64,000 bases of DNA, taken from positions 1 to 64,000 of the forward strand of contig NZ_JAIUFY010000011.1 in the NCBI RefSeq assembly GCF_020165855.1. The letters run 5' to 3'. The notes under the pieces are model-generated. The model was not told the DNA's origin, searched no databases, and was given only the letters and a program-made list of their open reading frames with translations. This DNA comes from Celeribacter litoreus (GTDB taxonomy: Bacteria > Pseudomonadota > Alphaproteobacteria > Rhodobacterales > Rhodobacteraceae). The position numbers were made by a program, and so were the translations under genes. Shown here in pieces: positions 1-64,000 of this stretch (positions within the stretch are counted from its first letter, which is position 1; each line of letters begins with the position of its first letter).

Positions 1-63
<63 letters not shown>

Positions 64-73
64 AAAATATTAG

Positions 74-109
74 AAATCCCCGTCGGATTACTCCGAAGGG
101 GATTTTTTG
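74..109 (+). terminator. Rho-independent terminator after tRNA-fMet
   Basis: AAATCCCC pairs with GGGGATTT and an inner TCGGA pairs with TCCGA around a short loop, followed by a run of six T. It lies 10 bases after the tRNA CCA end and should end that transcript (or the presumed rRNA operon). Confidence 0.85.
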
Positions 110-236
110 TTTTTAGCGTTTCTCTAGGCCCGATCTAGCGCGTTATTTTGAATGAATACCGCCGTCGATTGGGTGAGGCGCCGCCAGAAAATAAAGAAAT
201 GTTGTTATTGCGCCGTTTTATGTCAAGATAGGTCTA

Positions 237-1889
237 TTGAGGAGGAGCTATATCTCGAACTGGATGGGGGGTCCGGTGGAGCATGTTTGGCTAAGGCATA
301 TGGGCAGATTTATTCTCGCCCTCGCGCCGCTCGCATTTTGTATCGTATTTATCCGTGAGCTGTTCCCGGTACTGGATTTCAGCGCAAATGTGTTGAGTAT
401 TCTCGGCGCGATTCTTATGATCCACGCTGGGGTCCTTTCGCTGGCGTTGCTGGTCATAGGAAGACAAGCGCCAAGAAACTCACATGTGATCTTTCTCTTC
501 TTCCTTTTCCTTCTTATTTTGGCTGTTCCTTTTTCGTTCATGAAAGACGCCTTTGGGACACGCGATGTCGGTAGTTTGCTCATGACGATTAATGAGAACG
601 AACTCGGAGACATGGTCTCTGTTGGTTTTGACGGCTTCCAGTCCTTAATTTTCGACCATCTGCTCCGCGTGTGTCTGCTGACCCTCGGAGCGTGGCTTTT
701 GGTCCGATATATTTGGCATGGGGTGCCGACACTTGCTGTATGTTCAGCGTTGTTACTCTTGATGAGCCCGCTCCCTCAGTACTTTTTCCGCAGTATTTTC
801 CCTGACCCTGCTCACGCTCTGATCAAAACCGATGATGTGGTCGAGGGTCCGATTATTCTCGAACATCCTGTGAAAAAGAAAAATTTGGTCATCGTGTATT
901 TGGAGAGTGTCGAGCGAACCTATCGTGATTTGGATGCCACGGCTCAGGCGTTTCAAAGGCTTGCTGCGCTTGAAGACCGCGGGGTGTCCTTTCGAAACCT
1001 GGGACAGGCCTATGGTACGGGATTTACGGCCGGTGGATTGGTTGCGACGCAATGCGGCGTGCCGCTTTTGCCGCGTGGCGCGATTAGTGTCGCAAAGAAA
1101 ATACATGACAAGACCGATATCATACCTGCGGCAACGGATTTCCTGAGCGAGCTAACCTGTCTCGGGGATGTTTTGAGTGCTGACGGGTATAATGCGAGCT
1201 ACATCAATGGCTCGGATCTCGCCATATTTTCCAAGGGGGACTTTTTCCGGAGCCATGGCTATTCCCGCGTTATGGGGCTTACGTCCTATGATGGATGGGA
1301 AAGCGAGACGCGGAGAAATGTCTGGGGGATGGATGATGATCTATTGTTCGAGAGGGTCAGCCAGGAATTGGACTTTCTCGCGGAGCAGGGCGCACCCTTT
1401 CTGCTTTCGACCCTGACAATCGCGACACACGGCCCTGACGCATTTCTTGATCAAACCTGTCGGACAGTTCCGGAAGGGGAAAGCCGTATACCCGAAGCAA
1501 TTGCTTGCACCGTGGCTCATGTCGAGGCCCTGTTGGCGAAGATTGACGATCTCGGGATACAGCAAGACACGCTCGTGCTCCTAACATCAGACCATCTCGC
1601 GTTTCACAACACGTTGGCGGATCAGCTCCGGCAGGCGGAAAACAGACGAAATTTCTCGGTTGTCCTCGGTGCGGGGCAAGGCGAAATTTTGCGCTCGGGA
1701 AGCATGTTCGACATCTACCCGACGCTACTCGAACTCTTGGGATATCGCATTGAAAACGGACGTGCCGCGCTCGGCCAGTCCCTACTGTCCGAGGATTTAA
1801 CCTTTGCGGAGTCAGAGGGCCTAGACGTGCTGAACCGCGCGATCAAGAACAACAGCGAGCTACAGAGAACCATATGGTCCATGCGTTGA
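237..1889 (+). CDS. opgB: OpgB-like phosphoglycerol transferase (sulfatase superfamily)
   Basis: Probably transfers phosphoglycerol from membrane lipid to periplasmic glucans, as OpgB/MdoB does, with its catalytic domain outside the inner membrane. The N-terminal 185 residues hold about five hydrophobic segments (near 24-42, 53-75, 83-102, 145-162, 165-180). The alkaline-phosphatase-like domain follows, with LESVERTY at 222-229, closely like the ESLERTY signature of OpgB, then FTAGGLVATQCGVPL with the likely Thr nucleophile, a THGP metal-site histidine and TSDH near the C-terminus. At 550 residues it is shorter than enterobacterial OpgB. The start is uncertain: TTG 237, ATG 264 and ATG 300 are in frame, and the strong AGGAGGA at 240-246 is badly spaced for all three. 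It stands alone between the tRNA and the Tad locus. A related LtaS-type enzyme is the alternative. Confidence 0.75.
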   Translation: MRRSYISNWMGGPVEHVWLRHMGRFILALAPLAFCIVFIRELFPVLDFSANVLSILGAILMIHAGVLSLALLVIGRQAPRNSHVIFLFFLFLLILAVPFSFMKDAFGTRDVGSLLMTINENELGDMVSVGFDGFQSLIFDHLLRVCLLTLGAWLLVRYIWHGVPTLAVCSALLLLMSPLPQYFFRSIFPDPAHALIKTDDVVEGPIILEHPVKKKNLVIVYLESVERTYRDLDATAQAFQRLAALEDRGVSFRNLGQAYGTGFTAGGLVATQCGVPLLPRGAISVAKKIHDKTDIIPAATDFLSELTCLGDVLSADGYNASYINGSDLAIFSKGDFFRSHGYSRVMGLTSYDGWESETRRNVWGMDDDLLFERVSQELDFLAEQGAPFLLSTLTIATHGPDAFLDQTCRTVPEGESRIPEAIACTVAHVEALLAKIDDLGIQQDTLVLLTSDHLAFHNTLADQLRQAENRRNFSVVLGAGQGEILRSGSMFDIYPTLLELLGYRIENGRAALGQSLLSEDLTFAESEGLDVLNRAIKNNSELQRTIWSMR

Positions 1890-2055
1890 GAAGGGCCAGC
1901 CTGATGCGCGAAAGCCCCATATTGGGCACAAAATTCACGATTTAGGAACGAAAGTCGAAAAAAAGTGGATTGCAATCACGTAGCCGTTACTCTCAAGGTA
2001 AGATGTGAAATTGGAGTAAATGCCAGTGAACATAGTGGGGGCAAAGGGGGAGACC

Positions 2056-2559
2056 ATGAAAAAATATCTTTTGGTCGTCGGGTTTCTCGGACTTGTGGCG
2101 TGTGAAGGTAGCCCGTTTGATGACGGAGCTGGCTCGGTGTTCGATTCCGCGAACAGAAGCTATTATCGTGATGACGAGTCGTTGATCGCAGCGAAAGTTC
2201 AGTTCAACGAGGGGAATTACGGTCGCTCCTATTCGTTTTTCGACAAGGCGCTGGATGTGACACCGAATGACCCAGAGGCCCTTTTGGGCTATGCGGCATC
2301 AGCGGATATGCTGGGCAGGTTTGATAAGGCCGATGACGCCTATCGCAAACTGCGCCCGATTATCGGAAACACCCTGCAATATCATAACAACTATGGATAT
2401 TCGAACCTCTTGCGCGGCAACCTGACAGTTGCTCGCCAACACTTCCTTATTGCATATGAGATGGACCCGTCGAACGAATTCGCGGCCAATAATCTGGAGC
2501 TGTTGCGCAACTCGATCAATTATCCACGCAGGGCTCCCGGCGATCTAAACGGCATTTAA
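2056..2559 (+). CDS. tadD: TadD-like TPR lipoprotein of the Tad pilus locus
   Basis: A 167-residue lipoprotein. Its signal peptide ends in the lipobox LVAC with the lipidated Cys at 16. The rest is built of tetratricopeptide-type helix pairs (residues about 50-150, with NEGNYGRSYSFFDKAL and NDPEALLGYAA). TadD proteins of this kind support secretin assembly or pilus biogenesis at the outer membrane. I chose ATG 2056 because GGGGGAGA stands just before it and the signal peptide starts there; an upstream in-frame ATG at 2020 would bury the signal. It is the first gene of the Tad run, 13 bases before the prepilin peptidase. TadD is an assignment from architecture and position. Confidence 0.72.
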   Translation: MKKYLLVVGFLGLVACEGSPFDDGAGSVFDSANRSYYRDDESLIAAKVQFNEGNYGRSYSFFDKALDVTPNDPEALLGYAASADMLGRFDKADDAYRKLRPIIGNTLQYHNNYGYSNLLRGNLTVARQHFLIAYEMDPSNEFAANNLELLRNSINYPRRAPGDLNGI

Positions 2560-2572
2560 GAGACACGCGCGT

Positions 2573-3064
2573 GTGTCCGCTGTTGAGTTTCTCCAATATC
2601 TGTCTGCCTTCTCGATCATCGGGCTGCTGACCTATATTTGTATTCACGATTTCAGGCACCTGATCATTGAGAACTGGACAGTCGTCACCCTGTTTGGTCT
2701 CTATGTTATATGGGCAGGACTCGCCGGCTTTCCGTCCGTCTGGACAGATGTATTCATGGCGGCGCTGTTTTTTCTGCTGGCTTTTGTCATGTGGATATTC
2801 CGGGCCATGGGGGCGGGAGACGTAAAGCTCTACTTCGTTCTTGGGCTGCTGATGGGAATGGAATGGGCTGTGGTCTTTATCGCGTTGCTGCTCGTCTGTT
2901 CTGTTCTGTTTTGGGTCGGGCTCAGGTTGAGTGCTCGATACGAAAACAAGTCTAATTATGTTATTTCGCGGTTTCGCTTTTTCAGAGAAGAGGGCGTCTT
3001 GCCATATGGCGTCGTTTTGACCTTGTCTGCTGTTCCGGCCATCATAGGGCGGTTTTTCGGTTAA
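2573..3064 (+). CDS. tadV: Prepilin peptidase TadV/CpaA (A24 family)
   Basis: A 163-residue inner-membrane aspartic protease that trims the Flp pilin and the TadE/F pseudopilins. The two family aspartates are visible: D26 in the first helix region (CIHDFRH) and D83 in the GAGD motif (GAGDVKLYF at 80-88). Hydrophobic segments run through the whole length, as expected for a minimal peptidase without the N-methylase domain of PilD. GTG at 2573 is the only sensible start; it follows the TadD-like stop by 13 bases and has no strong ribosome site, which suggests coupling. Its substrates in this window carry the matching G-xxxx-E cleavage site. Confidence 0.88.
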   Translation: MSAVEFLQYLSAFSIIGLLTYICIHDFRHLIIENWTVVTLFGLYVIWAGLAGFPSVWTDVFMAALFFLLAFVMWIFRAMGAGDVKLYFVLGLLMGMEWAVVFIALLLVCSVLFWVGLRLSARYENKSNYVISRFRFFREEGVLPYGVVLTLSAVPAIIGRFFG

Positions 3065-3120
3065 TCTTGAGAAAATTTGCATTGTGAGAGAGGATTACTA
3101 AGGGAGACACAGGGGGGTGT

Positions 3121-4797
3121 GTGGCAATGGGACGCTTTTGGAAAGACAGACGTGGATTCGTTTTGGTGTTGTCTTTGTTGGCGCTGCCGATTTTCATCGG
3201 CTACGGTTTGATCATCATAGACATCGGGCGCGGCAACAATATCCACGCTGATTTGTCAGCTGCAGCGGATGCCGTTGCGTTGGCTGGTGCGGGAGAGCTC
3301 GATGGAGGTGTCGATGCTATCACCCGCGCTAAGACGGCCATGGGGGCACTAACCAATACGGTCAGTATGATTGGCAAGAGCGGTCCCGATATGGAGATCC
3401 GGCTCGTTTACGAAGATGAAGCGGGCAATGAGTTCACGGTGGTCTTTTTGGAAGACATACCGGTGCGGGACGAAGACCCGATCGATTTCGATTATGCGAC
3501 CAGTGACCCGGCGAAGGCAAAGTTCGTGTGGGTTAAGGCCCAGTCAAAGGACCTCATCACGGCTTTCCTTAACCCGATCACGGGGCGCAGTGAGCGCGTG
3601 TCGATAAGTGCAGTGGCCGTCGCTCAGGCAAAATCAGCCACCTGTAATATCCCGCCGCTCTATATTTGCAACCCGTTCGAATATGACTCCACGGGGACTT
3701 ATGTGGGCGACCAGTTGCAAACGAGTTTCGCCAATGGCGACCTGCATGGTCGGGTGGTCAAGCTTCACCCGAAGGGCTCTTCGACAGCAGCGCCCGGCAA
3801 TTTCGGGTTCTTGTCGATTGACGGGAGTTCAAGCGCGGATGCCATTCGCGATTTCTTCGCGGGCGCAACCGTTCCAAAGTGTTTTGCATCGGACAATGTC
3901 CAGACAAAGCCGGGTGCAGCAAGCTCGATTTCTCAGGGTGTGAACACGCGTTTCGACATGTACGAAGGCCCATTCAGCAATTGGAACAATGATACCGGAC
4001 AGTTTGTTATTGCTCCGGCTGAAAATGTCCGCAAAGGCATTAAACCCAAGGTGAACGGAGCCAATATCGATGATTGCGTGCGCCCGAACCCATCTACGGC
4101 GTCTCCGAACGGGACGCCGGGGGACGATCATATCAACGACTTGATCGCCGGGTGGGACGCGAATGGCACTGACGATTTGGTCTATGGTCTCCCGGACAAC
4201 GATACGATGTCTGCGCCGGGGACATTGGTGTCAGGGGCCGCGATCGGCACAGGTGATTGGCCGATTGAGGAGTATCTCATAGAAAATTTCGATCTCGGAG
4301 TAGATGCTGCTGCTGAGGCTGATGCCGCTGCGGCCCTCAAAGCATCTATCCCGAATGCGTTTAGCGGCGCACCCACCACGCTTGGAGCGTCTCATGCGTC
4401 CCGTTACGAAGTATATCGTTGGGAGTTGGATGCTGGTGTCGTCGATGTTGCTGACCGCCACCCAGGCGACAGTGCGACGGGCGGGGATGAAAGCGAGAGC
4501 GGAGCACCCCTGTGCGGGCTTGAGGACAAGCCAAAGGCGATCAATCCGATCGCTGAACCCGATCGTCGATTGATGGTGGCTGCGATCATCGACTGTGGAG
4601 AGCAGGCTGCGGAGGGTGGCGGCACGAACACCTACGAGGTCAACAGCTATGCGAGCATCTTCTTGGTTCGTCCGATGACAGAAAGTGCACCGGGTGTGGA
4701 TGCGACCATTGATGTCGAAATTGTCGATATCACTGGATACGGGGGGAACGGAACGCTGGATAATTTCATCCGCAAAGAGGCGATCCTTGTGCGGTGA
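3121..4797 (+). CDS. tadG: TadG-like pilus assembly protein
   Basis: A 558-residue protein with a short basic start, one hydrophobic segment at about 12-36 and a typical TadG N-terminal stretch (DRRGFVLVLSLLALP, then SAAADAVALAGAGELDG). The remainder is predicted extracytoplasmic, rich in Asp, Gly and Cys. TadG proteins help anchor or assemble the Tad apparatus in the envelope. Unlike the two TadE/F genes downstream it lacks the Glu at position +5 after the conserved Gly, so it is probably not processed as a pseudopilin. The start may be GTG 3121 or ATG 3127; a GGGGGG run lies just upstream of both. It ends the first Tad gene block, being separated from flp by 349 bases. Confidence 0.82.
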   Translation: MAMGRFWKDRRGFVLVLSLLALPIFIGYGLIIIDIGRGNNIHADLSAAADAVALAGAGELDGGVDAITRAKTAMGALTNTVSMIGKSGPDMEIRLVYEDEAGNEFTVVFLEDIPVRDEDPIDFDYATSDPAKAKFVWVKAQSKDLITAFLNPITGRSERVSISAVAVAQAKSATCNIPPLYICNPFEYDSTGTYVGDQLQTSFANGDLHGRVVKLHPKGSSTAAPGNFGFLSIDGSSSADAIRDFFAGATVPKCFASDNVQTKPGAASSISQGVNTRFDMYEGPFSNWNNDTGQFVIAPAENVRKGIKPKVNGANIDDCVRPNPSTASPNGTPGDDHINDLIAGWDANGTDDLVYGLPDNDTMSAPGTLVSGAAIGTGDWPIEEYLIENFDLGVDAAAEADAAAALKASIPNAFSGAPTTLGASHASRYEVYRWELDAGVVDVADRHPGDSATGGDESESGAPLCGLEDKPKAINPIAEPDRRLMVAAIIDCGEQAAEGGGTNTYEVNSYASIFLVRPMTESAPGVDATIDVEIVDITGYGGNGTLDNFIRKEAILVR

Positions 4798-5146
4798 GAC
4801 GGCGAATCAATGAGTCGTAAACCGTTCCTGATATCTCGGATTCGGGGCATTAACAACTCGCAAACCCACGTCAGCTTCTGAATAAAACGTAAATATGTTG
4901 CAAAAATAGCAACATATTTACGTTTTTGAGGGTATTTGGGTTAGGTTTGGGGCGTAATGCGCGCGAAAGTAAGACAAAAATTTGACAGAGGAGTTTTGGA
5001 GGCTCATGGTTATCACATGGAGTTGATAAAACTCTTATTCGTGGGGGGAATCACGAACATCTAGACGCACGTACTTTAGGAGGCTCGCTTCAGGGCGTCT
5101 GAACCTGTGTCTGTTGTGTCGCTGATTGAAAAGTGGAGGAGACTAA
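4798..5146 (+). promoter_or_regulatory. 349-bp flp leader and promoter region
   Basis: There is no gene here. The region contains the long perfect hairpin at 4884-4926 (listed separately), then about 200 bases of mixed composition leading to the Flp pilin. Two copies of a GGAGGCTC word occur near 4998 and 5079, and a small GAGTT/AACTC hairpin lies near 5022. I could not recognise convincing sigma-70 or sigma-54 boxes. The separation suggests that the abundant pilin is made from its own promoter. Confidence 0.5.
4884..4926 (+). terminator. Perfect 18-bp AT-rich hairpin between tadG and flp
   Basis: Bases 4884-4901 and 4909-4926 are exact reverse complements around a seven-base loop AAAAATA, and the stem ends in T residues. 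It could be a bidirectional terminator isolating flp from tadG transcripts. Its AT-rich stem is weaker per base pair than the GC stems used elsewhere in this window, so a protein-binding or attenuator role is also possible. Confidence 0.6.
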
Positions 5147-5356
5147 ATGTTCGACTTTATTACTAAACTTGTTGTGCGCCTTCGGACCGAAGAGGACGGT
5201 CTCGCGTTGACGGAATATCTCATCTTGCTCGGTCTGCTGACCGTCGTGGTGATCGGGGCCGTTATCGCATTTGGCGAAAGCCTCGGGATCGCGTGGCAAG
5301 GTTGGGCGGACTGGATCAAAGGGCTTGAGGACAACGCGCCGTCCGGATCGATCTGA
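5147..5356 (+). CDS. flp: Flp-family type IVb pilin
   Basis: A 69-residue prepilin, the main subunit of the Tad pilus. A short leader ends at Gly18, followed by LALTEY, so the mature protein has Glu at +5 and Tyr at +6, the Flp signature. The hydrophobic helix continues to about residue 43 and a short Gly/Trp-rich tail follows. GGAGGAG lies seven bases before the ATG, the strongest ribosome site in this locus and fitting for a major subunit. The TadV peptidase encoded at 2573 should cut it. A strong hairpin follows the gene. Confidence 0.95.
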   Translation: MFDFITKLVVRLRTEEDGLALTEYLILLGLLTVVVIGAVIAFGESLGIAWQGWADWIKGLEDNAPSGSI

Positions 5357-5402
5357 TGATCACAAAAAAGGCGTAGTTTGCTGCGATCCTTTTAAAAAAC
5401 AA

Positions 5403-5428
5403 GCGCGCACCGTTTTGGCGGTGCGCGC
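5403..5428 (+). terminator. GC-rich hairpin after flp
   Basis: GCGCGCACCG at 5403-5412 pairs exactly with 5419-5428 around TTTTGG. No T run follows, so it is more likely a partial terminator or 3' stabilising stem that keeps pilin mRNA in excess over the downstream assembly genes. Confidence 0.7.
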
Positions 5429-5527
5429 ACCCAACGGGAGAAAATTACGCGGCGAGTGGCTGTCGCGACAAAGTCAGTCAAAGCATTTCATTGATTTTGA
5501 CTGGCGCCCTGAGGCGGGAGGAGAGAG

Positions 5528-6613
5528 ATGCGGTTTACGACAGCGGTCAGCTTTCTTATTGCAGCGATTTTGGCGATCGGCGCCGTTTTTGGCGCACAAA
5601 GATGGCTGAGCTCGGAACGTTTGCAGATTCAATCTGATGTTCAGCGCGAGCTGGAAGAGCGGCGCGACGTTCAGGCCCCCATGGCGACAATTGTCGTCGC
5701 GGATAAGGCCATTTCTTTCGGGGAAAAGATTGAGCCGAATATTCTTCGCGAGATCGAATGGAGCAGTGATGTCTTTCCAGAAGGCGCATTTACGACAATT
5801 TCCGACGTCGTTGTCGGCAATGATGCCGACCAACAGCGTTTTGCGCTGACGCAGATCGCGTTTGGCGAACCGATACTCGCAACAAAGATCACAATCCCGG
5901 GGCAGCGTGCGAAACTTTCCGCAGCTTTGTCCCCAGGACTGAAAGCGGTTTCGATCCGCGTCAATGACGTGCTTGGCGTGGCTGGTTTTGTTTTGCCGGG
6001 CGACCGGGTGGACGTCATGATTACCCGCGGTCGGGGCGGGTCTACTTATGTCGACGTGTTACTGCAGGGCGTACGGGTTATCGCGATTGATCAGCTCGCA
6101 GACGACAGCCGTGACAAGCCGAGCGTCGTGCGCACGGTCACCTTTGAGGTGAGCACGGCAGAAGCTCAGAAACTCGTACTTGGTGCGAATGTTGGGACGT
6201 TGTCCCTTGCGCTACGCAATGCAGGTTCGGGTGATTTTGAACGCATCGAGCGCATTACGACTGCGGATCTCGATGATGATGATGTCGCTGATGATCTGAT
6301 GGTCGCTGCTGCGAACGCGCAAACGACTGCGCAAACTGAGCGTTTGAACCGTCTGGAAGCACAGCTGGCTGCACTTGCTGAACAACGCGAGGAGCAGGAA
6401 GAAACTCTTCCAATTCAAGCAGAAGCTGCTCCGGTTTCGGTTTTGCTCCCATTCGAGACAAAGACGAGTGTCGGGGTCATTCGCAACGGATCCAGAAAAG
6501 AATACAAGGTTCTGAAAGTCGTTCCCATCGTGAGCGAAGGTGACAGAGCCACAAATGACGATATAGTCGAAGTAGTTGGGACTAGCGCGAACGCTGAAAT
6601 CGAAGCAGAATAA
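5528..6613 (+). CDS. cpaB: CpaB/RcpC, Tad pilus assembly protein with SAF domain
   Basis: A 361-residue periplasmic protein anchored by one N-terminal hydrophobic segment (about 5-25). An SAF domain follows at about 50-115 (ATIVVADKAISFGEKI), then the RcpC/CpaB beta-rich domain (LSPGLKAVSIRVNDVLGVAGF with FVLPGDRVDVM). The C-terminal third contains a Gln/Glu-rich, probably coiled-coil stretch near 258-285 and ends in an acidic tail. CpaB proteins stabilise or gate the secretin. GGAGGAGAG sits directly before the ATG. It starts the main Tad assembly operon after the flp hairpin and lies 55 bases before the secretin gene. Confidence 0.9.
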   Translation: MRFTTAVSFLIAAILAIGAVFGAQRWLSSERLQIQSDVQRELEERRDVQAPMATIVVADKAISFGEKIEPNILREIEWSSDVFPEGAFTTISDVVVGNDADQQRFALTQIAFGEPILATKITIPGQRAKLSAALSPGLKAVSIRVNDVLGVAGFVLPGDRVDVMITRGRGGSTYVDVLLQGVRVIAIDQLADDSRDKPSVVRTVTFEVSTAEAQKLVLGANVGTLSLALRNAGSGDFERIERITTADLDDDDVADDLMVAAANAQTTAQTERLNRLEAQLAALAEQREEQEETLPIQAEAAPVSVLLPFETKTSVGVIRNGSRKEYKVLKVVPIVSEGDRATNDDIVEVVGTSANAEIEAE

Positions 6614-6668
6614 CATAAAGCGTTTCCGCTAGATGATAATTAGGAATGCAAGGGGCAAAAGGCAGTCA

Positions 6669-8102
6669 ATGAAACAGAGCTTGTACGAGCAGATCTCAGG
6701 GTTGGGGCGAAAACTCCTACTCGCAGTATTTTTCGCGCTTCCGGCCACAACGCTGGTCGCAGAGACACAGACGATCACAATTGCGGACGGGACCTTCAGT
6801 ACGATCGAACTCGCGTCCGGGCGCACTTTGAATGTGCAAACAGATAAGCCGTTTAAGGACATTCTGATCGGGAACACCGACATCCTCGATGTATTCCCGC
6901 TCACGGAAACCTCGCTTTATATTCAGAGTAAGCGTAACGGCGCGACGAACATCTCGTTGTATGACGAACAAAAGAGATTGTTGGAGGTCATCGACGTAAA
7001 TGTTCGCGCCGACTATTCCGATCTCGCGATGTCGATCCGGCAGGCGGTTCCTTCTGCGCGCGTGAACGTGGCGAACGTGAACAATCGGATTCGGCTGTCG
7101 GGCGATGTGAAGAACGCTGTCGATGTAAATCGCATCTTGCAGATCGCCAGCCAATACTCTGAAGAGCCGGTCATCAACGCGATGCGTGTGCAAGATCAAC
7201 AGCAGGTCGAATTGGACGTGCGCATCATTGAGGTTGCGCGCAATTCCGGACGGTCTCTTGGTGTCAATTTGACTGGCTACTACCCGGATGGTGCCGTCGA
7301 TTCATCGGGCAACCCGATTGATGATGTGCGCTTCACGACTGGGGCGGCCTCTAGCCAGGTGCCCTTCGGCGTGGCGGTCGGCGAATTGCTTGAGGTCTCC
7401 GGGATGCAGGTGGATTTCCTGATTAACGCTCTTGAAGGCAATGGTCTCGCACGGCGTCTGGCAAACCCGAAGTTGGTGGCGACCAGCGGGGTCGAAGCGA
7501 ATTTTGTTGTTGGCGGTGAAGTTCCGATCTCGGTCTTTAACTCGGACAGCGATGTCTACGAAACGACCTACCGTGAATTCGGTGTCCGTCTTAATTTCCT
7601 GCCCGAAGTCCTCGATGAGGAACTGATCCGTCTGCGGATCACACCCGAGGTCAGCGATATTGACGCCTCTATCGACGTGAACGGCCAACCTGGCTTCATC
7701 ACGCGTCGTGCGGATACGACCGTATCGCTTAGAAGCGGCCAGAGCTTCGCGATTGCCGGTTTGCTTCAGGCCAATAACGAACGCAGCATCAACCAAGTTC
7801 CGTGGTTGGGAGAGGTCCCGATCCTTGGTGCGTTGTTTAAATCGACGGCTTTCCAGAAACGCGAAACGGATCTGGTGATCCTTGTGACTCCTCGGATCGT
7901 GCGGCCTGCGCGGCCTGGTGAACCTCTCGCCACGCCGCTCGACGGGACCCGCTCTTCGAATGACGTCGAATTGTTCCTGTTGGGAATGCTTGAAGTGGAT
8001 AAGAAAACAATCCGTGGGTTCCGCGATGGTGTCGGTATCAACGGAGTTTATGGCCATATTATTGATCTGGAGTTTGAAGATGGCGTTATCGCTAAAAAAT
8101 AA
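6669..8102 (+). CDS. cpaC: CpaC/RcpA secretin of the Tad pilus
   Basis: A 477-residue outer-membrane secretin that forms the pilus exit channel. It has a signal peptide ending near VAE at about 32, an N-terminal pilus-formation domain (about 35-105), a BON-like domain (about 105-165) and the secretin core, with NPKLVATSGVEANFVVGGEVPI and LNFLPEVLDEELIRLRITPEV. I chose ATG 6669 (MKQSLYEQ) over the in-frame ATG at 6633 because it starts the signal peptide and has an AAAGG sequence upstream. The last 23 bases overlap the small lipoprotein gene that follows. Confidence 0.92.
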   Translation: MKQSLYEQISGLGRKLLLAVFFALPATTLVAETQTITIADGTFSTIELASGRTLNVQTDKPFKDILIGNTDILDVFPLTETSLYIQSKRNGATNISLYDEQKRLLEVIDVNVRADYSDLAMSIRQAVPSARVNVANVNNRIRLSGDVKNAVDVNRILQIASQYSEEPVINAMRVQDQQQVELDVRIIEVARNSGRSLGVNLTGYYPDGAVDSSGNPIDDVRFTTGAASSQVPFGVAVGELLEVSGMQVDFLINALEGNGLARRLANPKLVATSGVEANFVVGGEVPISVFNSDSDVYETTYREFGVRLNFLPEVLDEELIRLRITPEVSDIDASIDVNGQPGFITRRADTTVSLRSGQSFAIAGLLQANNERSINQVPWLGEVPILGALFKSTAFQKRETDLVILVTPRIVRPARPGEPLATPLDGTRSSNDVELFLLGMLEVDKKTIRGFRDGVGINGVYGHIIDLEFEDGVIAKK

Positions 8103-8277
8103 GCCGTTTCTGCTCGGGCTGGTGTTTGTGGCATCCCTATCCGGGTGTTCTACGCAATACGCGAACAATTGGGACCGTGTTTCGGCGCGCGCCGGGAACG
8201 CGATGGACGCAAACACGGCCATTATGGAAGTGGTTCCAAGCCACACAGACAACACATCAACAAATGTCGGTGGGTAA
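8080..8277 (+). CDS. Small Tad-locus lipoprotein overlapping the secretin gene
   Basis: A 65-residue reading frame starts at ATG 8080 inside the end of cpaC in another frame. A GGAG lies about nine bases upstream. The product begins MALSLKNKPFLLGLVFVASL and has the lipobox LSGC (Cys21), then a short mature part of 45 residues. Small lipoproteins in this position are common in Tad loci and may act as secretin pilotins (RcpB-like); that role is inferred from position and the lipobox only. The gene shows the signal peptide and lipobox clearly, so I regard it as real despite its length. Confidence 0.78.
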   Translation: MALSLKNKPFLLGLVFVASLSGCSTQYANNWDRVSARAGNAMDANTAIMEVVPSHTDNTSTNVGG

Positions 8278-8370
8278 CCACCGCATTTAGGGGGCTTGTG
8301 GATTACGAGTAAGATGGAGACGCGTGACACCGACTAGAGGTTAGGGAGATTTTTTAGGGGGGCTTAAGAC

Positions 8371-8871
8371 ATGTGGAGGAGGGTGCGACACGGCTTTTGG
8401 CGGAATGACGATGGTGCCATTCTGGTTGAAACGCTTGTTGCAATGCCGGTTCTTGCACTGCTTACATTTGGCATTCTCGAATTCGGCAATTTGATGTGGC
8501 AGCGTCAGCAACTTCAGAGCGGAGTGCGAGACGCTGCGCGTTACTGGTCAAAATGCCGTCACACGGTGAGCCCCACTGCATTTGACAACTGCGATGCAAC
8601 GACAGCGCGGAACATAGCCTTCCACGGGCGCCCGGATGGCTCCGGAGCGTTGCGCGTGCCTGGCTGGGATGAGCCGTCGGAGTTGACGCTTTGGCCAGCG
8701 GAGGCTGGTCTGAACCCCACACCTGGACTTCAGGATTATGTTCAGGTCGAGGGGCGTTTCGAATATCAGGGATCGCCGTTTTTCCAAGCCGTCTTTTGCC
8801 CGCGGCGTGAGGATGTATGCGTGCCGATCGAGATCGGATACTGGGCAACGATGCGATACTACGGATGGTAA
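8371..8871 (+). CDS. tadE: TadE-like pseudopilin
   Basis: A 166-residue minor pseudopilin. After a basic leader, Gly15 is followed by AILVE, giving Glu at +5 of the mature protein, the site cut by TadV. The hydrophobic helix (about 16-40, LVAMPVLALLTFGILEFGNL) is typical of the TadE family; the rest is an exported domain with four Cys. A purine-rich AGGGGGG lies about 10 bases before the ATG. Its last seven bases overlap the start of the next gene, so the two products are probably made in fixed ratio. Confidence 0.88.
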   Translation: MWRRVRHGFWRNDDGAILVETLVAMPVLALLTFGILEFGNLMWQRQQLQSGVRDAARYWSKCRHTVSPTAFDNCDATTARNIAFHGRPDGSGALRVPGWDEPSELTLWPAEAGLNPTPGLQDYVQVEGRFEYQGSPFFQAVFCPRREDVCVPIEIGYWATMRYYGW

Positions 8872-9506
8872 GCGTACGTGTGCAACTAAGGCGGTTCTGG
8901 CAAGACCGCCGGGGGATCTCCCTCGTGGAAGCCCTTCTGGCGATGCCTATTGTGCTGATCGTGCTGGCTGCGATGTTCGAGTTTGGCGCGCTTATGTTCC
9001 AGTGGAATATGACCGTCAAAGCGACTCAAATTGGCGCTCGTATGGCTGCCGTGTCGACACCGCTTGTGGGGGAGGCAGAGTACGACGCGGCGATGCAAGC
9101 CGATTTCGGCACGCTTATCGAGGGTGAGCCGGTTCCTGCGGCGAAACCTTCAATCTCCTGCGGGGCAGGCTTTTCTGCGTGTAAGCCACCAGCTGCCATG
9201 ACGCGGTTATTGACTGGCGGAGATGGTATCTGTGGAGAGGTTTCGGATAGCTCCGTCATTGGAATGTGCGACGTCGCCCCGTTTTTGGGGGCCGAAAATG
9301 TTCGCATCACATATCAAAGGTCGGGCCTTGGCTATGTCGGACGCCCGTATGGCCAGATTTCGACCGTTACAGTTGAAGCCGTTGATCTGACATTCGACTT
9401 TTTCCTGCTCGACAGTCTGATCCCGGCCTTGGGAAATATTCCTATTCCCGCGCATCCGGCGGCAATAACCAGTGAAGATTTAAACGACTGTAAAGACAGT
9501 TGCTGA
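8865..9506 (+). CDS. tadF: Second TadE/TadF-like pseudopilin
   Basis: A 213-residue pseudopilin that pairs with the preceding TadE. The leader ends at Gly17 (QDRRG), followed by ISLVE, so the mature protein again has Glu at +5. The helix runs through LLAMPIVLIVLAAMFEFGALMF. The exported part holds several Cys (SCGAGFSACKPP, EVSDSSVIGMCD). I chose ATG 8865, which overlaps the tadE stop in ATGGTAA; a longer upstream frame has no ribosome site. TadE/F pseudopilins start or support pilus assembly. Whether it is TadE2 or TadF cannot be settled from the sequence alone. Confidence 0.85.
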   Translation: MVSVRVQLRRFWQDRRGISLVEALLAMPIVLIVLAAMFEFGALMFQWNMTVKATQIGARMAAVSTPLVGEAEYDAAMQADFGTLIEGEPVPAAKPSISCGAGFSACKPPAAMTRLLTGGDGICGEVSDSSVIGMCDVAPFLGAENVRITYQRSGLGYVGRPYGQISTVTVEAVDLTFDFFLLDSLIPALGNIPIPAHPAAITSEDLNDCKDSC

Positions 9507-9521
9507 GGTGGAAGGTTGGCT

Positions 9522-10664
9522 ATGCAAGAAGGATCAAAAGTTAAGATTCTGATGTTCAATGGCGATGGTTTGGACCCTGGAGATGTATTGGTTCCACTCA
9601 AAAGCCGCTCCTCGAGCAAGGTTGAGATGGCGCGGTCCGAGGCGCTGCCGAAGGCACTTTCTCATTCGAATTTCGATCTATTTCTGATGCATGCGGAGAG
9701 TTTGGCGGAAGAAGAGATTCAGGTTTTGACCACAGTCAGGGCGATGAAACCCGATCTTCCGGTGCTCATTGTGTCGACCGAACTCTCTGCCGATCAGACA
9801 CGACTTTTGCTGAAGCACAATGTGCAGGACTGGCTTGCGAAACCCGTGTCGGCCGAGTCCCTCGACAGCGCAATTCTCGGCGCATTCCGTGTGAAACGTA
9901 TCCAAGACAATAGCGTTCATGCGGTGCTATCTGTCGTGGGTGGTGCTGGCGCGACAACGGTTGCCGTTAGCCTTGCTGACCTGCTTGTTTCTGAAAACAA
10001 GAAAAGCTCAAATATCGCCCTATTCGATCTCGATTTTTCGACGGGTAATTGCTCCTACACACTCGATATGGTCAATGAGTTCAATCTCGGATCGGTGATC
10101 GACGCCCCACAGCGCGTTGATGACGAGTTTATCCGGCTTGTTCAGCAAAAGCACCGCCGTGGGTTCTATCTGTATTCTTTCAAAAGACCCGGACTAAATA
10201 CCGAAATCAACAGCTACGAACTTGTGCTGAGAATGTTGGATGCGGTGTTGCTGGAGCACACACACACCATTCTCGACATTCCCTATTACGACACAGAGTG
10301 GCGCGACGATGTGTTGTCCGCGGTGAACACCTGCACACTGGTGACTGAGCTCAATCTTCCTGCGCTCAAACATACGCTTGATATGATCAAATATGTGCGT
10401 GAGCTGCGGGGTGAGACGTTCCCGCTTAGTGTGATCATCAACAAGAAGAGTGGGCAACTCTTCGGCGGCCGCATTAGTAAAAAACGGTTGCAATCCCTGC
10501 TCGGGGAGGTGCCGTACTACTTTTTGCCGGAAGAAAACGACATCCTTGGTGAAGCGCTTGACCGAGGCATCCTGCCAGTCGAGATCCGGGCGCGTAACGG
10601 GTTTTCGCGGAAACTGTCGAAAATCTTTTCACAGCTGCAAATGGCTCCCAAGGTGATGTCATGA
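9522..10664 (+). CDS. cpaE: TadZ/CpaE, ParA-like pilus localisation protein
   Basis: A 380-residue protein with an N-terminal receiver-like domain (about 5-120) and a C-terminal ParA/MinD-type ATPase fold starting at about 132. The phosphate loop reads GGAGATT (140-146) and lacks the Lys residues of a normal deviant Walker A, as is known for many TadZ proteins, so ATP hydrolysis may be weak or absent. TadZ marks the cell pole for pilus assembly. ATG 9522 is preferred over TTG 9516 because GGAAGG stands six bases upstream. It overlaps the next gene within ATGTCATGA, showing translational coupling. Confidence 0.88.
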   Translation: MQEGSKVKILMFNGDGLDPGDVLVPLKSRSSSKVEMARSEALPKALSHSNFDLFLMHAESLAEEEIQVLTTVRAMKPDLPVLIVSTELSADQTRLLLKHNVQDWLAKPVSAESLDSAILGAFRVKRIQDNSVHAVLSVVGGAGATTVAVSLADLLVSENKKSSNIALFDLDFSTGNCSYTLDMVNEFNLGSVIDAPQRVDDEFIRLVQQKHRRGFYLYSFKRPGLNTEINSYELVLRMLDAVLLEHTHTILDIPYYDTEWRDDVLSAVNTCTLVTELNLPALKHTLDMIKYVRELRGETFPLSVIINKKSGQLFGGRISKKRLQSLLGEVPYYFLPEENDILGEALDRGILPVEIRARNGFSRKLSKIFSQLQMAPKVMS

Positions 10665-11224
10665 GTATGCTGCGCTCTGATCGTCGAACTTTTGTTCTCG
10701 CAACGGTTGCCAGCGTTTTCGCTCCGTCCGTTTCCTGGGCTCAGGACGTGAAGAGCGTCCCTCGCGATCATGGCCCCCAGACAATGGAAATTGTGAATTA
10801 CCCGAATGAGTACGCGCCCGGGACGATCGTGATTTCCAATGCGGATCAAACCCTTCATCGACTTTTGGGAGGGAACAAGGCCGAGCGCTACAAGATCTCT
10901 GTCGGGAGGGATGGATTCCTCTGGACTGGCACGACCGTAGTGGGGCGAAAGGCGACCTGGCCAGGGTGGACCCCACCGGGCGCGATGCGCCAACGCGATC
11001 CATCTTTGCCGGAATACGTGCCTCCGGGGCCGTATAACCCGCTCGGTGCGCGGGCACTCTATCTGTTCTCGGGAGGGCGGGACACGCTGTACCGGATTCA
11101 TGGGACGAACAACGCAGGAACTATTGGGAATTACGAGACATCCGGGTGTTTTCGAATGACGAATGCCGATGTGATGAGCCTGTATAACAAGGTTCCTCCG
11201 GGTACGAAGGTCGTTGTGAAATAG
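10661..11224 (+). CDS. L,D-transpeptidase (YkuD family) within the Tad operon
   Basis: A 187-residue exported enzyme that should cross-link peptidoglycan peptides or attach proteins to it. The signal peptide carries SDRRTFVLA, a possible twin-arginine motif, with cleavage near Ala27. The YkuD domain spans about 53-187, with the catalytic pattern HGTN (147-150) and SGCFRM, nucleophile Cys163. It overlaps tadZ by four bases and is followed after 10 bases by tadA, so it is clearly part of this operon. Local wall remodelling to let the pilus machine through is a reasonable inference; the family has many general housekeeping members. Confidence 0.88.
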   Translation: MSMLRSDRRTFVLATVASVFAPSVSWAQDVKSVPRDHGPQTMEIVNYPNEYAPGTIVISNADQTLHRLLGGNKAERYKISVGRDGFLWTGTTVVGRKATWPGWTPPGAMRQRDPSLPEYVPPGPYNPLGARALYLFSGGRDTLYRIHGTNNAGTIGNYETSGCFRMTNADVMSLYNKVPPGTKVVVK

Positions 11225-11234
11225 GGGGAGAAAC

Positions 11235-12638
11235 ATGTTAGGCCGCTTCTACACAAAAAAGAATATTGAGACGCCGGAGAGCGAAGCGCCATCGGCCAAC
11301 CTGCAAGATGTGCCGTCCATCGAAGCAAATGCCGCAAGGGCGCAATCCGATCAGATTGAGCAGCGGGACTTTGTGAATGAGCGTGTCGAACTGCACCGTT
11401 TCCTCATAGACAAAATCAACCTCTCGATCCTCGACACGATGGAAGAGGACGAACTACACGATGAATTACGCCCACTGGTACGCGACTATGCGAAGTCGCA
11501 CAGTTTTCCCCTCAGCGGAAGTGAGCTTGATGCGCTGATCAGCGACATTGCCGACGAGATGCTCGGCCTAGGGCCGCTTGAGCCGCTTTTGGACGATGAC
11601 AGCATTGCCGATATTCTTGTCGTCGGCTCCGGTAGCGTCTTTATCGAGAGAGGAGGCGTTCTTGAGAAAACGAATGTTCGCTTCAAGGACGAAGATCACC
11701 TCATGCGCATCATCAACAAAGTGGTCGCCTCCGTTGGGCGCCGTGTCGATGAAAGCTCTCCGCTCGTTGATGCGCGATTGCAAGATGGTTCCCGTGTTAA
11801 CGTAGCGATCAGGCCGGTCGCCGTGGATGGGCCGCAGGTCTCGATCAGGAAGTTCTCCAAGCGCCCCTATTCTCTCGAAAAGCTCGTCAGTAACCATGCC
11901 CTGTCACAAGGTATGGCCGATCTTCTGGCCGCCTGTGCAGAGGCCAAGATTTCGATGATCATTTCGGGAGGGACAGGGTCGGGTAAAACAACAATGCTGA
12001 ATGCGTTGTCTTCCTACATTCCGTTCCAAGAGCGCCTTGTCACGATCGAGGACGCAGCGGAGCTTCAGCTTCAGCAGCCGCATGTTGTCCGACTGGAAAC
12101 GCGCCCACCCACTGTCGATGGGCGGCATGAGATCATGCAGCGCGATCTCGTCAAAAACGCTCTGCGTATGCGTCCTGACCGGATCATTGTGGGTGAGGTA
12201 CGTGGGGGCGAAGCCTTTGACATGCTTCAGGCGATGAACACCGGTCACGAGGGATCGATGTCTACCGTGCACGCGAACAGTCCGCGTGACGGGATCAGCC
12301 GGATCGAGCAAATGGTCGGTATGGCTGGCATGCCGATGTCGCAAACGGCAATCCGCTCGCAGATATCATCGGCGGTTCAACTGATCGTCCAGCTGTCGCG
12401 TTTGCGCGATGGTACGCGGCGCGTGACATCTATTTCCGAGATCACCGGTATGGAGGGCGATATCATCCAGCTTCAGGAAATCGCTAAGTTCAAACGTCTC
12501 GGTGTAAGTGAGGATGGCACGATTCAGGGCGAGTTCCGTCCTACGGGCATTCGTCCGACTTTTTATGAAGAGTTGGAGACGATGGGACTTAGCCTTTCGC
12601 AAGATATTTTTGATCCATCGAAGGCGACACCGTCATGA
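11235..12638 (+). CDS. cpaF: TadA/CpaF pilus assembly ATPase
   Basis: A 467-residue secretion ATPase of the GspE/VirB11 superfamily that powers Flp pilus extension and probably retraction. The N-terminal domain (about 50-220) is followed by the motor domain with Walker A GGTGSGKT at 245-252, the Asp/Walker B region around [19 protein letters not shown] and the His box [26 protein letters not shown] ribosome site precedes ATG 11235. The stop overlaps the tadB start in ATGA. All motifs are intact, so the pilus motor should work. Confidence 0.95.
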
Positions 12639-13597
12639 ACGACAGACTGATCTTTCTCTATGGTTTGATATTTATCGCGTCACTTCTGCTGATCGAAACC
12701 ATGCTGCGCATTTTGTTGCGCCGCCTCATGTCCCAGAAGGAAGTCGCCAACCGACTGGAAGCTGTCAAGCAGCGTATGGAAGGCCCCGATGCGTTCAAGG
12801 AGCTACTCAAGCGCCGCGGGATGGGGGACGGGACAGATTTGAGCTCTTTTTCCGCGGTCCATCGGAAATTCATCGGTCAAACTGGCCTCGAAATTTCCAA
12901 TGTCCGGCAAATCTTCTATCTGGTCCTTTTCGCGCTTTTGGGTCTCTTTACTTCGGCCCTGTTCTTGGGGCTAAGGGGAATTCCCCAGATCATCTTCTCA
13001 CTGGTTTTCGCCGTGGCGCTGGGGGCGCTCATTCTGTGGGTGAAGCGGGCGCGTCGTATCCGCCTCTTCACGAAGCAACTTCCAGAGGCAATTGATGTGA
13101 TTGTGCGCAGCCTGAACTCAGGACATCCATTGAATTCGGCTATCGCCCTGGTCGCGAGAGAAATGCCGGACCCGATCGGGTCTGAGTTTGGCATCCTCCA
13201 TGATCAGATGACCTATGGTGCGGATCTCGAAATGGGTATGATGGCGCTCTATGATCGCGTGGGCGCGCCGGAGATCCAGCTGTTGACTGTGACCGTGAGC
13301 GTGCAGCGCGGGACTGGCGGGAACCTTTCGGAAATTCTGGAAAACCTATCCAGCATGATCCGCGCCCGATTGATGATTAAACGGAAGATTCTCGCCATTT
13401 CGGCAGAGGGGCGTATCACCGCCTGGATCATGCTCGGTTTCCCGTTCGGTCTTTACTATATGATCTTGGCCTTGGTGCCCGAGTATTTTGATCCTGTTTG
13501 GGAATCCGGCTACGGCGCGCTCGTCGTCACGGGGTGTCTGACCATGATCTTTTTCGGGATGATCATAATACGCCGTTTGGTGAACTTTGATTTCTGA
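12635..13597 (+). CDS. tadB: TadB inner-membrane platform protein
   Basis: A 320-residue GspF-type platform protein. Hydrophobic segments lie at about 7-27, 92-132 and 260-315, and the T2SSF domain is at about 147-275 (LPEAIDVIVRSLNSGHPLNSA, and VQRGTGGNLSEILENLS). It overlaps tadA by four bases and lies 18 bases before tadC, the usual TadA-TadB-TadC order. It forms the inner-membrane base on which the TadA ATPase works. Confidence 0.93.
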   Translation: MNDRLIFLYGLIFIASLLLIETMLRILLRRLMSQKEVANRLEAVKQRMEGPDAFKELLKRRGMGDGTDLSSFSAVHRKFIGQTGLEISNVRQIFYLVLFALLGLFTSALFLGLRGIPQIIFSLVFAVALGALILWVKRARRIRLFTKQLPEAIDVIVRSLNSGHPLNSAIALVAREMPDPIGSEFGILHDQMTYGADLEMGMMALYDRVGAPEIQLLTVTVSVQRGTGGNLSEILENLSSMIRARLMIKRKILAISAEGRITAWIMLGFPFGLYYMILALVPEYFDPVWESGYGALVVTGCLTMIFFGMIIIRRLVNFDF

Positions 13598-13615
13598 GCG
13601 AGTTGGGAGGTCGAC

Positions 13616-14542
13616 ATGCTAACTGAAACGACAGTCCTCATTCTGATTTTCGTGGCCGTCTTGCTCAGCGTCTTCGTGATCGCGGATCGTCTTCTCGGGC
13701 GCCGCGACGTGGCCAAGCGCATCGAGCGCGCGAGCGAGCAAAAACATGATCGCGAAGACCTGATCGACAAAAACCTCGGCTCAGGCAATGAGAGCATTCG
13801 CTACTATCTTGATGTCGTGAAAAACGAACCGGCCAATTCATTGCGGATGCGACTTGTGCAGGCCGGGTATTTTTCACCCAAGGCTTTGCGCATTTTCAAC
13901 CTCATCCGTCTCCTCGTGAGCCTAGGTGTGATTGCCGTCTCCTATATCGCTTTTTCTGTGACGCTTGTCGGGGCTGGCTCTTTCGCTCACTTGGTGATCT
14001 CTCTCGCGCTCGGCGGCATGTTCTTTGTGCTCTGTTCCTATGTGCTCGAACGAAAAGCCAAGAAGCGTCAGCGCGAGTTCGGGAAACTTTTCCCTGATTT
14101 TATGGATTTGCTTCTTGTTTGTGTCGATGCAGGGCTCGGGATCGACTCTGCGCTGGATCGTGTGACGCGCGAATTCCTAGTCACCACGCCGGACTTCGGG
14201 GTGCAGTTGTCGATTGTGAATCTGGAGACACGTGCCGGACGTCCCCTCGATCAAGCCCTGATGAATTTTGCGAAACGTATCAATGTGGAAGAGGCCCGCA
14301 CGCTCGCTGTTTTGTTCAAGCAGTCTCAGGAACTCGGCGCATCGATCAGTCATACGCTGCGGGTGTTTAGTTCGGAAATGAGAGAGCAACGATTGATCCG
14401 GGCAGAGGAAAAGGCCAACGCGCTCCCGGTCAAAATGCTCATGCCGATGGCGCTTTTCATGTTCCCGGTCAATCTCGTGATCGTGCTTGTGCCGATCTTG
14501 ATGACAATCATGAAAATGATGGTTGGCTTGGCGCCGCGATGA
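13616..14542 (+). CDS. tadC: TadC inner-membrane platform protein
   Basis: A 308-residue partner of TadB with the same T2SSF fold: N-terminal helix at about 5-22, a helix pair near 95-140, the domain around DFMDLLLVCVDAGLGIDSAL and a C-terminal hydrophobic hairpin from about 275. A TTGGGAGG ribosome site precedes the ATG. Its stop codon overlaps the start of the AAA ATPase gene in ATGA, tying that unusual gene to the Tad operon. Confidence 0.93.
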   Translation: MLTETTVLILIFVAVLLSVFVIADRLLGRRDVAKRIERASEQKHDREDLIDKNLGSGNESIRYYLDVVKNEPANSLRMRLVQAGYFSPKALRIFNLIRLLVSLGVIAVSYIAFSVTLVGAGSFAHLVISLALGGMFFVLCSYVLERKAKKRQREFGKLFPDFMDLLLVCVDAGLGIDSALDRVTREFLVTTPDFGVQLSIVNLETRAGRPLDQALMNFAKRINVEEARTLAVLFKQSQELGASISHTLRVFSSEMREQRLIRAEEKANALPVKMLMPMALFMFPVNLVIVLVPILMTIMKMMVGLAPR

Positions 14543-15858
14543 AGGACAAGGTCGAGGATTTCACCAGAGAAAGACATGATATGAGCAAATTTCACTATCC
14601 AGAGCCGCCCAAATCCGTGGAGGAAACGGGTCTAAGTATGAGTTTTCTCATTAATCTGGTCGCGAAGGTCATGTATGAAAGGGGGACCCTTACGCCGCTC
14701 CTGATCAGTGAGGAGATCAAATTATCCAAGCTGATTTGCCGTCAGTTGATTAAGGAAATGACGCGTCTCTTGATGGTTGAGGCGCAGGGGCTTGAGAGTG
14801 AGGATATCAAGTCCGACATTCGCTACAGTCTGACGGATGCAGGTCGGAAAGTGGCGATGGAAGCCATGCTGGCCTCGCAATATGTCGGGCCTGCGCCTGT
14901 GACGCTTGATGCGTTCAACGCGCAAATCAAAGAGCAATCCATCCACGCTGAAGAAATCCACCGTGACGCGCTCGTGGAGGCGGCGAAACATCTCGTTTTG
15001 CCAAAAGGGATGATGGCTCAACTCGGTCCGGCCGCCAATTCCGGCCGCTCGGTCCTTTTATACGGTGAGCCCGGGAATGGGAAAACCTCCCTCGCGCAAG
15101 CCTTGGGAGATGCTTTCTCGGATACGGTCTATTTTCCTTATGCGCTTCTGGTCGGGAACCAGATTATCAAGTTCTTTGATGAGACGCTCCATGAGGTTGT
15201 GGAGCAGGATCCTGATATGCGACCGCTTGATGCGCGCTGGGTGCCCTGTCGCCGCCCTGTCGTGATCGCGGGAGGCGAACTAACGCTGTCGATGTTGGAT
15301 CTCTCTTTCGATGAAAACTCTCGATTTTACGAAGCGCCGATGCACTTTAAGGCCTTGTGCGGTGTGTTCGTGCTGGATGATTTCGGGCGTCAGGTTGCGA
15401 CACCGCAGGCATTTCTGAACCGCTGGATTGTGCCGCTCGAAAAAGGGTTCGACATTCTGTCCTTACACACGGGGCGCAAGTTCACGGTGCCTTTCGATCA
15501 GTTGGTGGTTTTTTCTTCCAACATGTTCCCCGAAGAGCTCGGGGACGGGGCCTCCCTACGGCGCATCTACTTCAAGATTTACGTGCCGTGTCCGACCCGC
15601 GAGGATTTTCTCCAAATCTTTGAGGATGCTTGCCACGATCTGGGTTTTGAGTGGAGGCCGAATGTGGTGGGCGACTTCTTCACCAAGGAATATGAAGAGA
15701 AACAGCACATCACCTCTGGTGCGCACCCGCGCTTTTTGTTGCAACACATTGATGCGTACTGCCGATACGAGGATGTGCCGCGGGAGATCACGCAGGAAAA
15801 TCTTGAGATCGCGAGCCGCAATATCACGGCAGGCAAGCGCAAGGTGGCTGCCCAATAA
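14539..15858 (+). CDS. AAA ATPase with N-terminal winged-helix-like domain, end of Tad operon
   Basis: A 439-residue cytoplasmic protein that I cannot match to a named Tad component. The first 110 residues resemble a winged-helix fold (LISEEIKLSKLICRQLIKEM, a wing-like stretch, then SLTDAGRKVAMEA). An AAA module follows, with Walker A GEPGNGKT (176-183), Walker B GVFVLDDFG (275-283) and a sensor-1-like VVFSSNM. The start overlaps the tadC stop; ATG 14581 is an alternative. It might remodel or regulate the pilus machine, or couple pilus status to transcription, but no function can be claimed. It is the last gene before a bidirectional terminator. Confidence 0.85.
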   Translation: MKDKVEDFTRERHDMSKFHYPEPPKSVEETGLSMSFLINLVAKVMYERGTLTPLLISEEIKLSKLICRQLIKEMTRLLMVEAQGLESEDIKSDIRYSLTDAGRKVAMEAMLASQYVGPAPVTLDAFNAQIKEQSIHAEEIHRDALVEAAKHLVLPKGMMAQLGPAANSGRSVLLYGEPGNGKTSLAQALGDAFSDTVYFPYALLVGNQIIKFFDETLHEVVEQDPDMRPLDARWVPCRRPVVIAGGELTLSMLDLSFDENSRFYEAPMHFKALCGVFVLDDFGRQVATPQAFLNRWIVPLEKGFDILSLHTGRKFTVPFDQLVVFSSNMFPEELGDGASLRRIYFKIYVPCPTREDFLQIFEDACHDLGFEWRPNVVGDFFTKEYEEKQHITSGAHPRFLLQHIDAYCRYEDVPREITQENLEIASRNITAGKRKVAAQ

Positions 15859-15888
15859 AGCGGTGTGCAATAATGATGCTTATAAATT

Positions 15889-15923
15889 AAAGGCGAGCGA
15901 TCAGATGTGATCGGCTCGCCTTT
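15889..15923. terminator. Bidirectional terminator between Tad operon and aldolase gene
   Basis: AAAGGCGAGC pairs with GCTCGCCTTT, extended inwards by GATC/GATC with one unpaired base. The stem is flanked by A on one side and T on the other, so it can serve both the plus-strand Tad operon and the minus-strand aldolase gene that converges on it. Confidence 0.85.
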
Positions 15924-15947
15924 CTGTTCTTTCATGCTCGTGAGGAA

Positions 15948-16721
15948 TTATGCGAATTCCGGACGATCCCGCTTCATTTTACGCACCATCGCATCGAAGA
16001 GCAGAGTCGCGAAGGACGCATTGTCTTTCAGGCGCTGAGCGTCTTCCGCGCATTTTTGTTTGATTGCGTCGGGGAGCTGGACGTTTGGGCCGGGGATGGA
16101 CGCCGCCGCACATTGAATCTCTGCGGCGCGTTGCACGGTCCACAGGAGGAAGAAGGTGAGCGGGATATCGGCCTCGCAGACGGCGATGCCGTGGTTGCGG
16201 AGGACGAGCACGTGTTTGTCGCCGAGGGACTTTAGCATGCGCTCACGTTCTTCGTCGTAGATCGTGATGCCTTCGAAGTCATGATAACCGACGCGTCCGT
16301 AGAGCTGCGCACCGTTGAAGTTGTTGTGGTCAATGTGACCATCTTTCATCACGATGGCTGAGATCGGAGTCGTGTGAGTGTGCGCCACGCAGCCAACGTC
16401 GGGACGGTGCTCGTGAATCACGCCGTGGAGCGCGAAACCTGCCGGGTTCGGTTTGTATTCGCTCTCACGCAAAAGTTTGCCGTCAACGCCCACGACGAGG
16501 AGGTTCTCAGGTGTCACTTCGTCGTAGTGCAGGCCGAGCGGGTTCACGAGGTAGGCGTGTTCGTCACCCGGAAGGCGCACGGAGATGTGGTTGAAGATCA
16601 GTTCGGTCCAGCCGAGGTAGCTGACGAGATGATAGAAGTCAGCGAGTTGGACGCGGAGTTCCTGTTCGGACATTCCTGCCATTGGATTGGTGTCTGCTTT
16701 GACGGCCGTTGGGCTATTCAT
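15948..16721 (-). CDS. Class II aldolase/adducin family protein
   Basis: A 257-residue zinc-dependent aldolase-fold protein. The metal-binding histidines are visible in CVAHTHTTP (His114, His116) and RNHG (His177), and the glycine-rich phosphate-site region begins with NHISVRLPG. Family members cleave or decarboxylate sugar phosphates and related hydroxy-acids, so the substrate is open. It lies at the left end of the catabolic island, divergent from the iacI-like gene, with two copies of the putative regulon operator between them. A role in auxin or side-chain breakdown is an inference from that position alone. The gene converges on the Tad operon terminator. Confidence 0.8.
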   Translation of the reverse strand: MNSPTAVKADTNPMAGMSEQELRVQLADFYHLVSYLGWTELIFNHISVRLPGDEHAYLVNPLGLHYDEVTPENLLVVGVDGKLLRESEYKPNPAGFALHGVIHEHRPDVGCVAHTHTTPISAIVMKDGHIDHNNFNGAQLYGRVGYHDFEGITIYDEERERMLKSLGDKHVLVLRNHGIAVCEADIPLTFFLLWTVQRAAEIQCAAASIPGPNVQLPDAIKQKCAEDAQRLKDNASFATLLFDAMVRKMKRDRPEFA

Positions 16722-16918
16722 CTTGTCATCCTTTACATTCAGCGAGTGCGTAGAGCGTTACGCGCCGGATCAGACGTCCATGAGGCGAAGGCATCAGGAG
16801 TGCACATTGAGAAGTATAACACGAAACGCTTGCTCCTTTTGGCCGCGGGTCATGTTGTTTTGTGCGTCCCTCTGCCGATCTCTTATGTGCCGGTTCCGAG
16901 GTGTTTGAATTTCTATTA

Positions 16919-16932
16919 CGGTAAGTTTCACG
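16919..16932 (+). promoter_or_regulatory. Putative regulon operator, copy 1
   Basis: CGGTAAGTTTCACG, one of five related 14-bp inverted repeats in the catabolic island. It is exactly 89 bp from copy 2 (start to start) and is followed by CAAAT, shared with copy 2. Confidence 0.55.
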
Positions 16933-17007
16933 CAAATGTTTGACGGGTCAAGGCTTTAGTGCGATAGTTAAACAAAGAAACGCAAATTCTCGACTGTCGG
17001 CGCGAAA

Positions 17008-17021
17008 CAGTAATATTACTG
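17008..17021 (+). promoter_or_regulatory. Putative regulon operator, copy 2 (perfect palindrome)
   Basis: CAGTAATATTACTG is a perfect 14-bp palindrome 81 bases before the iacI-like start codon. It fits the consensus of the other four sites and is the most symmetric of them. Confidence 0.65.
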
Positions 17022-17102
17022 CAAATCTTGGGGGCAAACTCACTCTGGGATGACGCAATTTTACGCGCAGATGGTTTGAGCCATTCAACAGGAAGAATGC
17101 AA

Positions 17103-17669
17103 ATGGCTGATGATTCACTGATCGAAACCCTGACCCGCCGCATTGAGAATCTGGAGGCCGCGAATGAGGTTCGCAACGTCCAGATGCGCTACATGTTTCT
17201 CTGCGACACGCCGCTGCCAGAATACGGCGTCAAAGACGACGCCGAGAGGATCGACTTGATCATGGAGCTTTTCGCAGAAGAAGCTGTCTGGGAAGGCGTT
17301 GGCGAGTACTACGACGGTCAGTTCGGACGGGCAGAAGGGAAAGCGGCCGTGCGCGCGCACTTCGAGAGTTTCTGGGGTGGCAAGCAGGACCCGGCGTTGA
17401 TCCTCAATTGCCATTACGTGACATCGGAACAAATCCATGTTGCTGAGGACGGTCAGACCGCGACTGGTCAATGGGTGCACATGCAGCCGTGGCTCTTCTC
17501 CGACGGCAAGGCGCTTCTGCGTTCTTCCCGCTTGTTTAATGCTTTCAAGAAGTGTGAGGACGGGAAATGGCGCTACACGCGGAACCGGACGGAAAATGTC
17601 TTCGTCGCGCCGCTGCCCGCGACATGGGCGTCTGACTACCCGTCGAAATCAGTGCTGATGAAGCCGTAA
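17103..17669 (+). CDS. iacI: IacI-like SnoaL/NTF2-fold protein
   Basis: A 188-residue protein of the SnoaL-like (NTF2) fold: an N-terminal helix (SLIETLTRRIENLEAANEVR), then a cone-shaped domain (MELFAEEAVWEGVGEYY, LNCHYVTSEQIHVAEDGQTA, GKWRYTRNRTENVFV). Such proteins act as small hydrolases, isomerases or cyclases. IacI of known auxin clusters is a SnoaL-type protein acting late in the pathway to catechol; I assign this gene from fold and context with moderate confidence. ATG 17103 was chosen because AGGAAG lies eight bases upstream. The gene is separate from the main iac operon but has the same putative operators upstream. Confidence 0.65.
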   Translation: MADDSLIETLTRRIENLEAANEVRNVQMRYMFLCDTPLPEYGVKDDAERIDLIMELFAEEAVWEGVGEYYDGQFGRAEGKAAVRAHFESFWGGKQDPALILNCHYVTSEQIHVAEDGQTATGQWVHMQPWLFSDGKALLRSSRLFNAFKKCEDGKWRYTRNRTENVFVAPLPATWASDYPSKSVLMKP

Positions 17670-17693
17670 TCAGAATCTGGAAGTTCGAAATGG

Positions 17694-17719
17694 AGAGGGC
17701 GCCGAATTCGGCGCCCTCT
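17694..17719. terminator. Bidirectional terminator, 26-base perfect palindrome
   Basis: AGAGGGCGCCG and CGGCGCCCTCT surround AATT, and T-rich sequence follows on the plus strand. It lies between the converging iacI-like and TRAP permease genes. Confidence 0.88.
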
Positions 17720-17740
17720 TTGCGTTTTGCGTAGATACCC

Positions 17741-19066
17741 TCACCAAAGTGCCAGCTGTGGGAACACAAGAGTCAGCACCAGAATGCCGATCTGCATTGC
17801 GACGAACGGCAGGACAGACCGGTAAATCTGCGTGATCTCCACGTCAGGCACTGCGTTCTTGAGATAGAACAGCGCCATGCCGACGGGCGGGGTCAGGAAC
17901 GATGTCTGCAGACAGATCGCGATTAGAATTGCCACCCACGCCGGATCATGTCCGAGCGCGGTAAGAACCGGAAGCACAAGCGGCGCAACGATCAGAATGA
18001 TCTCCATCCAGTCGAGGAAGAACCCGAGCAGGAACACGATGAACAAGATGAGAATGAGCGTGCCCGTGGGTGAGAGCGGAACAGCATGGAGCGCGCTGTC
18101 GATCAACTCGTCGCCACCGTAACCGCGCAGCACGACTGAGAAGCAACTTGCACCGAAGATCAATGCAAAGAGGAAAGCGGTCGTGATGCCCGTTTCTTCG
18201 CACACGTCTGTAAACGTCTTCCACGACAGGCGGCCCGAGCCGAGCGCAATGAGTGTCGCGCCGGCTGCGCCGATGCCCGAGGCTTCGGTCGGGGTCGCGA
18301 TGCCAAAAACAATTGAGCCGAGCACAGCAATTACGAGGAGGAGCGGGGCCACAAGAGACCCGAGAAGATCACGAGTGATTTCACCGAGGCTCCGCCCTTC
18401 TTCCAATGGCTTTGCGGGCGCCCGATCTGGATGGATGATCGCGTAGACGACCGAGTAGACGACGTAAGCAACAGCTAGGAGCAGGCCGGGAACCATCGCG
18501 CCGCGGAAGAGGTCGCCGACAGGGATTTGGAGCTGATCGCCCATCACGATGAGCATGATCGACGGCGGGATCAGGATGCCGAGACAGCCCGTCGCGCCAA
18601 TGACGCCGAGACCGAGACGATCATCATATCCCGCACTGCGCATCGCGGGCATGGCGATGGTCGCCAAGAGAACAACGGATGCGCCGATGATGCCGGTGGA
18701 CGCGGCGAGAACGACGCCAATCAGGACGACAGAAACCGCCATCCCGCCGGGCACGACACGAAGAACGCCGTGCATACGGGTGAGCAAGCGCTCTGCGACG
18801 CCAGACTTATCAAGCATCAACCCCATGAAGACGAACATCGAGATCGGAATGAGCGAGTAGCTTGAAAGCGTGTCGAAAATCCGGTTTGCGACGAACCCGA
18901 TCATCCGTAGGGACGCCATATCCGCATCGACAGAGAAGTAGTCGAGCATCGTGCCGAGCGCAGCAAAGGCGACAGCAACGCCGCCAAGGACGAACGCGAT
19001 CGGGAAGCCAGAGAACATCACCACCAGAAAGGTGGAGAAGAGCAAAAATACAAAAAGGACGTCCAT
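17741..19066 (-). CDS. dctM: TRAP transporter large permease (DctM), system 1
   Basis: A 441-residue inner-membrane protein with about 12 hydrophobic segments, the DctM/TRAP large subunit that moves the substrate using a sodium or proton gradient. Family features include GFPIAFVLGGVAVAF near the start, the conserved ILIPPSIMLIVMG stretch and FLTPPVGMALFYLKN near the end. It is the last gene of the first TRAP operon, three bases after dctQ. TRAP systems carry organic acids; an aromatic acid such as auxin would fit the neighbours, but the substrate cannot be read from the sequence. Confidence 0.93.
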   Translation of the reverse strand: MDVLFVFLLFSTFLVVMFSGFPIAFVLGGVAVAFAALGTMLDYFSVDADMASLRMIGFVANRIFDTLSSYSLIPISMFVFMGLMLDKSGVAERLLTRMHGVLRVVPGGMAVSVVLIGVVLAASTGIIGASVVLLATIAMPAMRSAGYDDRLGLGVIGATGCLGILIPPSIMLIVMGDQLQIPVGDLFRGAMVPGLLLAVAYVVYSVVYAIIHPDRAPAKPLEEGRSLGEITRDLLGSLVAPLLLVIAVLGSIVFGIATPTEASGIGAAGATLIALGSGRLSWKTFTDVCEETGITTAFLFALIFGASCFSVVLRGYGGDELIDSALHAVPLSPTGTLILILFIVFLLGFFLDWMEIILIVAPLVLPVLTALGHDPAWVAILIAICLQTSFLTPPVGMALFYLKNAVPDVEITQIYRSVLPFVAMQIGILVLTLVFPQLALW

Positions 19067-19069
19067 CTC

Positions 19070-19585
19070 TTATGACTCCTTGATCGTCTTTGGGCCAAAG
19101 AGGAAGAGGGCGGATTTCAGCAGGACGGCGATGCCTTGGAGGAACAAGAGACTCAGTCCGGCGGCCATCACAAACTTGATGAGGTAGCGGGCGGGAAGGC
19201 CGGAGGGCATGGGGGAGCCTTCCTTGAGTTTCCAGCTGTAGCCGAAAATCGTCCACGCGGAGTCGGCGACGAACCAGACGAACGGGAAGAGCAGGAAGAT
19301 CACGCCGAAGAGTTCGACGATGGCCTTTTGTGTTTCGGACATCTTTGCGTGGAACGCATCGACGCGGACGTGCGCGTTTTTTTGATAGGCCCATGCGAGG
19401 CAGGACATGACAGCAACGGCATTGAGGTGCCATTGCAGTTCCTCAAGCTGGATCGACCCGCGTCCGAGGACATAGCGGGAGAAGACGTTGACGAGGATGG
19501 TGAGCATCAGAAGCGGCAAAAACAGGGAGCCGACTTTGCCGATCCCCGCGATGAAACGCTCGATAAGTGTGATGATTGGCTGCAT
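19070..19585 (-). CDS. dctQ: TRAP transporter small permease (DctQ), system 1
   Basis: A 171-residue protein with four hydrophobic segments (about 15-35, 47-65, 88-108, 135-158), the DctQ architecture. It joins with DctM to form the membrane complex. Its gene sits 60 bases after dctP and three bases before dctM on the same strand. Confidence 0.9.
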   Translation of the reverse strand: MQPIITLIERFIAGIGKVGSLFLPLLMLTILVNVFSRYVLGRGSIQLEELQWHLNAVAVMSCLAWAYQKNAHVRVDAFHAKMSETQKAIVELFGVIFLLFPFVWFVADSAWTIFGYSWKLKEGSPMPSGLPARYLIKFVMAAGLSLLFLQGIAVLLKSALFLFGPKTIKES

Positions 19586-19645
19586 GTTTTCACCGAGTAG
19601 TGGCGCGCCGAGGCCGTGGCTCCGGCGCGCGATGGTGAGGAGCGC

Positions 19646-20671
19646 TTAGCGACGTTCTGCCCAAGCGGCGGTTTTCTCGCGGTAGGCGATCAGAGAGTCC
19701 CAAACGCGTTTGAAGGTCTCGTCTTCTGCGGTTTGTTCAGCAATCACTTCGTCGAAGGCTGCTTTGAGCGGCACGAGCACTTCTTCCGGGAAGGAACGGA
19801 TTTCGACGCCAGCGGCTTCGAACTCGGCAATCGCGTCGCTGTTGGCGGTCAGGGTCGACATGATGGAGGTGAGGTTCACCGCTTTACAGGTTTCCTCGAT
19901 CAGCGTCTGCTGGCTCTCTTCAAGGCTCTCCCATTTCGCCATGTTGATGATGAGTTCATTCATCGCTGCCGGCTGGTGCCAGCCCGGTAGGTAGTAATAT
20001 TTGCCAACATCCTGAAGGCCTAGGGTGATGTCGATGGCTGGCATGGAGAGCTCGGTGCCGTCGATGATGCCTTTTTCAAGGCCCGGATAGATCTCGCCGC
20101 CCGGCAGGAGGACGATGGAGGCGCCGACTTTCGCCATGGCTTCACCAGCGAGGCCAGCAAAACGGACTTTCTTGCCGTCGAGGTCTTCAACGGTGTTGAT
20201 TTCGAAGTTGTACCAACCGCCAGCTTCGGAATCCATCAGGCCACACGGAATGGTTTTGACGCCTTGCTCAGCGTAGATCTCGGACCAGATTTCAGCGCCG
20301 CCACCTTCGTAGAGCCAGCCGGTGTGCGTGATCGCATCCGGACCGAACGGAATGCCGCCGAAGAGTTGAACGGCAGGAAAACGGCCAGCCACGTAAAGCG
20401 GAGAAGTGATGCCTGCGTCGAGCGTGCCTTGCTGGACGGCGTCGAAGATTTGCAGAGACGGGACGAGTTTGCCTGCGCCGTAGACGGTGACATCGAGCTC
20501 GCCATCGGACGCGGCGGTGAGTTTTTCACCAAGGTAGGCCGCGTTCGCGCCGGAGGCGGGCATTGTGAGGGGCCATGCGCTCTGAATGTCGAGCTTTTCT
20601 TTTGCGATGGCCGGGGCGGCCGTGGTGGCGGCGATTGCCACCGCGACAAGGGACTTTTTAAGTGCAGTCAT
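19646..20671 (-). CDS. dctP: TRAP substrate-binding protein (DctP), system 1
   Basis: A 341-residue periplasmic receptor. The signal peptide (MTALKKSLVAVAIAATTAAP) ends near AIA, and the mature part starts KEKLDIQSAWP. The DctP fold is seen in TLDAGITSPLYVAGRFP, WYNFEINTVEDLDGKKVRFAG and GLEKGIIDGTELSMP, the last close to the conserved Arg/dimer region. ATG 20671 is preferred over upstream starts because GGAGACCCCC precedes it and the signal peptide begins there. It heads the first TRAP operon; copy 3 of the putative operator lies 160 bases upstream of its start. Confidence 0.92.
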   Translation of the reverse strand: MTALKKSLVAVAIAATTAAPAIAKEKLDIQSAWPLTMPASGANAAYLGEKLTAASDGELDVTVYGAGKLVPSLQIFDAVQQGTLDAGITSPLYVAGRFPAVQLFGGIPFGPDAITHTGWLYEGGGAEIWSEIYAEQGVKTIPCGLMDSEAGGWYNFEINTVEDLDGKKVRFAGLAGEAMAKVGASIVLLPGGEIYPGLEKGIIDGTELSMPAIDITLGLQDVGKYYYLPGWHQPAAMNELIINMAKWESLEESQQTLIEETCKAVNLTSIMSTLTANSDAIAEFEAAGVEIRSFPEEVLVPLKAAFDEVIAEQTAEDETFKRVWDSLIAYREKTAAWAERR

Positions 20672-21012
20672 TTGGGGGTCTCCTGTTGGTCTGCATTTAT
20701 AGTTGATCAGTTTCCGTTGCCGCCTACAGGTCACACGAATGGGTCTGGCGCCCGTGTGAAGGGGCATCAGCTATCCGTCATTCGGGACAGATCGGAACGC
20801 GGCGCGGTTATTTTTATGGGTGCGTAATTGCGTTAACTTTACCGTTATTGGCCTTAGTGAACACCAAAAACAAAAACGTAATCAAGTAAAAATAAGATGA
20901 AAAATCATCTAATGAGGCTTTTTTGTGCAGAAGGCTTTTCTCTATCTTTTGGTTGGGCCTTCCTTAGGCAGAACGAAGTCACGAAAGCCCCAAAAGGCGC
21001 TTGAAACGCGTG
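20672..21012. promoter_or_regulatory. 341-bp region between the two TRAP operons
   Basis: It holds the promoter side of the first TRAP operon and the end of the second. It contains the operator-like palindrome at 20831 and an A/T-rich stretch (about 20865-20915). A weak stem with an A/T loop near 20984-21002 could end the second operon. No gene is supported here. Confidence 0.5.
20831..20844 (-). promoter_or_regulatory. Putative regulon operator, copy 3
   Basis: On the minus strand this reads CGGTAAAGTTAACG, matching the consensus and followed by CAATTA. It is 160 bases upstream of the dctP start. No second copy 89 bp away was found here, unlike the paired sites. Confidence 0.6.
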
Positions 21013-22038
21013 CTAGCCCCGCGCGTAGACGGTCATATTGGCGAGTCTCTCGATGGCTGCGGGCACATCGGAAACGGGCAGCCGCGCGGCGGTTTCGACA
21101 TCTGCGATCAGCCGGGCAAGCAGGGGCATGTCGCCGCCATCGCGTCGCGCCAGTTCGAGCGGAGCACGGCAAATGGCATCGAGTTCGAGCGCTCGCCCCG
21201 CGAGAGCGTCTTGCAACATCGATGTCGGGAAGTCACCGGCTTCAATGAAGAGATCGACGAGCCACTCGTTCGAGGGCAGGTCATACCCGTTGTCTTTCGC
21301 CCAGCTTCTGAACTCATCGGCCAGTTCAGTCGCGATCTCGCGCAGCATCTCGGTTTGTCCGACCGCTTCAAGGGTCGCACCGGTGAGCGCCGTCAGAGGG
21401 TTGGTGGTGAGATTGGCAAGAAGTTTGACGAGCACCTTTTGACGGATGTCGTCGCTCAGATCTGTCCGAACGCCGCCTGCCTCTAACGTGGCGACGAGGC
21501 GTTCGATCTTCTCTGCATGTGCGCCCGTTGCCACGGTGCCGATGCTGAGCGTCGGTGTGTTCGACGAAATCGCCTGACCGCTTTCGTCCATACGCACCGT
21601 CATGAGAAGCACAGCCCCGAGGATCTGTGATGGGCGCAGAAGTTTTGCCAAATCCCCCTTCGGGTCGAGATAGGGGATTTGGCCCATCTCGTTTTCAGTC
21701 GCAAAAAACCAAAAAGGCATTCCGTTGACCATCGGGATGATGAGAGTCTCCGGACCAATCGCTTCTGCATTGCTGAGGAGGGCTGTCGGCAGACTCTGGC
21801 TCTTCACACAGACGAAGACCGCATCCATTGTTTCCGGAAGAACTTCGGATGCAAACGGATGTACCTCAATGACGTCGCCGCGATCATTGAGGCGAATGCC
21901 GTCGTCCGACACCGCGCGAAGGCGTTCGTTACGTGCTGTGAGGAAAACCTCGGCGCCTGACCGCGACAGCAGTGCTGCCATCGCGGTGCCGATATTTCCT
22001 GCGCCAATGACGCCGATTTTGAGCGATGTGCCGGTCAT
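21013..22038 (-). CDS. Ketopantoate reductase (PanE/ApbA) family oxidoreductase
   Basis: A 341-residue NAD(P)-dependent 2-oxoacid reductase of the PanE/ApbA family. The Rossmann motif GVIGAGNIGTAMAAL is at about 9-23, a second conserved piece AVFVCVKSQSLPTAL at about 74-88 and PMVNGMPFW at about 103-111. The C-terminal helical domain carries KLLANLTTNPLTALTG, with the family Lys and Asn. It lies nine bases after dctM2, so it is co-transcribed with a transporter and is probably a catabolic reductase rather than the pantothenate enzyme. The substrate is unknown. Confidence 0.85.
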   Translation of the reverse strand: MTGTSLKIGVIGAGNIGTAMAALLSRSGAEVFLTARNERLRAVSDDGIRLNDRGDVIEVHPFASEVLPETMDAVFVCVKSQSLPTALLSNAEAIGPETLIIPMVNGMPFWFFATENEMGQIPYLDPKGDLAKLLRPSQILGAVLLMTVRMDESGQAISSNTPTLSIGTVATGAHAEKIERLVATLEAGGVRTDLSDDIRQKVLVKLLANLTTNPLTALTGATLEAVGQTEMLREIATELADEFRSWAKDNGYDLPSNEWLVDLFIEAGDFPTSMLQDALAGRALELDAICRAPLELARRDGGDMPLLARLIADVETAARLPVSDVPAAIERLANMTVYARG

Positions 22039-22047
22039 GTCTTTTCC

Positions 22048-23328
22048 TCAGGTCAGCAGAAGTACGAGTGACGGAACCATGGTGAGCAGGCCAACGCGCA
22101 CAACATCCATCACAACGAACGGGCCGAGGCCTTTGAAGATCGTGCCGAGCCGCACATCAGGGACCACCGAGCGCAGAACGAAGGCGTTCATGCCGACCGG
22201 CGGCGTGATGTAGGAAATCTCTGTGACCATCACGACGAAGATGCCGAACCAGATCAGGTCGACGCCCATGGAAGCCGCGATCGGGTAGAACACCGGAACC
22301 GTGAGCATGATCATCGACAGGCTTTCCAACACACAGCCAAGAACGAGATAGATGCAGAGCACCACGAGGATAAAGCTGATGCGGCTATCCCCGAACATGG
22401 TCAGGAAGCTTTGGATGTCGCGGGTCATGCCGGACATGTTGACGTAGTTCGTGAACGTCAGTGCGCCGAAGAGGATGAAGAACATCATGGCCGTGGTTTT
22501 CATCGTATCGTAGAGCACGATCAACATCGAGTTCAGCGAGAACTTGCCCTGCAGAACGACGAGCAGGAGTGCACCACCTGCGCCCATGCCCGCGCTTTCC
22601 GTCGGGGTGAAGACGCCGAGGTAGATGCCACCCATCACGAAAGCGAACAGGGCGAGTGCGCCAGCCGTCCCTTTGAGTGCACGGATACGGTCCATGAGCG
22701 GGAGTTTCTCTTCGACGGGCAGGTCGATGTTTTGGAACTTAAGAGAGATTTTGACGGCAATCATGTAGCCAATTATGCCGATAATGCCGGGAATGATCCC
22801 CGCGAGGAAGAGCTTGCCGATGTCCTGCTGGGTCATGATGCCGTAGAACACGAGGATTACGGACGGCGGGATCAGAATGCCGAGCGTGCCGCCTGCTGCA
22901 ATCGACGCGGTCGAAAGCTGGTCAGGGTAGCCGAAGCGGCGCATGGAGGGCAGGGCGATCCGTGTCATCGTTGCGGCGGTCGCCATCGAAGAGCCGGACA
23001 CAGACGAGAACGCGCCACAGGCAATGACCGTCGCGGTCGCGAGGCCACCTTTGCGGTGACGGAGCCACGCGTAGGCAGATGTGTAAAGGTCCTGCGCGAT
23101 GCCGGATTGCACCACGAAATTTCCCATCATGAGGAAGAGCGGCAGAACGGACAGGGAATAGTCTCGGCCGTTGTCAAAGAACGCCGACCCCATCAGGGAC
23201 AAAGCCGGATTCCAGCCGATGATGGAGGCAACGCCGACGAGACCGACGCCGGCAAGTGCGAAAGAGATCGGCACACCCAAGAGCAACAGGACGCTCAGGA
23301 TGGCCATACCAACGGGCCAATGTTCCAT
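22048..23328 (-). CDS. dctM: TRAP transporter large permease (DctM), system 2
   Basis: A 426-residue permease of the DctM family with about 12 hydrophobic segments. It carries GVPISFALAGVGLVG near the start, LGILIPPSVILVFYGIMTQQ in the first half and SYITPPVGMNAFVLRSVVP near the end. ATG 23328 is preferred because AAAGGA stands nine bases upstream; the longer frame runs back into dctQ. The gene order dctP-dctQ-dctM-panE is continuous on the minus strand. Confidence 0.92.
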   Translation of the reverse strand: MEHWPVGMAILSVLLLLGVPISFALAGVGLVGVASIIGWNPALSLMGSAFFDNGRDYSLSVLPLFLMMGNFVVQSGIAQDLYTSAYAWLRHRKGGLATATVIACGAFSSVSGSSMATAATMTRIALPSMRRFGYPDQLSTASIAAGGTLGILIPPSVILVFYGIMTQQDIGKLFLAGIIPGIIGIIGYMIAVKISLKFQNIDLPVEEKLPLMDRIRALKGTAGALALFAFVMGGIYLGVFTPTESAGMGAGGALLLVVLQGKFSLNSMLIVLYDTMKTTAMMFFILFGALTFTNYVNMSGMTRDIQSFLTMFGDSRISFILVVLCIYLVLGCVLESLSMIMLTVPVFYPIAASMGVDLIWFGIFVVMVTEISYITPPVGMNAFVLRSVVPDVRLGTIFKGLGPFVVMDVVRVGLLTMVPSLVLLLT

Positions 23329-23342
23329 GGGAAATCCTTTCC

Positions 23343-23882
23343 TCAGGCCATGAGGCGTAGATAAAGGCGCTTCATCGGGAGAAACGCAGTGATGATGGCG
23401 CCAATCGCCGCGCATATCGCGCAGAAATAGCCGAGCGGAGCAATCGGGATGGCGAGGTTCGTCGTGGAGCCGCCGTAGCTACCGATCTGTGCTGCATAGA
23501 CCCAGAGCCGCCAGCTAACGAGCGCAAGTACCACGCCGCTGAACAGACCGCTGAGCGCGATGCGCCACGGCTGAATGAAGGCGGGAAGGCGATCAGTCAC
23601 GAGATCGACCGTCACATGTTCTTCGCGTAGAGATACCGCGCCGAGGCCGAGAAAGATCGTCGCGGCCAACAGAAGCTCCGTCAATTCCGCGGCCCCCTTG
23701 ATCGGGGAGTTGAAGACGTAGCGACCGATGACGTCGAACACAGTCAGAGCCATCATGACGGTGAGCATGATGCCCCCGACCGCCGCGAGCGCGACGCCCA
23801 CGGGGCCGAGCAACTGGCTCGGAGGCAGCTGCTTGCGCGCTGCCTCCTGTTGCTTTTCATCCATCAGCACAGGCTGCTTCAT
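23343..23882 (-). CDS. dctQ: TRAP transporter small permease (DctQ), system 2
   Basis: A 179-residue DctQ protein with a hydrophilic N-terminal arm of about 25 residues and four hydrophobic segments (about 28-52, 68-84, 108-128, 143-165). It includes FDVIGRYVFNSPIKGAAELT, the usual DctQ signature around the first two helices. The start overlaps the dctP2 stop by four bases. Confidence 0.9.
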   Translation of the reverse strand: MKQPVLMDEKQQEAARKQLPPSQLLGPVGVALAAVGGIMLTVMMALTVFDVIGRYVFNSPIKGAAELTELLLAATIFLGLGAVSLREEHVTVDLVTDRLPAFIQPWRIALSGLFSGVVLALVSWRLWVYAAQIGSYGGSTTNLAIPIAPLGYFCAICAAIGAIITAFLPMKRLYLRLMA

Positions 23883-24904
23883 TTACCCGCGCTTTCGGCT
23901 GCGACTTCAGCAATGAACATCTCGTAGGCTGCTTGGCCGTCGACACCGGACTCGCTAACTTGCGCGATTTTCTCGTCGATGACCGGCTGAAGGCTCTCTT
24001 TCCAAGCTGCGAGTTGTTCATCGGTTGCAGGCGTCACTTCGATTTCGCCGTCCATCGCTGCGAGGCCGGCTGCATCCACTGTGTCCCACATCTGACCAGC
24101 CATACGGGCGAGGTGTTCGCCGGTGACGCTGTCGATGGCTGCTTGAATCTCAGGGGAGAAGCTGTCGTATTTCGCCTGGTTCATGACGATGTAGAAGGAG
24201 GTGTTGTAGAGGCCGCCCGGAACGGAAACGCCTACGTCAAGCTGCGGGATCAGCTTAAAGAAGTTGACGGATTCATACGGGAACAGGATGCCGTCAGCGA
24301 CGCCTTGGGACAGAAGCTCGTAGGCTTTGGAAGACGGACCTTCGACCGGTACAGCGCCGAGTGTGGATGCAACTTCGTGCACGATGCCACCGCCGACGCG
24401 GAGCTTCTGACCTTTGAGCAGGTCAACGGAGGTTGCGTCGCCTTCTTTGAGGAAGATTTCGCCCGGACCGTGGGTGAAGACCGCGAGCACTTTCACGCCG
24501 TCGTATTCGCCTGCGTCTTTGAGCATCGCATCCCACGTGCGCCAGTAGGCGACAGAGGTTGCTTCTGCGCTGTCACCGATGAACGGGATTTCGGCGATGT
24601 TGGTGGTTTTGAAGCGACCAGCGTTATAACCCTGCACGCCAAAGGTGATGTCGGCAACACCGTTCACCGCAAAGTCGAAGTGCGCAGCCGGCGGCCCGAG
24701 CGGTGCGGGCAGGATGTTGGCGACAACTTCTCCACCGGTGGCTTCGGTGATTTGCTCGGTCATCGGAACGATGACATCGGACACGAGCGGGTGCGATGGC
24801 GGCAGCCAGTTGGCGACGGTGATCGTCGTTTCTGCATGAGCCACACCAGCAAAGAGTGCGATGGACGCCGCCATAGAGGCGATCTTTTTGGTTTTCACGT
24901 TCAT
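23879..24904 (-). CDS. dctP: TRAP substrate-binding protein (DctP), system 2
   Basis: A 341-residue periplasmic receptor. The signal peptide ends in VAHAE, and the mature part begins TTITVANWLPPSHPLV, close to TRAP receptors for aromatic or other bulky acids. Later conserved pieces are KGQKLRVGGGIVHEVASTLG and YELLSQGVADGILFPYE. Two starts compete: ATG 24910 and ATG 24904. I prefer 24904 because GGGGA is then eight bases upstream. No copy of the operator palindrome is visible between this gene and the divergent marR gene, unlike system 1. Confidence 0.9.
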   Translation of the reverse strand: MNVKTKKIASMAASIALFAGVAHAETTITVANWLPPSHPLVSDVIVPMTEQITEATGGEVVANILPAPLGPPAAHFDFAVNGVADITFGVQGYNAGRFKTTNIAEIPFIGDSAEATSVAYWRTWDAMLKDAGEYDGVKVLAVFTHGPGEIFLKEGDATSVDLLKGQKLRVGGGIVHEVASTLGAVPVEGPSSKAYELLSQGVADGILFPYESVNFFKLIPQLDVGVSVPGGLYNTSFYIVMNQAKYDSFSPEIQAAIDSVTGEHLARMAGQMWDTVDAAGLAAMDGEIEVTPATDEQLAAWKESLQPVIDEKIAQVSESGVDGQAAYEMFIAEVAAESAGK

Positions 24905-25047
24905 TTTCATATTCCCCGTTGGGTCAGGTTGATGGTATTGGACTGTTGAAAGTTCTGTTGTTGTGAAGGAGGTTATTTTCATGTTTTTGATTTTCCTTCA
25001 TTTTTTGAGTATCCCCCAAGCTGCAGGGATGCGGAGAGGAGAGAGGA

Positions 25048-25518
25048 ATGACTCAAAATCCTACGGATGACACGAAAGAAAACCCGAGCCATTTCCGTGA
25101 AACGTGGCCCTACTTTTGGATCAATAGGGCCAATTCGTTCTATACGCGTGCGCTGGAAAAGCGGTTGAAACCCATGGGCGTCGATGCGCCGCGCTGGCGG
25201 GTTCTGATCACGCTTTACCAACAGGATTACATGTCGGTGTCCGAGATTGCGGAATTTTCCACCGTCAAACTCAACACCGCGACAAAGATCGTCCAGCGCA
25301 TGATCGCCGAAGGCCTGGTCAAAACCCGCGTCCGTCCGACCGATGGTCGGGTGACGGAGGTGTGTCTGACCGAACAGGGCGATGCCTTGCGTGCGAAGGC
25401 GCTCGTAGAGGTGAGCCGCATTCGTGACGAAAGCTTCTACAACATTTCGCCCGCCGAGCTTGAGACACTCAACGGCATCCTGCGAAAGGTCAGCGCCGAT
25501 CTTGCAAAGATGATTTGA
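25048..25518 (+). CDS. iacR: MarR-family regulator, IacR-like
   Basis: A 156-residue winged-helix repressor. The dimer helix is N-terminal, and the DNA-binding part is at about 60-105 (MSVSEIAEFSTVKLNTATKI, then MIAEGLVKTRVRPTDGRVTE with the wing Arg and Asp of MarR proteins). In known auxin clusters, a MarR protein (IacR) represses the iac genes and releases them when indole-3-acetic acid binds. Its place between the TRAP operon and the iac operon supports that reading. GGAGAGGAGAGAGG lies just before the ATG. It converges closely on iacG with a 17-base gap and no terminator. Confidence 0.82.
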   Translation: MTQNPTDDTKENPSHFRETWPYFWINRANSFYTRALEKRLKPMGVDAPRWRVLITLYQQDYMSVSEIAEFSTVKLNTATKIVQRMIAEGLVKTRVRPTDGRVTEVCLTEQGDALRAKALVEVSRIRDESFYNISPAELETLNGILRKVSADLAKMI

Positions 25519-25535
25519 GTGTCCCAACACGATCA

Positions 25536-26039
25536 TCATGCACGCTCCGTGACGAGGTGGTGATAGTCGCGGCTGAACCAAACGAGGCCGTGCCGTGCTT
25601 CCGATGCGAGGCGCACGGCCTCGACCTGACAGAAGAAGACAGAGTGGGTGCCTTCTTCCTGACGGCCGGTGATCCGGCAATCAAAGGCGACGTTTGCATC
25701 GGTCAGGAGGGGAGAGCCGGTCTTTTCCGTCACCCATTTCCCGTAAGAAAACCGGTCGACGCCTTCGACGTAGCGGGCGAATTTGCTGGAGAGTTCCTGA
25801 TGCTCTGCCGCAAGCACGTTGACCGCGAGCACGCCGTTCTCGATGAATTTGTCGTGCACAAAGGCGTTCTTGTTGATGCAAACCAAGAGCGTCGGTGGAT
25901 GGTCTGTGACGGAACACACCGCAGACGCAACGAGACCGTGTCTGCCAGCAGGGCCGTCAGAGGTGATCAGGTTGACCGCCGCACCGAGGCGGCTCATGCC
26001 TTCGCGGAAATCGAGTTGGGTCTGCGAGAGCTCTGGCAT
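25536..26039 (-). CDS. iacG: Flavin reductase, IacG-like
   Basis: A 167-residue flavin reductase of the HpaC/FMN-binding split-barrel family (FREGMSRLGAAVNLITSD at the start, GLVASAVCSVTDHPPTLLVC, and the C-terminal HGLVWFSRDYHHL). It should make reduced flavin from NAD(P)H for a two-component monooxygenase, here most likely the IacA-like protein. ATG 26039 has GGAG nine bases upstream. It is the last gene of the iac operon, following iacF directly. Confidence 0.85.
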   Translation of the reverse strand: MPELSQTQLDFREGMSRLGAAVNLITSDGPAGRHGLVASAVCSVTDHPPTLLVCINKNAFVHDKFIENGVLAVNVLAAEHQELSSKFARYVEGVDRFSYGKWVTEKTGSPLLTDANVAFDCRITGRQEEGTHSVFFCQVEAVRLASEARHGLVWFSRDYHHLVTERA

Positions 26040-26042
26040 CAC

Positions 26043-27008
26043 TCAAATCTCCAATACGAGTTTCGGACCCTTGGCCCGCGAACAGCAAGCGCAAATGACG
26101 TCGCCGTCTTCACGTTCCTCTTCGGTGAGGAACTGATCACGGTGATCAATCTCGCCTTCGAGAACGTCGGTGAGACAGGTGCCGCAAACGCCTTCTTCGC
26201 ATTTCACTTCGATTTTGATGCCCTCACGGGCGAGTGCCTTTGCGATGGTATCATCGGGGCCGACCGTAATGGTCACGCCGCTCTCGGAGCATTCTACCTC
26301 AAAACTGTCACCGGACAGTTCGACATCGGCAGAGAAATATTCGCGGTGTACATTGGCTGTTGCGTGACCTGCGCCCTCGGCACTGTCGATCACCCAGTCC
26401 ATGAAGCCTTGCGGGCCGCAGACATAGAGATGCGTCGAAGCGGACGGGGCGGGCAGGTCGCGTTTCAGGTCGAGCTTTTGCCCGGCATCCTGATCGTCAA
26501 AGTGGAAGAAGACTTTGTCTGCAAACCCGCAACCCTTCAGGTCATCGAGAAACGCGGTCACGTCCTCGGAACGGGTGCAATAGTGCAGTGTGAAATCTTT
26601 GCCGATGGCGTGCAGGCGTTTGGCCATGGCGATCATCGGCGTGATGCCGATGCCACCGCCGAGCAGGACAGTCGTTTCTGCCGTCTCGTCGAGCGGAAAG
26701 TGATTGCGCGGGCCTTCGATGGTAAAGACAGCGCCCTCAACGGCGGTTTCATGAACCTTCACAGAGCCACCGCGGCTGTTCGGGTCTTTCAGGACGCCGA
26801 TCTCGTAGTAACCGGTTTCCGCAGGATCCGAGCAGAGCGAATACTGACGCCACATGTCGAGATCAGGCAGGTAAATGTCGAGGTGTGCGCCAGCCTCATA
26901 GGCGATGATGTCACCGCCATCTTGAGGGGCAAAGCGAATGCGGGAGATATCTCCACGGTCGTCGATGCGGGCGATGACCTTGAGCTTTTGTGCGATTTCT
27001 TTGGTCAT
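26043..27008 (-). CDS. iacF: Ferredoxin reductase with C-terminal 2Fe-2S domain, IacF-like
   Basis: A 321-residue electron-transfer protein of the phthalate dioxygenase reductase/VanB type. The flavin site is at WRQYSLCSDP, the NAD site at GGGIGITPMIAMAKR, and the C-terminal plant-type 2Fe-2S domain has the Cys set CEEGVCGTC and, later, CACCS. It should pass electrons from NADH to the Rieske oxygenase coded upstream (IacC/IacD). ATG 27008 is favoured over a longer frame that starts inside the SDR gene. Order SDR, reductase, flavin reductase matches known iacE-F-G. Confidence 0.9.
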   Translation of the reverse strand: MTKEIAQKLKVIARIDDRGDISRIRFAPQDGGDIIAYEAGAHLDIYLPDLDMWRQYSLCSDPAETGYYEIGVLKDPNSRGGSVKVHETAVEGAVFTIEGPRNHFPLDETAETTVLLGGGIGITPMIAMAKRLHAIGKDFTLHYCTRSEDVTAFLDDLKGCGFADKVFFHFDDQDAGQKLDLKRDLPAPSASTHLYVCGPQGFMDWVIDSAEGAGHATANVHREYFSADVELSGDSFEVECSESGVTITVGPDDTIAKALAREGIKIEVKCEEGVCGTCLTDVLEGEIDHRDQFLTEEEREDGDVICACCSRAKGPKLVLEI

Positions 27009-27013
27009 TGTCT

Positions 27014-27775
27014 TTACCTTACGTAGAGCCCGCCGTTGACGTCCCAGCATGCGCCGGTGACGAAGGCGGCCTCGGGGCTTGCCAGCATCACCACCATATT
27101 GGCGACGAAGTCGGGATCGCCGAGCTGGCCAACCGGAATATTCTTGAGAAAGCCTTCAATCTTGTCGCCGACAATGTCGCGAACCATCGGGCTATCCATC
27201 GGGCCGGGGGAAATGGCGTTGCAGGTGATCCCGTATGCTGCCAGATCACGCGCGAAGACCTTGGTCAAGGTCAGGATCGCGCCTTTCGACGCGGCATAAT
27301 GCGCACCCGTCGCAGTGCCTCCATTTTGACCAGCCAGAGACGCCATGTTCACGATGCGACCATAGCCGCGCTCTTTGAAATGACGGGCAAAAATCTGACA
27401 GCCTGCAAAAGTACCGCCAGCGTTCGTCGCCATGATTTCGTTGAACACCGCAGGGTCAATGTCCATGACGGGTTGCGCCATGGTGCGGGCCGCGTTGTTC
27501 ACCAGCACCTCGACCGATCCGTACCGGTCGATGCATTTGTCGAGAACTTCTTGGAAGTTTTCCGGTTTAGAAATGTCCAATGTAGCCGTGATCGCCGTTT
27601 CGCCAGCCAGATCGAGTTCGGAGGCCAGGGCCTTGGCCTCCTCTCCCGGATTCAGGTCGGCAATGATGACGCGGTAGCCTGCCTTGTGCAGAGCGCGAAC
27701 GATCGAGGCACCGACGCCGCGCGCGCCACCGGTCACCACGGCCGTCTGGATTTTTTCAGGGAGAGGAGCAGTCAT
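27014..27775 (-). CDS. iacE: Short-chain dehydrogenase, IacE-like
   Basis: A 253-residue classical SDR. It has the cofactor motif VTGGARGVGASIVRAL (14-29), NNAART for the NNAG position, catalytic Ser in NMASLAGQN and YAASKGA with the Tyr-Lys pair, and a PGPMDSPMV loop. In auxin clusters IacE acts with IacA in forming dioxindole-3-acetic acid (known pathway, not provable here). The start codon is adjacent to the stop of the dioxygenase beta subunit (TAATG), so they are translationally coupled. Confidence 0.9.
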   Translation of the reverse strand: MTAPLPEKIQTAVVTGGARGVGASIVRALHKAGYRVIIADLNPGEEAKALASELDLAGETAITATLDISKPENFQEVLDKCIDRYGSVEVLVNNAARTMAQPVMDIDPAVFNEIMATNAGGTFAGCQIFARHFKERGYGRIVNMASLAGQNGGTATGAHYAASKGAILTLTKVFARDLAAYGITCNAISPGPMDSPMVRDIVGDKIEGFLKNIPVGQLGDPDFVANMVVMLASPEAAFVTGACWDVNGGLYVR

Positions 27776-28269
27776 TAGAACAAATAGCTGAAGGAGTTCA
27801 GCATCCCGTCAGAGTTGAGAAGGCGGACGATCTTTTGCTCGATCTTGAAGCCGTCTTCGGTTTTTACGAGCGTGTAGTAGGCGTTGCCGGCCCACACGCG
27901 CTGGCGTCCGAATTTGTCCTCGATGAGGTGTTCGGCGCAGGACGCCTTGACGATATCACCCTCGACAGAGTCGATACGAATGCGGGACAGGGTCCGAACC
28001 GTCTGCGCGGGCGGCGCAGACGAGATGGAGAAGCCGCGCTCGAAACGTCCGATGCGGTCGCGGCGCATCTTTGCGTTGTCGTAGCAGAGGTTCACCTGGT
28101 TCTTGTAATCCTCGCCGTCGCCGATCGGCATGATGTAGAGGCCGGTCTCGGTCCACAGGTCTAGCCAGTCGCTGTATTCCTTGGCGTCGAGCATGGCGCC
28201 CTCGGTCCAGATGAATTCAGTGACTTCGGACAGAACGCTGGTCGTGCTGATTTTGCTCATCTCGGTCAT
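27775..28269 (-). CDS. iacD: Aromatic-ring-hydroxylating dioxygenase beta subunit, IacD-like
   Basis: A 164-residue beta subunit with the NTF2-like fold of ring-hydroxylating oxygenases (FIWTEGAMLDAKEYSDWLDL, LYIMPIGDGEDYKNQVNLCY, and a C-terminal EQKIVRLLNSDGML). It gives structure to the oxygenase and holds no metal site. ATG 28269 overlaps the alpha subunit stop in ATGA, so the two subunits are made together. Confidence 0.9.
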   Translation of the reverse strand: MTEMSKISTTSVLSEVTEFIWTEGAMLDAKEYSDWLDLWTETGLYIMPIGDGEDYKNQVNLCYDNAKMRRDRIGRFERGFSISSAPPAQTVRTLSRIRIDSVEGDIVKASCAEHLIEDKFGRQRVWAGNAYYTLVKTEDGFKIEQKIVRLLNSDGMLNSFSYLF

Positions 28270-29543
28270 TTGCCCATCATCCCTTTCCACATTTTGTAAG
28301 CGGCGCGCATGCCGGTCTCGGCGGAGATGTGGCCACGCGGACCGAACTCACCCTGCTCTTCATCGACCATGCCGCGGTTGACGAGGATCGGGAGCGTTTC
28401 GCCACCTTTGGTTCCGCGCTGAACGCGTTCCCAAACTTCTGCGTCATCCGGAGAGCCGAAGCCCATCGGCCCCTGGAAGTGCTCGTGCAGGCGGATACGT
28501 GCCTGGTTCGCAGCATCCGGACCACCGTCCATGCCGATGGCGATGTGACGGATGTCGGTCTGCTCTACGTTCATCGGGGTCAGAACGCGGAAGAAGGCGA
28601 GAGAGAAGGACACGTTCGGGAAGAGGTTCAGGTTGAAACCAGCGCCGCTCACCGCGCGGACGATCTTTTTGACCTGATCTTCCGGATAGCCTTCGTCGCG
28701 CAGTTCTTGAGCCAGCTCTTCGAAACGTTCCGGGATCGGCGCGTCGAGGTTTTCGTCGAGGTCAACAAGTTCCGGGATCATGGTCATCACGGAGTGGCCG
28801 TTGCCGAGGTCTTCGACATAGCCGACGCCTTTGTCGAGGAAGTCGAAGAGTTCACCGGTCTCGCCATCGAGCGTCTGCATGAAGCTCTTGTGCACGATCG
28901 GGAAGTGGTATGCATCGGTCGTGTTTTCGAGCTGCACTTTCCAGTTCATCGGCACGGAGAACTGGTGCTCGCCGAGCACTTTGACCGGGAAGCCGCCGCC
29001 CTGTTTCATGAACAGGTCGATGTATTTGCGAACGCCTTCGCCGAGGAAGTCTTCGAGCGGCTCCATGTCTTCTTTGAAGGTCGCGAACACCATGCCGTTG
29101 TAAGACTCGGTGCGGAGCTTCAGGAGGCCGTGCTGCGACTTGTCGAAGTCGTCGCCGTATTGTTCAGGGTAGGGCAGTGCGCGGAGCGATCCGTCGAGGC
29201 CGTAGCCCCAGCCGTGATACGGGCACTGGAAGGAAGAGGTCTTGCCCTTCTTCACTTCGCAAACAGTCGCGGCACGGTGGCGGCAGCGGTTGACCATGCA
29301 GTGGATCTTGCCCTTGCGGTCGCGGACAACGATCACCGGCTCAAGGCCCACCTGAGACAGTTTGAAAGAGCCTTTGTCGGGGAATTCGCTTTCGTGCGCG
29401 ACCCAGACCCAGGTGTTTTTGAAGATCTTTTCCATCTCTTCGTCGAAGAGGGCAGGATCTTCATACATTTCGGTGGCAACCAGCGCGTTCTCTTCGTCGT
29501 AGAGCGCGTCGAGATCGCTGAATTTCGGCATATCCAAAGACAT
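28266..29543 (-). CDS. iacC: Rieske oxygenase alpha subunit, IacC-like
   Basis: A 425-residue catalytic subunit. The Rieske 2Fe-2S ligands are Cys87-x-His89 and Cys107-x2-His110 (NRCRHRA and CPYHGWGY). The mononuclear iron site follows in ENTTDAYHFPIVH and a distal Asp late in the protein. With its beta subunit and an IacF-type reductase it should dihydroxylate the aromatic ring. In auxin clusters IacC/D attack dioxindole-3-acetic acid. TAGGAG precedes ATG 29543. All metal ligands are intact. Confidence 0.92.
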   Translation of the reverse strand: MSLDMPKFSDLDALYDEENALVATEMYEDPALFDEEMEKIFKNTWVWVAHESEFPDKGSFKLSQVGLEPVIVVRDRKGKIHCMVNRCRHRAATVCEVKKGKTSSFQCPYHGWGYGLDGSLRALPYPEQYGDDFDKSQHGLLKLRTESYNGMVFATFKEDMEPLEDFLGEGVRKYIDLFMKQGGGFPVKVLGEHQFSVPMNWKVQLENTTDAYHFPIVHKSFMQTLDGETGELFDFLDKGVGYVEDLGNGHSVMTMIPELVDLDENLDAPIPERFEELAQELRDEGYPEDQVKKIVRAVSGAGFNLNLFPNVSFSLAFFRVLTPMNVEQTDIRHIAIGMDGGPDAANQARIRLHEHFQGPMGFGSPDDAEVWERVQRGTKGGETLPILVNRGMVDEEQGEFGPRGHISAETGMRAAYKMWKGMMGK

Positions 29544-29557
29544 GTCAGCTCCTATTT

Positions 29558-29920
29558 TTAAAGTTGCGGGATCTCGAGCGCGCGTCCCATACGCGCCTCG
29601 ACGGTCATGTATTTCCAAAGGCGGTCATTGCCTTCACCGACGACGATGGTACGGAGCAGGTTGCAGGCTGCCTGCACGTCTTCGCGGGTCGGGAAATCGG
29701 CCATGATGTACCAAGTGTAGGGGAAGCCGACGGATGCGCCGACGAAGGTTTGGTCATCGTCAAACGTGCCGACGATTTCGACGCCGTCCATCTGGTCGAT
29801 CTTGGCCATCAGTTCCTGCGTCGCTTTCCAGACCGGACCGATCTGGTCGAACGGGAGGCTGAAAAAGGCCGCGTGGTTGTTGAAGCATAGCAGTGTGCGG
29901 ATCGGTTGTTGTTCACTCAT
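29558..29920 (-). CDS. iacB: IacB-like small protein of unknown function
   Basis: A 120-residue protein without a signal peptide or membrane segment. The pattern is a compact alpha/beta ferredoxin-like fold of the kind seen in small dimeric enzymes (RTLLCFNNHAAFFSLP, GVEIVGTFDDDQTFVGASVG, YIMADFPTREDVQAACNLLR). I recognise no catalytic motif. Its place between the IacA-like monooxygenase and the Rieske alpha gene equals that of iacB in known clusters, whose role is not established. The gene is tightly spaced with iacC (14 bases). Confidence 0.75.
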   Translation of the reverse strand: MSEQQPIRTLLCFNNHAAFFSLPFDQIGPVWKATQELMAKIDQMDGVEIVGTFDDDQTFVGASVGFPYTWYIMADFPTREDVQAACNLLRTIVVGEGNDRLWKYMTVEARMGRALEIPQL

Positions 29921-29965
29921 GTGTCTGGTCCTCTGTCGGGGAATTCTTGAATTTTGTGGGTGCGA

Positions 29966-31117
29966 TTATGGGTAGCCGGGCATGGTCGGTTGATCGAAGA
30001 ACCCTGCACCTGCGGCGGTCCATGTGCCTTCGCCCATGAAGGCGTGCTGTGCGACGCAGGCTGCGTCGATCATGCAGCGGCCAAGCGTATGGCCGGTTTC
30101 CATGACGCCGGAGCCGCCGATAACAAAGGCGATGCGCGCTGCTTCTGCGCCGTCACGCGCGGCTTTGGTGGCCACGAGGCGGAGGCGGATTTTCATGTCT
30201 GGCGACACTTCACCTTTGGTCTTCAGTTCGTCCCATGCGGCTTCAATCGTGTCGTAAAAGGCTGCGCGGGCGCCCATCAGAAGTCCCTGTGCTTTGGCGA
30301 ATTCAGCCTGCACATAGGGGCGTGCGCCAGGGTTCGGAGCGCCGGTGATGGAGGCGCGCTGGCGTGCGTCGTTTACAAGGAAGTCGAGAGCTTCGCGTGC
30401 GGCTCCGAGGGCGACAACTGCAAGCACCTGTGCGGCAAGTGCCATGGCAGGGAAGCGGAAGATGAGGTCGTCCATTTCCGGTTTGCCGCCGCGGATGAAG
30501 GTCCACTCGGGGGCGACGACCACATCTTCGACAACCGCGTCGTGAGAGCCGGTCGCGGAGAGGCCGATGGTGTCCCATGTTTCGTCGACGGTGACTTTAT
30601 CGCGGGGCATGATGGCGACGCGCGGAAGGGGGGTGTCGTCGCCTTCAACTTTGATGCCGGCGCCCACAAGAGAAGCCCCCATGATGCCGGAGCACCACGG
30701 CCAGCGACCTTTGACTTTGAAGCCACCGTCGACCTTCTCCGCTTTCTGCGGTGGGAACATCGCACCAGCGAAGACAGTGTTCGGATCTTTGCCGTAAATA
30801 GCCGCGTAGGTTTCTGGCGGAAGGGCGGCGAGGTAGGTGGCAGACACGCCGAAGGAGGCGACCCAGCCAGTGGAGGCGTCGGCGGCGGCAATGTCTTCGA
30901 TGAGGCGGCAGAAGTCAGCAGGGCTCAGTTCGTCGCCACCGAAACGCGCAGGCACAAACGCGCGGTAAGCGCCGATGTCCTGAAGCTTTTTTACCATATC
31001 CATCGGCACATGGCGCAGGGCCGTGAACTCTGCGCGGCGGGCGCGGATTTCGTCGAGCACCGTGCAGTAGTTTGTTTCGTCGGCCTGATCAAAGGCCAGT
31101 TTTGAAATGTAGGTCAT
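29966..31117 (-). CDS. iacA: Flavin-dependent monooxygenase of acyl-CoA dehydrogenase fold, IacA-like
   Basis: A 383-residue protein with the acyl-CoA dehydrogenase fold used by group D flavin monooxygenases (HpaB/HsaA relatives): AYRAFVPARFGGDELSPADF, then ADASTGWVASFGVSATYLA, FKVKGRWPWCSGIMGA, and a helical C-terminal half. In auxin clusters IacA carries out the first oxidation of indole-3-acetic acid, with reduced flavin from IacG. A true acyl-CoA dehydrogenase is less likely given the partner flavin reductase. ATG 31117 overlaps the amidase stop in ATGA. Confidence 0.85.
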   Translation of the reverse strand: MTYISKLAFDQADETNYCTVLDEIRARRAEFTALRHVPMDMVKKLQDIGAYRAFVPARFGGDELSPADFCRLIEDIAAADASTGWVASFGVSATYLAALPPETYAAIYGKDPNTVFAGAMFPPQKAEKVDGGFKVKGRWPWCSGIMGASLVGAGIKVEGDDTPLPRVAIMPRDKVTVDETWDTIGLSATGSHDAVVEDVVVAPEWTFIRGGKPEMDDLIFRFPAMALAAQVLAVVALGAAREALDFLVNDARQRASITGAPNPGARPYVQAEFAKAQGLLMGARAAFYDTIEAAWDELKTKGEVSPDMKIRLRLVATKAARDGAEAARIAFVIGGSGVMETGHTLGRCMIDAACVAQHAFMGEGTWTAAGAGFFDQPTMPGYP

Positions 31118-32277
31118 TGGGTGTGGTCCTTTGACTGAAACAAGGGGATGCAGGACGAAATCCAGCTCGCGATCGCGCAAAGCTTTTCGTCCTCGCCTTT
31201 CCGTCCGATGATCTGCAACCCGATGGGCAGACCGGCATTCGAACGTGTCGGCAGAGTGATGGCGGGATGCCCGGACAGGTTGAACGGGCGTTGATAGCGC
31301 GTGAGGGACAAGACGTTCTGCGGGTCTTTGGCGTCCTCAAGGGTCGGCGGAACTGTCGGTAGAGAAGGGGTGACGAGTGCGTCATAGCCTTCGAGCAGGG
31401 CGTCAACCTCAGCGGTGAAGCGCTCTCTAATGGCCTCGGCCTCTGCCAGTTGTACGTCGGTGATCTTTTGCGCGGCTGCGAGCCGTTTTGCGATGTCCGG
31501 ACCGAACGGCGCGCCCTGATCGAGCATGTCGCCAAAGGCTTTCGCCATCTCGTAGGACATGACGACCATGCCTGCGTCGAACGCGGCATCAAAAGACGGC
31601 AACGTCTCATAGGGCATATCCGGATAGGCATCCATCAGCGCGAACACCAAAGGATCACCGACCTCGAGATCGACACCCTCCGATTTGATGCGACGCAGAC
31701 GTGGCGCGTGGACAAGGCTCTCGCGTTTGAAGGTCGGATCAATCGCCTCCATCGCAGTGTTCAACATGTTCATGTCACGGGCAAAGGCGCCCACGCAGTC
31801 GAGAGAGCTCTCGCTCGGGATGAGGCCTTCGCGGCTGATCCGGCCAAACGTCGGTTTGATGCCGATAATGCCGCAGCATGTCGCGGGCTGGCGGATTGAG
31901 CCGCCGGTGTCTGTGCCAACCGCGAAGTCGCAGAGGCCTGATGCAACGGCAACCGCCGAGCCGGAAGAAGAGCCGCCGGGAATGCGGTCGGGCCAGTTCG
32001 GATTGATCGGCGTGCCGGTAAAGCCGTTCACGCCCGTCATGCCAAAGGCGAGCTCATGCATGTTGGCTTTGCCGATGATCCGGCAGCCCGTAGCGAGAAG
32101 ATTGTCGACGACGACCGCGTTTTTTTCAGCGGGCGCAGTGCTGGCGAAGGCTTCCGACCCGCAGCCGGTGACAAAGCCTGCAATGTCGATGCAGTCCTTG
32201 ATCGCGACGGTTGGTCCGGTCTCTCCAATAGAGAGCGACGCAACCAGCGTCGTATCGCTGGGTGTGTGAGCGTTCAT
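31114..32277 (-). CDS. iacH: Amidase, IacH-like
   Basis: A 387-residue amidase-signature hydrolase. The triad is visible: Lys in VAIKDCIDIAG, the cis-Ser in GGSSSGSAVAVA and the nucleophilic Ser in GTDTGGSIRQPA. In auxin clusters IacH is an amidase acting late, in line with hydrolysis of the opened lactam. ATG 32277 is chosen because upstream codons run through a poor AT-rich leader. It is the first gene of the iac operon; operator-like copies 4 and 5 lie 45 and 134 bases upstream. Confidence 0.88.
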   Translation of the reverse strand: MNAHTPSDTTLVASLSIGETGPTVAIKDCIDIAGFVTGCGSEAFASTAPAEKNAVVVDNLLATGCRIIGKANMHELAFGMTGVNGFTGTPINPNWPDRIPGGSSSGSAVAVASGLCDFAVGTDTGGSIRQPATCCGIIGIKPTFGRISREGLIPSESSLDCVGAFARDMNMLNTAMEAIDPTFKRESLVHAPRLRRIKSEGVDLEVGDPLVFALMDAYPDMPYETLPSFDAAFDAGMVVMSYEMAKAFGDMLDQGAPFGPDIAKRLAAAQKITDVQLAEAEAIRERFTAEVDALLEGYDALVTPSLPTVPPTLEDAKDPQNVLSLTRYQRPFNLSGHPAITLPTRSNAGLPIGLQIIGRKGEDEKLCAIASWISSCIPLFQSKDHTQ

Positions 32278-32321
32278 CGTTTTAGTCCTGTTGGAACTGT
32301 GCAGTTGTGTTTTTCTATTTA

Positions 32322-32335
32322 CAGTAAAATTCACG
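32322..32335 (+). promoter_or_regulatory. Putative regulon operator, copy 4
   Basis: CAGTAAAATTCACG, 45 bases upstream of the iacH start codon, so placed to block the promoter. It is exactly 89 bp from copy 5, the same spacing as copies 1 and 2. Confidence 0.55.
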
Positions 32336-32410
32336 TAATAAATCGCCACGTCAAGAAAAATATAAATCAACAATATCGAATTAATTCTGGAGGGCGGAAT
32401 GTCGCAATTG

Positions 32411-32424
32411 CGGTAAGATTATCG
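32411..32424 (+). promoter_or_regulatory. Putative regulon operator, copy 5
   Basis: CGGTAAGATTATCG, flanked by TTG and CATTAA, so the near-palindrome extends beyond 14 bases (GCGGTAA/TTATCGC with one mismatch). It is the distal member of the pair before iacH. Confidence 0.6.
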
Positions 32425-32850
32425 CATTAAATCAGCGCAGCCGTCGAAAAATCGTGCTCAATAATTGCGCGATCCGTGTTTTGAGGCTTGCAGTAAACCG
32501 TGTTTTATTGAGCCCTCCAGGCGTACTCTGACCGTTGCTTCAGGCCTTTTTCGCGTTGTTTCGACTCATCAGTGGAACGTCTGGCTCGCGCGCCGATTCC
32601 CCCTGCTGGGGGGGATTTCTCTGCTTTGTCCCCTCGGTGTCGGGGGAGGAGACGCTCCTTAGCACATCGGGCGGCAGAGAGAGTGTCGCCTGCGAAGCAA
32701 ACTCGAGTGTAAGCACGAAAAAATGTTAGCGCTCCCTTTCTCTCGGGGAAGGTTTCGCGCTATGCATATCGCGGTGGGCGTTCGAGGGAGTGGAGCGCTT
32801 GTGAAGGCGCTGGCTCTCTGCGGACAGCTCAGCGCAGGGAGGAACATTCA

Positions 32851-33894
32851 ATGGCTGTTGCGCTCGTACTCGAGAAAAAGGGGCAATTGTCGCTGCGGGA
32901 GTTTCCGCTGCAACAGGAGCTCTCCCCAACGGATGTCCGGATCGCTGTGAAAACCGTCGGCGTCTGCGGCTCCGACGTGCATTACTATACGCACGGAAAG
33001 ATCGGCCCCTTTGTTGTGGTGGAGCCCATGATCCTCGGACATGAGGCCTCGGGTGTGGTGGTTGAAGTTGGCGCCGAGGTTACAAACCTGAAAGCCGGTG
33101 ACCGGGTCTGCATGGAGCCGGGCATCCCGAACGCGACGTCGCGGGCCTCGAAGCTTGGCATCTATAACGTCGATCCCGCCGTGCGGTTCTGGGCCACGCC
33201 CCCGATCCACGGCTGTCTGACGCCGGAGGTCATTCATCCGGCTGCCTTCAGCTATAAGCTGCCCGACAATGTGTCTTTTGCCGAAGGCGCAATGGTGGAG
33301 CCCTTCGCGATCGGGATGCAAAGCGCATTGCGTGCACGCATTCAGCCGGGCGACATTGCAGTCGTGACTGGCGCTGGGCCGATCGGGATGATGACAGCCC
33401 TTGCCGCGCTTGCCGGTGGCTGCGCGAAAGTGCTCGTTGCGGATCTAGCGCAACCTAAGCTCGACATCATCGGAGCGTACGATGGGATCGAGACGGTCAA
33501 CATCCGCGAGAAATCCACAGCGGATGCGATTAGCGAGATGACGGATGGCTGGGGCGCGGATGTTGTGTTCGAATGTTCCGGCGCGGCCCCTGCGATCTTG
33601 GGGCTTCCGGCACTTGCGCGTCCGGGAGGGGCGGTTGTCCTCGTGGGGATGCCTGTCGATCCGGTGCCAGTGGATATCGTTGGGCTTCAGGCCAAAGAAC
33701 TGCGCGTTGAAACCGTGTTCCGCTACGCCAATATCTACGACCGCGCGATTGCGCTCATCGGGGCCGGTAAAGTCGATCTGAACCCCCTGATCTCAGCGAC
33801 CATTCCGTTCGCGGACAGTGTCAGTGCGTTCGACCGTGCCGTCGAGGCGCGTGAGACGGACGTGAAAATCCAGATTGATTTGTCAGGGTTCTGA
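32851..33894 (+). CDS. xdh: Xylitol dehydrogenase (D-xylulose reductase, zinc MDR family)
   Basis: A 347-residue medium-chain polyol dehydrogenase that should oxidise xylitol (or a like polyol) to D-xylulose with NAD. Catalytic zinc site residues lie in [10 protein letters not shown] and LGHEASGVV; the cofactor motif is [13 protein letters not shown]. The loop that usually holds four structural zinc Cys (around 95-110, ATSRASKLG) has lost them, as in some sorbitol dehydrogenases. The xylulokinase gene 28 bases downstream, which takes the product, supports the xylitol role. GGAGG precedes the ATG. Confidence 0.87.
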
Positions 33895-33922
33895 ATGCCG
33901 GAAAGAATGAGGGAGACTCCAA

Positions 33923-35371
33923 ATGTATCTTGGTCTTGATATCGGAACCTCCGGCGTCAAAGCGATGCTGGTGAATGACAGGTTCGATGTGATCGGCACG
34001 GCGCATGCATCGCTGACTGTATCGCGTCCCCACCCAGGCTGGTCCGAGCAGAACCCGCTGGACTGGATTGCGGCGTGTGAGAGGACGATCGCGGAACTGG
34101 CAGAAACGCACTCCGAAGCCTTCGGCAAACTGCAATCTATTGGACTTTCGGGTCACATGCACGGCGCGACGCTTTTGGACAGCAATGATCAGCCGCTTCG
34201 CCCCTGTATTCTCTGGAATGATGCGCGATCAGGGCCGCAATGTGAAGCGCTCGAAGAGCGGGCCGATTTTCGTGGGATCGGCGGCAATATTGTCATGGCC
34301 GGTTTCACGGCGCCGAAACTCCAGTGGGTCGCAGAGAACGAACCCGAGATTTTCGAGAAAACGTGCAAGGTTCTTCTCCCGAAAGACTTCGTGCGTCTTT
34401 GGCTCACGGGTGAGCATGTGTCCGATATGTCGGATGCGGCGGGGACGCTTTGGATGGATGTGGCAAAGCGCGATTGGTCCGATACGCTCTTGGAGGCGAC
34501 GGGTCTTGATCGTTCGCATATGCCGTCGCTTGTCGAGGGATCGGACGTATCGGGACACTTGCGCGCAGACCTTGCAGACCGCTGGGGTGTTGCAAAGGTG
34601 CCGGTGGCCGGTGGCGGTGGCGATAATGCCGCGACGGCCTGTGGCATGGGGATCACCACGCCCGGCACCGGCTTTCTTTCGCTCGGAACATCGGGTGTTC
34701 TCTTTGCGACGACCGACCGTTTTGCGCCAAACACGGCGGATGCGGTTCATGCGTTTTGCCATGCCGTTCCGAACACCTGGCACCAGATGGGGGTCTTCCT
34801 GTCGGCGTCCGATAGTCTGACGTGGCTCTCGGAAATCTCGGGCCGTAGTCCTGCCGACCTTGCCTCGCTCTTGCCTGAAACCATTACAGAGCCGTCGCCG
34901 GCGGGCTTTCTGCCCTATCTCTCCGGCGAACGGACGCCGCACAATGACCCCAACGCGACAGGTGCGTTCTGGGGATTGCGCCGCGACGTAGCCTTGCCTG
35001 ATATGGTGCAGTCCGTGATGGAGGGCGTCGCCATGGCCTTTGCGGATAGTGCCCATGCCTTGCGGAGCGCGGGGACGGAGATTGATGCGGTCTATGCTGT
35101 GGGCGGCGGCGCGCGTTCGGACCAATGGTTGCAGATCATTGCCGCGATGACAGGTCTTACTCTGCTCAAACCGGAAGCTGGTGATTTCGGTGCGGCGATG
35201 GGCGCGGCCAAGCTTGCTGCGGCGGCTGCGACGGGGGATGTCTCCGCTTCTGTTTTCTCGTCTCCGAAGGTTGATGCAGAGGTCTGGCCGGATGCGCACC
35301 TCGCAGAGAAATACGCAGAGAAGTATGACGCCTATCGTCGCGCCTACGGGCAGCTCAAAGTCCTCGGATGA
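33923..35371 (+). CDS. xylB: Xylulokinase
   Basis: A 482-residue FGGY-family sugar kinase making D-xylulose 5-phosphate for the pentose phosphate pathway. The N-terminal phosphate motif is LGLDIGTSGVKAML, the substrate region is SGHMHGATLLD with LWNDAR, and the ADP motif VGGGARSDQWLQIIA is near residue 390. Length and motifs match XylB. It follows the xylitol dehydrogenase and precedes the GntR regulator on the same strand. Confidence 0.93.
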   Translation: MYLGLDIGTSGVKAMLVNDRFDVIGTAHASLTVSRPHPGWSEQNPLDWIAACERTIAELAETHSEAFGKLQSIGLSGHMHGATLLDSNDQPLRPCILWNDARSGPQCEALEERADFRGIGGNIVMAGFTAPKLQWVAENEPEIFEKTCKVLLPKDFVRLWLTGEHVSDMSDAAGTLWMDVAKRDWSDTLLEATGLDRSHMPSLVEGSDVSGHLRADLADRWGVAKVPVAGGGGDNAATACGMGITTPGTGFLSLGTSGVLFATTDRFAPNTADAVHAFCHAVPNTWHQMGVFLSASDSLTWLSEISGRSPADLASLLPETITEPSPAGFLPYLSGERTPHNDPNATGAFWGLRRDVALPDMVQSVMEGVAMAFADSAHALRSAGTEIDAVYAVGGGARSDQWLQIIAAMTGLTLLKPEAGDFGAAMGAAKLAAAAATGDVSASVFSSPKVDAEVWPDAHLAEKYAEKYDAYRRAYGQLKVLG

Positions 35372-35390
35372 CGCGAGACTTGAGTTTTTA

Positions 35391-35400
35391 ATGATAAATT
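35391..35400 (+). promoter_or_regulatory. Candidate GntR operator half, ATGATAAATT
   Basis: This 10-base word stands 44 bases before the GntR start codon and recurs in inverted orientation at 36913-36922 and with one change at 36941-36950, in the promoter region shared by the DUF1028 and solute-binding protein genes. The GntR protein coded next to it is the likely binder (inference). Confidence 0.35.
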
Positions 35401-35443
35401 GGTCTCTTTAGGCAGCAGACCTTTCCGACCTGATGGAACAGAC

Positions 35444-36202
35444 GTGACAGATCAGACGACATCAATCCGCCCGCGCAAATCCCGTCCGGAACGGGTGGCG
35501 GGGACGATCAAGGAATGGATTGTCGAAAAGGGCATGAAACCCGGAGACCGTCTGCCGAATGAGGCGCAGTTGATCGAGACCTTTGCCATGGCGAAGGGCA
35601 CGATCCGCGAGGCAATGCGTTTGCTGCAAGCCGAGGGGTTGGTTGTCACGCGGACGGGGCCGGGTGGCGGGAGCTTTCTCGCCGAAACCTCCCGCGATCG
35701 TGCGAATGCGCTGCTGTCAAACTACTTCTACTTTCAGGATCTCTCTGTCGACGACATCTATGCCGTGCGTCTGCTACTCGAACCGGAACTTGTCGCCGGT
35801 TTGGCGGGGCGGCTGACCGAAGATCAAATTTCTTCACTCGAAGCCGTGATGGAAGACTATGCGCGGCCAGCTGAAAACAGTGAGGAAGAGCGGAAACAGC
35901 ACGTTGCTTCGTTGCGGTTTCACGCTCTGCTTGCCGAATATAGCGCGAACAAGGTGCTTGGGTTTTTCATAGGCTTCATGTCGCAAATCCTCACCGACCT
36001 GACCGTCTTTCGAAAGCTCTACTCTGAACCGAACCTCCCGCTCTGGGAGCGGGGGCGCAACCATCAGATTGAATTGATCAAGGCGCTTCGGAGTGGAGAC
36101 GCCGAGCGTGCGCGCGAGGTCATGAAGGCGCATATGGAATACGCGCGGCACATGATGGATGCGCAGGAAGCGACCGTCACGCGACGGTTCCTGAACGCGT
36201 GA
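35444..36202 (+). CDS. GntR regulator, FadR subfamily (FCD domain)
   Basis: A 252-residue regulator. The winged helix is at about 20-80 (LPNEAQLIETFAMAKGTIRE, LLQAEGLVVTRTGPGGGSF) and an all-helical FCD ligand domain covers about 100-235, with the usual His/Asp metal-type positions (DIYAVRLLLEPELVAGLAG and RFHALLAEYSANKVLG). GTG 35444 is the best start; longer frames run upstream without a ribosome site. It probably senses a sugar acid or polyol and controls this transport and xylitol block. It converges on the DUF1028 gene with three bases between them. Confidence 0.87.
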   Translation: MTDQTTSIRPRKSRPERVAGTIKEWIVEKGMKPGDRLPNEAQLIETFAMAKGTIREAMRLLQAEGLVVTRTGPGGGSFLAETSRDRANALLSNYFYFQDLSVDDIYAVRLLLEPELVAGLAGRLTEDQISSLEAVMEDYARPAENSEEERKQHVASLRFHALLAEYSANKVLGFFIGFMSQILTDLTVFRKLYSEPNLPLWERGRNHQIELIKALRSGDAERAREVMKAHMEYARHMMDAQEATVTRRFLNA

Positions 36203-36205
36203 CCT

Positions 36206-36886
36206 TTAACTAACGATGTCCGGAAACGCCTCGTCACGATGTGGTTCGTTGACGGTCGGAACCAGTTTGGCCCATTCAGCATATTCACCGGATGTAGCCT
36301 CGGCATGGAGTGCGCGGAGTGCTTTCAGTGGCGTGTCCGACAGGTCGATCCGGAGCGAGAGGGGCGCGGCGTCTCGGTTCAACACCAAAAGCGCCGCGGA
36401 CTTTTGACCGCGACTGTCGCCGCCTGCCTTTGCGGCCTCATCAAGGGCAGCCAGCAGGCGTTCGTCCATTGAGCCCTCGGTCGCGACAAAGGTCGCGAGC
36501 GCAGCATCAAGTACAGCTTCGGAACTTAGGAGGTTGCCGGTGACGATGACATGAGGCGCTTGTCTGCTTCCGGCGACCTCAATGCTTTTCGCGCCCGTAA
36601 ACGACGCGGTGCTGCCATCCGGTGCAAGTGCGGCGAGTTGGCGCTGGTCGCGCCCTTCATCCGCCGTCGTGACCGTTTTGACCGCGATTTCGGCGCTGTC
36701 ACCAAGGCGCATGCAATCGAGAACATCCTCGCCCCAGAGCGTCGAGGGCAGAGATCCCTGTGACGCGCTCAGCCCCGATTCGATGTTGCCGCGGAGCACC
36801 CATCCCCCGACGCAGAGGCTACCAGTCATTGCTGCACTGCCGTAAGTGCCTGTTTTTTCATCATAGGCGAGGATGGAAATCGTCAT
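36206..36886 (-). CDS. DUF1028 family protein (putative Ntn-type hydrolase)
   Basis: A 226-residue protein of the DUF1028 family. The start MTISILAYDEKTGTYGSA is typical, as are GGWVLRGNIESGLSASQG and the middle GRDQRQLAALAPDGS. Members are thought to have an Ntn-hydrolase-like fold, but the reaction is not known. It is divergent from the ABC transporter operon, so it may process the imported substrate, for example a peptide or amide (inference). GGAGACACG precedes ATG 36886. Confidence 0.8.
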   Translation of the reverse strand: MTISILAYDEKTGTYGSAAMTGSLCVGGWVLRGNIESGLSASQGSLPSTLWGEDVLDCMRLGDSAEIAVKTVTTADEGRDQRQLAALAPDGSTASFTGAKSIEVAGSRQAPHVIVTGNLLSSEAVLDAALATFVATEGSMDERLLAALDEAAKAGGDSRGQKSAALLVLNRDAAPLSLRIDLSDTPLKALRALHAEATSGEYAEWAKLVPTVNEPHRDEAFPDIVS

Positions 36887-36912
36887 GCCGCGTGTCTCCT
36901 TCTGAGGACTTG

Positions 36913-36950
36913 AATTTATCATGATGATTTGGCCTAATCAAATTAATCAT
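36913..36950 (-). promoter_or_regulatory. Two inverted copies of the ATGATAAATT word in the transporter promoter
   Basis: On the minus strand, ATGATAAATT lies at 36913-36922 and ATGATTAATT at 36941-36950. They straddle the short divergent region between the DUF1028 gene and the solute-binding protein gene. Shared with the GntR leader, they are candidate operators. Confidence 0.35.
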
Positions 36951-36987
36951 TATAAATTACCAACGGGAAAACAGCGGAGGTTCTCCT

Positions 36988-38565
36988 ATGTCGCTCACGT
37001 CTTTCACTCGCCGCAGCCTGCTCGCAGCCAGCACGGCCCTTGCGCTCTCAATCGGGACATTTGGTGTCGCGGAGGCTCAAACACCGCCAGGTGTTCTCGT
37101 GGTGGGCCAGATTGCGGAGCCGAAGGCACTTGATCCGGCGGCCGTCACTGCGGTGAACGATTTCCGTATTCTGATGAACGTCTATGACGGGCTCGTGCGC
37201 TACAAAGACGGCACGCTCGAAGTGGAGCCTGCGCTGGCGACTGCGTGGGAGATCAGCGAGGACGGAACGGAATATACCTTCACCCTTCGTGATGGCGTCA
37301 AATTCCACGATGGGTCCGATTTCAATGCAGACGCCGTTGTGTTCAATTTCGAGCGGATGCTGAACGAGGATCATCCTTACCATAACACCGGACCTTTCCC
37401 GCTCTCCTTCTTCTTCTCATCTGTGGCGAGCGTTGAGGCCATGGACGACATGACGGTGAAGTTCACCCTGTCGTCGCCCTACGCGCCGTTCCTGTCGAAC
37501 CTCGCCTATCCAACCGGCCTCATCGTGTCTCCGGCGGCGGTTGAGCAATACGGAGCGGAATTTGGTCGCCACCCGTCCGGCACGGGTCCGTTCACTTTTG
37601 CGGAATGGCGGTCGAACGAAGCTGTCGTTGTCGAAGGCAACCCTGACTACTGGGACGGCGCGCCGGAGCTTCAGGCTGTGATCTTCCGTCCGATTACGGA
37701 TGCGAACACACGCACGGCAGAAATGCTCGCTGGTGGGATCGACCTCATGGTCGAGGTGCCGCCTGTCGCTCTCTCGCAGTTCGAAGGCGAGACCTTCAAT
37801 GTGGTTGAGCAAGCAGGCCCGCACGTCTGGTTCCTGATCCTCAACGCGAAAGAAGGCCCGTTCGCAGACAAACTCGTCCGTCAGGCAGCGAACTACGCTG
37901 TGAACAAAGAAGCCCTCGTGAACGACGTGCTTGAAGGCACGGCCGCCGTGGCCGCCGGACCTACTCCGCCTGCCTTCGCATGGGCCTACAACGATGATCT
38001 GTCGCCCTATACGTATGATCCTGAAAAGGCGAAAGCTCTGCTGGCCGAGGCTGGAGCCGAAGGCGCCGAAGTAACCTTCTATGTCACCGAGGGCGGCTCC
38101 GGCATGCTCGACCCGATCGCGATGGGCACGGCCATTCAGGCCGACCTCGAAGCTGTCGGGTTTGATGTGAAAATCGAAACCTACGAGTGGAATACGTTCC
38201 TCGGAGAGGTGAACCCGGGTCTTGAAGGCAAAGCCGACATGGCCGAAATGGCGTGGATGACGAACGATCCGGATACGCTCCCGTTCCTCGCGCTGCGGAC
38301 AGAAGCCTGGCCGGACAAAGGCGGTTTCAATTCCGGTTACTATTCAAACCCAGAGGTCGACAAACTTCTCGAAGAGGCCCGCGTCGCCACCGATCAGGAC
38401 AAGCGCGCCGAACTCTACAAAGAGATGCAGACGATTGTTCAGGACGATGCGCCTTGGGTATTCGTTGCAAACTGGAAACAGAATGCGGTGACATCCGATG
38501 CCGTTGAAAACTTTACGCTACAGCCATCCTTCTTCCTGTTGTTGGATGATGTCGTCAAAAACTGA
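36988..38565 (+). CDS. ABC transporter solute-binding protein, family 5 (peptide/opine type)
   Basis: A 525-residue periplasmic receptor of the DppA/OppA family. The signal peptide (TRRSLLAASTALALSIG) ends near AEAQ. Family features are KALDPAAVTAVNDFRILMNV, VKFHDGSDFNADAVVFNFER and GTGPFTFAEW, with a C-terminal TVQDDAPW-like segment. Substrates of this family are peptides, but also opines, sugars and nickel, so the substrate stays open. GGAGG precedes the ATG. A strong hairpin follows the gene, before the two permease genes. Confidence 0.92.
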   Translation: MSLTSFTRRSLLAASTALALSIGTFGVAEAQTPPGVLVVGQIAEPKALDPAAVTAVNDFRILMNVYDGLVRYKDGTLEVEPALATAWEISEDGTEYTFTLRDGVKFHDGSDFNADAVVFNFERMLNEDHPYHNTGPFPLSFFFSSVASVEAMDDMTVKFTLSSPYAPFLSNLAYPTGLIVSPAAVEQYGAEFGRHPSGTGPFTFAEWRSNEAVVVEGNPDYWDGAPELQAVIFRPITDANTRTAEMLAGGIDLMVEVPPVALSQFEGETFNVVEQAGPHVWFLILNAKEGPFADKLVRQAANYAVNKEALVNDVLEGTAAVAAGPTPPAFAWAYNDDLSPYTYDPEKAKALLAEAGAEGAEVTFYVTEGGSGMLDPIAMGTAIQADLEAVGFDVKIETYEWNTFLGEVNPGLEGKADMAEMAWMTNDPDTLPFLALRTEAWPDKGGFNSGYYSNPEVDKLLEEARVATDQDKRAELYKEMQTIVQDDAPWVFVANWKQNAVTSDAVENFTLQPSFFLLLDDVVKN

Positions 38566-38578
38566 TTTTTGACGTTCG

Positions 38579-38608
38579 CGGCGCGCGGTTTTCCCTTCCC
38601 GCGCGCCG
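38579..38608 (+). terminator. Hairpin after the solute-binding protein gene
   Basis: CGGCGCGCGG at 38579-38588 pairs with 38599-38608, followed by TTATTATTTT. It probably lets more receptor than permease be made, through partial termination or mRNA protection. Confidence 0.75.
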
Positions 38609-38644
38609 TTATTATTTTCCCACCGCCTCAGAACGGAGGGCCAC

Positions 38645-39592
38645 ATGACAGGCTACATCCTTAAGCGCCTTTTGTCGGCGATCCCGGTTCTCTTCGGGAT
38701 CACTGTTATCGTCTTTCTTATCATGGCCCTCATTCCGGGCGATCCTGCGACGGCCATCCTCGGGTCCTATGCGACGCCAGAGAACGTCGAAAAGCTCAAC
38801 CGCGATCTTGGTCTCGATAAGCCGCTTGTGACCCAATACGTGATCTGGCTCGGCAATATGCTCACCGGTGATTTCGGGACATCCTTTGCCCTGAACCGGC
38901 CCGTGCTGGACGAAGTTCTGGAGCGCTTCAACGCCACGCTGGTTCTCGCGGGCACGGCATTTGTCCTGTGCTCTGTCCTAGGCATCGCGGCGGGGGTCAT
39001 TTCGGCCTCACGCCAATACGGGTTTGCGGATAAGGCGATTACCTTCTCCGTCCTCATCGGCATCTCGATCCCGTCTTTCTTTCTAGGGATGATGATGATC
39101 CTGGTGTTTTCCGTGAACCTGCGCTGGTTTCCTGTCTCTGGCATGTGGCCGATTTACGGAGATCGGGATTTGCCGGCACTGATAAGCCATTTGACCATGC
39201 CCGCTCTCGCGCTCGCCGTAGTGGCGACCGGTGTTGTCGCTCGTCTGTCCCGCTCTGCGATGCTCGAGGTGTTGCGGCAGGACTTTATCCGGACGGCCCG
39301 TGCCAAGGGCGTGCATGAGCGCCGCGTGATCTGGCGTCATGCGCTCAAGGTCGCGATGGTGTCCATCATTCCTGTTCTCGGCATTCAGGCGGGCTTTGTG
39401 CTTTCTGGTGCTGTTTATATCGAGATGGTGTTCCAATGGCCGGGCGTCGGGCGGATGCTCGTCGATGCCATTCTGAAACGGGATATCCTCTTGGTGCAGG
39501 GCGGTGTCGTCTTCGTTGCAGCCTGCTATGTCTTCTTCAACATCGTCGTGGATGTGCTCCAGAGCCTGCTCGACCCGAGGATTAAGACATGA
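38645..39592 (+). CDS. ABC transporter permease, DppB type
   Basis: A 315-residue permease with six hydrophobic segments. The N-terminal signature is MTGYILKRLLSAIPVLFGIT, and the cytoplasmic EAA-type loop reads DFIRTARAKGVHERRVIWRH, then VFQWPGVGRMLVDAIL. It pairs with the permease half of the next, fused gene. GGAGGGCCAC precedes the ATG, and the stop overlaps the next start in ATGA. Confidence 0.93.
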   Translation: MTGYILKRLLSAIPVLFGITVIVFLIMALIPGDPATAILGSYATPENVEKLNRDLGLDKPLVTQYVIWLGNMLTGDFGTSFALNRPVLDEVLERFNATLVLAGTAFVLCSVLGIAAGVISASRQYGFADKAITFSVLIGISIPSFFLGMMMILVFSVNLRWFPVSGMWPIYGDRDLPALISHLTMPALALAVVATGVVARLSRSAMLEVLRQDFIRTARAKGVHERRVIWRHALKVAMVSIIPVLGIQAGFVLSGAVYIEMVFQWPGVGRMLVDAILKRDILLVQGGVVFVAACYVFFNIVVDVLQSLLDPRIKT

Positions 39593-41472
39593 GTGCCTTT
39601 CTTAAACTCCTCGCACGCAATCGCCTCGCTCTCGCTGGCGGGGTCGTCCTCTCGGTCGTCGTCCTTCTCGCAATCATCACGCCGCTCCTTCCGCTCGCTG
39701 ATCCGAATGTGACCAACACTGCTGCACGTTTCACAAAGCCGTTCTCCGAAGGCGCGCTTCTGGGAACCGACCATCTCGGGCGGGATTTGTTGTCACGCCT
39801 CATGTGGGGCACGCGTCTTAGTCTTGCTGTCGGTTTCGCGGCGGCGGTGGTCGCGGCGACGCTCGGCGCGGCGATCGGCATCATCGCGGGCTACTATGGC
39901 GGTCGCACCGACAACTTGATCATGCGTGGCGTCGATCTGTTGATGGCGTTTCCGTATATCCTTTTGGCGCTCGCGATTGTCGCGGCGCTCGGGCCGGGGC
40001 TGTTCAATGCCCTGATCGCTGTTGCCGCGGTCAATGTCCCGTTCTTCGCCCGCAATATCCGCGGGATCACGGTCGGCATCGCGCACAAGGAATTCGTAGA
40101 TGCGGCCAAGCTCGCTGGGCTGACGCATCGTCAGATCATCCTGAAAGAAATCCTCCCGAACGTCGTACCCGTGATCGTCATCGCGATGTCGACGACGATT
40201 GGCTGGATGATCCTCGAAACGGCGGGTCTGAGTTTCCTCGGCCTCGGGAGCCAGCCGCCCCAAGCCGACCTCGGCTCCATGCTCGGCGAGGCACGATCCG
40301 CGATGATTGCGAACCCGCACACCTCGGTGGTGCCGGGTGTGATGATCCTGATCATCGTCATGTCGATCAACCTGCTGGGTGACGGGGTGCGCGATGCGCT
40401 AGACCCGCGTTTGAAGTCCGGCGCCCTGTCGCGTCCGATGGCGGCGACCCGCGTCGAGCGTTCGGGCGACATTCCGGAGACTGAAGGCAAAGGCCTCTTG
40501 GAACTTCAGAACCTGCAAACTCAATTCCATGTCGGCAATCGTATCTACAAAGCTGTGGGCGGTGTGTCGCTAAATGTTGAAAAGGGCGAATGCCTCGGGA
40601 TTATTGGCGAGTCCGGTTCGGGGAAATCCGTCACAGCGCTCTCCGTCATGGGGCTGGTCGCCTCCCCGCCGGGCGTGATCACAGGCGGAGCCGTCCGATA
40701 TGAGGGCGAAGACCTCGTCGGCGCGCCATATGGTCGTCTTCGCGATATGCGGGGGCGCAATGTGGCCTATATCTTCCAAGACCCGCTGGCGACGCTTCAT
40801 CCGCTCTATCGCGTCGGCGATCAGTTGATCGAGGCGATCCGCGCGCACCGGCCGATCTCAGAGGCTGAGGGGCGCACAAAGGCCATAGAGCTTTTGAAAT
40901 CCGTCCGTATTCCCAATCCGGAAAAGCGCGTGTCCGACTATCCGCATGAGATGTCGGGCGGGATGCGTCAACGCGTCGGGATCGCGATGGCATTGGCCAA
41001 CGATCCGGACGTCATCATCGCGGACGAGCCGACGACAGCGCTGGACGTGACGGTTCAGGCTCAAATCCTGTCGCTTCTCGATGAGTTGCGGCGGTCGCGT
41101 GGCCTCGCGATTGTCTTCATCACGCATGACTTCGGAGTGGTGGCTCAACTGTGTGATCGCGTTGCCGTCATGTATGGCGGTCGCATCGTGGAAGAAGGAC
41201 CTACCACAGACATTCTCGACCGTCCCGCACATCCCTACACCGCGCGATTGATGGCCTGCGTCCCCGAACTCGGCGGGGGCAAGCGGCGGCTGGAGGCCAT
41301 CCCAGGTCTACCTCCCGCTGTGGACCGATTGCCGCAAGGGTGTGCTTTCGCGGCGCGATGTGATCGGGTGCAAGAATCGTGTCAGGCAGCCGATGTTCCG
41401 CTCGGTGGAGAGGGATTGCACGCTGTCCGTTGCTTGTTCCCTTTCACATCCCCACAGGAGGCCGCAGAATGA
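39589..41472 (+). CDS. Fused ABC permease (DppC type) and ATPase (DppD type)
   Basis: A 627-residue fusion of two normally separate subunits. Residues 1 to about 280 are a DppC permease with six hydrophobic segments and an EAA loop (FVDAAKLAGLTHRQIILKE). After a short linker, residues about 300-627 are an ATPase with Walker A GESGSGKS, a SGGMRQRVGIAMA signature, Walker B VIIADEP and the oligopeptide-ABC C-terminal Cys-rich tail (GCAFAARCDRV). No stop codon or frameshift interrupts it. Such fusions are known in some Rhodobacterales. The end overlaps the next ATPase in ATGA. Confidence 0.93.
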   Translation: MSAFLKLLARNRLALAGGVVLSVVVLLAIITPLLPLADPNVTNTAARFTKPFSEGALLGTDHLGRDLLSRLMWGTRLSLAVGFAAAVVAATLGAAIGIIAGYYGGRTDNLIMRGVDLLMAFPYILLALAIVAALGPGLFNALIAVAAVNVPFFARNIRGITVGIAHKEFVDAAKLAGLTHRQIILKEILPNVVPVIVIAMSTTIGWMILETAGLSFLGLGSQPPQADLGSMLGEARSAMIANPHTSVVPGVMILIIVMSINLLGDGVRDALDPRLKSGALSRPMAATRVERSGDIPETEGKGLLELQNLQTQFHVGNRIYKAVGGVSLNVEKGECLGIIGESGSGKSVTALSVMGLVASPPGVITGGAVRYEGEDLVGAPYGRLRDMRGRNVAYIFQDPLATLHPLYRVGDQLIEAIRAHRPISEAEGRTKAIELLKSVRIPNPEKRVSDYPHEMSGGMRQRVGIAMALANDPDVIIADEPTTALDVTVQAQILSLLDELRRSRGLAIVFITHDFGVVAQLCDRVAVMYGGRIVEEGPTTDILDRPAHPYTARLMACVPELGGGKRRLEAIPGLPPAVDRLPQGCAFAARCDRVQESCQAADVPLGGEGLHAVRCLFPFTSPQEAAE

Positions 41473-42428
41473 CCTATGCGCTCAAACTCACGGACCTGTC
41501 GAAAACCTTTCCCGTCGGGCGCCGGTTGTTCGGCAAGCCGAAGGCGTCGGTCAAAGCAGTGCAGCCGCTCTCGCTGACCGTCGCAAAGGGCGAGACGCTC
41601 GGCATTGTTGGCGAGTCCGGCTGCGGGAAGTCGACCCTTGCTCGGATGCTTGTGGGATTGTTGGAGCCGACGACAGGTGAGATCGAAATCGACGGAGAGG
41701 CGCTCGACAACGCTGACCCGGCAGCATTCGGGAAACGCATCCAGTACGTGTTTCAGGACCCGATCTCGTCGCTCAACCCGCGTAGGACGATCCGTCAGAT
41801 CATGGAAAGCCCGTTGATCCACCTGCACGGGATGGACAAAGCCGCCCGCGACAAACGGATCAAGGAGATTTTCGATAGCGTCAATCTCCGTCACGAGTTT
41901 CTTGACCGCTATCCGCACGAGTTTTCGGGCGGGCAGGCGCAGCGGATCGGCATCGCGCGGGCGCTCGCAGCGGAGGCGAAGACGCTGATCCTTGATGAGC
42001 CTGTTTCCGCGCTGGACGTGTCGGTTCAGGCGCAAGTTTTGAATCTCTTAGCGGACCTGAAAACGGAGCTCGATCTGACATACCTCTTCATCTCCCACGA
42101 CCTCGCCGTGGTCGAAGCGGTGAGTGACCGGATCGCGGTGCTCTATTTTGGCTCTGTCGTGGAGGTCGGTCCCGCCGAAGAGGTCTTTGCCAATCCGCGC
42201 CACCCATATACCCGGCTCCTCGCAGAAAGTGCGCCTGTGGTCGGGCGTGCGCTCTCCGCACCTGAGGCGAAGGAGAGCGAATTGCCTGATCCGCTCAACC
42301 CGCCATCCGGATGTGCCTTTGCCGCGCGCTGTCCGAATGCGCAGGCGAAATGCAGAGAGATGGCGCCGGAGCTCACCGATCACGGCGCTGCGCAGGTAGC
42401 GTGCTTCTTTCCCGTGGGCGCGGATTAG
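41469..42428 (+). CDS. ABC transporter ATPase, DppF type
   Basis: A 319-residue second ATPase. Walker A is GESGCGKST, the signature SGGQAQRIGIARALA and Walker B LILDEPVSALD; the tail carries GCAFAARCPNAQAKC, the Cys-rich motif of oligopeptide transporters. It completes a two-permease, two-ATPase importer, with the first ATPase fused to a permease. ATG 41469 overlaps the preceding stop; a longer frame upstream is only a shadow. Its last four bases overlap the end of the converging glxA-like gene. Confidence 0.92.
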   Translation: MTYALKLTDLSKTFPVGRRLFGKPKASVKAVQPLSLTVAKGETLGIVGESGCGKSTLARMLVGLLEPTTGEIEIDGEALDNADPAAFGKRIQYVFQDPISSLNPRRTIRQIMESPLIHLHGMDKAARDKRIKEIFDSVNLRHEFLDRYPHEFSGGQAQRIGIARALAAEAKTLILDEPVSALDVSVQAQVLNLLADLKTELDLTYLFISHDLAVVEAVSDRIAVLYFGSVVEVGPAEEVFANPRHPYTRLLAESAPVVGRALSAPEAKESELPDPLNPPSGCAFAARCPNAQAKCREMAPELTDHGAAQVACFFPVGAD

Positions 42429-43426
42429 GCCTTGCTCGTCGTCTTAAAGCGCTCGCGATATTCACGCGGGGTCAGCGAGAACTTGCGCCCGAACACTTTG
42501 CGCATCTGATCGTCTGAGGAAAAGCCGACGCGATGGGCGATGGTTTTGAGCGGCAGGTCGGTTTCGAGCAGCAGAGCAGTCGCCCGTTCGCATCGTGCGT
42601 TCACCAAATATTCGGCAGGGCTATGCCCTATTTCGCGCGTGAAATGGCGGGTGAAGTTCCGTTCGCTCATGCCCGCGCGCTCCGCGAGGTCTCCGGTCAC
42701 AATCTTTTTGTCGAGGTTGGCGTGAATCCACGTCCGCACGTCGTCCATGCCTGTTCGGCTCGACATTTGTCCGGTGAGCATGGAGCTGAACTGCGACTGC
42801 CCGCCCGGACGTTTCAAATACATCACCATATCCCGCGCGACAGATAGGGCCAGATCGCGTCCGAAGTCTTGTTCGACGAAGGCGAGCGCAAGGTCGATTG
42901 AAGCCGTGACGCCCGCCGAGGTGTAGAGGTTCCCTTCATTGAGAAAGATCGCGTCTGCATCGACCTGAATTTCAGGGAAGCGCTGTTGCAGTCGGTCCGC
43001 GACGCTCCAGTGCGTTGTGGCCTTGCGCCCGTCGAGCAGTCCGGCCTCTGCGAGGAAAAACGTGCCAGTGCAAAGCGACGCAAACCGGCGAAGGTCGCGC
43101 GCGTGTTTCTGGCACCACGAGACGATTTGCGGGTTCTCAGACAGGGCGTTCTCAATGTCGAGCGCGCCCGCGATCATCACGGTGTCTGCGGGTTCACAGG
43201 CGTCGAGGGAGATGTCTGCCTGAAGCGACAGTAATGTCTCCGAGATAACCGGTCCGGGGGTCGGCGTGACGAGGCGCGCATCATATCGGGTTGGATGATC
43301 AGACGCGGCGAGATAGCGGTTTGCCGCCGTGAACACGTTGACCGGTCCGACGGCCTCCATGCATTTGAAGCCGGGATAGATCACGATATCGACTTGAATC
43401 TGGTCGGGTGCTGGCGGCTTGGTCAT
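42425..43426 (-). CDS. GlxA-family AraC-type transcriptional regulator
   Basis: A 333-residue regulator. Residues about 10-180 form a DJ-1/PfpI-like domain (VDIVIYPGFKCMEAVGPVNV, and RFASLCTGTFFLAEAGLLDG with the nucleophile-elbow-like Cys). The C-terminal AraC helix-turn-helix pair spans about 225-325 (LAERAGMSERNFTRHFTREI, IAHRVGFSSDDQMRKVFGRK). Its divergence from the formaldehyde oxidation genes suggests control of them or of methylated amine use. The direct repeats at 43479-43506 may be its site. Confidence 0.87.
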   Translation of the reverse strand: MTKPPAPDQIQVDIVIYPGFKCMEAVGPVNVFTAANRYLAASDHPTRYDARLVTPTPGPVISETLLSLQADISLDACEPADTVMIAGALDIENALSENPQIVSWCQKHARDLRRFASLCTGTFFLAEAGLLDGRKATTHWSVADRLQQRFPEIQVDADAIFLNEGNLYTSAGVTASIDLALAFVEQDFGRDLALSVARDMVMYLKRPGGQSQFSSMLTGQMSSRTGMDDVRTWIHANLDKKIVTGDLAERAGMSERNFTRHFTREIGHSPAEYLVNARCERATALLLETDLPLKTIAHRVGFSSDDQMRKVFGRKFSLTPREYRERFKTTSKA

Positions 43427-43478
43427 GCGTGCTCCAATACGGCGTGCAAACGTGCGATGGGTGGATTTAGGGGTGAAT

Positions 43479-43506
43479 TGTCCAGATTCTTCCGAATGTC
43501 CAGATT
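43479..43506 (+). promoter_or_regulatory. Two direct repeats TGTCCAGATT, 18 bp apart, before the GlxA-like gene
   Basis: TGTCCAGATT occurs at 43479-43488 and 43497-43506 in the region between the GlxA-like regulator and the formaldehyde dehydrogenase gene. Direct half-sites about two helical turns apart are the usual form of AraC-family sites, so this is a good candidate for the regulator's own site. Confidence 0.5.
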
Positions 43507-43636
43507 GTGCTAGTCTCTTTCCTTGGAGGAAAGTAGCGTGGAGATAAAGAGGTGGTGCGTTGCGCTGCCAAACAGGGTGGTTCGCCGCGCCTGTTCGTTT
43601 CACTGTTTTAGAAGACGTTAAGAAAAGGATCAGATC

Positions 43637-44767
<1,131 letters not shown>

Positions 44768-44770
44768 TCG

Positions 44771-45601
44771 ATGGAAATTCTTTCCACGAACAAAGCGTTT
44801 GGTGGCGAGCAAATCGTCGCCAAACACGCGTCCGAGGTCTGCGGCTGTGATATGACCTTCGCGGTCTATTTGCCGCCAGCGGCTGCCTACGGGCCTGTGC
44901 CGGTTCTCTGGTATCTCTCGGGTCTGACATGCACGCATGAGAACGCGATGACCAAAGCGGGTGCGCAAGCCGCCGCCGCTGAGGCCGGAATTGCGCTGAT
45001 CTTCCCTGACACCTCCCCGCGTGGCGAAGAGATCGCCAATGACGAGGCTTATGATCTCGGTCAGGGTGCAGGGTTCTACGTGAATGCGACGGAAACCCCG
45101 TGGGCGCCGCATTTCAACATGTGGGACTACGTGAAGACAGAGCTTCCGGCGCTCCTATTCAAAGAGTTCCCGCTTGATGCGAACCGTCAGGGCATCACCG
45201 GTCACTCCATGGGTGGCCATGGTGCGCTGACGCTCGCGATGACCGATCCGGAGCAATACAAGTCGGTCTCGGCCATTGCGCCGATCGCGAACCCGACCCA
45301 ATCCGATTGGGGCCGCAAGCAATTGACGGCTTACCTAGGCGCGGATGAGGCCAAATGGGCCGCGCATGATGCCACGCTCCTCATGACTGAAAAAGGCTTC
45401 CCGGGGCCCGTCATGGTGGATCAGGGTGCAGCCGATCAGTTTCTTGATCTGCTGAAGCCTGAAGCGCTGGCTCAGGCTGCCGCGGCGCGCCGTCAGCCGT
45501 TCGAATTCCGGATGCTCGACGGGTATGACCACAGCTACTTTTTTGTGGCCTCGGTTATGGCTGATCACGTCTGGTTCCACGCAGAGCAACTGGACAAGTA
45601 A
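44771..45601 (+). CDS. fghA: S-formylglutathione hydrolase
   Basis: A 276-residue esterase-D-type hydrolase that splits S-formylglutathione to formate and glutathione. The nucleophile Ser is in GHSMGGHGAL (about 140-149), the oxyanion region is LSGLTCTHENAM and the catalytic His is in YDHSYFF near the C-terminus. It lies three bases after adhI. Formate from here can go to the Fds formate dehydrogenase at the right end of the window. Confidence 0.95.
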   Translation: MEILSTNKAFGGEQIVAKHASEVCGCDMTFAVYLPPAAAYGPVPVLWYLSGLTCTHENAMTKAGAQAAAAEAGIALIFPDTSPRGEEIANDEAYDLGQGAGFYVNATETPWAPHFNMWDYVKTELPALLFKEFPLDANRQGITGHSMGGHGALTLAMTDPEQYKSVSAIAPIANPTQSDWGRKQLTAYLGADEAKWAAHDATLLMTEKGFPGPVMVDQGAADQFLDLLKPEALAQAAAARRQPFEFRMLDGYDHSYFFVASVMADHVWFHAEQLDK

Positions 45602-45607
45602 CGCCAA

Positions 45608-45639
45608 GCCGGATGCGGATCCCCCCCTCCGCATCCGGC
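45608..45639 (+). terminator. Hairpin terminator after fghA
   Basis: GCCGGATGCGGA at 45608-45619 pairs exactly with 45628-45639 around TCCCCCCC. The following sequence is T-poor, so termination may be incomplete. Its outer eight pairs match the hairpin at 50477. Confidence 0.7.
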
Positions 45640-45674
45640 AACTTAATTCCTATTAATTTAATCGGGTATTGCAA

Positions 45675-45704
45675 TTTGCAGCCATTTGTGGCCAGTTGCA
45701 GCCA
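45675..45704 (+). promoter_or_regulatory. Three tandem 10-bp repeats upstream of the ExbB/TonB operon
   Basis: TTTGCAGCCA, TTTGTGGCCA and GTTGCAGCCA follow each other without gaps, 62 bases before the first gene of the operon. A 10-bp period places each copy on the same helix face, which suits cooperative protein binding. It does not resemble the iron-rhodo-box or Irr box known to me. Confidence 0.55.
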
Positions 45705-45765
45705 ACAGATCAAGCAAGCCCGTCCGCGCGCCAGATCGTGATTTTCATGATTCCGGAGCTGACCC

Positions 45766-46182
45766 GTGCGATACCTATTTGCCGCGCTGCTTGCTGTCTG
45801 CGCCTCCTCTCCAGCCCTTGCAGATGAAACGACCGGCAAACTATCTGTCGAGATAAATGCAGTTGAGACTGTCGATGGTGGATGCCGTCTGTCCTTCCTC
45901 CTTCAGAATGGCTTGCCGTCGGACCTGACTGAGACGGTGTTTGAAACCGTTCTCTTCGATCAGGCCGGTCAGGTTTCTCAAATGACACTTCTCGACTTCG
46001 GCGTGCTTCCGATGAACCGGCCACGAGTGCGTCAGTTCGTGCTCAGTGGCACGGCCTGCACAGAGATTGGCGGCGTCCTGATTAACGGGGCACAATCCTG
46101 TCAGGGCGAGACTGTTTCGAATGACGCATGCGAGGAGGCTTTGGAGGTGACATCCAAAACAGAGATTGAGGTGCTCGGATGA
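45766..46182 (+). CDS. Small secreted protein of unknown function, first in the exb operon
   Basis: A 138-residue protein with a clean signal peptide (MRYLFAALLAVCASSPALA) and a mature part rich in beta-strand patterns (LSVEINAVETVDGGCRLSFL, VSQMTLLDFGVLPMNRPRVR) with four Cys at even spacing that could form two disulfides (CRLSF, TACTEI, SCQGE, DACEE). I recognise no family. Its stop overlaps the exbB start in ATGA, so it is made with the energy-transducing complex and may be a periplasmic partner of it. The reading frame, signal peptide and coupling make it a confident gene. Confidence 0.82.
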   Translation: MRYLFAALLAVCASSPALADETTGKLSVEINAVETVDGGCRLSFLLQNGLPSDLTETVFETVLFDQAGQVSQMTLLDFGVLPMNRPRVRQFVLSGTACTEIGGVLINGAQSCQGETVSNDACEEALEVTSKTEIEVLG

Positions 46183-46799
46183 TCACTGCTCTGCGAACTG
46201 CATTCTCACAGATTGCGACCTTGGGCGGTCCGGTTGTTCTCCTGCTGATCGGGGTGTCCGTGATCGCGTTGACGGTTGTCTTCTATAAGCTCTGGCAATT
46301 CTCTGTTGCCCATGTTGGCCGCCACGATGCGTTAGGTCAGGCGATCGATGCTTGGGACCAAGGGGAACGTGAGGCTGCGCACCGATATGTGACGCAGTCG
46401 AAAAGCTATCTGCGCGAACTCATTGGATTGGCGATGTCCGGCCAAACGGATCATGCACGCCTCGAAGCTGAGGCCGAAACGAGGTTCGCGCGCTTGGAGA
46501 GCGGCTTTCGGATACTCGACATGATCGCGCAGCTGTCACCGCTCATGGGGCTGTTCGGGACCGTTCTAGGGATGATCTCCGCGTTTCAGTCGCTTCAGGA
46601 CGCTGGCGCGCAGGTGGACCCTGCAGTGCTGGCGGGCGGGATCTGGGTTGCTTTGCTCACCACAGCTGTTGGTTTGGCAGTGGCAATGCCGACCTCGGTG
46701 TTCCTGAGTTGGTTCGAAGCGCGGATGGATCGCGACCGCATCTTTGCCGAACGCGCCCTGCGTACGATCCTTTCTCCAAGCGACCGAGCCCATGCGTAA
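46179..46799 (+). CDS. exbB: ExbB-type proton channel protein
   Basis: A 206-residue MotA/TolQ/ExbB-family inner-membrane protein. Hydrophobic segments are at about 15-35, 125-145 and 160-180. The signature LSPLMGLFGTVLGMISAFQS and GGIWVALLTTAVGLAVAMP is intact. With the two ExbD proteins downstream it should use the proton gradient to drive TonB. It is coupled by ATGA to the unknown secreted protein before it, and overlaps exbD by eight bases. Confidence 0.92.
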   Translation: MITALRTAFSQIATLGGPVVLLLIGVSVIALTVVFYKLWQFSVAHVGRHDALGQAIDAWDQGEREAAHRYVTQSKSYLRELIGLAMSGQTDHARLEAEAETRFARLESGFRILDMIAQLSPLMGLFGTVLGMISAFQSLQDAGAQVDPAVLAGGIWVALLTTAVGLAVAMPTSVFLSWFEARMDRDRIFAERALRTILSPSDRAHA

Positions 46800-47175
46800 G
46801 CGACGCCGGAAGGGACGGATTTCGATGACCTCTCTGATCGATGTCATCTTTCTGCTGCTGCTGTTCTTCATGCTGACATCGACCTTTTCGCGTTACTCAA
46901 CTGTCGAACTCGTTGCAGCTGCCCCATCCGGTCAAGGTGCGTCTGAGGCGCCCCCGATATTCGTGCAACTTTCATCGGACTCGGTGCGGCTGAACACCCG
47001 TGATGCGTCTTTGGAGACATTGCCGGTGCTCTTGAGAGCGGATCGAGCTCATGGCTCCGATGTCACCTTGATTGTGGCGCTAAAAGGATCGGTTACTTCG
47101 CAGCGACTGACCGACTTTCTCGTCGCGATCCGTGAAGTTGAAGGTGTCACGCCAGTTATTTTGGGGGCTTCCTGA
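46792..47175 (+). CDS. exbD: ExbD-type biopolymer transport protein, first copy
   Basis: A 127-residue protein with a basic start (MRKRRRKGRISM), one hydrophobic segment with the essential Asp near its start (SLIDVIFLLLLFFML) and a periplasmic domain. ATG 46792 is chosen because the longer frame lies in exbB. Two different ExbD proteins follow ExbB here, as is common in alphaproteobacteria; they might mix in one complex or act at separate times. Confidence 0.9.
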   Translation: MRKRRRKGRISMTSLIDVIFLLLLFFMLTSTFSRYSTVELVAAAPSGQGASEAPPIFVQLSSDSVRLNTRDASLETLPVLLRADRAHGSDVTLIVALKGSVTSQRLTDFLVAIREVEGVTPVILGAS

Positions 47176-47555
47176 TGCGACGTGAGCGAGTGAAGCCGGA
47201 GCCAACGATCGCCCTGATCAATGTCGTGTTCTTGATGCTCGTTTTCTTTCTTGTGGCGGGGACTTTGGCGCAGCCGCTGGATCGTGACGTGACACTCGTG
47301 CGGACTTCGGGCCTTGATGCCGATAGCCCGCCCGATGCGCTCGTTGTGCGCGCGGATGGAGCGATGAGCTATCGCGGCGCGCCTGTGGAGAGCCTCGAAC
47401 GGTTCCTTGCAAGAGAAGTGGGCGAGGGTGTCGCTGAAGTGCGCGTCGTTCCAGATCGGGAGTTGCCGGCCGAAGCACTCGTGAAGATCGGCGCAGAGTT
47501 GCGTGCACTTGATGTGTCGAAGGTGGTGATCGTTACGGAAAGAGGTTTGCGATGA
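47175..47555 (+). CDS. exbD: ExbD-type biopolymer transport protein, second copy
   Basis: A 126-residue ExbD-family protein, starting at the last base of the first copy's stop. The membrane segment reads TIALINVVFLMLVFFLVAG: it has Asn where the first copy has the proton-carrying Asp (LINV against LIDV). If that alignment holds, this copy would be proton-dead and the pair would work as an unequal unit. The periplasmic part ends with AELRALDVSKVVIVTERG. Confidence 0.88.
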   Translation: MRRERVKPEPTIALINVVFLMLVFFLVAGTLAQPLDRDVTLVRTSGLDADSPPDALVVRADGAMSYRGAPVESLERFLAREVGEGVAEVRVVPDRELPAEALVKIGAELRALDVSKVVIVTERGLR

Positions 47556-48358
47556 GAGTATCCAGTTTTTGGGCCAAAGCGTCGGCGCTCTCTTTCGCAC
47601 TGGTCGGGCACGGGGCCCTCGCGCTCTTTTTGGTGCCGCAGACCGGTGTGGAGTTGGAGGGTCAAAGTGGCGCTGCCGTCGCGCGGATTGGATCGGTGTT
47701 TGCTGATCTCACGGCGGGGTCATTGCCCTCTTCAGCGCCGCAACAGGCCATTGAGGCAGAGCGGGTGACCGAAGCAGTGGAGGCGTCCCCGCTGGAACCA
47801 GTTATGGCGGCACCACTTGTTACCTCGATGCCAGTTACGGCTCAGGCCGTCGCGAAAATGGATAACGTTGAAGCCAAGCCGCTCACCTCAGTAGAACAAG
47901 AGCGCTCAGTTCTCCGACCTGAGCCGCGGCAGGAAGAAAAGCTCATCGAGGAGGAGCAAACAAAGACGCCGCAACCGACGCGACAGGCCTCCGCCGGAAA
48001 TTCGGATCGGTCTGCGCGGGCGGGTGACGCGCGGGGTGTTTCATCGGCTAAAGCCGCCACACAAGGTGCGTCGGGGGCGTTGGAGGAGGCCGGAAATGCC
48101 GCCGCCTCGAACTATCCGGGTGAGGTTATGCGCGTGCTCTCAAGGGGTCCTCGTCCGTCTGTGAGTGTGCGGGCGAGCGCCTTTGTGTCATTCCGTATTG
48201 CGGGCAGCGGTGCTCTGGAGCAGGTCGGAATTTCGCGCAGTTCAGGGTCTGCGTCGCTTGATCGGGCGGCGCTTCAGATGGTCGAGCGGGCCGCCCCGTT
48301 CCCTGCGCCTCCAACGGGCGCACAAAGGTCGTTTTCGGTCGAAATCAAAGGTAGATGA
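47552..48358 (+). CDS. tonB: TonB-family energy transducer
   Basis: A 268-residue protein with an N-terminal membrane segment (SALSFALVGHGALALFLVP) containing a His like that of TonB, a long Glu/Pro/Ala-rich spacer (about 45-165) and a C-terminal TonB domain (about 185-268: VSVRASAFVSFRIAGSGALE, SGSASLDRAALQMVERAAP). It passes energy from ExbB/ExbD to the haem receptor coded next. It overlaps exbD by four bases. It ends the exb-tonB unit. Confidence 0.88.
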   Translation: MRVSSFWAKASALSFALVGHGALALFLVPQTGVELEGQSGAAVARIGSVFADLTAGSLPSSAPQQAIEAERVTEAVEASPLEPVMAAPLVTSMPVTAQAVAKMDNVEAKPLTSVEQERSVLRPEPRQEEKLIEEEQTKTPQPTRQASAGNSDRSARAGDARGVSSAKAATQGASGALEEAGNAAASNYPGEVMRVLSRGPRPSVSVRASAFVSFRIAGSGALEQVGISRSSGSASLDRAALQMVERAAPFPAPPTGAQRSFSVEIKGR

Positions 48359-48482
48359 ACCCGCTAAAAAAAATCCGAACAATACTTTACAAAAATAGTA
48401 AGGTGTTTTAAATCACCCTCATCCTGCGAGCACCCAGTTTCGGTAGCCAGCACAAATGACTGCTTGCGAAATTGGGGATACC

Positions 48483-50468
48483 ATGAAGACTCACACTCGG
48501 ATTCTGGCGGGCGCAACGGCGCTGGCCACGCTTCCTATGACAGCCTCCGCCCAGGATTTGCTCCTCGGCACTATCCTGCTCGAAGAAAGCAGACGCGGAG
48601 TAGCAACTGAGACCGCCACTGCGGAAACCACACTGGATCAAGATGAACTCGATGCGCGTCAGGCGTCGACGCTCGCCGAGCTCATGGACACTGTGCCGGG
48701 CGTGACACTGTCCAACGGTGCATCGCCGCAGGGCTCGTCGATCAACATCCGTGGCCTTGGCTCGGACGCCGGTGTTTACGGCTCAAATACCAAAGTGAAC
48801 GTCATTGTTGACGGCGTCGCGAAGGGGCAGGAAGAGCTCTATCGCCAAGGCAGCACCCTCACGATGGAGCCGGACCTCTTCAAAGAGGTAAAGGTGATCC
48901 GTGGTCCTGCGGAGAGCTTTCAGTTCTCATCTGGCGCAATCGGGGGAACCGTCGAGGCGGTGACGAAGGATGCTGCCGATTTCCTTGAAGACGGTGATAC
49001 CTTTGCGTTTCGTCAGAAGCTCTCGTTCCAGAGCAACGGCGAAGGCGCGATGACAAGTTCCATCCTCGCGTGGGCACCGGACGACAAAATCGATGTGATC
49101 GGATTCCTCGGCTACCGCACGGCGAACGATTACGAAGATGGCGGCGGCGCCACGCAGGCCGACACCGGATATGACCTGCCCTCCGGCCTTCTGAAAGTGA
49201 AATACCAAGCGACGAATGCACTGAGCTTCACCGCCTCCTATTCTCGGACCGAGAATAACCTCAATGATGTCAGCTACGATATGATGGGGGCGACGTTCCC
49301 CGTTCAAGTCGACGCGGACATTGAGGATGTGACGGCCTATCTGGCCATGGAGTACAATCCTCTTGGAAACGACCTCGTCCATACGACGGCGAAGCTGGTC
49401 TATTCCGATGAGTTGATTGCAAACGTCTCGGACACGATCACGTCTACGATCTACAACGCGGACAACCGCACAAAGCGCCTCGCCTTCATCCTCGAAAACG
49501 AAACTCTCTTTGCGAGCGGCCTCATTGACCATACGCTTCTTACCGGTATCGAAATCGGCCGCAGAGAGCGCAGTTCGATCAGCGATACAGGTGAAAACGC
49601 CGGATCGACACCTGGTGGCACGGATGACTACGTTGCGTTTTATGCGAGCGATGAGATGCGCATGGGGGCGTTCACGCTCACGCCGCAGCTTCGCTATGAG
49701 GCGCAGACCATCACGTCGGCCGATAACTCTGCCGTCGCAGACGGCACCGAATATGCCGCGCATGATTGGGCAGGGGCGGTTTCCGCACGTTACGCTCTGA
49801 CGCAGGACTTCGCTCTTTTCGGGGCACTGGCCTACAACACCAACCTGCCGATCATCGATGACCTGACCAGCGCAGCCAATATGGAGACGACTGAAAAAGC
49901 GGTCACATATGAGGCGGGCGCCTCGTATGACACGCTCGATGTTCTCACCGGCGGCGATGCCCTTCGGACGAAGGTTACGGCCTTCAATACGCGGATTTGG
50001 GATAACACCACGTACACCAACTATACCGGTGGTGACGCGAGCCACATCGATCTTCATGGTGTCGAATTCGAACTCTCCTACGCGCATCCGAATTTTTACG
50101 CTGACTTCAACGCGGCGCGGATTCGCGGCAAATGGGGTGACGGAAGTTGGTTCAACAATGCGCCTGCTGACAGCGTTCAACTGACGCTCGGCAAACGGTT
50201 CTTCGACGACCAACTCGATCTGTCGATTGAGACGCGTCACGACTGGAGCACGTCGCGAAACGTGCAGTTTGGCGGCAACTCCACGACGGCTGACAGCTTT
50301 ACGATCCACACCGTGGCGGCGGGATACACGCCGCAGAGCGGAGTACTCGGAGGCGTCGAAATTCGTGGCGCCATCGAAAACCTCTTCGACACGGCCTATC
50401 AGCCCTACCTGAGCAGCCGCCAGGCGCCTGGGCGCACCTTTAAAATTTCTTTTGCCAAGGTCTTTTGA
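48483..50468 (+). CDS. hmuR: TonB-dependent haem receptor
   Basis: A 661-residue outer-membrane receptor. The signal peptide ends near ASAQ; the plug domain follows (LAELMDTVPGVTLSNGASPQ, INIRGLGSDAGVYG, KVIRGPAESFQFSSGAIGGT), and then the barrel with alternating strands to a terminal Phe (KISFAKVF). The HmuSTUV genes after it show that haem is the likely ligand. ATG 48483 with GGGGATA upstream is chosen over 48456. The preceding 124 bases contain an imperfect AT-rich inverted repeat, perhaps an iron-regulator site. A perfect 13-bp hairpin follows the gene. Confidence 0.92.
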   Translation: MKTHTRILAGATALATLPMTASAQDLLLGTILLEESRRGVATETATAETTLDQDELDARQASTLAELMDTVPGVTLSNGASPQGSSINIRGLGSDAGVYGSNTKVNVIVDGVAKGQEELYRQGSTLTMEPDLFKEVKVIRGPAESFQFSSGAIGGTVEAVTKDAADFLEDGDTFAFRQKLSFQSNGEGAMTSSILAWAPDDKIDVIGFLGYRTANDYEDGGGATQADTGYDLPSGLLKVKYQATNALSFTASYSRTENNLNDVSYDMMGATFPVQVDADIEDVTAYLAMEYNPLGNDLVHTTAKLVYSDELIANVSDTITSTIYNADNRTKRLAFILENETLFASGLIDHTLLTGIEIGRRERSSISDTGENAGSTPGGTDDYVAFYASDEMRMGAFTLTPQLRYEAQTITSADNSAVADGTEYAAHDWAGAVSARYALTQDFALFGALAYNTNLPIIDDLTSAANMETTEKAVTYEAGASYDTLDVLTGGDALRTKVTAFNTRIWDNTTYTNYTGGDASHIDLHGVEFELSYAHPNFYADFNAARIRGKWGDGSWFNNAPADSVQLTLGKRFFDDQLDLSIETRHDWSTSRNVQFGGNSTTADSFTIHTVAAGYTPQSGVLGGVEIRGAIENLFDTAYQPYLSSRQAPGRTFKISFAKVF

Positions 50469-50476
50469 CCGAAGCC

Positions 50477-50516
50477 GCCGGATGACGGGCGCTGCGTTCC
50501 TTTCCCGTCATCCGGC
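50477..50516 (+). terminator. 13-bp hairpin between receptor and hmuS
   Basis: GCCGGATGACGGG at 50477-50489 pairs exactly with 50504-50516. There is no T run, so it more likely attenuates or protects mRNA than fully stops it. Outer pairs GCCGGATG/CATCCGGC are the same as in the hairpin at 45608. Confidence 0.7.
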
Positions 50517-50536
50517 CATATGCTTGGAGCTATCAG

Positions 50537-51595
50537 ATGAACAAACCATTGACTGCGGCGGAGATCCGTGCCGCCAAATCCGAGGCAACCGACACGCGTG
50601 ATCGCGACCTCGCAGCCGCGCTCGGAATTTCAGAAGCGGAACTCGTCGCCGCGCACCTTGGTCAACACAACGGCCAAACCGTCACGCGCATTGCCGCGCA
50701 TCCGGATCTTGTGATGCCTGCGATGAAACAGCTTGGCGAAGTGATGGCACTAACGCGCAATCGCTCTGTCGTGCACGAACGGGTCGGCACATTCGAGGAC
50801 TATCGGGCGGGGCAACATGCGTCCATGGTTCTGGGGCGTGAGATCGACACGCGGATTTTCCCGAAATTCTGGGCGCACGGTTTTGCCATCGAGAGCGAGA
50901 CAGATCGCGGCACGCGCCGCACTTTGCAGTTCTTTGATCACGCCGGCGATGCGCTTCAAAAGGTGTTCCTCCGGGAGACGTCCAATCACGCGCGCTGGGC
51001 AGACGTTGTCGCGGAGCTTGCGCTCGAAGATCAGTCCGAAGGTGTCGAGGTCGAGGCGCGTGCGCCTGTCGAGGCGGCAAAGATCAACGAGGAAAAGCGT
51101 GAGACCCTGATCGGGCAATGGCAGGGCATGACGGACACCCACCAATTCAACCGGATTGTGACACGGCTCGGAATGAACCGCCTCGGAGCCTATCGTCTCG
51201 CCGGTGCGCCGTTCGTGCGAAAGATCGAACCCTCCGCAGTCGAGTCTTGGTTGCATTCGGTGTCAGATGCAGGGCAGAGCGTGGTGCTATTTGTCGGCAA
51301 CCGTGGCAACATCCAAATCCACTGGGGGCCGCTTGAGAACATCAAGCCTATGGGGCCGTGGCTGAATGTTCTCGATCCGCGTTTCAACCTGCATCTGCGG
51401 GGTGACCACGTCGCGGAAGTCTATGTGGTGAACAAGCCGACCAAGCGTGGTCCGGCGATCTCGCTCGAAACCTTCGATGAAGATGGGGCTTTGATCTTTC
51501 AATGCTATGCAGAACGCGAGAACGAAAGCGATACTCTGGACCGTTGGCATGGAATTCTTGATGCACTGCCGTCAGCGCGAGAGGCATCGGAATGA
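50537..51595 (+). CDS. hmuS: HmuS/HemS haem-degrading or haem-handling factor
   Basis: A 352-residue cytoplasmic protein made of two related halves, the HemS/ChuS/HmuS layout: each half has the pattern of a VMALTRNRSVVHERVG-type strand and helix. It takes haem entering through HmuTUV, and family members release iron from it or hand it on. The N-terminal helix-turn-like region (RDLAAALGISEAELVAAHLG) is usual in this family. The gene is 68 bases after the receptor and overlaps hmuT by four bases. Confidence 0.92.
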   Translation: MNKPLTAAEIRAAKSEATDTRDRDLAAALGISEAELVAAHLGQHNGQTVTRIAAHPDLVMPAMKQLGEVMALTRNRSVVHERVGTFEDYRAGQHASMVLGREIDTRIFPKFWAHGFAIESETDRGTRRTLQFFDHAGDALQKVFLRETSNHARWADVVAELALEDQSEGVEVEARAPVEAAKINEEKRETLIGQWQGMTDTHQFNRIVTRLGMNRLGAYRLAGAPFVRKIEPSAVESWLHSVSDAGQSVVLFVGNRGNIQIHWGPLENIKPMGPWLNVLDPRFNLHLRGDHVAEVYVVNKPTKRGPAISLETFDEDGALIFQCYAERENESDTLDRWHGILDALPSAREASE

Positions 51596-52449
51596 GGGAA
51601 CTATTTCTTGCGTCTTTGATCGCCGCCTTGCCGTGGGTAGCCATCGCTGAGAGCTATCCCGAAGCGGGGCGGATTGTGTCGGTCGGGGGGGGCGTCACCG
51701 AGATTATCTATGCGCTCGGAGCCGGAGATCGCGTTGTGGCCCGCGATACGACGTCTCTCTATCCGGAGCGCGTCACCGAATTGCCGGATGTCGGGTACAT
51801 GCGTCAGTTGTCGGCGGAGGGTGTTCTCTCCGTCGGGCCAGACTTGATCATCACGCGCGACACAGCTGGGCCGCCCGATGCGATCGACCAATTGCGCGCG
51901 GCGTCGATCCCGATGGTGGAGGTTGCCGACGGGTTCACGTCAGATGCGGTGGCCGCAGGCATTCGGACTGTGGGAGTGGCTTTGGGGGCATCGGCAGAGG
52001 CGAATGCCTTGGCTGACCAAGTCGCGGCAGATTTTGCTGCGCTTGCCGCGGACATCGCTGCCACATCGCGTCGACCTCGCGTGCTCTTCGTTCTTTCGAA
52101 CCAAGCGGGCCGGTTGAATGTCGCCGGTTCTGGGACAGGAGCGGATGGTATCATCTCACTCGCGGGCGGCGAAAATGTCATGGCAGGCGCCTATGAGGGG
52201 TATAAAATTCTTTCTGACGAAGCGCTGATTTCTTCCGCGCCGGATGTCATCCTGATGTTGGCGCCGACGGGTTCAGAGGAACTTGACGCCAACCTTGATG
52301 ATGTCCTGTCTCTACCGGCGATCCAGCGCACGCCCGCCGGAGAAACCGGGGCGGTCGTGACGGTTGATGCCGCGGCTTTGGGCTTTGGCCCTCGCACGGC
52401 AAAATTCGCGCGTGCGCTTCATGAGCAGTTGATGGGCGCGGGGCACTAA
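51592..52449 (+). CDS. hmuT: HmuT periplasmic haem-binding protein
   Basis: A 285-residue ABC receptor of the class III (BtuF/FhuD) fold with a short signal peptide ending near AIAES. Conserved parts are RIVSVGGGVTEIIYALGAGD, then RDTTSLYPERVTELPDVGYM with the family Tyr for haem, and the C-terminal LGFGPRTAKFARALHEQL. It hands haem to the HmuUV transporter. Four-base overlaps with hmuS show coupling. Confidence 0.92.
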   Translation: MRELFLASLIAALPWVAIAESYPEAGRIVSVGGGVTEIIYALGAGDRVVARDTTSLYPERVTELPDVGYMRQLSAEGVLSVGPDLIITRDTAGPPDAIDQLRAASIPMVEVADGFTSDAVAAGIRTVGVALGASAEANALADQVAADFAALAADIAATSRRPRVLFVLSNQAGRLNVAGSGTGADGIISLAGGENVMAGAYEGYKILSDEALISSAPDVILMLAPTGSEELDANLDDVLSLPAIQRTPAGETGAVVTVDAAALGFGPRTAKFARALHEQLMGAGH

Positions 52450-52453
52450 GCCG

Positions 52454-53542
52454 GTGGTTGCGCTTTCTGACCAGATCGTGGATCGCCGCGCCGATATCCG
52501 TCAGGGGGATCGGAGGGCCCGTGCGGCGAAGGTGCGTGTCGTGCTCATCCTACTGTTCTTTTTGTCGGTGCTCCTCGGGCTTGGATGGGGCGCGGCCGGA
52601 GATACCGATGTGATCGGAGCGCTCTTGGCGCGGTTCGGGATCGGTGAGGCGTCACTGCGTGATCTCACAATTGTCTGGGATATCCGGATGCCGCGGGTCT
52701 TGACCGCGGCTTTGGTTGGAGCGTCACTCGCAGTGGCCGGAGCCGTCATGCAGGGATTGTTTCGCAACCCTCTCGCGGACCCTGGCCTCGTCGGGGTCAG
52801 TGCGGGTGCGGGACTTGGCGCCGTCATGGCGATTGTTCTCGGGGGGCTGCTGCCGGTCGCCGCCTATACGGTCGTTGGTGGCTATCTCATCCCCGTAGCC
52901 GCCTTCCTCGGTGGCTGGGTGTCGACACTCGTGCTCTACCGTGTCGCGACTCAGGGAGGGCGAACGTCGGTTGCGACCATGCTCCTCGCGGGAATTGCGC
53001 TTGGCGCAGTAACGGGTGCTGTGACTGGACTGCTCGTCTACAAAGCCGATGACAACCAACTTCGTGACCTCACCTTTTGGTCGATGGGATCAGTGGCAGG
53101 TGCGACATGGGCGAAACTCCTCGCGGCGGGACCACTGATCGCTCTGGCGCTCGTGACAGCTCCCCTCCTTGCGCGGGCGCTCGACACGCTCGCCCTCGGT
53201 GAAGCGGTCGCGCATCAGATGGGGGTCGATACGCAGCGCATGAAACGGATCGCAATTCTCTCTGTCGCCGGATCGGTCGGCGCCTCTGTCGCTATCACCG
53301 GCGGGATCGGCTTTGTCGGGATCGTCGTCCCGCATCTCTTGCGCCTGCTTCAAGGTCCGGAACATCGGATGCTTTTGCCGAATGCAGCTTTGCTAGGAGC
53401 AGTGGTTCTTCTTTTGGCGGATATGGTGAGCCGTGTCGCTGTTTCGCCAGCTGAGCTACCGATCGGGATTGTGACCGCAATGATGGGCGGTCCGTTCTTT
53501 CTCTGGATATTGTTGAAGAACCGCCATTTGCTCGACATGTGA
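52454..53542 (+). CDS. hmuU: HmuU haem ABC transporter permease
   Basis: A 362-residue FecCD-family permease with about ten hydrophobic segments. Conserved parts are LGWGAAGDTDVIGALLARFG, IWDIRMPRVLTAALVGASLA, and AITGGIGFVGIVVPHLLRLL. It begins at GTG 52454, four bases after the hmuT stop. It forms the inner-membrane channel for haem with the HmuV ATPase. Confidence 0.92.
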   Translation: MVALSDQIVDRRADIRQGDRRARAAKVRVVLILLFFLSVLLGLGWGAAGDTDVIGALLARFGIGEASLRDLTIVWDIRMPRVLTAALVGASLAVAGAVMQGLFRNPLADPGLVGVSAGAGLGAVMAIVLGGLLPVAAYTVVGGYLIPVAAFLGGWVSTLVLYRVATQGGRTSVATMLLAGIALGAVTGAVTGLLVYKADDNQLRDLTFWSMGSVAGATWAKLLAAGPLIALALVTAPLLARALDTLALGEAVAHQMGVDTQRMKRIAILSVAGSVGASVAITGGIGFVGIVVPHLLRLLQGPEHRMLLPNAALLGAVVLLLADMVSRVAVSPAELPIGIVTAMMGGPFFLWILLKNRHLLDM

Positions 53543-53552
53543 GGACGTGCTG

Positions 53553-54347
53553 ATGACCCTTGAGGCGAATAATATTTGCGTGAAATTCGGATCGCGAGCG
53601 GCATTGAATGGCGCGAGCTTTCGGGCGGAGGCGGGGCAGGTGACGGCCATCGTCGGGCCGAACGGGTCCGGCAAGACCACTTTGTTGCGCGCTGTGACAG
53701 GAGATCTGGCCTTCGCAGGTACAGTTCTAATCAATCGTGAAGATACACGCCAACTGTCCCCGCTCGATCTGGCGCAAAGGCGCGCGGTTCTGCCCCAATC
53801 GGGGACGATTGCATTCCCCTTCACGGTTCTTGAACTCGTGCGTCTTGGTCTCACGGCGGGGATGTCGACAGTTGAGGTCAACACGCAGGAAACCCTCCCG
53901 ATGGAAGCCATCGAACGGGTCGGTCTCGCTGGATTTGAAGGGCGGCTGGTCCATGAGTTGTCTGGCGGAGAGCGCCAGCGCGCGCAACTGGCGCGAGTCT
54001 TGGTGCAGATATGGGAGCCAGTGTTGCATGGCGTTCCTCGCTGGCTATTTCTCGATGAGCCTGTTTCCGCGCTCGATATCTCCCATCAGCTACAGGTGAT
54101 GCAGATTGCGCGGGATTACGCCGCGCGCGGCGGCGGAGTCGTCGCCGTCATGCATGATCTCAATCTGACTGCGATGTTTGCGGATCGCGTTGTCTTGATG
54201 GGGCACGGTCACGTGCGCGCAAGTGGGGCGCCGAGGGACGTTCTGACAGACCAGGATTTGTCCGCCTGCTACGGATGTGCGCTCCGTACGAACACGCCTC
54301 CACCGTCAGGCGGGACATGGATTTTGCCACAAGCTGCAGGCCTCTAA
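53553..54347 (+). CDS. hmuV: HmuV haem ABC transporter ATPase
   Basis: A 264-residue ATPase: Walker A GPNGSGKT, signature LSGGERQRAQLARVL and Walker B WLFLDEPVSALD. ATG 53553 is chosen because GAGG is nine bases upstream; GTG 53547 is the other option. It completes the hmuSTUV set. A short weak stem near 54352-54372 could end the operon. Confidence 0.92.
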   Translation: MTLEANNICVKFGSRAALNGASFRAEAGQVTAIVGPNGSGKTTLLRAVTGDLAFAGTVLINREDTRQLSPLDLAQRRAVLPQSGTIAFPFTVLELVRLGLTAGMSTVEVNTQETLPMEAIERVGLAGFEGRLVHELSGGERQRAQLARVLVQIWEPVLHGVPRWLFLDEPVSALDISHQLQVMQIARDYAARGGGVVAVMHDLNLTAMFADRVVLMGHGHVRASGAPRDVLTDQDLSACYGCALRTNTPPPSGGTWILPQAAGL

Positions 54348-54516
54348 GATTCAGAGAACTCTGTCTGGTCAGGGTAAGGCATTCCGTCTACATTCCACGC
54401 ACAATATTTTGAAACGATAAGGTTTCTGACCCACAAGCGCTGGCTGCTGTTTCCCTTCGAATAATGGCACGCCGCTTTTCAGCGTGTTGGTCAGCGTGGT
54501 GTGATAGAGGTGTGTC

Positions 54517-55683
54517 ATGAAGATCGCGGTTGCCGGTATTGGATATGTGGGGCTGTCGAATGCAGTCCTGTTGGCGCAACATAACGAGGTCGTTGCTGTT
54601 GACGTATCCGAGGACCGCGTCGCGATGCTCAATGACCGCGATTGTCCAATCGTGGATGCAGAGCTTGAGGATTTTCTGGCGCACAAAAGCCTGAACCTAA
54701 CGGCCACCACCGATGGTGATCTGGCCTACAAGGATGCAGATTTTGTCATTGTGGCGACGCCCACCAATTACGACGAGAGAAGCAATTATTTCGATACGTC
54801 GAGCGTCGAGAGCGTGATCTCTCAGGTGATCGCGATCAACCCGACTGCGACGATTGTTGTCAAATCAACGATCCCTGTGGGCTTTGTTGAGAAACTTCGC
54901 GCTGATCTCGAGACAGACCAAGTGATCTTTAGCCCCGAATTCTTGCGGGAGGGGCGGGCGCTCTACGACAATCTCTATCCGTCGCGGATCATCGTGGGCG
55001 AGCGTTCGGAGCGCGCGCAGACCTTCGCCAATCTTCTTTTGGAAGGGGCGATCAAGAAGGATGTCGATATTCTCTACACCAACCCAAGCGAGGCAGAGGC
55101 GATCAAACTGTTTGCCAACACGTATCTTGCGATGCGTGTCGCCTTTTTTAACGAGTTGGACAGCTACGCGATGGCGGGGGGTATGGACACGCGACAGATC
55201 ATTGAAGGCATCGGGTTGGACCCGCGGATTGGCTCCCATTACAACAACCCGTCCTTCGGATACGGCGGGTATTGCTTGCCGAAAGACACCAAGCAACTTC
55301 TCGCGAACTACCATCACGTCCCGCAGAACCTCATCCGCGCGATTGTTGACGCGAACCACACGCGCAAAGATTTCCTCGCAGACCAGATCCTGATGAAGGG
55401 GCCGCATGTCGTCGGCGTCTATCGTCTCGTGATGAAAGCGGGCTCTGACAATTTCCGCCAGTCGTCCATTCAGGGCATTATGAAGCGCCTCAAGGCGAAA
55501 GGCGTTGAGGTGATCGTATATGAGCCTGTTCTCGAGGAAGACGAGTTTTTCCGTTCGCGCGTCATCCGTGATCTCGATGCGTTCAAGCAAGAGGCTGACC
55601 TCATCATTGCCAACCGCTTGACCGACGATATTCGAGACGTCGCAGACAAAGTGTTCACCCGCGATTTGTTCGGCGCGGATTGA
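54517..55683 (+). CDS. ugd: UDP-glucose 6-dehydrogenase
   Basis: A 388-residue nucleotide-sugar dehydrogenase, the same length as E. coli Ugd. The N-terminal cofactor motif is [18 protein letters not shown], the middle helix has [20 protein letters not shown], and the catalytic Cys lies in [15 protein letters not shown]. It oxidises UDP-glucose to UDP-glucuronate, the substrate of the epimerase coded next, for surface polysaccharide. The epimerase start is 11 bases after its stop. Confidence 0.93.
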
Positions 55684-55694
55684 GGGGCGTTCAC

Positions 55695-56705
55695 ATGCAA
55701 ACCGCCCTCGTGACCGGTGCGGCCGGATTTATTGGATCGTTCGTGTGTAAAACGCTCTTGGAAGAGGGGTGGCGGGTGATCGGTCTCGACTGCATGTCGG
55801 ACTACTACGATGTCGCTCTGAAAGAGCGTCGCGAAGAGTCGCTCAGCGCCTATGACACCTACCGCTCCGTGCATGACAAGGTCGAAACGCCCGGTCTGTT
55901 GATGTCGCTTTTCGAAGAGGAAAGGCCCGACGTCGTGATCCACCTCGCCGCTCAGGCGGGCGTCCGGTATTCCATCGAGAACCCGCGGTCGTATCTTGAA
56001 AGCAACATCATCGGCACGTTCGAATTGCTGGAGGCCGCGCGCGCATATCCGCCGAAACACATGCTCCTCGCCTCCACGTCTTCGGCCTATGGCGCGAATG
56101 AGGAGATGCCGTATCGCGAGATCGACAAAGCCGATCATCAAATGTCGTTCTATGCGGCGACGAAGAAATCGACGGAAAGCATGGCGCACAGCTATGCCCA
56201 CCTGTTCGATCTGCCGATTACGATGTTTCGGTTTTTCACGGTCTATGGTCCGTGGGGGCGTCCCGATATGGCGCTGTTTAAGTTCACCAAAGCGATCCTC
56301 GAAGACCGGCCCATTGACGTCTACAACTACGGCGACATGAAGCGGGACTTTACCTATGTCGAAGACCTCGTTCATGCGATCCGCTTGTTGATTGATGCTG
56401 TGCCTGTGCGTCCGGCAGATGGCGTCGTTGGCGAAGGCGACAGTCTCTCTCCCGTTGCGCCATTCCGCGTGGTGAATATCGGGAACAATGATGCGGTCCA
56501 GTTGGTTGATTTTATCGCCGCGATTGAGGCCGCGACGGGCCGCAAGGCGGAGCGTAATCTCATGCCGATGCAGTCGGGTGATGTGCCCGCGACTTGGGCG
56601 GATGCGAGCCTTTTGAAGAAGCTGACGGGCTACGCACCGAAGACGGCTGTTCCGGAGGGCGTCGCAAGCTTTGTGCGGTGGTATCGCCAGTATTATCAGG
56701 TATGA
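55695..56705 (+). CDS. lspL: UDP-glucuronate 4-epimerase
   Basis: A 336-residue extended SDR. The NAD motif is VTGAAGFIGSFVCKTLLEEG, the catalytic triad sits in ASTSSAYG and YAATKKSTE, and the family pieces DCMSDYYDVALKERR and FRFFTVYGPWGRPDMA match UDP-glucuronate 4-epimerases. It should make UDP-galacturonate for capsule or lipopolysaccharide. ATG 55695 has GAGGGG upstream; a TTG at 55680 is a weaker choice. Confidence 0.9.
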   Translation: MQTALVTGAAGFIGSFVCKTLLEEGWRVIGLDCMSDYYDVALKERREESLSAYDTYRSVHDKVETPGLLMSLFEEERPDVVIHLAAQAGVRYSIENPRSYLESNIIGTFELLEAARAYPPKHMLLASTSSAYGANEEMPYREIDKADHQMSFYAATKKSTESMAHSYAHLFDLPITMFRFFTVYGPWGRPDMALFKFTKAILEDRPIDVYNYGDMKRDFTYVEDLVHAIRLLIDAVPVRPADGVVGEGDSLSPVAPFRVVNIGNNDAVQLVDFIAAIEAATGRKAERNLMPMQSGDVPATWADASLLKKLTGYAPKTAVPEGVASFVRWYRQYYQV

Positions 56706-56763
56706 ACTGAGTGCCTGATAGGGTATTTCTATCTGAAAGTGATCTTTCGATAGGAAACTCGCA

Positions 56764-57651
56764 ATGCTCGACAAGTTGGAAATGTTTATCGCCTTGGCGA
56801 AAGAGGAGCATTTCGGACGCGCCGCAATCTCGCTCGGGATTACGCAGCCGACGCTTTCGACGGGGATCAAACTTCTTGAGGAGCAGCTCGGTGTGCAACT
56901 CGTCTTTCGCGGCTCGCGCTATGGCGGGCTGACGCCCGAGGGGCAGAACGCTCTGGTCTGGGCGCGGAAGATTGTGTCGGACAGTCGCCAGCTTAAGGAA
57001 GAGATGCGCGCGACCCGTCATGGTCTCTCCGGGCAAATCCGGTTGGCCGTAGTGCCGACGGCGCTCACATGGGCAGCGCAATTGACGTCCCAGTTTACGA
57101 AGGCACATCCGAAATTGAGGGTGTCGATCCTGTCGCGGTCGTCAGCGCAAATTCTCTCAATGTTGGACCATCTCGATGCGGATGCGGGAATTACATACCT
57201 CGACAACGAACCGTTAGGACGGGTTGTCACGCGCCCCCTCTACCGCGAGCGCTACATGGTCGTCACACCCAAAGACAACCCGCTGGCCGCGCGCGACATG
57301 TTGGAGTGGGCTGACCTCTCGGGGCAGAGGTTGTGTCTCTTTACGGACGACATGCAGAACAGGCGCATTCTGGATCGGCACTTGAGTGACGCGGGTGTCT
57401 CCCCCGAGGCGACCGTCGAGTCGAATTCGATTGTTGTTCTGGTTGCGCATGTCGAGGCGGGGGACTGGATTACCGTCTTGCCGGAGGGCATCGCGCGTTA
57501 CCTGTCGCGGGGCACGGACCTCGCGCTCGTGCCGATTGATCCCGCTGGTGACGGGCATCGTGTTGGACTCGTGGCACCTTTCCGCGATCCCCATACGCCC
57601 GTGCTGGATGCGCTTCTGGGTGCTGCGGAAAAGCTCTCCGAAATTGATTGA
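56764..57651 (+). CDS. LysR-family regulator upstream of the formate dehydrogenase operon
   Basis: A 295-residue LysR-type regulator. The helix-turn-helix is at about 3-62 (FIALAKEEHFGRAAISLGIT, LSTGIKLLEEQLGVQLVFRG), and the effector domain begins near 92 (GQIRLAVVPTALTWAAQLTS). LysR genes commonly sit before fds operons (FdsR-type), so formate control is a sensible inference. It is transcribed in the same direction as fdsG, 122 bases ahead, rather than divergently. Confidence 0.9.
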   Translation: MLDKLEMFIALAKEEHFGRAAISLGITQPTLSTGIKLLEEQLGVQLVFRGSRYGGLTPEGQNALVWARKIVSDSRQLKEEMRATRHGLSGQIRLAVVPTALTWAAQLTSQFTKAHPKLRVSILSRSSAQILSMLDHLDADAGITYLDNEPLGRVVTRPLYRERYMVVTPKDNPLAARDMLEWADLSGQRLCLFTDDMQNRRILDRHLSDAGVSPEATVESNSIVVLVAHVEAGDWITVLPEGIARYLSRGTDLALVPIDPAGDGHRVGLVAPFRDPHTPVLDALLGAAEKLSEID

Positions 57652-57773
57652 AATCTTCAATCGTTTAACGGAATAGCGATATTGATTTCGCGATGAACCG
57701 TGTGCTCTGGTATACTGAAATGTGACTGGCGTGTCGGGCGTCTGAGTCCGTGTCGTCCAAAATGAGGTCAGCC

Positions 57774-58247
57774 ATGATGCCAACCCACTCCGAGAGCGAT
57801 GCCGCAATTGCGGAAATTCTCTCTGCCCACGCACATCTCGAAGGGCCGCTGCTGCCCATGCTTCATGCTCTGCAAGAGGCCTTCGGCTTTGTGCCGGCGG
57901 AGGCGCACGAGCCGCTCTGCAAAGCCGTGAAGATCACGCGCGCGGAGCTCAAGGGCGTTCTGTCTTTCTACCATGATTTCAGAGATCACCCCGCGGGCAA
58001 GCATGTCCTGAAAATTTGCCGTGCAGAGGCCTGTCAGTCCGTTGGAGGCACGGCCTTCGCAGAGGATCTCCTCGCAAAGCTCGGCCTAGAGTGGCATGGA
58101 ACCTCCCCCGATGGAAAGCTGACGGTTGAGCCGGTCTACTGCCTCGGGATGTGTGCCTGTGCGCCGGCTGTGATGCTTGATGAAAAACTGATCGGACGGG
58201 CTGACACGGCGCGGGTCGAGAAAGCAATCGCAAAGGTGTCGGCATGA
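57774..58247 (+). CDS. fdsG: NAD-dependent formate dehydrogenase gamma subunit
   Basis: A 157-residue NuoE-like thioredoxin-fold subunit with one 2Fe-2S cluster. The four Cys are in CRAEACQSVG and CLGMCACAP, the family pattern. It is the first structural gene of the formate dehydrogenase operon. GAGG lies before ATG 57774; ATG 57777 is an equal alternative. The stop overlaps fdsB in ATGA. Confidence 0.93.
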   Translation: MMPTHSESDAAIAEILSAHAHLEGPLLPMLHALQEAFGFVPAEAHEPLCKAVKITRAELKGVLSFYHDFRDHPAGKHVLKICRAEACQSVGGTAFAEDLLAKLGLEWHGTSPDGKLTVEPVYCLGMCACAPAVMLDEKLIGRADTARVEKAIAKVSA

Positions 58248-59761
58248 AGATTTACGTTCCACTGGACAGCGCCGCCAAAGCTCTGGGCGCGGACGAAGTT
58301 GCGGATGCAATTACACAAGAGATCGCAGCGCGCGGGATCGACGCCGAAATCGTGCGGAATGGCACGCGTGGGATGATCTGGCTGGAGCCGCTCGTCGAGA
58401 TTGAGCAGGACGGCGAGCGTCTCGCCTATGGTCCGATTTCCGAGGGTGATGTGGCTGCGCTTCTGGACGGAAAGATTGAGACTCTTGGCAAGGTCGAGGA
58501 CATCCCGTTCTTCGCCCGTCAGACGCGCCTAACTTTCGCCCGCTGCGGCATCACCGATCCGCTCTCTCTTTCGGATTACGAGGCTCACGACGGTCTCAAA
58601 GGTCTCCGCCGTGCGATCGGCATGAGCCAGGATGCGATCATTGATGAAGTGAAAACGTCTGGCCTACGCGGTCGTGGTGGTGCGGGTTTCCCGACAGGTA
58701 TCAAATGGGACACGGTGCGCCTCGCCCATGCACCCCAGAAATACATTGTCTGCAACGCCGACGAGGGTGACAGCGGCACGTTTGCCGACCGTATGATCAT
58801 GGAAGGCGACCCCTTCACCCTGATCGAAGGTATGGCAATCGCGGGTCTCGGATGTGGTGCGACGAAGGGCTATATCTACACGCGCTCCGAATATCCGGAT
58901 GCCGTCGCGATCATGCGCCGTGCGATTGAGATCGCGCGAGACGCAGGCATTCTCGGCGACGATGTGCTCGGCTCCGGTCGCGCGTTCGATATGGAGGTCC
59001 GTGTCGGCGCGGGCGCGTATGTTTGCGGAGAGGAAACCTCTCTCCTGAACTCACTCGAAGGCAAACGCGGCACCGTTCGCGCAAAGCCGCCGCTTCCGGC
59101 GCTCGAAGGTTTCCTCGGTCGTCCGACCGTTGTGAACAACGTGATCTCTCTCGCCACCGTGCCGGTGATCTTTGCCGAAGGCGCGGAGCATTACGCGAAC
59201 TTCGGGCTTGGTCGCTCCAAAGGCACCATGCCGATCCAGATCGCGGGCAATGTGAAATTCGGCGGGCTGTTTGAAACGGCCTTCGGGATGCCGCTCGGAG
59301 AACTGGTGAATGATGTCGCCGGTGGCACCGCGAGCGGTCGTCCGGTGAAGGCGGTTCAGGTTGGTGGTCCTCTCGGCGCCTATTTGCATCCTGACCAGTT
59401 CGAGACGCCGTTTGGCTATGAAGAGTTCGACGGGCAGAAGGCCCTCATCGGCCACGCGGGTATCGTCGTGTTTGACGACAGCGCCGATATGCTCGCGATG
59501 GCACGGTTCGCGATGGAGTTCTGCGCAGTGGAAAGCTGTGGCAAATGCACCCCCTGCCGGATCGGTGCCGTGCGCGGTGTCGAAACGCTCGATCGGATCA
59601 AAGAAGGGGACGCCAGCGCGATCCCGCTCTTGGAAGATCTCTGTGAGGTGATGGTGGACGGGTCGCTCTGTGCTCTAGGCGGGTTCACCCCATACCCCGT
59701 ACTCTCGGCGCTTCGCCATTTCCCGGAAGAATTCGCAGCCCAGAAGGAGGCGGCAGAATGA
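58244..59761 (+). CDS. fdsB: NAD-dependent formate dehydrogenase beta subunit
   Basis: A 505-residue NuoF-type diaphorase subunit that passes electrons to NAD. A NuoE-like N-terminal part (about 1-110) is followed by the NADH/FMN motifs GLRGRGGAGFPTGIKWDTV and CNADEGDSGTFADR, and then the 4Fe-4S ligands in ESCGKCTPCRIG plus a distal Cys. The N-terminal thioredoxin-like domain seems to have lost its cluster Cys. It overlaps fdsA by four bases. Confidence 0.95.
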   Translation: MKIYVPLDSAAKALGADEVADAITQEIAARGIDAEIVRNGTRGMIWLEPLVEIEQDGERLAYGPISEGDVAALLDGKIETLGKVEDIPFFARQTRLTFARCGITDPLSLSDYEAHDGLKGLRRAIGMSQDAIIDEVKTSGLRGRGGAGFPTGIKWDTVRLAHAPQKYIVCNADEGDSGTFADRMIMEGDPFTLIEGMAIAGLGCGATKGYIYTRSEYPDAVAIMRRAIEIARDAGILGDDVLGSGRAFDMEVRVGAGAYVCGEETSLLNSLEGKRGTVRAKPPLPALEGFLGRPTVVNNVISLATVPVIFAEGAEHYANFGLGRSKGTMPIQIAGNVKFGGLFETAFGMPLGELVNDVAGGTASGRPVKAVQVGGPLGAYLHPDQFETPFGYEEFDGQKALIGHAGIVVFDDSADMLAMARFAMEFCAVESCGKCTPCRIGAVRGVETLDRIKEGDASAIPLLEDLCEVMVDGSLCALGGFTPYPVLSALRHFPEEFAAQKEAAE

Positions 59762-62682
59762 AAGATTTTATTATCCCTTGGGAAAACGGAACTGGCATTC
59801 AGGACGAAACCGACCGCGGAACCCCCGCGAAATCCGGCAAGCCTGTCACGCTAACCATCGACGGAATGGAAATCACGGTGCCTGCTGGCACGTCCGTGAT
59901 GCGCGCGGCGAGTGAGCTTGGCATTCAGGTCCCGAAACTCTGCGCGACCGATAGCCTAGAGGCCTTCGGTTCCTGCCGTCTCTGCGCCGTCGAGATCGAA
60001 GGACGCCGCGGCACACCAGCGTCCTGTACGACGCCGGTCCATGCGGGCATGAAAGTTCACACCCAGACCGACAAGCTGCGCAAACTGCGCAAGGGCGTGA
60101 TGGAGCTTTATATCTCCGATCACCCGCTCGACTGTCTGACCTGTTCTGCGAATGGCGACTGTGAACTGCAGGATATGGCCGGTGCGGTCGGCCTGCGCGG
60201 AGTGCGGTATGAGGCCCCGAAAGCGGGCGGCCTCGCAAACCATTTCGAGGCGCGCAACACCTCGGGTGAAGTCAATCCTGAGTGGCTCCCGAAAGACGAC
60301 AGCAACCCGTATTTCACCTATGACGCCTCCAAGTGCATCGTCTGTAACCGCTGCGTTCGAGCATGCGAAGAGGTACAGGGCACCTTCGCGCTGACCATCG
60401 AAGGCCGTGGGTTTGACAGCCGCGTGGCCGTCGGCGCCGAGAACTTCCTCGCGTCTGACTGTGTGTCCTGTGGCGCCTGCGTTCAGGCCTGCCCGACCGC
60501 GACGCTTCAGGAAAAATCCGTGATCGAAATGGGCACACCGGATCGCTCTGTCGTGACCACCTGCGCCTATTGCGGTGTTGGCTGTAGCTTTAAGGCCGAG
60601 ATGCAGGGGGATCAGCTCGTCCGTATGGTTCCGTACAAGAACGGCAAAGCGAACCGCGGACATTCCTGTGTGAAGGGGCGTTTTGCCTACGGCTACGCGA
60701 CGCACCAAGATCGCATCCTGAACCCGATGATCCGCGACACGGTCGATCAGCCGTGGCGTGAGGTGTCTTGGGAAGAGGCGCTGAGCTTTGCCGCCAAGAA
60801 ACTCGTCGGGTTGCAGCAGAAATACGGTCAGAAGAGCATCGGCGTGATCACGTCGAGCCGTTGCACCAACGAGGAGACCTACCTCGTTCAGAAACTCACC
60901 CGCGCTGTGTTCGGCAACAACAACACCGACACCTGCGCCCGTGTCTGCCACTCGCCGACCGGCTACGGCCTCGGTCAGACGTTCGGCACCTCCGCAGGTA
61001 CGCAGGACTTTGACTCCGTCGAGCACTCCGATGTGGTGATGGTCATTGGTGCGAACCCAACAGACGGACACCCCGTCTTTGCATCGCGTCTGCGCAAGCG
61101 TCTGCGTGAAGGCGCAAAGCTTATCGTCGTTGACCCACGTCGTATCGACCTGTTGGAAACACCGCACATGGGCGAGGCGCATCACCTCGCGCTGAAGCCG
61201 GGGACGAACGTCGCCGTGGTGTCCGCGATCGGGCATGTGATCGTGACCGAGGGGCTGTTTGACCAGACCTTCATCGCGGAACGGTGTGACCTCGACGCCT
61301 GGGAAGACTTCAAAGCCTTCATCTCCGATCCGCGCCACGCGCCGGAGGAGACCGAGGCGCTCACCGGCGTCCCTGCGCAAACTCTGCGCGAAGCCGCACG
61401 CGCTTTCGCAAATGGCGGGAACGGTGCGATCTACTATGGCCTCGGCGTGACTGAACATTCCCAAGGCTCCACGACCGTGATGGGCATTGCCAACCTCGCC
61501 ATGATGACAGGCAACATTGGTCGCACGGGCGTGGGTGTGAACCCGCTGCGTGGTCAGAACAACGTGCAAGGGTCCTGTGATATGGGCTCTTTCCCGCACG
61601 AGCTACCCGGATATCGCCACGTGAAGATGCCGGAGGTCCGCAAGATCTTTGAAGACACTTGGGGTGTCGAGATTGATCCGGAGCCTGGTCTGCGCATTCC
61701 GAACATGCTCGATGCGGCCGTCGATGGCACGTTCAAGGGCCTCTACTGTCAGGGTGAGGATATCCTGCAATCTGACCCCGACACCAAACACGTCGCAGCG
61801 GGCCTTGCTGCGATGGAATGTGTCATCGTGCACGACCTCTTCCTCAACGAGACAGCGAACTACGCGCATGTCTTCCTGCCGGGGTCGAGCTTCCTCGAGA
61901 AAGAAGGCACGTTCACCAACGCCGAACGCCGCATCAACCGCGTGCGGAAGGTGATGGCGCCGAAGAACGGCTATGAAGATTGGGAAGTGACCCAGTTGCT
62001 TGCGAATGCGGTTCTGAAAGAAACCGGTGGCAAGGCGTGGACCTACACCCATCCGGCGGAAATCATGGCCGAGATTGCAGCGACGACGCCGTCGTTTGCG
62101 GGCGTTGACTATGCGGTGCTTGAGGAAAAAGGCTCCGTCCAGTGGCCGTGCAACGAGGCGCATCCGGATGGCACGCCGCTTATGCATGTCGACGGCTTCG
62201 TGCGCGGCAAGGGGCGGTTCATCGTCACCGAGTATATCGCGACGGCCGAAAAATCCGGTCCGCGGTTCCCGCTCCTTCTGACGACTGGTCGTATCCTAAG
62301 CCAGTACAACGTTGGTGCGCAGACGCGTCGGACCGAGAACTCGGTCTGGCACGATCAGGATGTGTTGGAAATCCACCCGCACGACGCCGAGAACCGTGGT
62401 CTTCGGGATGGGGATTGGGTGCGGCTTGCGTCGCGGTCCGGTGAGACGAGCCTTCGTGCGAAGATCACCGACCGCGTGAGCCCGGGCGTTGTCTACACGA
62501 CGTTCCACCACCCCGACACGCAGGCCAACGTCATCACGACGGATTACTCCGACTGGGCAACGAACTGCCCTGAGTACAAGGTCACGGCTGTGCAGGTCTC
62601 TCCGTCCAACGGCCCGTCCGATTGGCAGGAGCGCTACAACGCGCAGGCGGAACAATCGCGACGGATCGAGGCCGCTGAATGA
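59758..62682 (+). CDS. fdsA: NAD-dependent formate dehydrogenase alpha subunit (Mo/W-bis-MGD)
   Basis: A 974-residue catalytic subunit oxidising formate to CO2 at a molybdenum or tungsten cofactor. The N-terminal 2Fe-2S domain (CATDSLEAFGSC, CRLC), a His-containing cluster site (HPLDCLTCSANGDC), two ferredoxin-type clusters (CIVCNRCVRAC, CVSCGACVQAC) and the molybdopterin domain with CAYCGVGCSF follow in order. The active-site residue is an ordinary Cys at 397 (ARVCHSP, codon TGC), so no selenocysteine is used. It is cytoplasmic and oxygen-tolerant by family. It overlaps fdhD by four bases. Confidence 0.97.
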   Translation: MKDFIIPWENGTGIQDETDRGTPAKSGKPVTLTIDGMEITVPAGTSVMRAASELGIQVPKLCATDSLEAFGSCRLCAVEIEGRRGTPASCTTPVHAGMKVHTQTDKLRKLRKGVMELYISDHPLDCLTCSANGDCELQDMAGAVGLRGVRYEAPKAGGLANHFEARNTSGEVNPEWLPKDDSNPYFTYDASKCIVCNRCVRACEEVQGTFALTIEGRGFDSRVAVGAENFLASDCVSCGACVQACPTATLQEKSVIEMGTPDRSVVTTCAYCGVGCSFKAEMQGDQLVRMVPYKNGKANRGHSCVKGRFAYGYATHQDRILNPMIRDTVDQPWREVSWEEALSFAAKKLVGLQQKYGQKSIGVITSSRCTNEETYLVQKLTRAVFGNNNTDTCARVCHSPTGYGLGQTFGTSAGTQDFDSVEHSDVVMVIGANPTDGHPVFASRLRKRLREGAKLIVVDPRRIDLLETPHMGEAHHLALKPGTNVAVVSAIGHVIVTEGLFDQTFIAERCDLDAWEDFKAFISDPRHAPEETEALTGVPAQTLREAARAFANGGNGAIYYGLGVTEHSQGSTTVMGIANLAMMTGNIGRTGVGVNPLRGQNNVQGSCDMGSFPHELPGYRHVKMPEVRKIFEDTWGVEIDPEPGLRIPNMLDAAVDGTFKGLYCQGEDILQSDPDTKHVAAGLAAMECVIVHDLFLNETANYAHVFLPGSSFLEKEGTFTNAERRINRVRKVMAPKNGYEDWEVTQLLANAVLKETGGKAWTYTHPAEIMAEIAATTPSFAGVDYAVLEEKGSVQWPCNEAHPDGTPLMHVDGFVRGKGRFIVTEYIATAEKSGPRFPLLLTTGRILSQYNVGAQTRRTENSVWHDQDVLEIHPHDAENRGLRDGDWVRLASRSGETSLRAKITDRVSPGVVYTTFHHPDTQANVITTDYSDWATNCPEYKVTAVQVSPSNGPSDWQERYNAQAEQSRRIEAAE

Positions 62683-63413
62683 ACGAACTGGTCGACGCCC
62701 TTCCGGAAGAAGCCCCTGTCGCGCTCGTTTACAACGGGTCGACGGCGGCTGTGATGATGGCGTCGCCGTTCGATTTGTCAGAGTTCCTCGTGGGTTTTGC
62801 GGTGTCTGAAGGCATCGTCGAAAGCGCGGCAGAAGTCACCGAGATTTCGGCGATCCGTCATCCTCACGGCTATGAGGTGCGGGGGCGTATTCCCGAGGAG
62901 CGTTCGAACGAATTGGACGCACGGCGTCGTGCGTCTGTCGGGCCGATGGGCTGTGGGCTCTGTGGAATTGATAGTCTTGAAGAGGCCTCTGCGTTTCCGG
63001 GTGAAGTTGCGCCCATGACCACTGGATTGGAGCACTATGCACGTGCCGCGCTCGACGAATTGAACGCGGGGCAGGAGCGCCGCGAACAGGTTGGTGCGAT
63101 GCATGCGGCGGGGTTCTTCACCGCGCAAGGGCTCGTGGCCCTGCGGGAGGATGTTGGACGCCACAACGCGCTCGACAAACTGATTGGTGCGCTCGGCGAA
63201 GATGATTTGAGAGAGGGCGCGGCGCTTATCACCTCGCGCCTCTCCGTCGATCTCGTGCAGAAATGTGCACGGGCGGGAATTTCTGGATTGTTCGCCCTGT
63301 CCTCGCCGACCCGCGCGGCTGTCGAGCTCGCGGAAGAAACTGGTATGACATTGATGGTGCTACGCCGCGAGGTAATCGTCGCCTATACGAATGAGAAGGA
63401 AGTGACGCTGTGA
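62679..63413 (+). CDS. fdhD: FdhD-family sulfurtransferase for formate dehydrogenase
   Basis: A 244-residue accessory protein that adds the sulfido ligand to the molybdenum cofactor of FdsA. The reactive Cys pair is in GCGLCGID (about 90-97), and REDVGRHNALDKLIG is the best known family motif. Also named FdsC in this operon. It overlaps fdsA and fdsD by four bases each. Confidence 0.94.
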   Translation: MNELVDALPEEAPVALVYNGSTAAVMMASPFDLSEFLVGFAVSEGIVESAAEVTEISAIRHPHGYEVRGRIPEERSNELDARRRASVGPMGCGLCGIDSLEEASAFPGEVAPMTTGLEHYARAALDELNAGQERREQVGAMHAAGFFTAQGLVALREDVGRHNALDKLIGALGEDDLREGAALITSRLSVDLVQKCARAGISGLFALSSPTRAAVELAEETGMTLMVLRREVIVAYTNEKEVTL

Positions 63414-63613
63414 CTGACGAAAAAATGGTGCTCATGGCCAATCAGATTGCGAGCTTTTTTGGGACCCAGCCAGGGGGTGATCAGGCGGCGGGTGTAGCCG
63501 CGCATCTCAAAGATTTCTGGGAGCCGCGGATGATCGCACAGCTCAAGGATTATCTCGCCGGAGGCGGCGCGAATTTGAACCCGCTCGTTGTCGAGGCTGG
63601 CGAGTCTCTCTGA
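63410..63613 (+). CDS. fdsD: Formate dehydrogenase delta subunit
   Basis: A 67-residue protein of the FdsD family (MVLMANQIASFFGTQP, VAAHLKDFWEPRMIAQL). It is needed for full assembly or stability of the complex in relatives. It is the last gene of the operon, followed by a classical terminator 19 bases after its stop. Confidence 0.93.
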   Translation: MTDEKMVLMANQIASFFGTQPGGDQAAGVAAHLKDFWEPRMIAQLKDYLAGGGANLNPLVVEAGESL

Positions 63614-63632
63614 AAGATCAAAACACCAATAA

Positions 63633-63657
63633 AAAACCCCGCTAAATGCGGGGTTTT
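63633..63657 (+). terminator. Terminator of the fds operon
   Basis: AAAACCCCGC at 63633-63642 pairs with 63648-63657 around TAAAT, with the T run at the end of the stem. It can act for both strands and separates fdsD from the converging GcvT-like gene. Confidence 0.9.
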
Positions 63658-63671
63658 GTCGTTTTGGGGTA

Positions 63672-64000
63672 TTAGGAGCGTGGCCGTGTCTTTTGGGGAT
63701 CGTAATGCGGGAACGCTGCGACACGCGCGGAATAGCGTTTCAGGTGACCGTCGAGTTGGCCGACCTCCACATGCGTCCCTTCCTCTGCATGGGCAACGTC
63801 AATGCGAGCGAGCGCGATCCATTGACCCGTGCGCGGGCTGCGCATTGCGGAGCAAATTTCCCCGACCTGCGCCCGTCCGATCCGGATGCAATCGCCATGC
63901 GCCACCGCATTCTGCCCGTCGATTTCGAGGCCGACGAATTTGCGGGAAGGCGTTTCCTTGCGACGGAGCAGAGCGTCACGTCCGACGAAATCGGAGGTCT
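63672..64000 (-). CDS. GcvT-family aminomethyltransferase, C-terminal part (runs off the window)
   Basis: The minus strand is open from the window edge to TAA at 63674-63672, 109 codons. It starts with SDFVGRDALLRRKE and continues GQNAVAHGDCIRIGR, then GEICSAMRSPRTGQWIALAR, HAEEGTHVEV: the C-terminal barrel of GcvT proteins, with the phrase DFVGRDALL just before it. Shorter frames starting later in the gene should be ignored. It could be a glycine cleavage T protein, DMSP demethylase or part of a dimethylglycine or sarcosine dehydrogenase; the N-terminus is needed to tell. Its place by formate dehydrogenase suits folate-linked one-carbon metabolism. Confidence 0.85.
   Translation of the reverse strand, partial: TSDFVGRDALLRRKETPSRKFVGLEIDGQNAVAHGDCIRIGRAQVGEICSAMRSPRTGQWIALARIDVAHAEEGTHVEVGQLDGHLKRYSARVAAFPHYDPQKTRPRS

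Follow-up and report, generated by a model that had tools for sequence, protein, structure and literature searches.

Why do matching palindromes in one catabolic island form two pairs with exactly the same spacing, and which protein might read them? The window analyzed here is a 64,000-nucleotide stretch of Celeribacter litoreus (NZ_JAIUFY010000011.1, positions 1 to 64,000). The first-pass annotation had placed five 14-bp palindromes in it, at 16919, 17008, 20831 (minus strand), 32322 and 32411, and we found all five there, with a start-to-start distance of 89 bp in both pairs as it had said. Its guess of a longer palindrome also held: the box is about 20 bp long, with the consensus TTACGGTAATATTACCGTAA and 23.2 bits in all. 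The pattern CRGTAANNTTMNYG gave 6 hits (5 places) in the 64-kb window versus 0.11 expected, and none of 100 shuffles contained 6 or more. Site 17008 is a perfect palindrome and was matched on both strands. With one mismatch, 12 hits were found in the window versus 3.49 expected. A 20-bp matrix, trained on four of the five window sites among others and with 20828 outside the training set, scored the five boxes at 20.2–27.2 and the next best position at 2.8. The features are listed in Table 1.

Table 1. Boxes, promoter elements and genes of the island, in window coordinates
Feature	Position	Strand	Basis or remark
Class II aldolase/adducin family gene	15948..16721	-	Pfam PF00596, NCBIfam PRK07044 above cut-off; now leftward of A1/B1
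Box A1, leftward (aldolase-facing)	16916..16935	.	20/20 bases identical to box A of Celeribacter persicus L012; TTGAC 11 bp before box
TTGAC, possible -35 of leftward promoter at A1	16947..16951	-	
Box B1, iacI-facing	17005..17024	.	~98 bp before iacI start
iacI-like SnoaL-fold gene	17103..17669	+	Pfam PF13577
TRAP transporter operon 1 (DctM1, DctQ1, DctP1)	17741..20662	-	Pfam; DctP1 start taken as 20662
Box preceding TRAP operon 1	20828..20847	.	20-bp matrix score 23.3
ApbA-like reductase gene and TRAP transporter operon 2, without box	21013..24982	-	Pfam, matrix scan
iacR, MarR-family, 156 aa, proposed ligand of the boxes	25048..25518	+	
Catabolic operon: amidase (first), iacA, B, C, D, E, F, G	25536..32277	-	Pfam
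Box A2, amidase-facing	32319..32338	.	Matrix
TTGAC, possible -35 of amidase-iac promoter	32350..32354	-	
Box B2, probably left-over copy of iacI-side box	32408..32427	.	Weakest of the five

The Pfam domains of the catabolic operon are amidase, acyl-CoA dehydrogenase-like, Rieske oxygenase alpha and beta, SDR, ferredoxin-type reductase and flavin reductase; the iacB-like protein (120 aa) had no Pfam match. The iac letters of this operon are assumed names, and the name iacI is assumed from domain and context. None of the iac genes reached an NCBIfam equivalog cut-off. Homologues of iacA–G and iacI occur together with iacR, their domains in order, as expected of an iac cluster, and the loci of relatives carry the same iac gene set. 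The boxes had been proposed to mark a regulon across three intergenic regions, and a local regulon is supported here. The box before TRAP operon 1 has strong counterparts in C. persicus (23.9) and Salipiger (17.4) and weaker ones in G239 (12.7) and SZUA-611 (6.8); the matrix scan found no counterpart in G1065 or in two C. baekdonensis genomes. Loci L061–L065 were used for dctP1 only.

To see how the box transfers, a matrix built from the five window sites alone was applied to 38 other iac-type loci, which are related to each other and are not independent trials. This matrix scored at least 16 upstream of amidase/iacA in 27 of the 28 loci with an IacR match of at least 40% identity. Four loci with a weaker IacR match (27–37%) scored 12.6, 12.5, 10.6 and 0.1. 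All six loci without an IacR match in the stretch examined scored below 10 (9.8, 6.0, 0.5, -1.3, -4.0 and -5.6); two of them, G760 and G1054, have few iac genes. Exceptions are G042, with an IacR (41%) yet 7.1 upstream, and G1048, with a 37% MarR and 0.1. In G946, which has no IacR match in its stretch, the top score of the locus is upstream but weak (9.8). The best score of the entire locus fell upstream of amidase/iacA in 25 of the 38 loci; 200 column-permuted matrices gave a mean of 3.0 and a maximum of 22. Not counted among the 38 were L019 and L021 (MarR relatives, 20 kb without iac genes) and G226 (contig starts within iacA).

In the plasmid records, sampled at 10 of 26 matches, the top match was upstream of amidase/iacA in five of six iac clusters. 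Plasmids L099, L101 and L102 carry a MarR without an iac cluster and had best scores of 8.5, 10.7 and 11.4; L100 stops short of the amidase region. Gammaproteobacterial and Novosphingobium loci scored 9–13. These scores overlap those of the non-iac control loci (8.5–11.4), so in these groups a box is claimed from its position and its palindromic form. In most alphaproteobacterial loci seen, the scaffold is TTAC...GTAA around CRGTAA/CGTGAA half-sites; the half-sites are CTTGAA-like in the gammaproteobacteria and Novosphingobium. Palindromes are present and conserved before the operon, as expected of an operator, and putatively bind IacR.

Of 25 amidase-facing sites, 17 have a TTGAC that ends 10–11 bp upstream of the box, and two more have TTGAT at 11 bp. 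This distance places the box over the expected -10 element on the amidase side. Both window A copies have TTGAC at 11 bp. For iacI in the window, no clear -35/-10 pair was seen. Inspection by eye showed that, in the Rhizobium group, the box merges at its end into TTGAC.

A single ancestral divergent amidase/iacI promoter seems to be present twice in the window, so that the 89 bp was probably inherited. Box type A followed by type B, in the same order and 88–91 bp apart, occurs in four Celeribacter loci, in both Salipiger copies and in both window copies. In the window and Salipiger, box types, order and spacing (88–90 bp) agree between copies, as a duplicated promoter would have it. The amidase-side window spacers resemble those of C. 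persicus and C. baekdonensis (p 0.002 each). In this spacer comparison the likeness to Celeribacter was limited to amidase-side copies, and the iacI-side window spacer resembled none of the other regions compared (all p > 0.1). Past box B, the Salipiger amidase-side copy resembles one of three Celeribacter regions (L012, p 0.002; L013 and L015, p 0.64–0.65), and no Celeribacter region resembles the window copy (best p 0.09). In rearranged clusters, the four B copies on the amidase side (18.0, 15.0, 17.0 and -11.1) score below all seven own-gene boxes (19.6–27.7); box B2 scored 20.2 in one matrix and 18.0 in another. Box A1 is not weakened (24.1), which counts against duplication.

If the two pairs had arisen separately, the equal spacing would be a coincidence. 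Consistent with this, no overall similarity was found between the two window spacers (p 0.15) or between the Salipiger copies (p 0.21), and the rearranged clusters are not grouped by the enzyme tree. A single origin of the rearranged order is not given by that tree (AU p 0.023 against window, Salipiger and SZUA-611 together), in a test that took 19 of 37 rows with groups named after the 37-row result was seen. However, box types and order are equal, TTGAC stands at the same distance in both A copies, and 88–91 bp is also found in undivided Celeribacter promoters. We consider separate origins unlikely.

Which protein would bind the boxes? The first-pass annotation had named one dimeric regulator, with the MarR/IacR-like protein as first candidate. 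Compared with solved structures, the window MarR is nearest to 7KUA (2.9e-25), 7L19 (3.6e-21) and 7L1I (3.1e-19), with values of 2e-10 for 3CDH and 9.5e-07 for 7KFO of the IadR group. PMC11630574 names the first three as the IacR-type MarRs of P. putida, E. soli and A. baumannii. Thus its nearest characterized relatives are IacR proteins. Y32, W50 and R51 are invariant across seven relatives. By alignment and numbering, they may match P. putida Tyr44 and MarR_73 Trp45/Arg46, which are named for indole-3-acetic acid (IAA) contact (PMC9613470). IacR is described as a repressor of iac genes (PMC9613470, PMC11753152), and E. soli IacR acts as a repressor (PMC9613470). For relatives, papers describe that IAA lifts the repression. 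On the sequence evidence, the likeliest role of the box is that of operator for the MarR repressor IacR; the candidate is supported, and binding is predicted.

A different, co-inherited regulator could bind the boxes instead. The window iacR itself lacks a box, and LysR or AraC regulators lie near the cluster in some relatives. Against this, IacR is the sole regulator found in the window cluster (annotated genes 15948–32277), and the presence of the box follows IacR across the 38 loci, which makes another regulator distinctly unlikely. According to the first-pass annotation, neither the MarR gene nor the second TRAP operon is preceded by a copy, and the matrix scan agrees, with a best score there of -0.1; for TRAP 2, the scan covered 17 loci. 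Because no box precedes iacR, autoregulation of this gene in the window was rejected.

It had also been suggested that the spacing reflects a pair of sites in each promoter, perhaps with looping or a set promoter layout. This was not supported. Amidase and iacI are divergent neighbors in 19 of the 28 loci with an IacR match of at least 40%, and such loci have mostly one box for each promoter, at variable spacing: 42, 89, 89, 90, 90, 91, 91, 231 (middle box at 165), 182 or 294, and 258–320 bp. Four tabulated loci have a single shared box. That IacR holds both boxes together by looping or cooperative binding, with 89 bp kept by selection, is nevertheless in line with the recurrence of 88–91 bp in Celeribacter, Salipiger, G127, Sagittula and both window pairs. 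We regard it as very unlikely, because the spacing is not conserved between lineages (42 bp in G1065, 231 in Pararhodobacter, 182/294 in Shinella, up to 320 elsewhere), a lone box is present in four loci, 89 bp corresponds to some 8.5 turns (10.5 bp each) rather than a whole number, and B copies on the amidase side decay. Looping with a fixed spacing was rejected on the varied distances.

Within its own genome (3,655,420 bases), the 14-mer gave 12 hits at 11 places, five in the island and six elsewhere, and a reversed-pattern control gave 17 hits. The six off-island places score only -6.6 to 9.8. The 20-mer TTRCRKKAANNTTMMYGYAA, composed with the sites already in view, has seven places with at most two mismatches in the 3.66-Mb genome, five of them in the island; at up to three mismatches there was no signal (45 places versus 37 in the control). 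The analysis shows the boxes to be restricted to the island, and the loose 14-mer is not enriched outside it. Chance, or bias of AT-rich intergenic DNA, would fit the off-island 14-mer, but is contradicted by the window counts and by the carry-over of the window-only matrix to other genera, where permuted matrices fail, and is extremely improbable. A wider regulon in this genome was rejected, with only two places of at most two mismatches beyond the island, C9:167445 (18.4) and C8:298788 (7.9). Some 200 bp separate C9:167445 from the minus-strand ORF that it precedes, which encodes 119 aa and has no Pfam match.

Our preferred reading, which we hold to be probable on sequence evidence, is that the five palindromes are IacR operators released by IAA and that the 89 bp was inherited via promoter duplication. 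The repression we infer is of an ordinary kind. Without IAA, an IacR dimer on each 20-bp box would block RNA polymerase; at the amidase-iac operon and the aldolase-facing copy, the box center would lie where the -10 element is expected. IAA would bind IacR, which would leave the DNA and so allow expression of the iac operon, of iacI and TRAP operon 1, and probably of the aldolase gene. The ancestral divergent amidase/iacI promoter would have had one box per direction and would be present as two copies in the rearranged cluster.

A broader proposal, for which we see even chances, is that IacR of Alpha- and Gammaproteobacteria may share one 20-bp operator scaffold, around -10 at the iac operon. 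The rearrangement would have copied the whole divergent promoter, its amidase-facing half being captured by the class II aldolase, and other lineages would have extended the regulon to TRAP transporters and ring-cleavage genes. We found no IacR operator sequence in the accessible parts of the literature searched. The box offers a concrete candidate operator for the auxin-responsive IacR, with which iac regulons, including their transporters and downstream enzymes, could be predicted from sequence. It may help in work on auxin degraders, marine or plant-associated, and on IAA biosensors. The case also suggests that changes in gene order can, as a side effect, produce a conspicuously equal spacing.

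Among known systems, IadR (MarR_73) of Variovorax paradoxus CL14 is a dimeric MarR protein and binds IAA as well as a DNA site that precedes a degradation operon; its repression is released by IAA, and its site is given as a 24-bp oligo (PMC9613470). IadR belongs to another MarR group than the window IacR and to another operon type (iad). In Marinomonas sp. NFXS50, iacR adjoins a class II aldolase and a 2-dehydropantoate 2-reductase gene (PMC11373566), and the window also has aldolase and ApbA-like genes. PMC11373566 lists ABC transporter genes, whereas the window has TRAP, and we found no operator analysis of these iac clusters in its accessible part. In the iac loci of P. putida 1290, Enterobacter soli LF7 and Acinetobacter baumannii, IacR is a MarR beside the same catabolic genes, as in the window. 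The window cluster has a different order from these loci, and its proposed regulon additionally includes a TRAP operon and, probably, the aldolase gene.

The five palindromes described in the first-pass annotation exist at the claimed places, and the starts within each of the two pairs are 89 bp apart. Their 14-mer core gave 6 rows in the window, against 0.11 expected. Across the organism's own genome the core occurred at 11 places, 5 of them inside the island, while the reversed control gave 17 rows; the 14-mer alone is therefore not enriched outside the island. The proposed genome-wide scan found the extended 20-mer to be specific, with five of seven places (≤2 mismatches) in the island. At 3 mismatches the 45 genome places were near the control count (37). 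In a matrix scan of the window, in which the training set included four of the five island sites (not 20828), the island sites scored 20.2-27.2 and the next position 2.8. The strongest off-island box in this genome (C9:167445; locus L093, 3446-3465) scored 18.4 and lies about 200 bp ahead of a 119-aa minus-strand ORF without a Pfam match.

Predicted IacR operators (boxes) and neighbouring genes of the indole-3-acetic acid (IAA) catabolic cluster
Feature	Position	Strand	Remark
Flp/Tad pilus genes (CpaB, secretin, TadA-type ATPase)	5528-12638		adjoin island on left
iac-type cluster	~15948-32277
Class II aldolase gene		minus	first in order, left end; domain annotation
Box A1	16916-16935		aldolase-facing
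Box B1	17005-17024		iacI-facing
iacI-like SnoaL gene		plus	right of A1/B1
TRAP operon 1	17741-20662	minus
Fifth box	20828-20847		before TRAP operon 1
ApbA-like reductase gene, TRAP operon 2	22048-24982 (transporter)	minus
iacR (MarR)	25048-25518	plus	between flavin reductase gene and TRAP operon 2
amidase-iacA-B-C-D-E-F-G	25536-32277	minus
Box A2	32319-32338		amidase-facing
Box B2	32408-32427		beyond amidase operon

The iac letters are presumed from domains and gene order. The two TRAP transporters have differing binding proteins: DctP1 (operon 1) is closest to 2HZK/7UG8, which carry sorbitol/mannitol and ketoacid names, and DctP2 (operon 2) to 4P56, with 4PGN matched as well.

We infer that the boxes are bound by IacR. 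The closest solved structures to this protein are 7KUA, 7L19 and 7L1I, which PMC11630574 lists as MarRs from the IAA loci of P. putida, E. soli and A. baumannii. Invariant among seven relatives are Y32, W50 and R51, along with much of the stretch 74-86, taken as the recognition helix. An Acinetobacter baumannii plasmid (L102) carries an IacR-like MarR (35%) adjoining aldolase and ApbA-like genes, with iac enzyme genes absent from the 24 kb examined.

A matrix built from the five window sites only was run over 38 other loci, and the 400 bp upstream of the amidase gene (or iacA) were scored. The box proved conserved in relatives: among the 28 loci where IacR identity was 40% or higher, 27 scored at least 16, the loci being mutually related and not independent trials. 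The sole exception, genome G042, scored 7.1. Where the MarR match was weaker (27-37%, four loci), the scores were 12.6, 12.5, 10.6 and 0.1. Six without an IacR match in the stretch examined scored 9.8, 6.0, 0.5, -1.3, -4.0 and -5.6, two of these (G760 and G1054) having few iac genes. The whole-locus top match fell upstream of amidase/iacA in 25 of 38 loci, whereas column-permuted matrices averaged 3.0 such loci and reached 22 at most. It also fell there in 5 of 6 iac clusters among plasmid records. The better match elsewhere in G361, G052, L014 and L018 is probably a further box of the same kind. A related palindrome (CTTGAA-NN-TTCAAG-like) precedes the amidase gene in gamma and Novosphingobium clusters (G823, G1081, G925, Klebsiella variicola, Novosphingobium EMRT-2). 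Because its scores of 9-13 are not separate from the 8.5-11.4 of three non-iac control loci, the assignment there is based on position and symmetry.

Of 25 amidase-facing sites, 17 have a TTGAC that ends 10-11 bp ahead of the box and two more a TTGAT at 11 bp; six have neither. TTGAC at 11 bp also accompanies the two aldolase-facing boxes, that of the window (A1) and that of Salipiger abyssi, which lie ~195 bp and 41 bp, respectively, from the aldolase start. With the usual 17-bp spacer assumed, the -10 hexamer lands by eye in the middle of the box, so an IacR dimer bound to the predicted operator would cover it and keep RNA polymerase off.

The 28 loci with IacR at 40% identity or above include 19 in which amidase and iacI lie side by side and divergent. 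Measured to the first box base, with gene starts placed by homology, the nearest box is 22-90 bp from the amidase start in every one of 18 tabulated loci; from the iacI start the distance is 91-131 bp in 17 of the 18 (25 bp in G127). The boxes are 89, 89, 90 and 90 bp apart in four Celeribacter loci and 91 bp apart in both G127 and Sagittula. The distance is 42 bp in G1065, 258-318 bp in the Rhizobium group, Thioclava and G361, 301 bp in Martelella, 320 bp in Azospirillum lipoferum, 182 or 294 bp in Shinella, and 231 bp in Pararhodobacter, where another box lies in between at 165; G134, G052, G260 and G203 have a single box. Common descent is the better explanation of the equal 89-bp spacing. 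Looping between paired boxes, raised in the first-pass annotation, explains it less well and is disfavoured by the 42-320 bp range and the four single-boxed loci.

The window and Salipiger abyssi clusters are altered in order, each with a two-box region at either end in which A always precedes B; the SZUA-611 and Marivivens clusters are likewise rearranged, with a partial set. C. persicus and C. baekdonensis have spacers like the amidase-side one of the window (p 0.002 for each), but HF31 does not (p 0.25). In the sequence past box B, the amidase-side copy of Salipiger is like C. persicus (p 0.002) and not HF31 or C. baekdonensis; the best likeness of the window copy there has p 0.09. The iacI-side spacers resemble no other spacer tested, so descent of the iacI-side copies is argued from box type, order, spacing and TTGAC. 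In small, hand-picked, related sets, the four amidase-side B copies of rearranged clusters scored 18.0, 15.0, 17.0 and -11.1, all below the 19.6-27.7 of the seven boxes that remain beside their own gene; the aldolase-facing A copies scored 24.1 (window) and 16.8 (Salipiger). The enzyme tree counts against simple groupings of the rearranged clusters (p-AU 0.023 and 0.007). The iac cluster of G260, a genome of the same genus as the window (L055-L056), differs in gene order and branches away from that of the window, a pattern suggestive of horizontal transfer or replacement.

The box before TRAP operon 1 is present in the window, C. persicus and Salipiger, is weaker in G239 and SZUA-611, and is absent from two C. 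baekdonensis genomes and G1065. Scanning confirmed that no box precedes TRAP operon 2 in the window; among 17 loci scanned, one does in G134, G052, G203, G127 and G260. In G361 (L059 7665) a perfect palindrome, TTACAGTAATATTACTGTAA, has a LysR gene on one side and, on the other, a gene group that encodes a Dabb protein, an enzyme of the iron alcohol dehydrogenase family and an intradiol dioxygenase. Sagittula has a weaker box (14.3) ahead of an operon that encodes maleylacetate reductase and intradiol dioxygenase; a further one (13.2) stands immediately ahead of the MarR gene. The boxes beside intradiol dioxygenase genes suggest that IacR control may reach ring cleavage in some lineages. A one-mismatch box also lies between aldehyde dehydrogenase and LysR genes at L025 19973, with a similar box at L024 20073.

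IacR repression itself is already known. PMC9613470 states that IacR acts as a repressor in E. soli and shows that IAA releases IadR from DNA; in PMC11753152, IacR of P. putida serves as a repressor that IAA releases. An IacR operator sequence was not found in the paper passages searched and may be published elsewhere. The boxes are a well-supported predicted operator, and the regulator is of a known kind.
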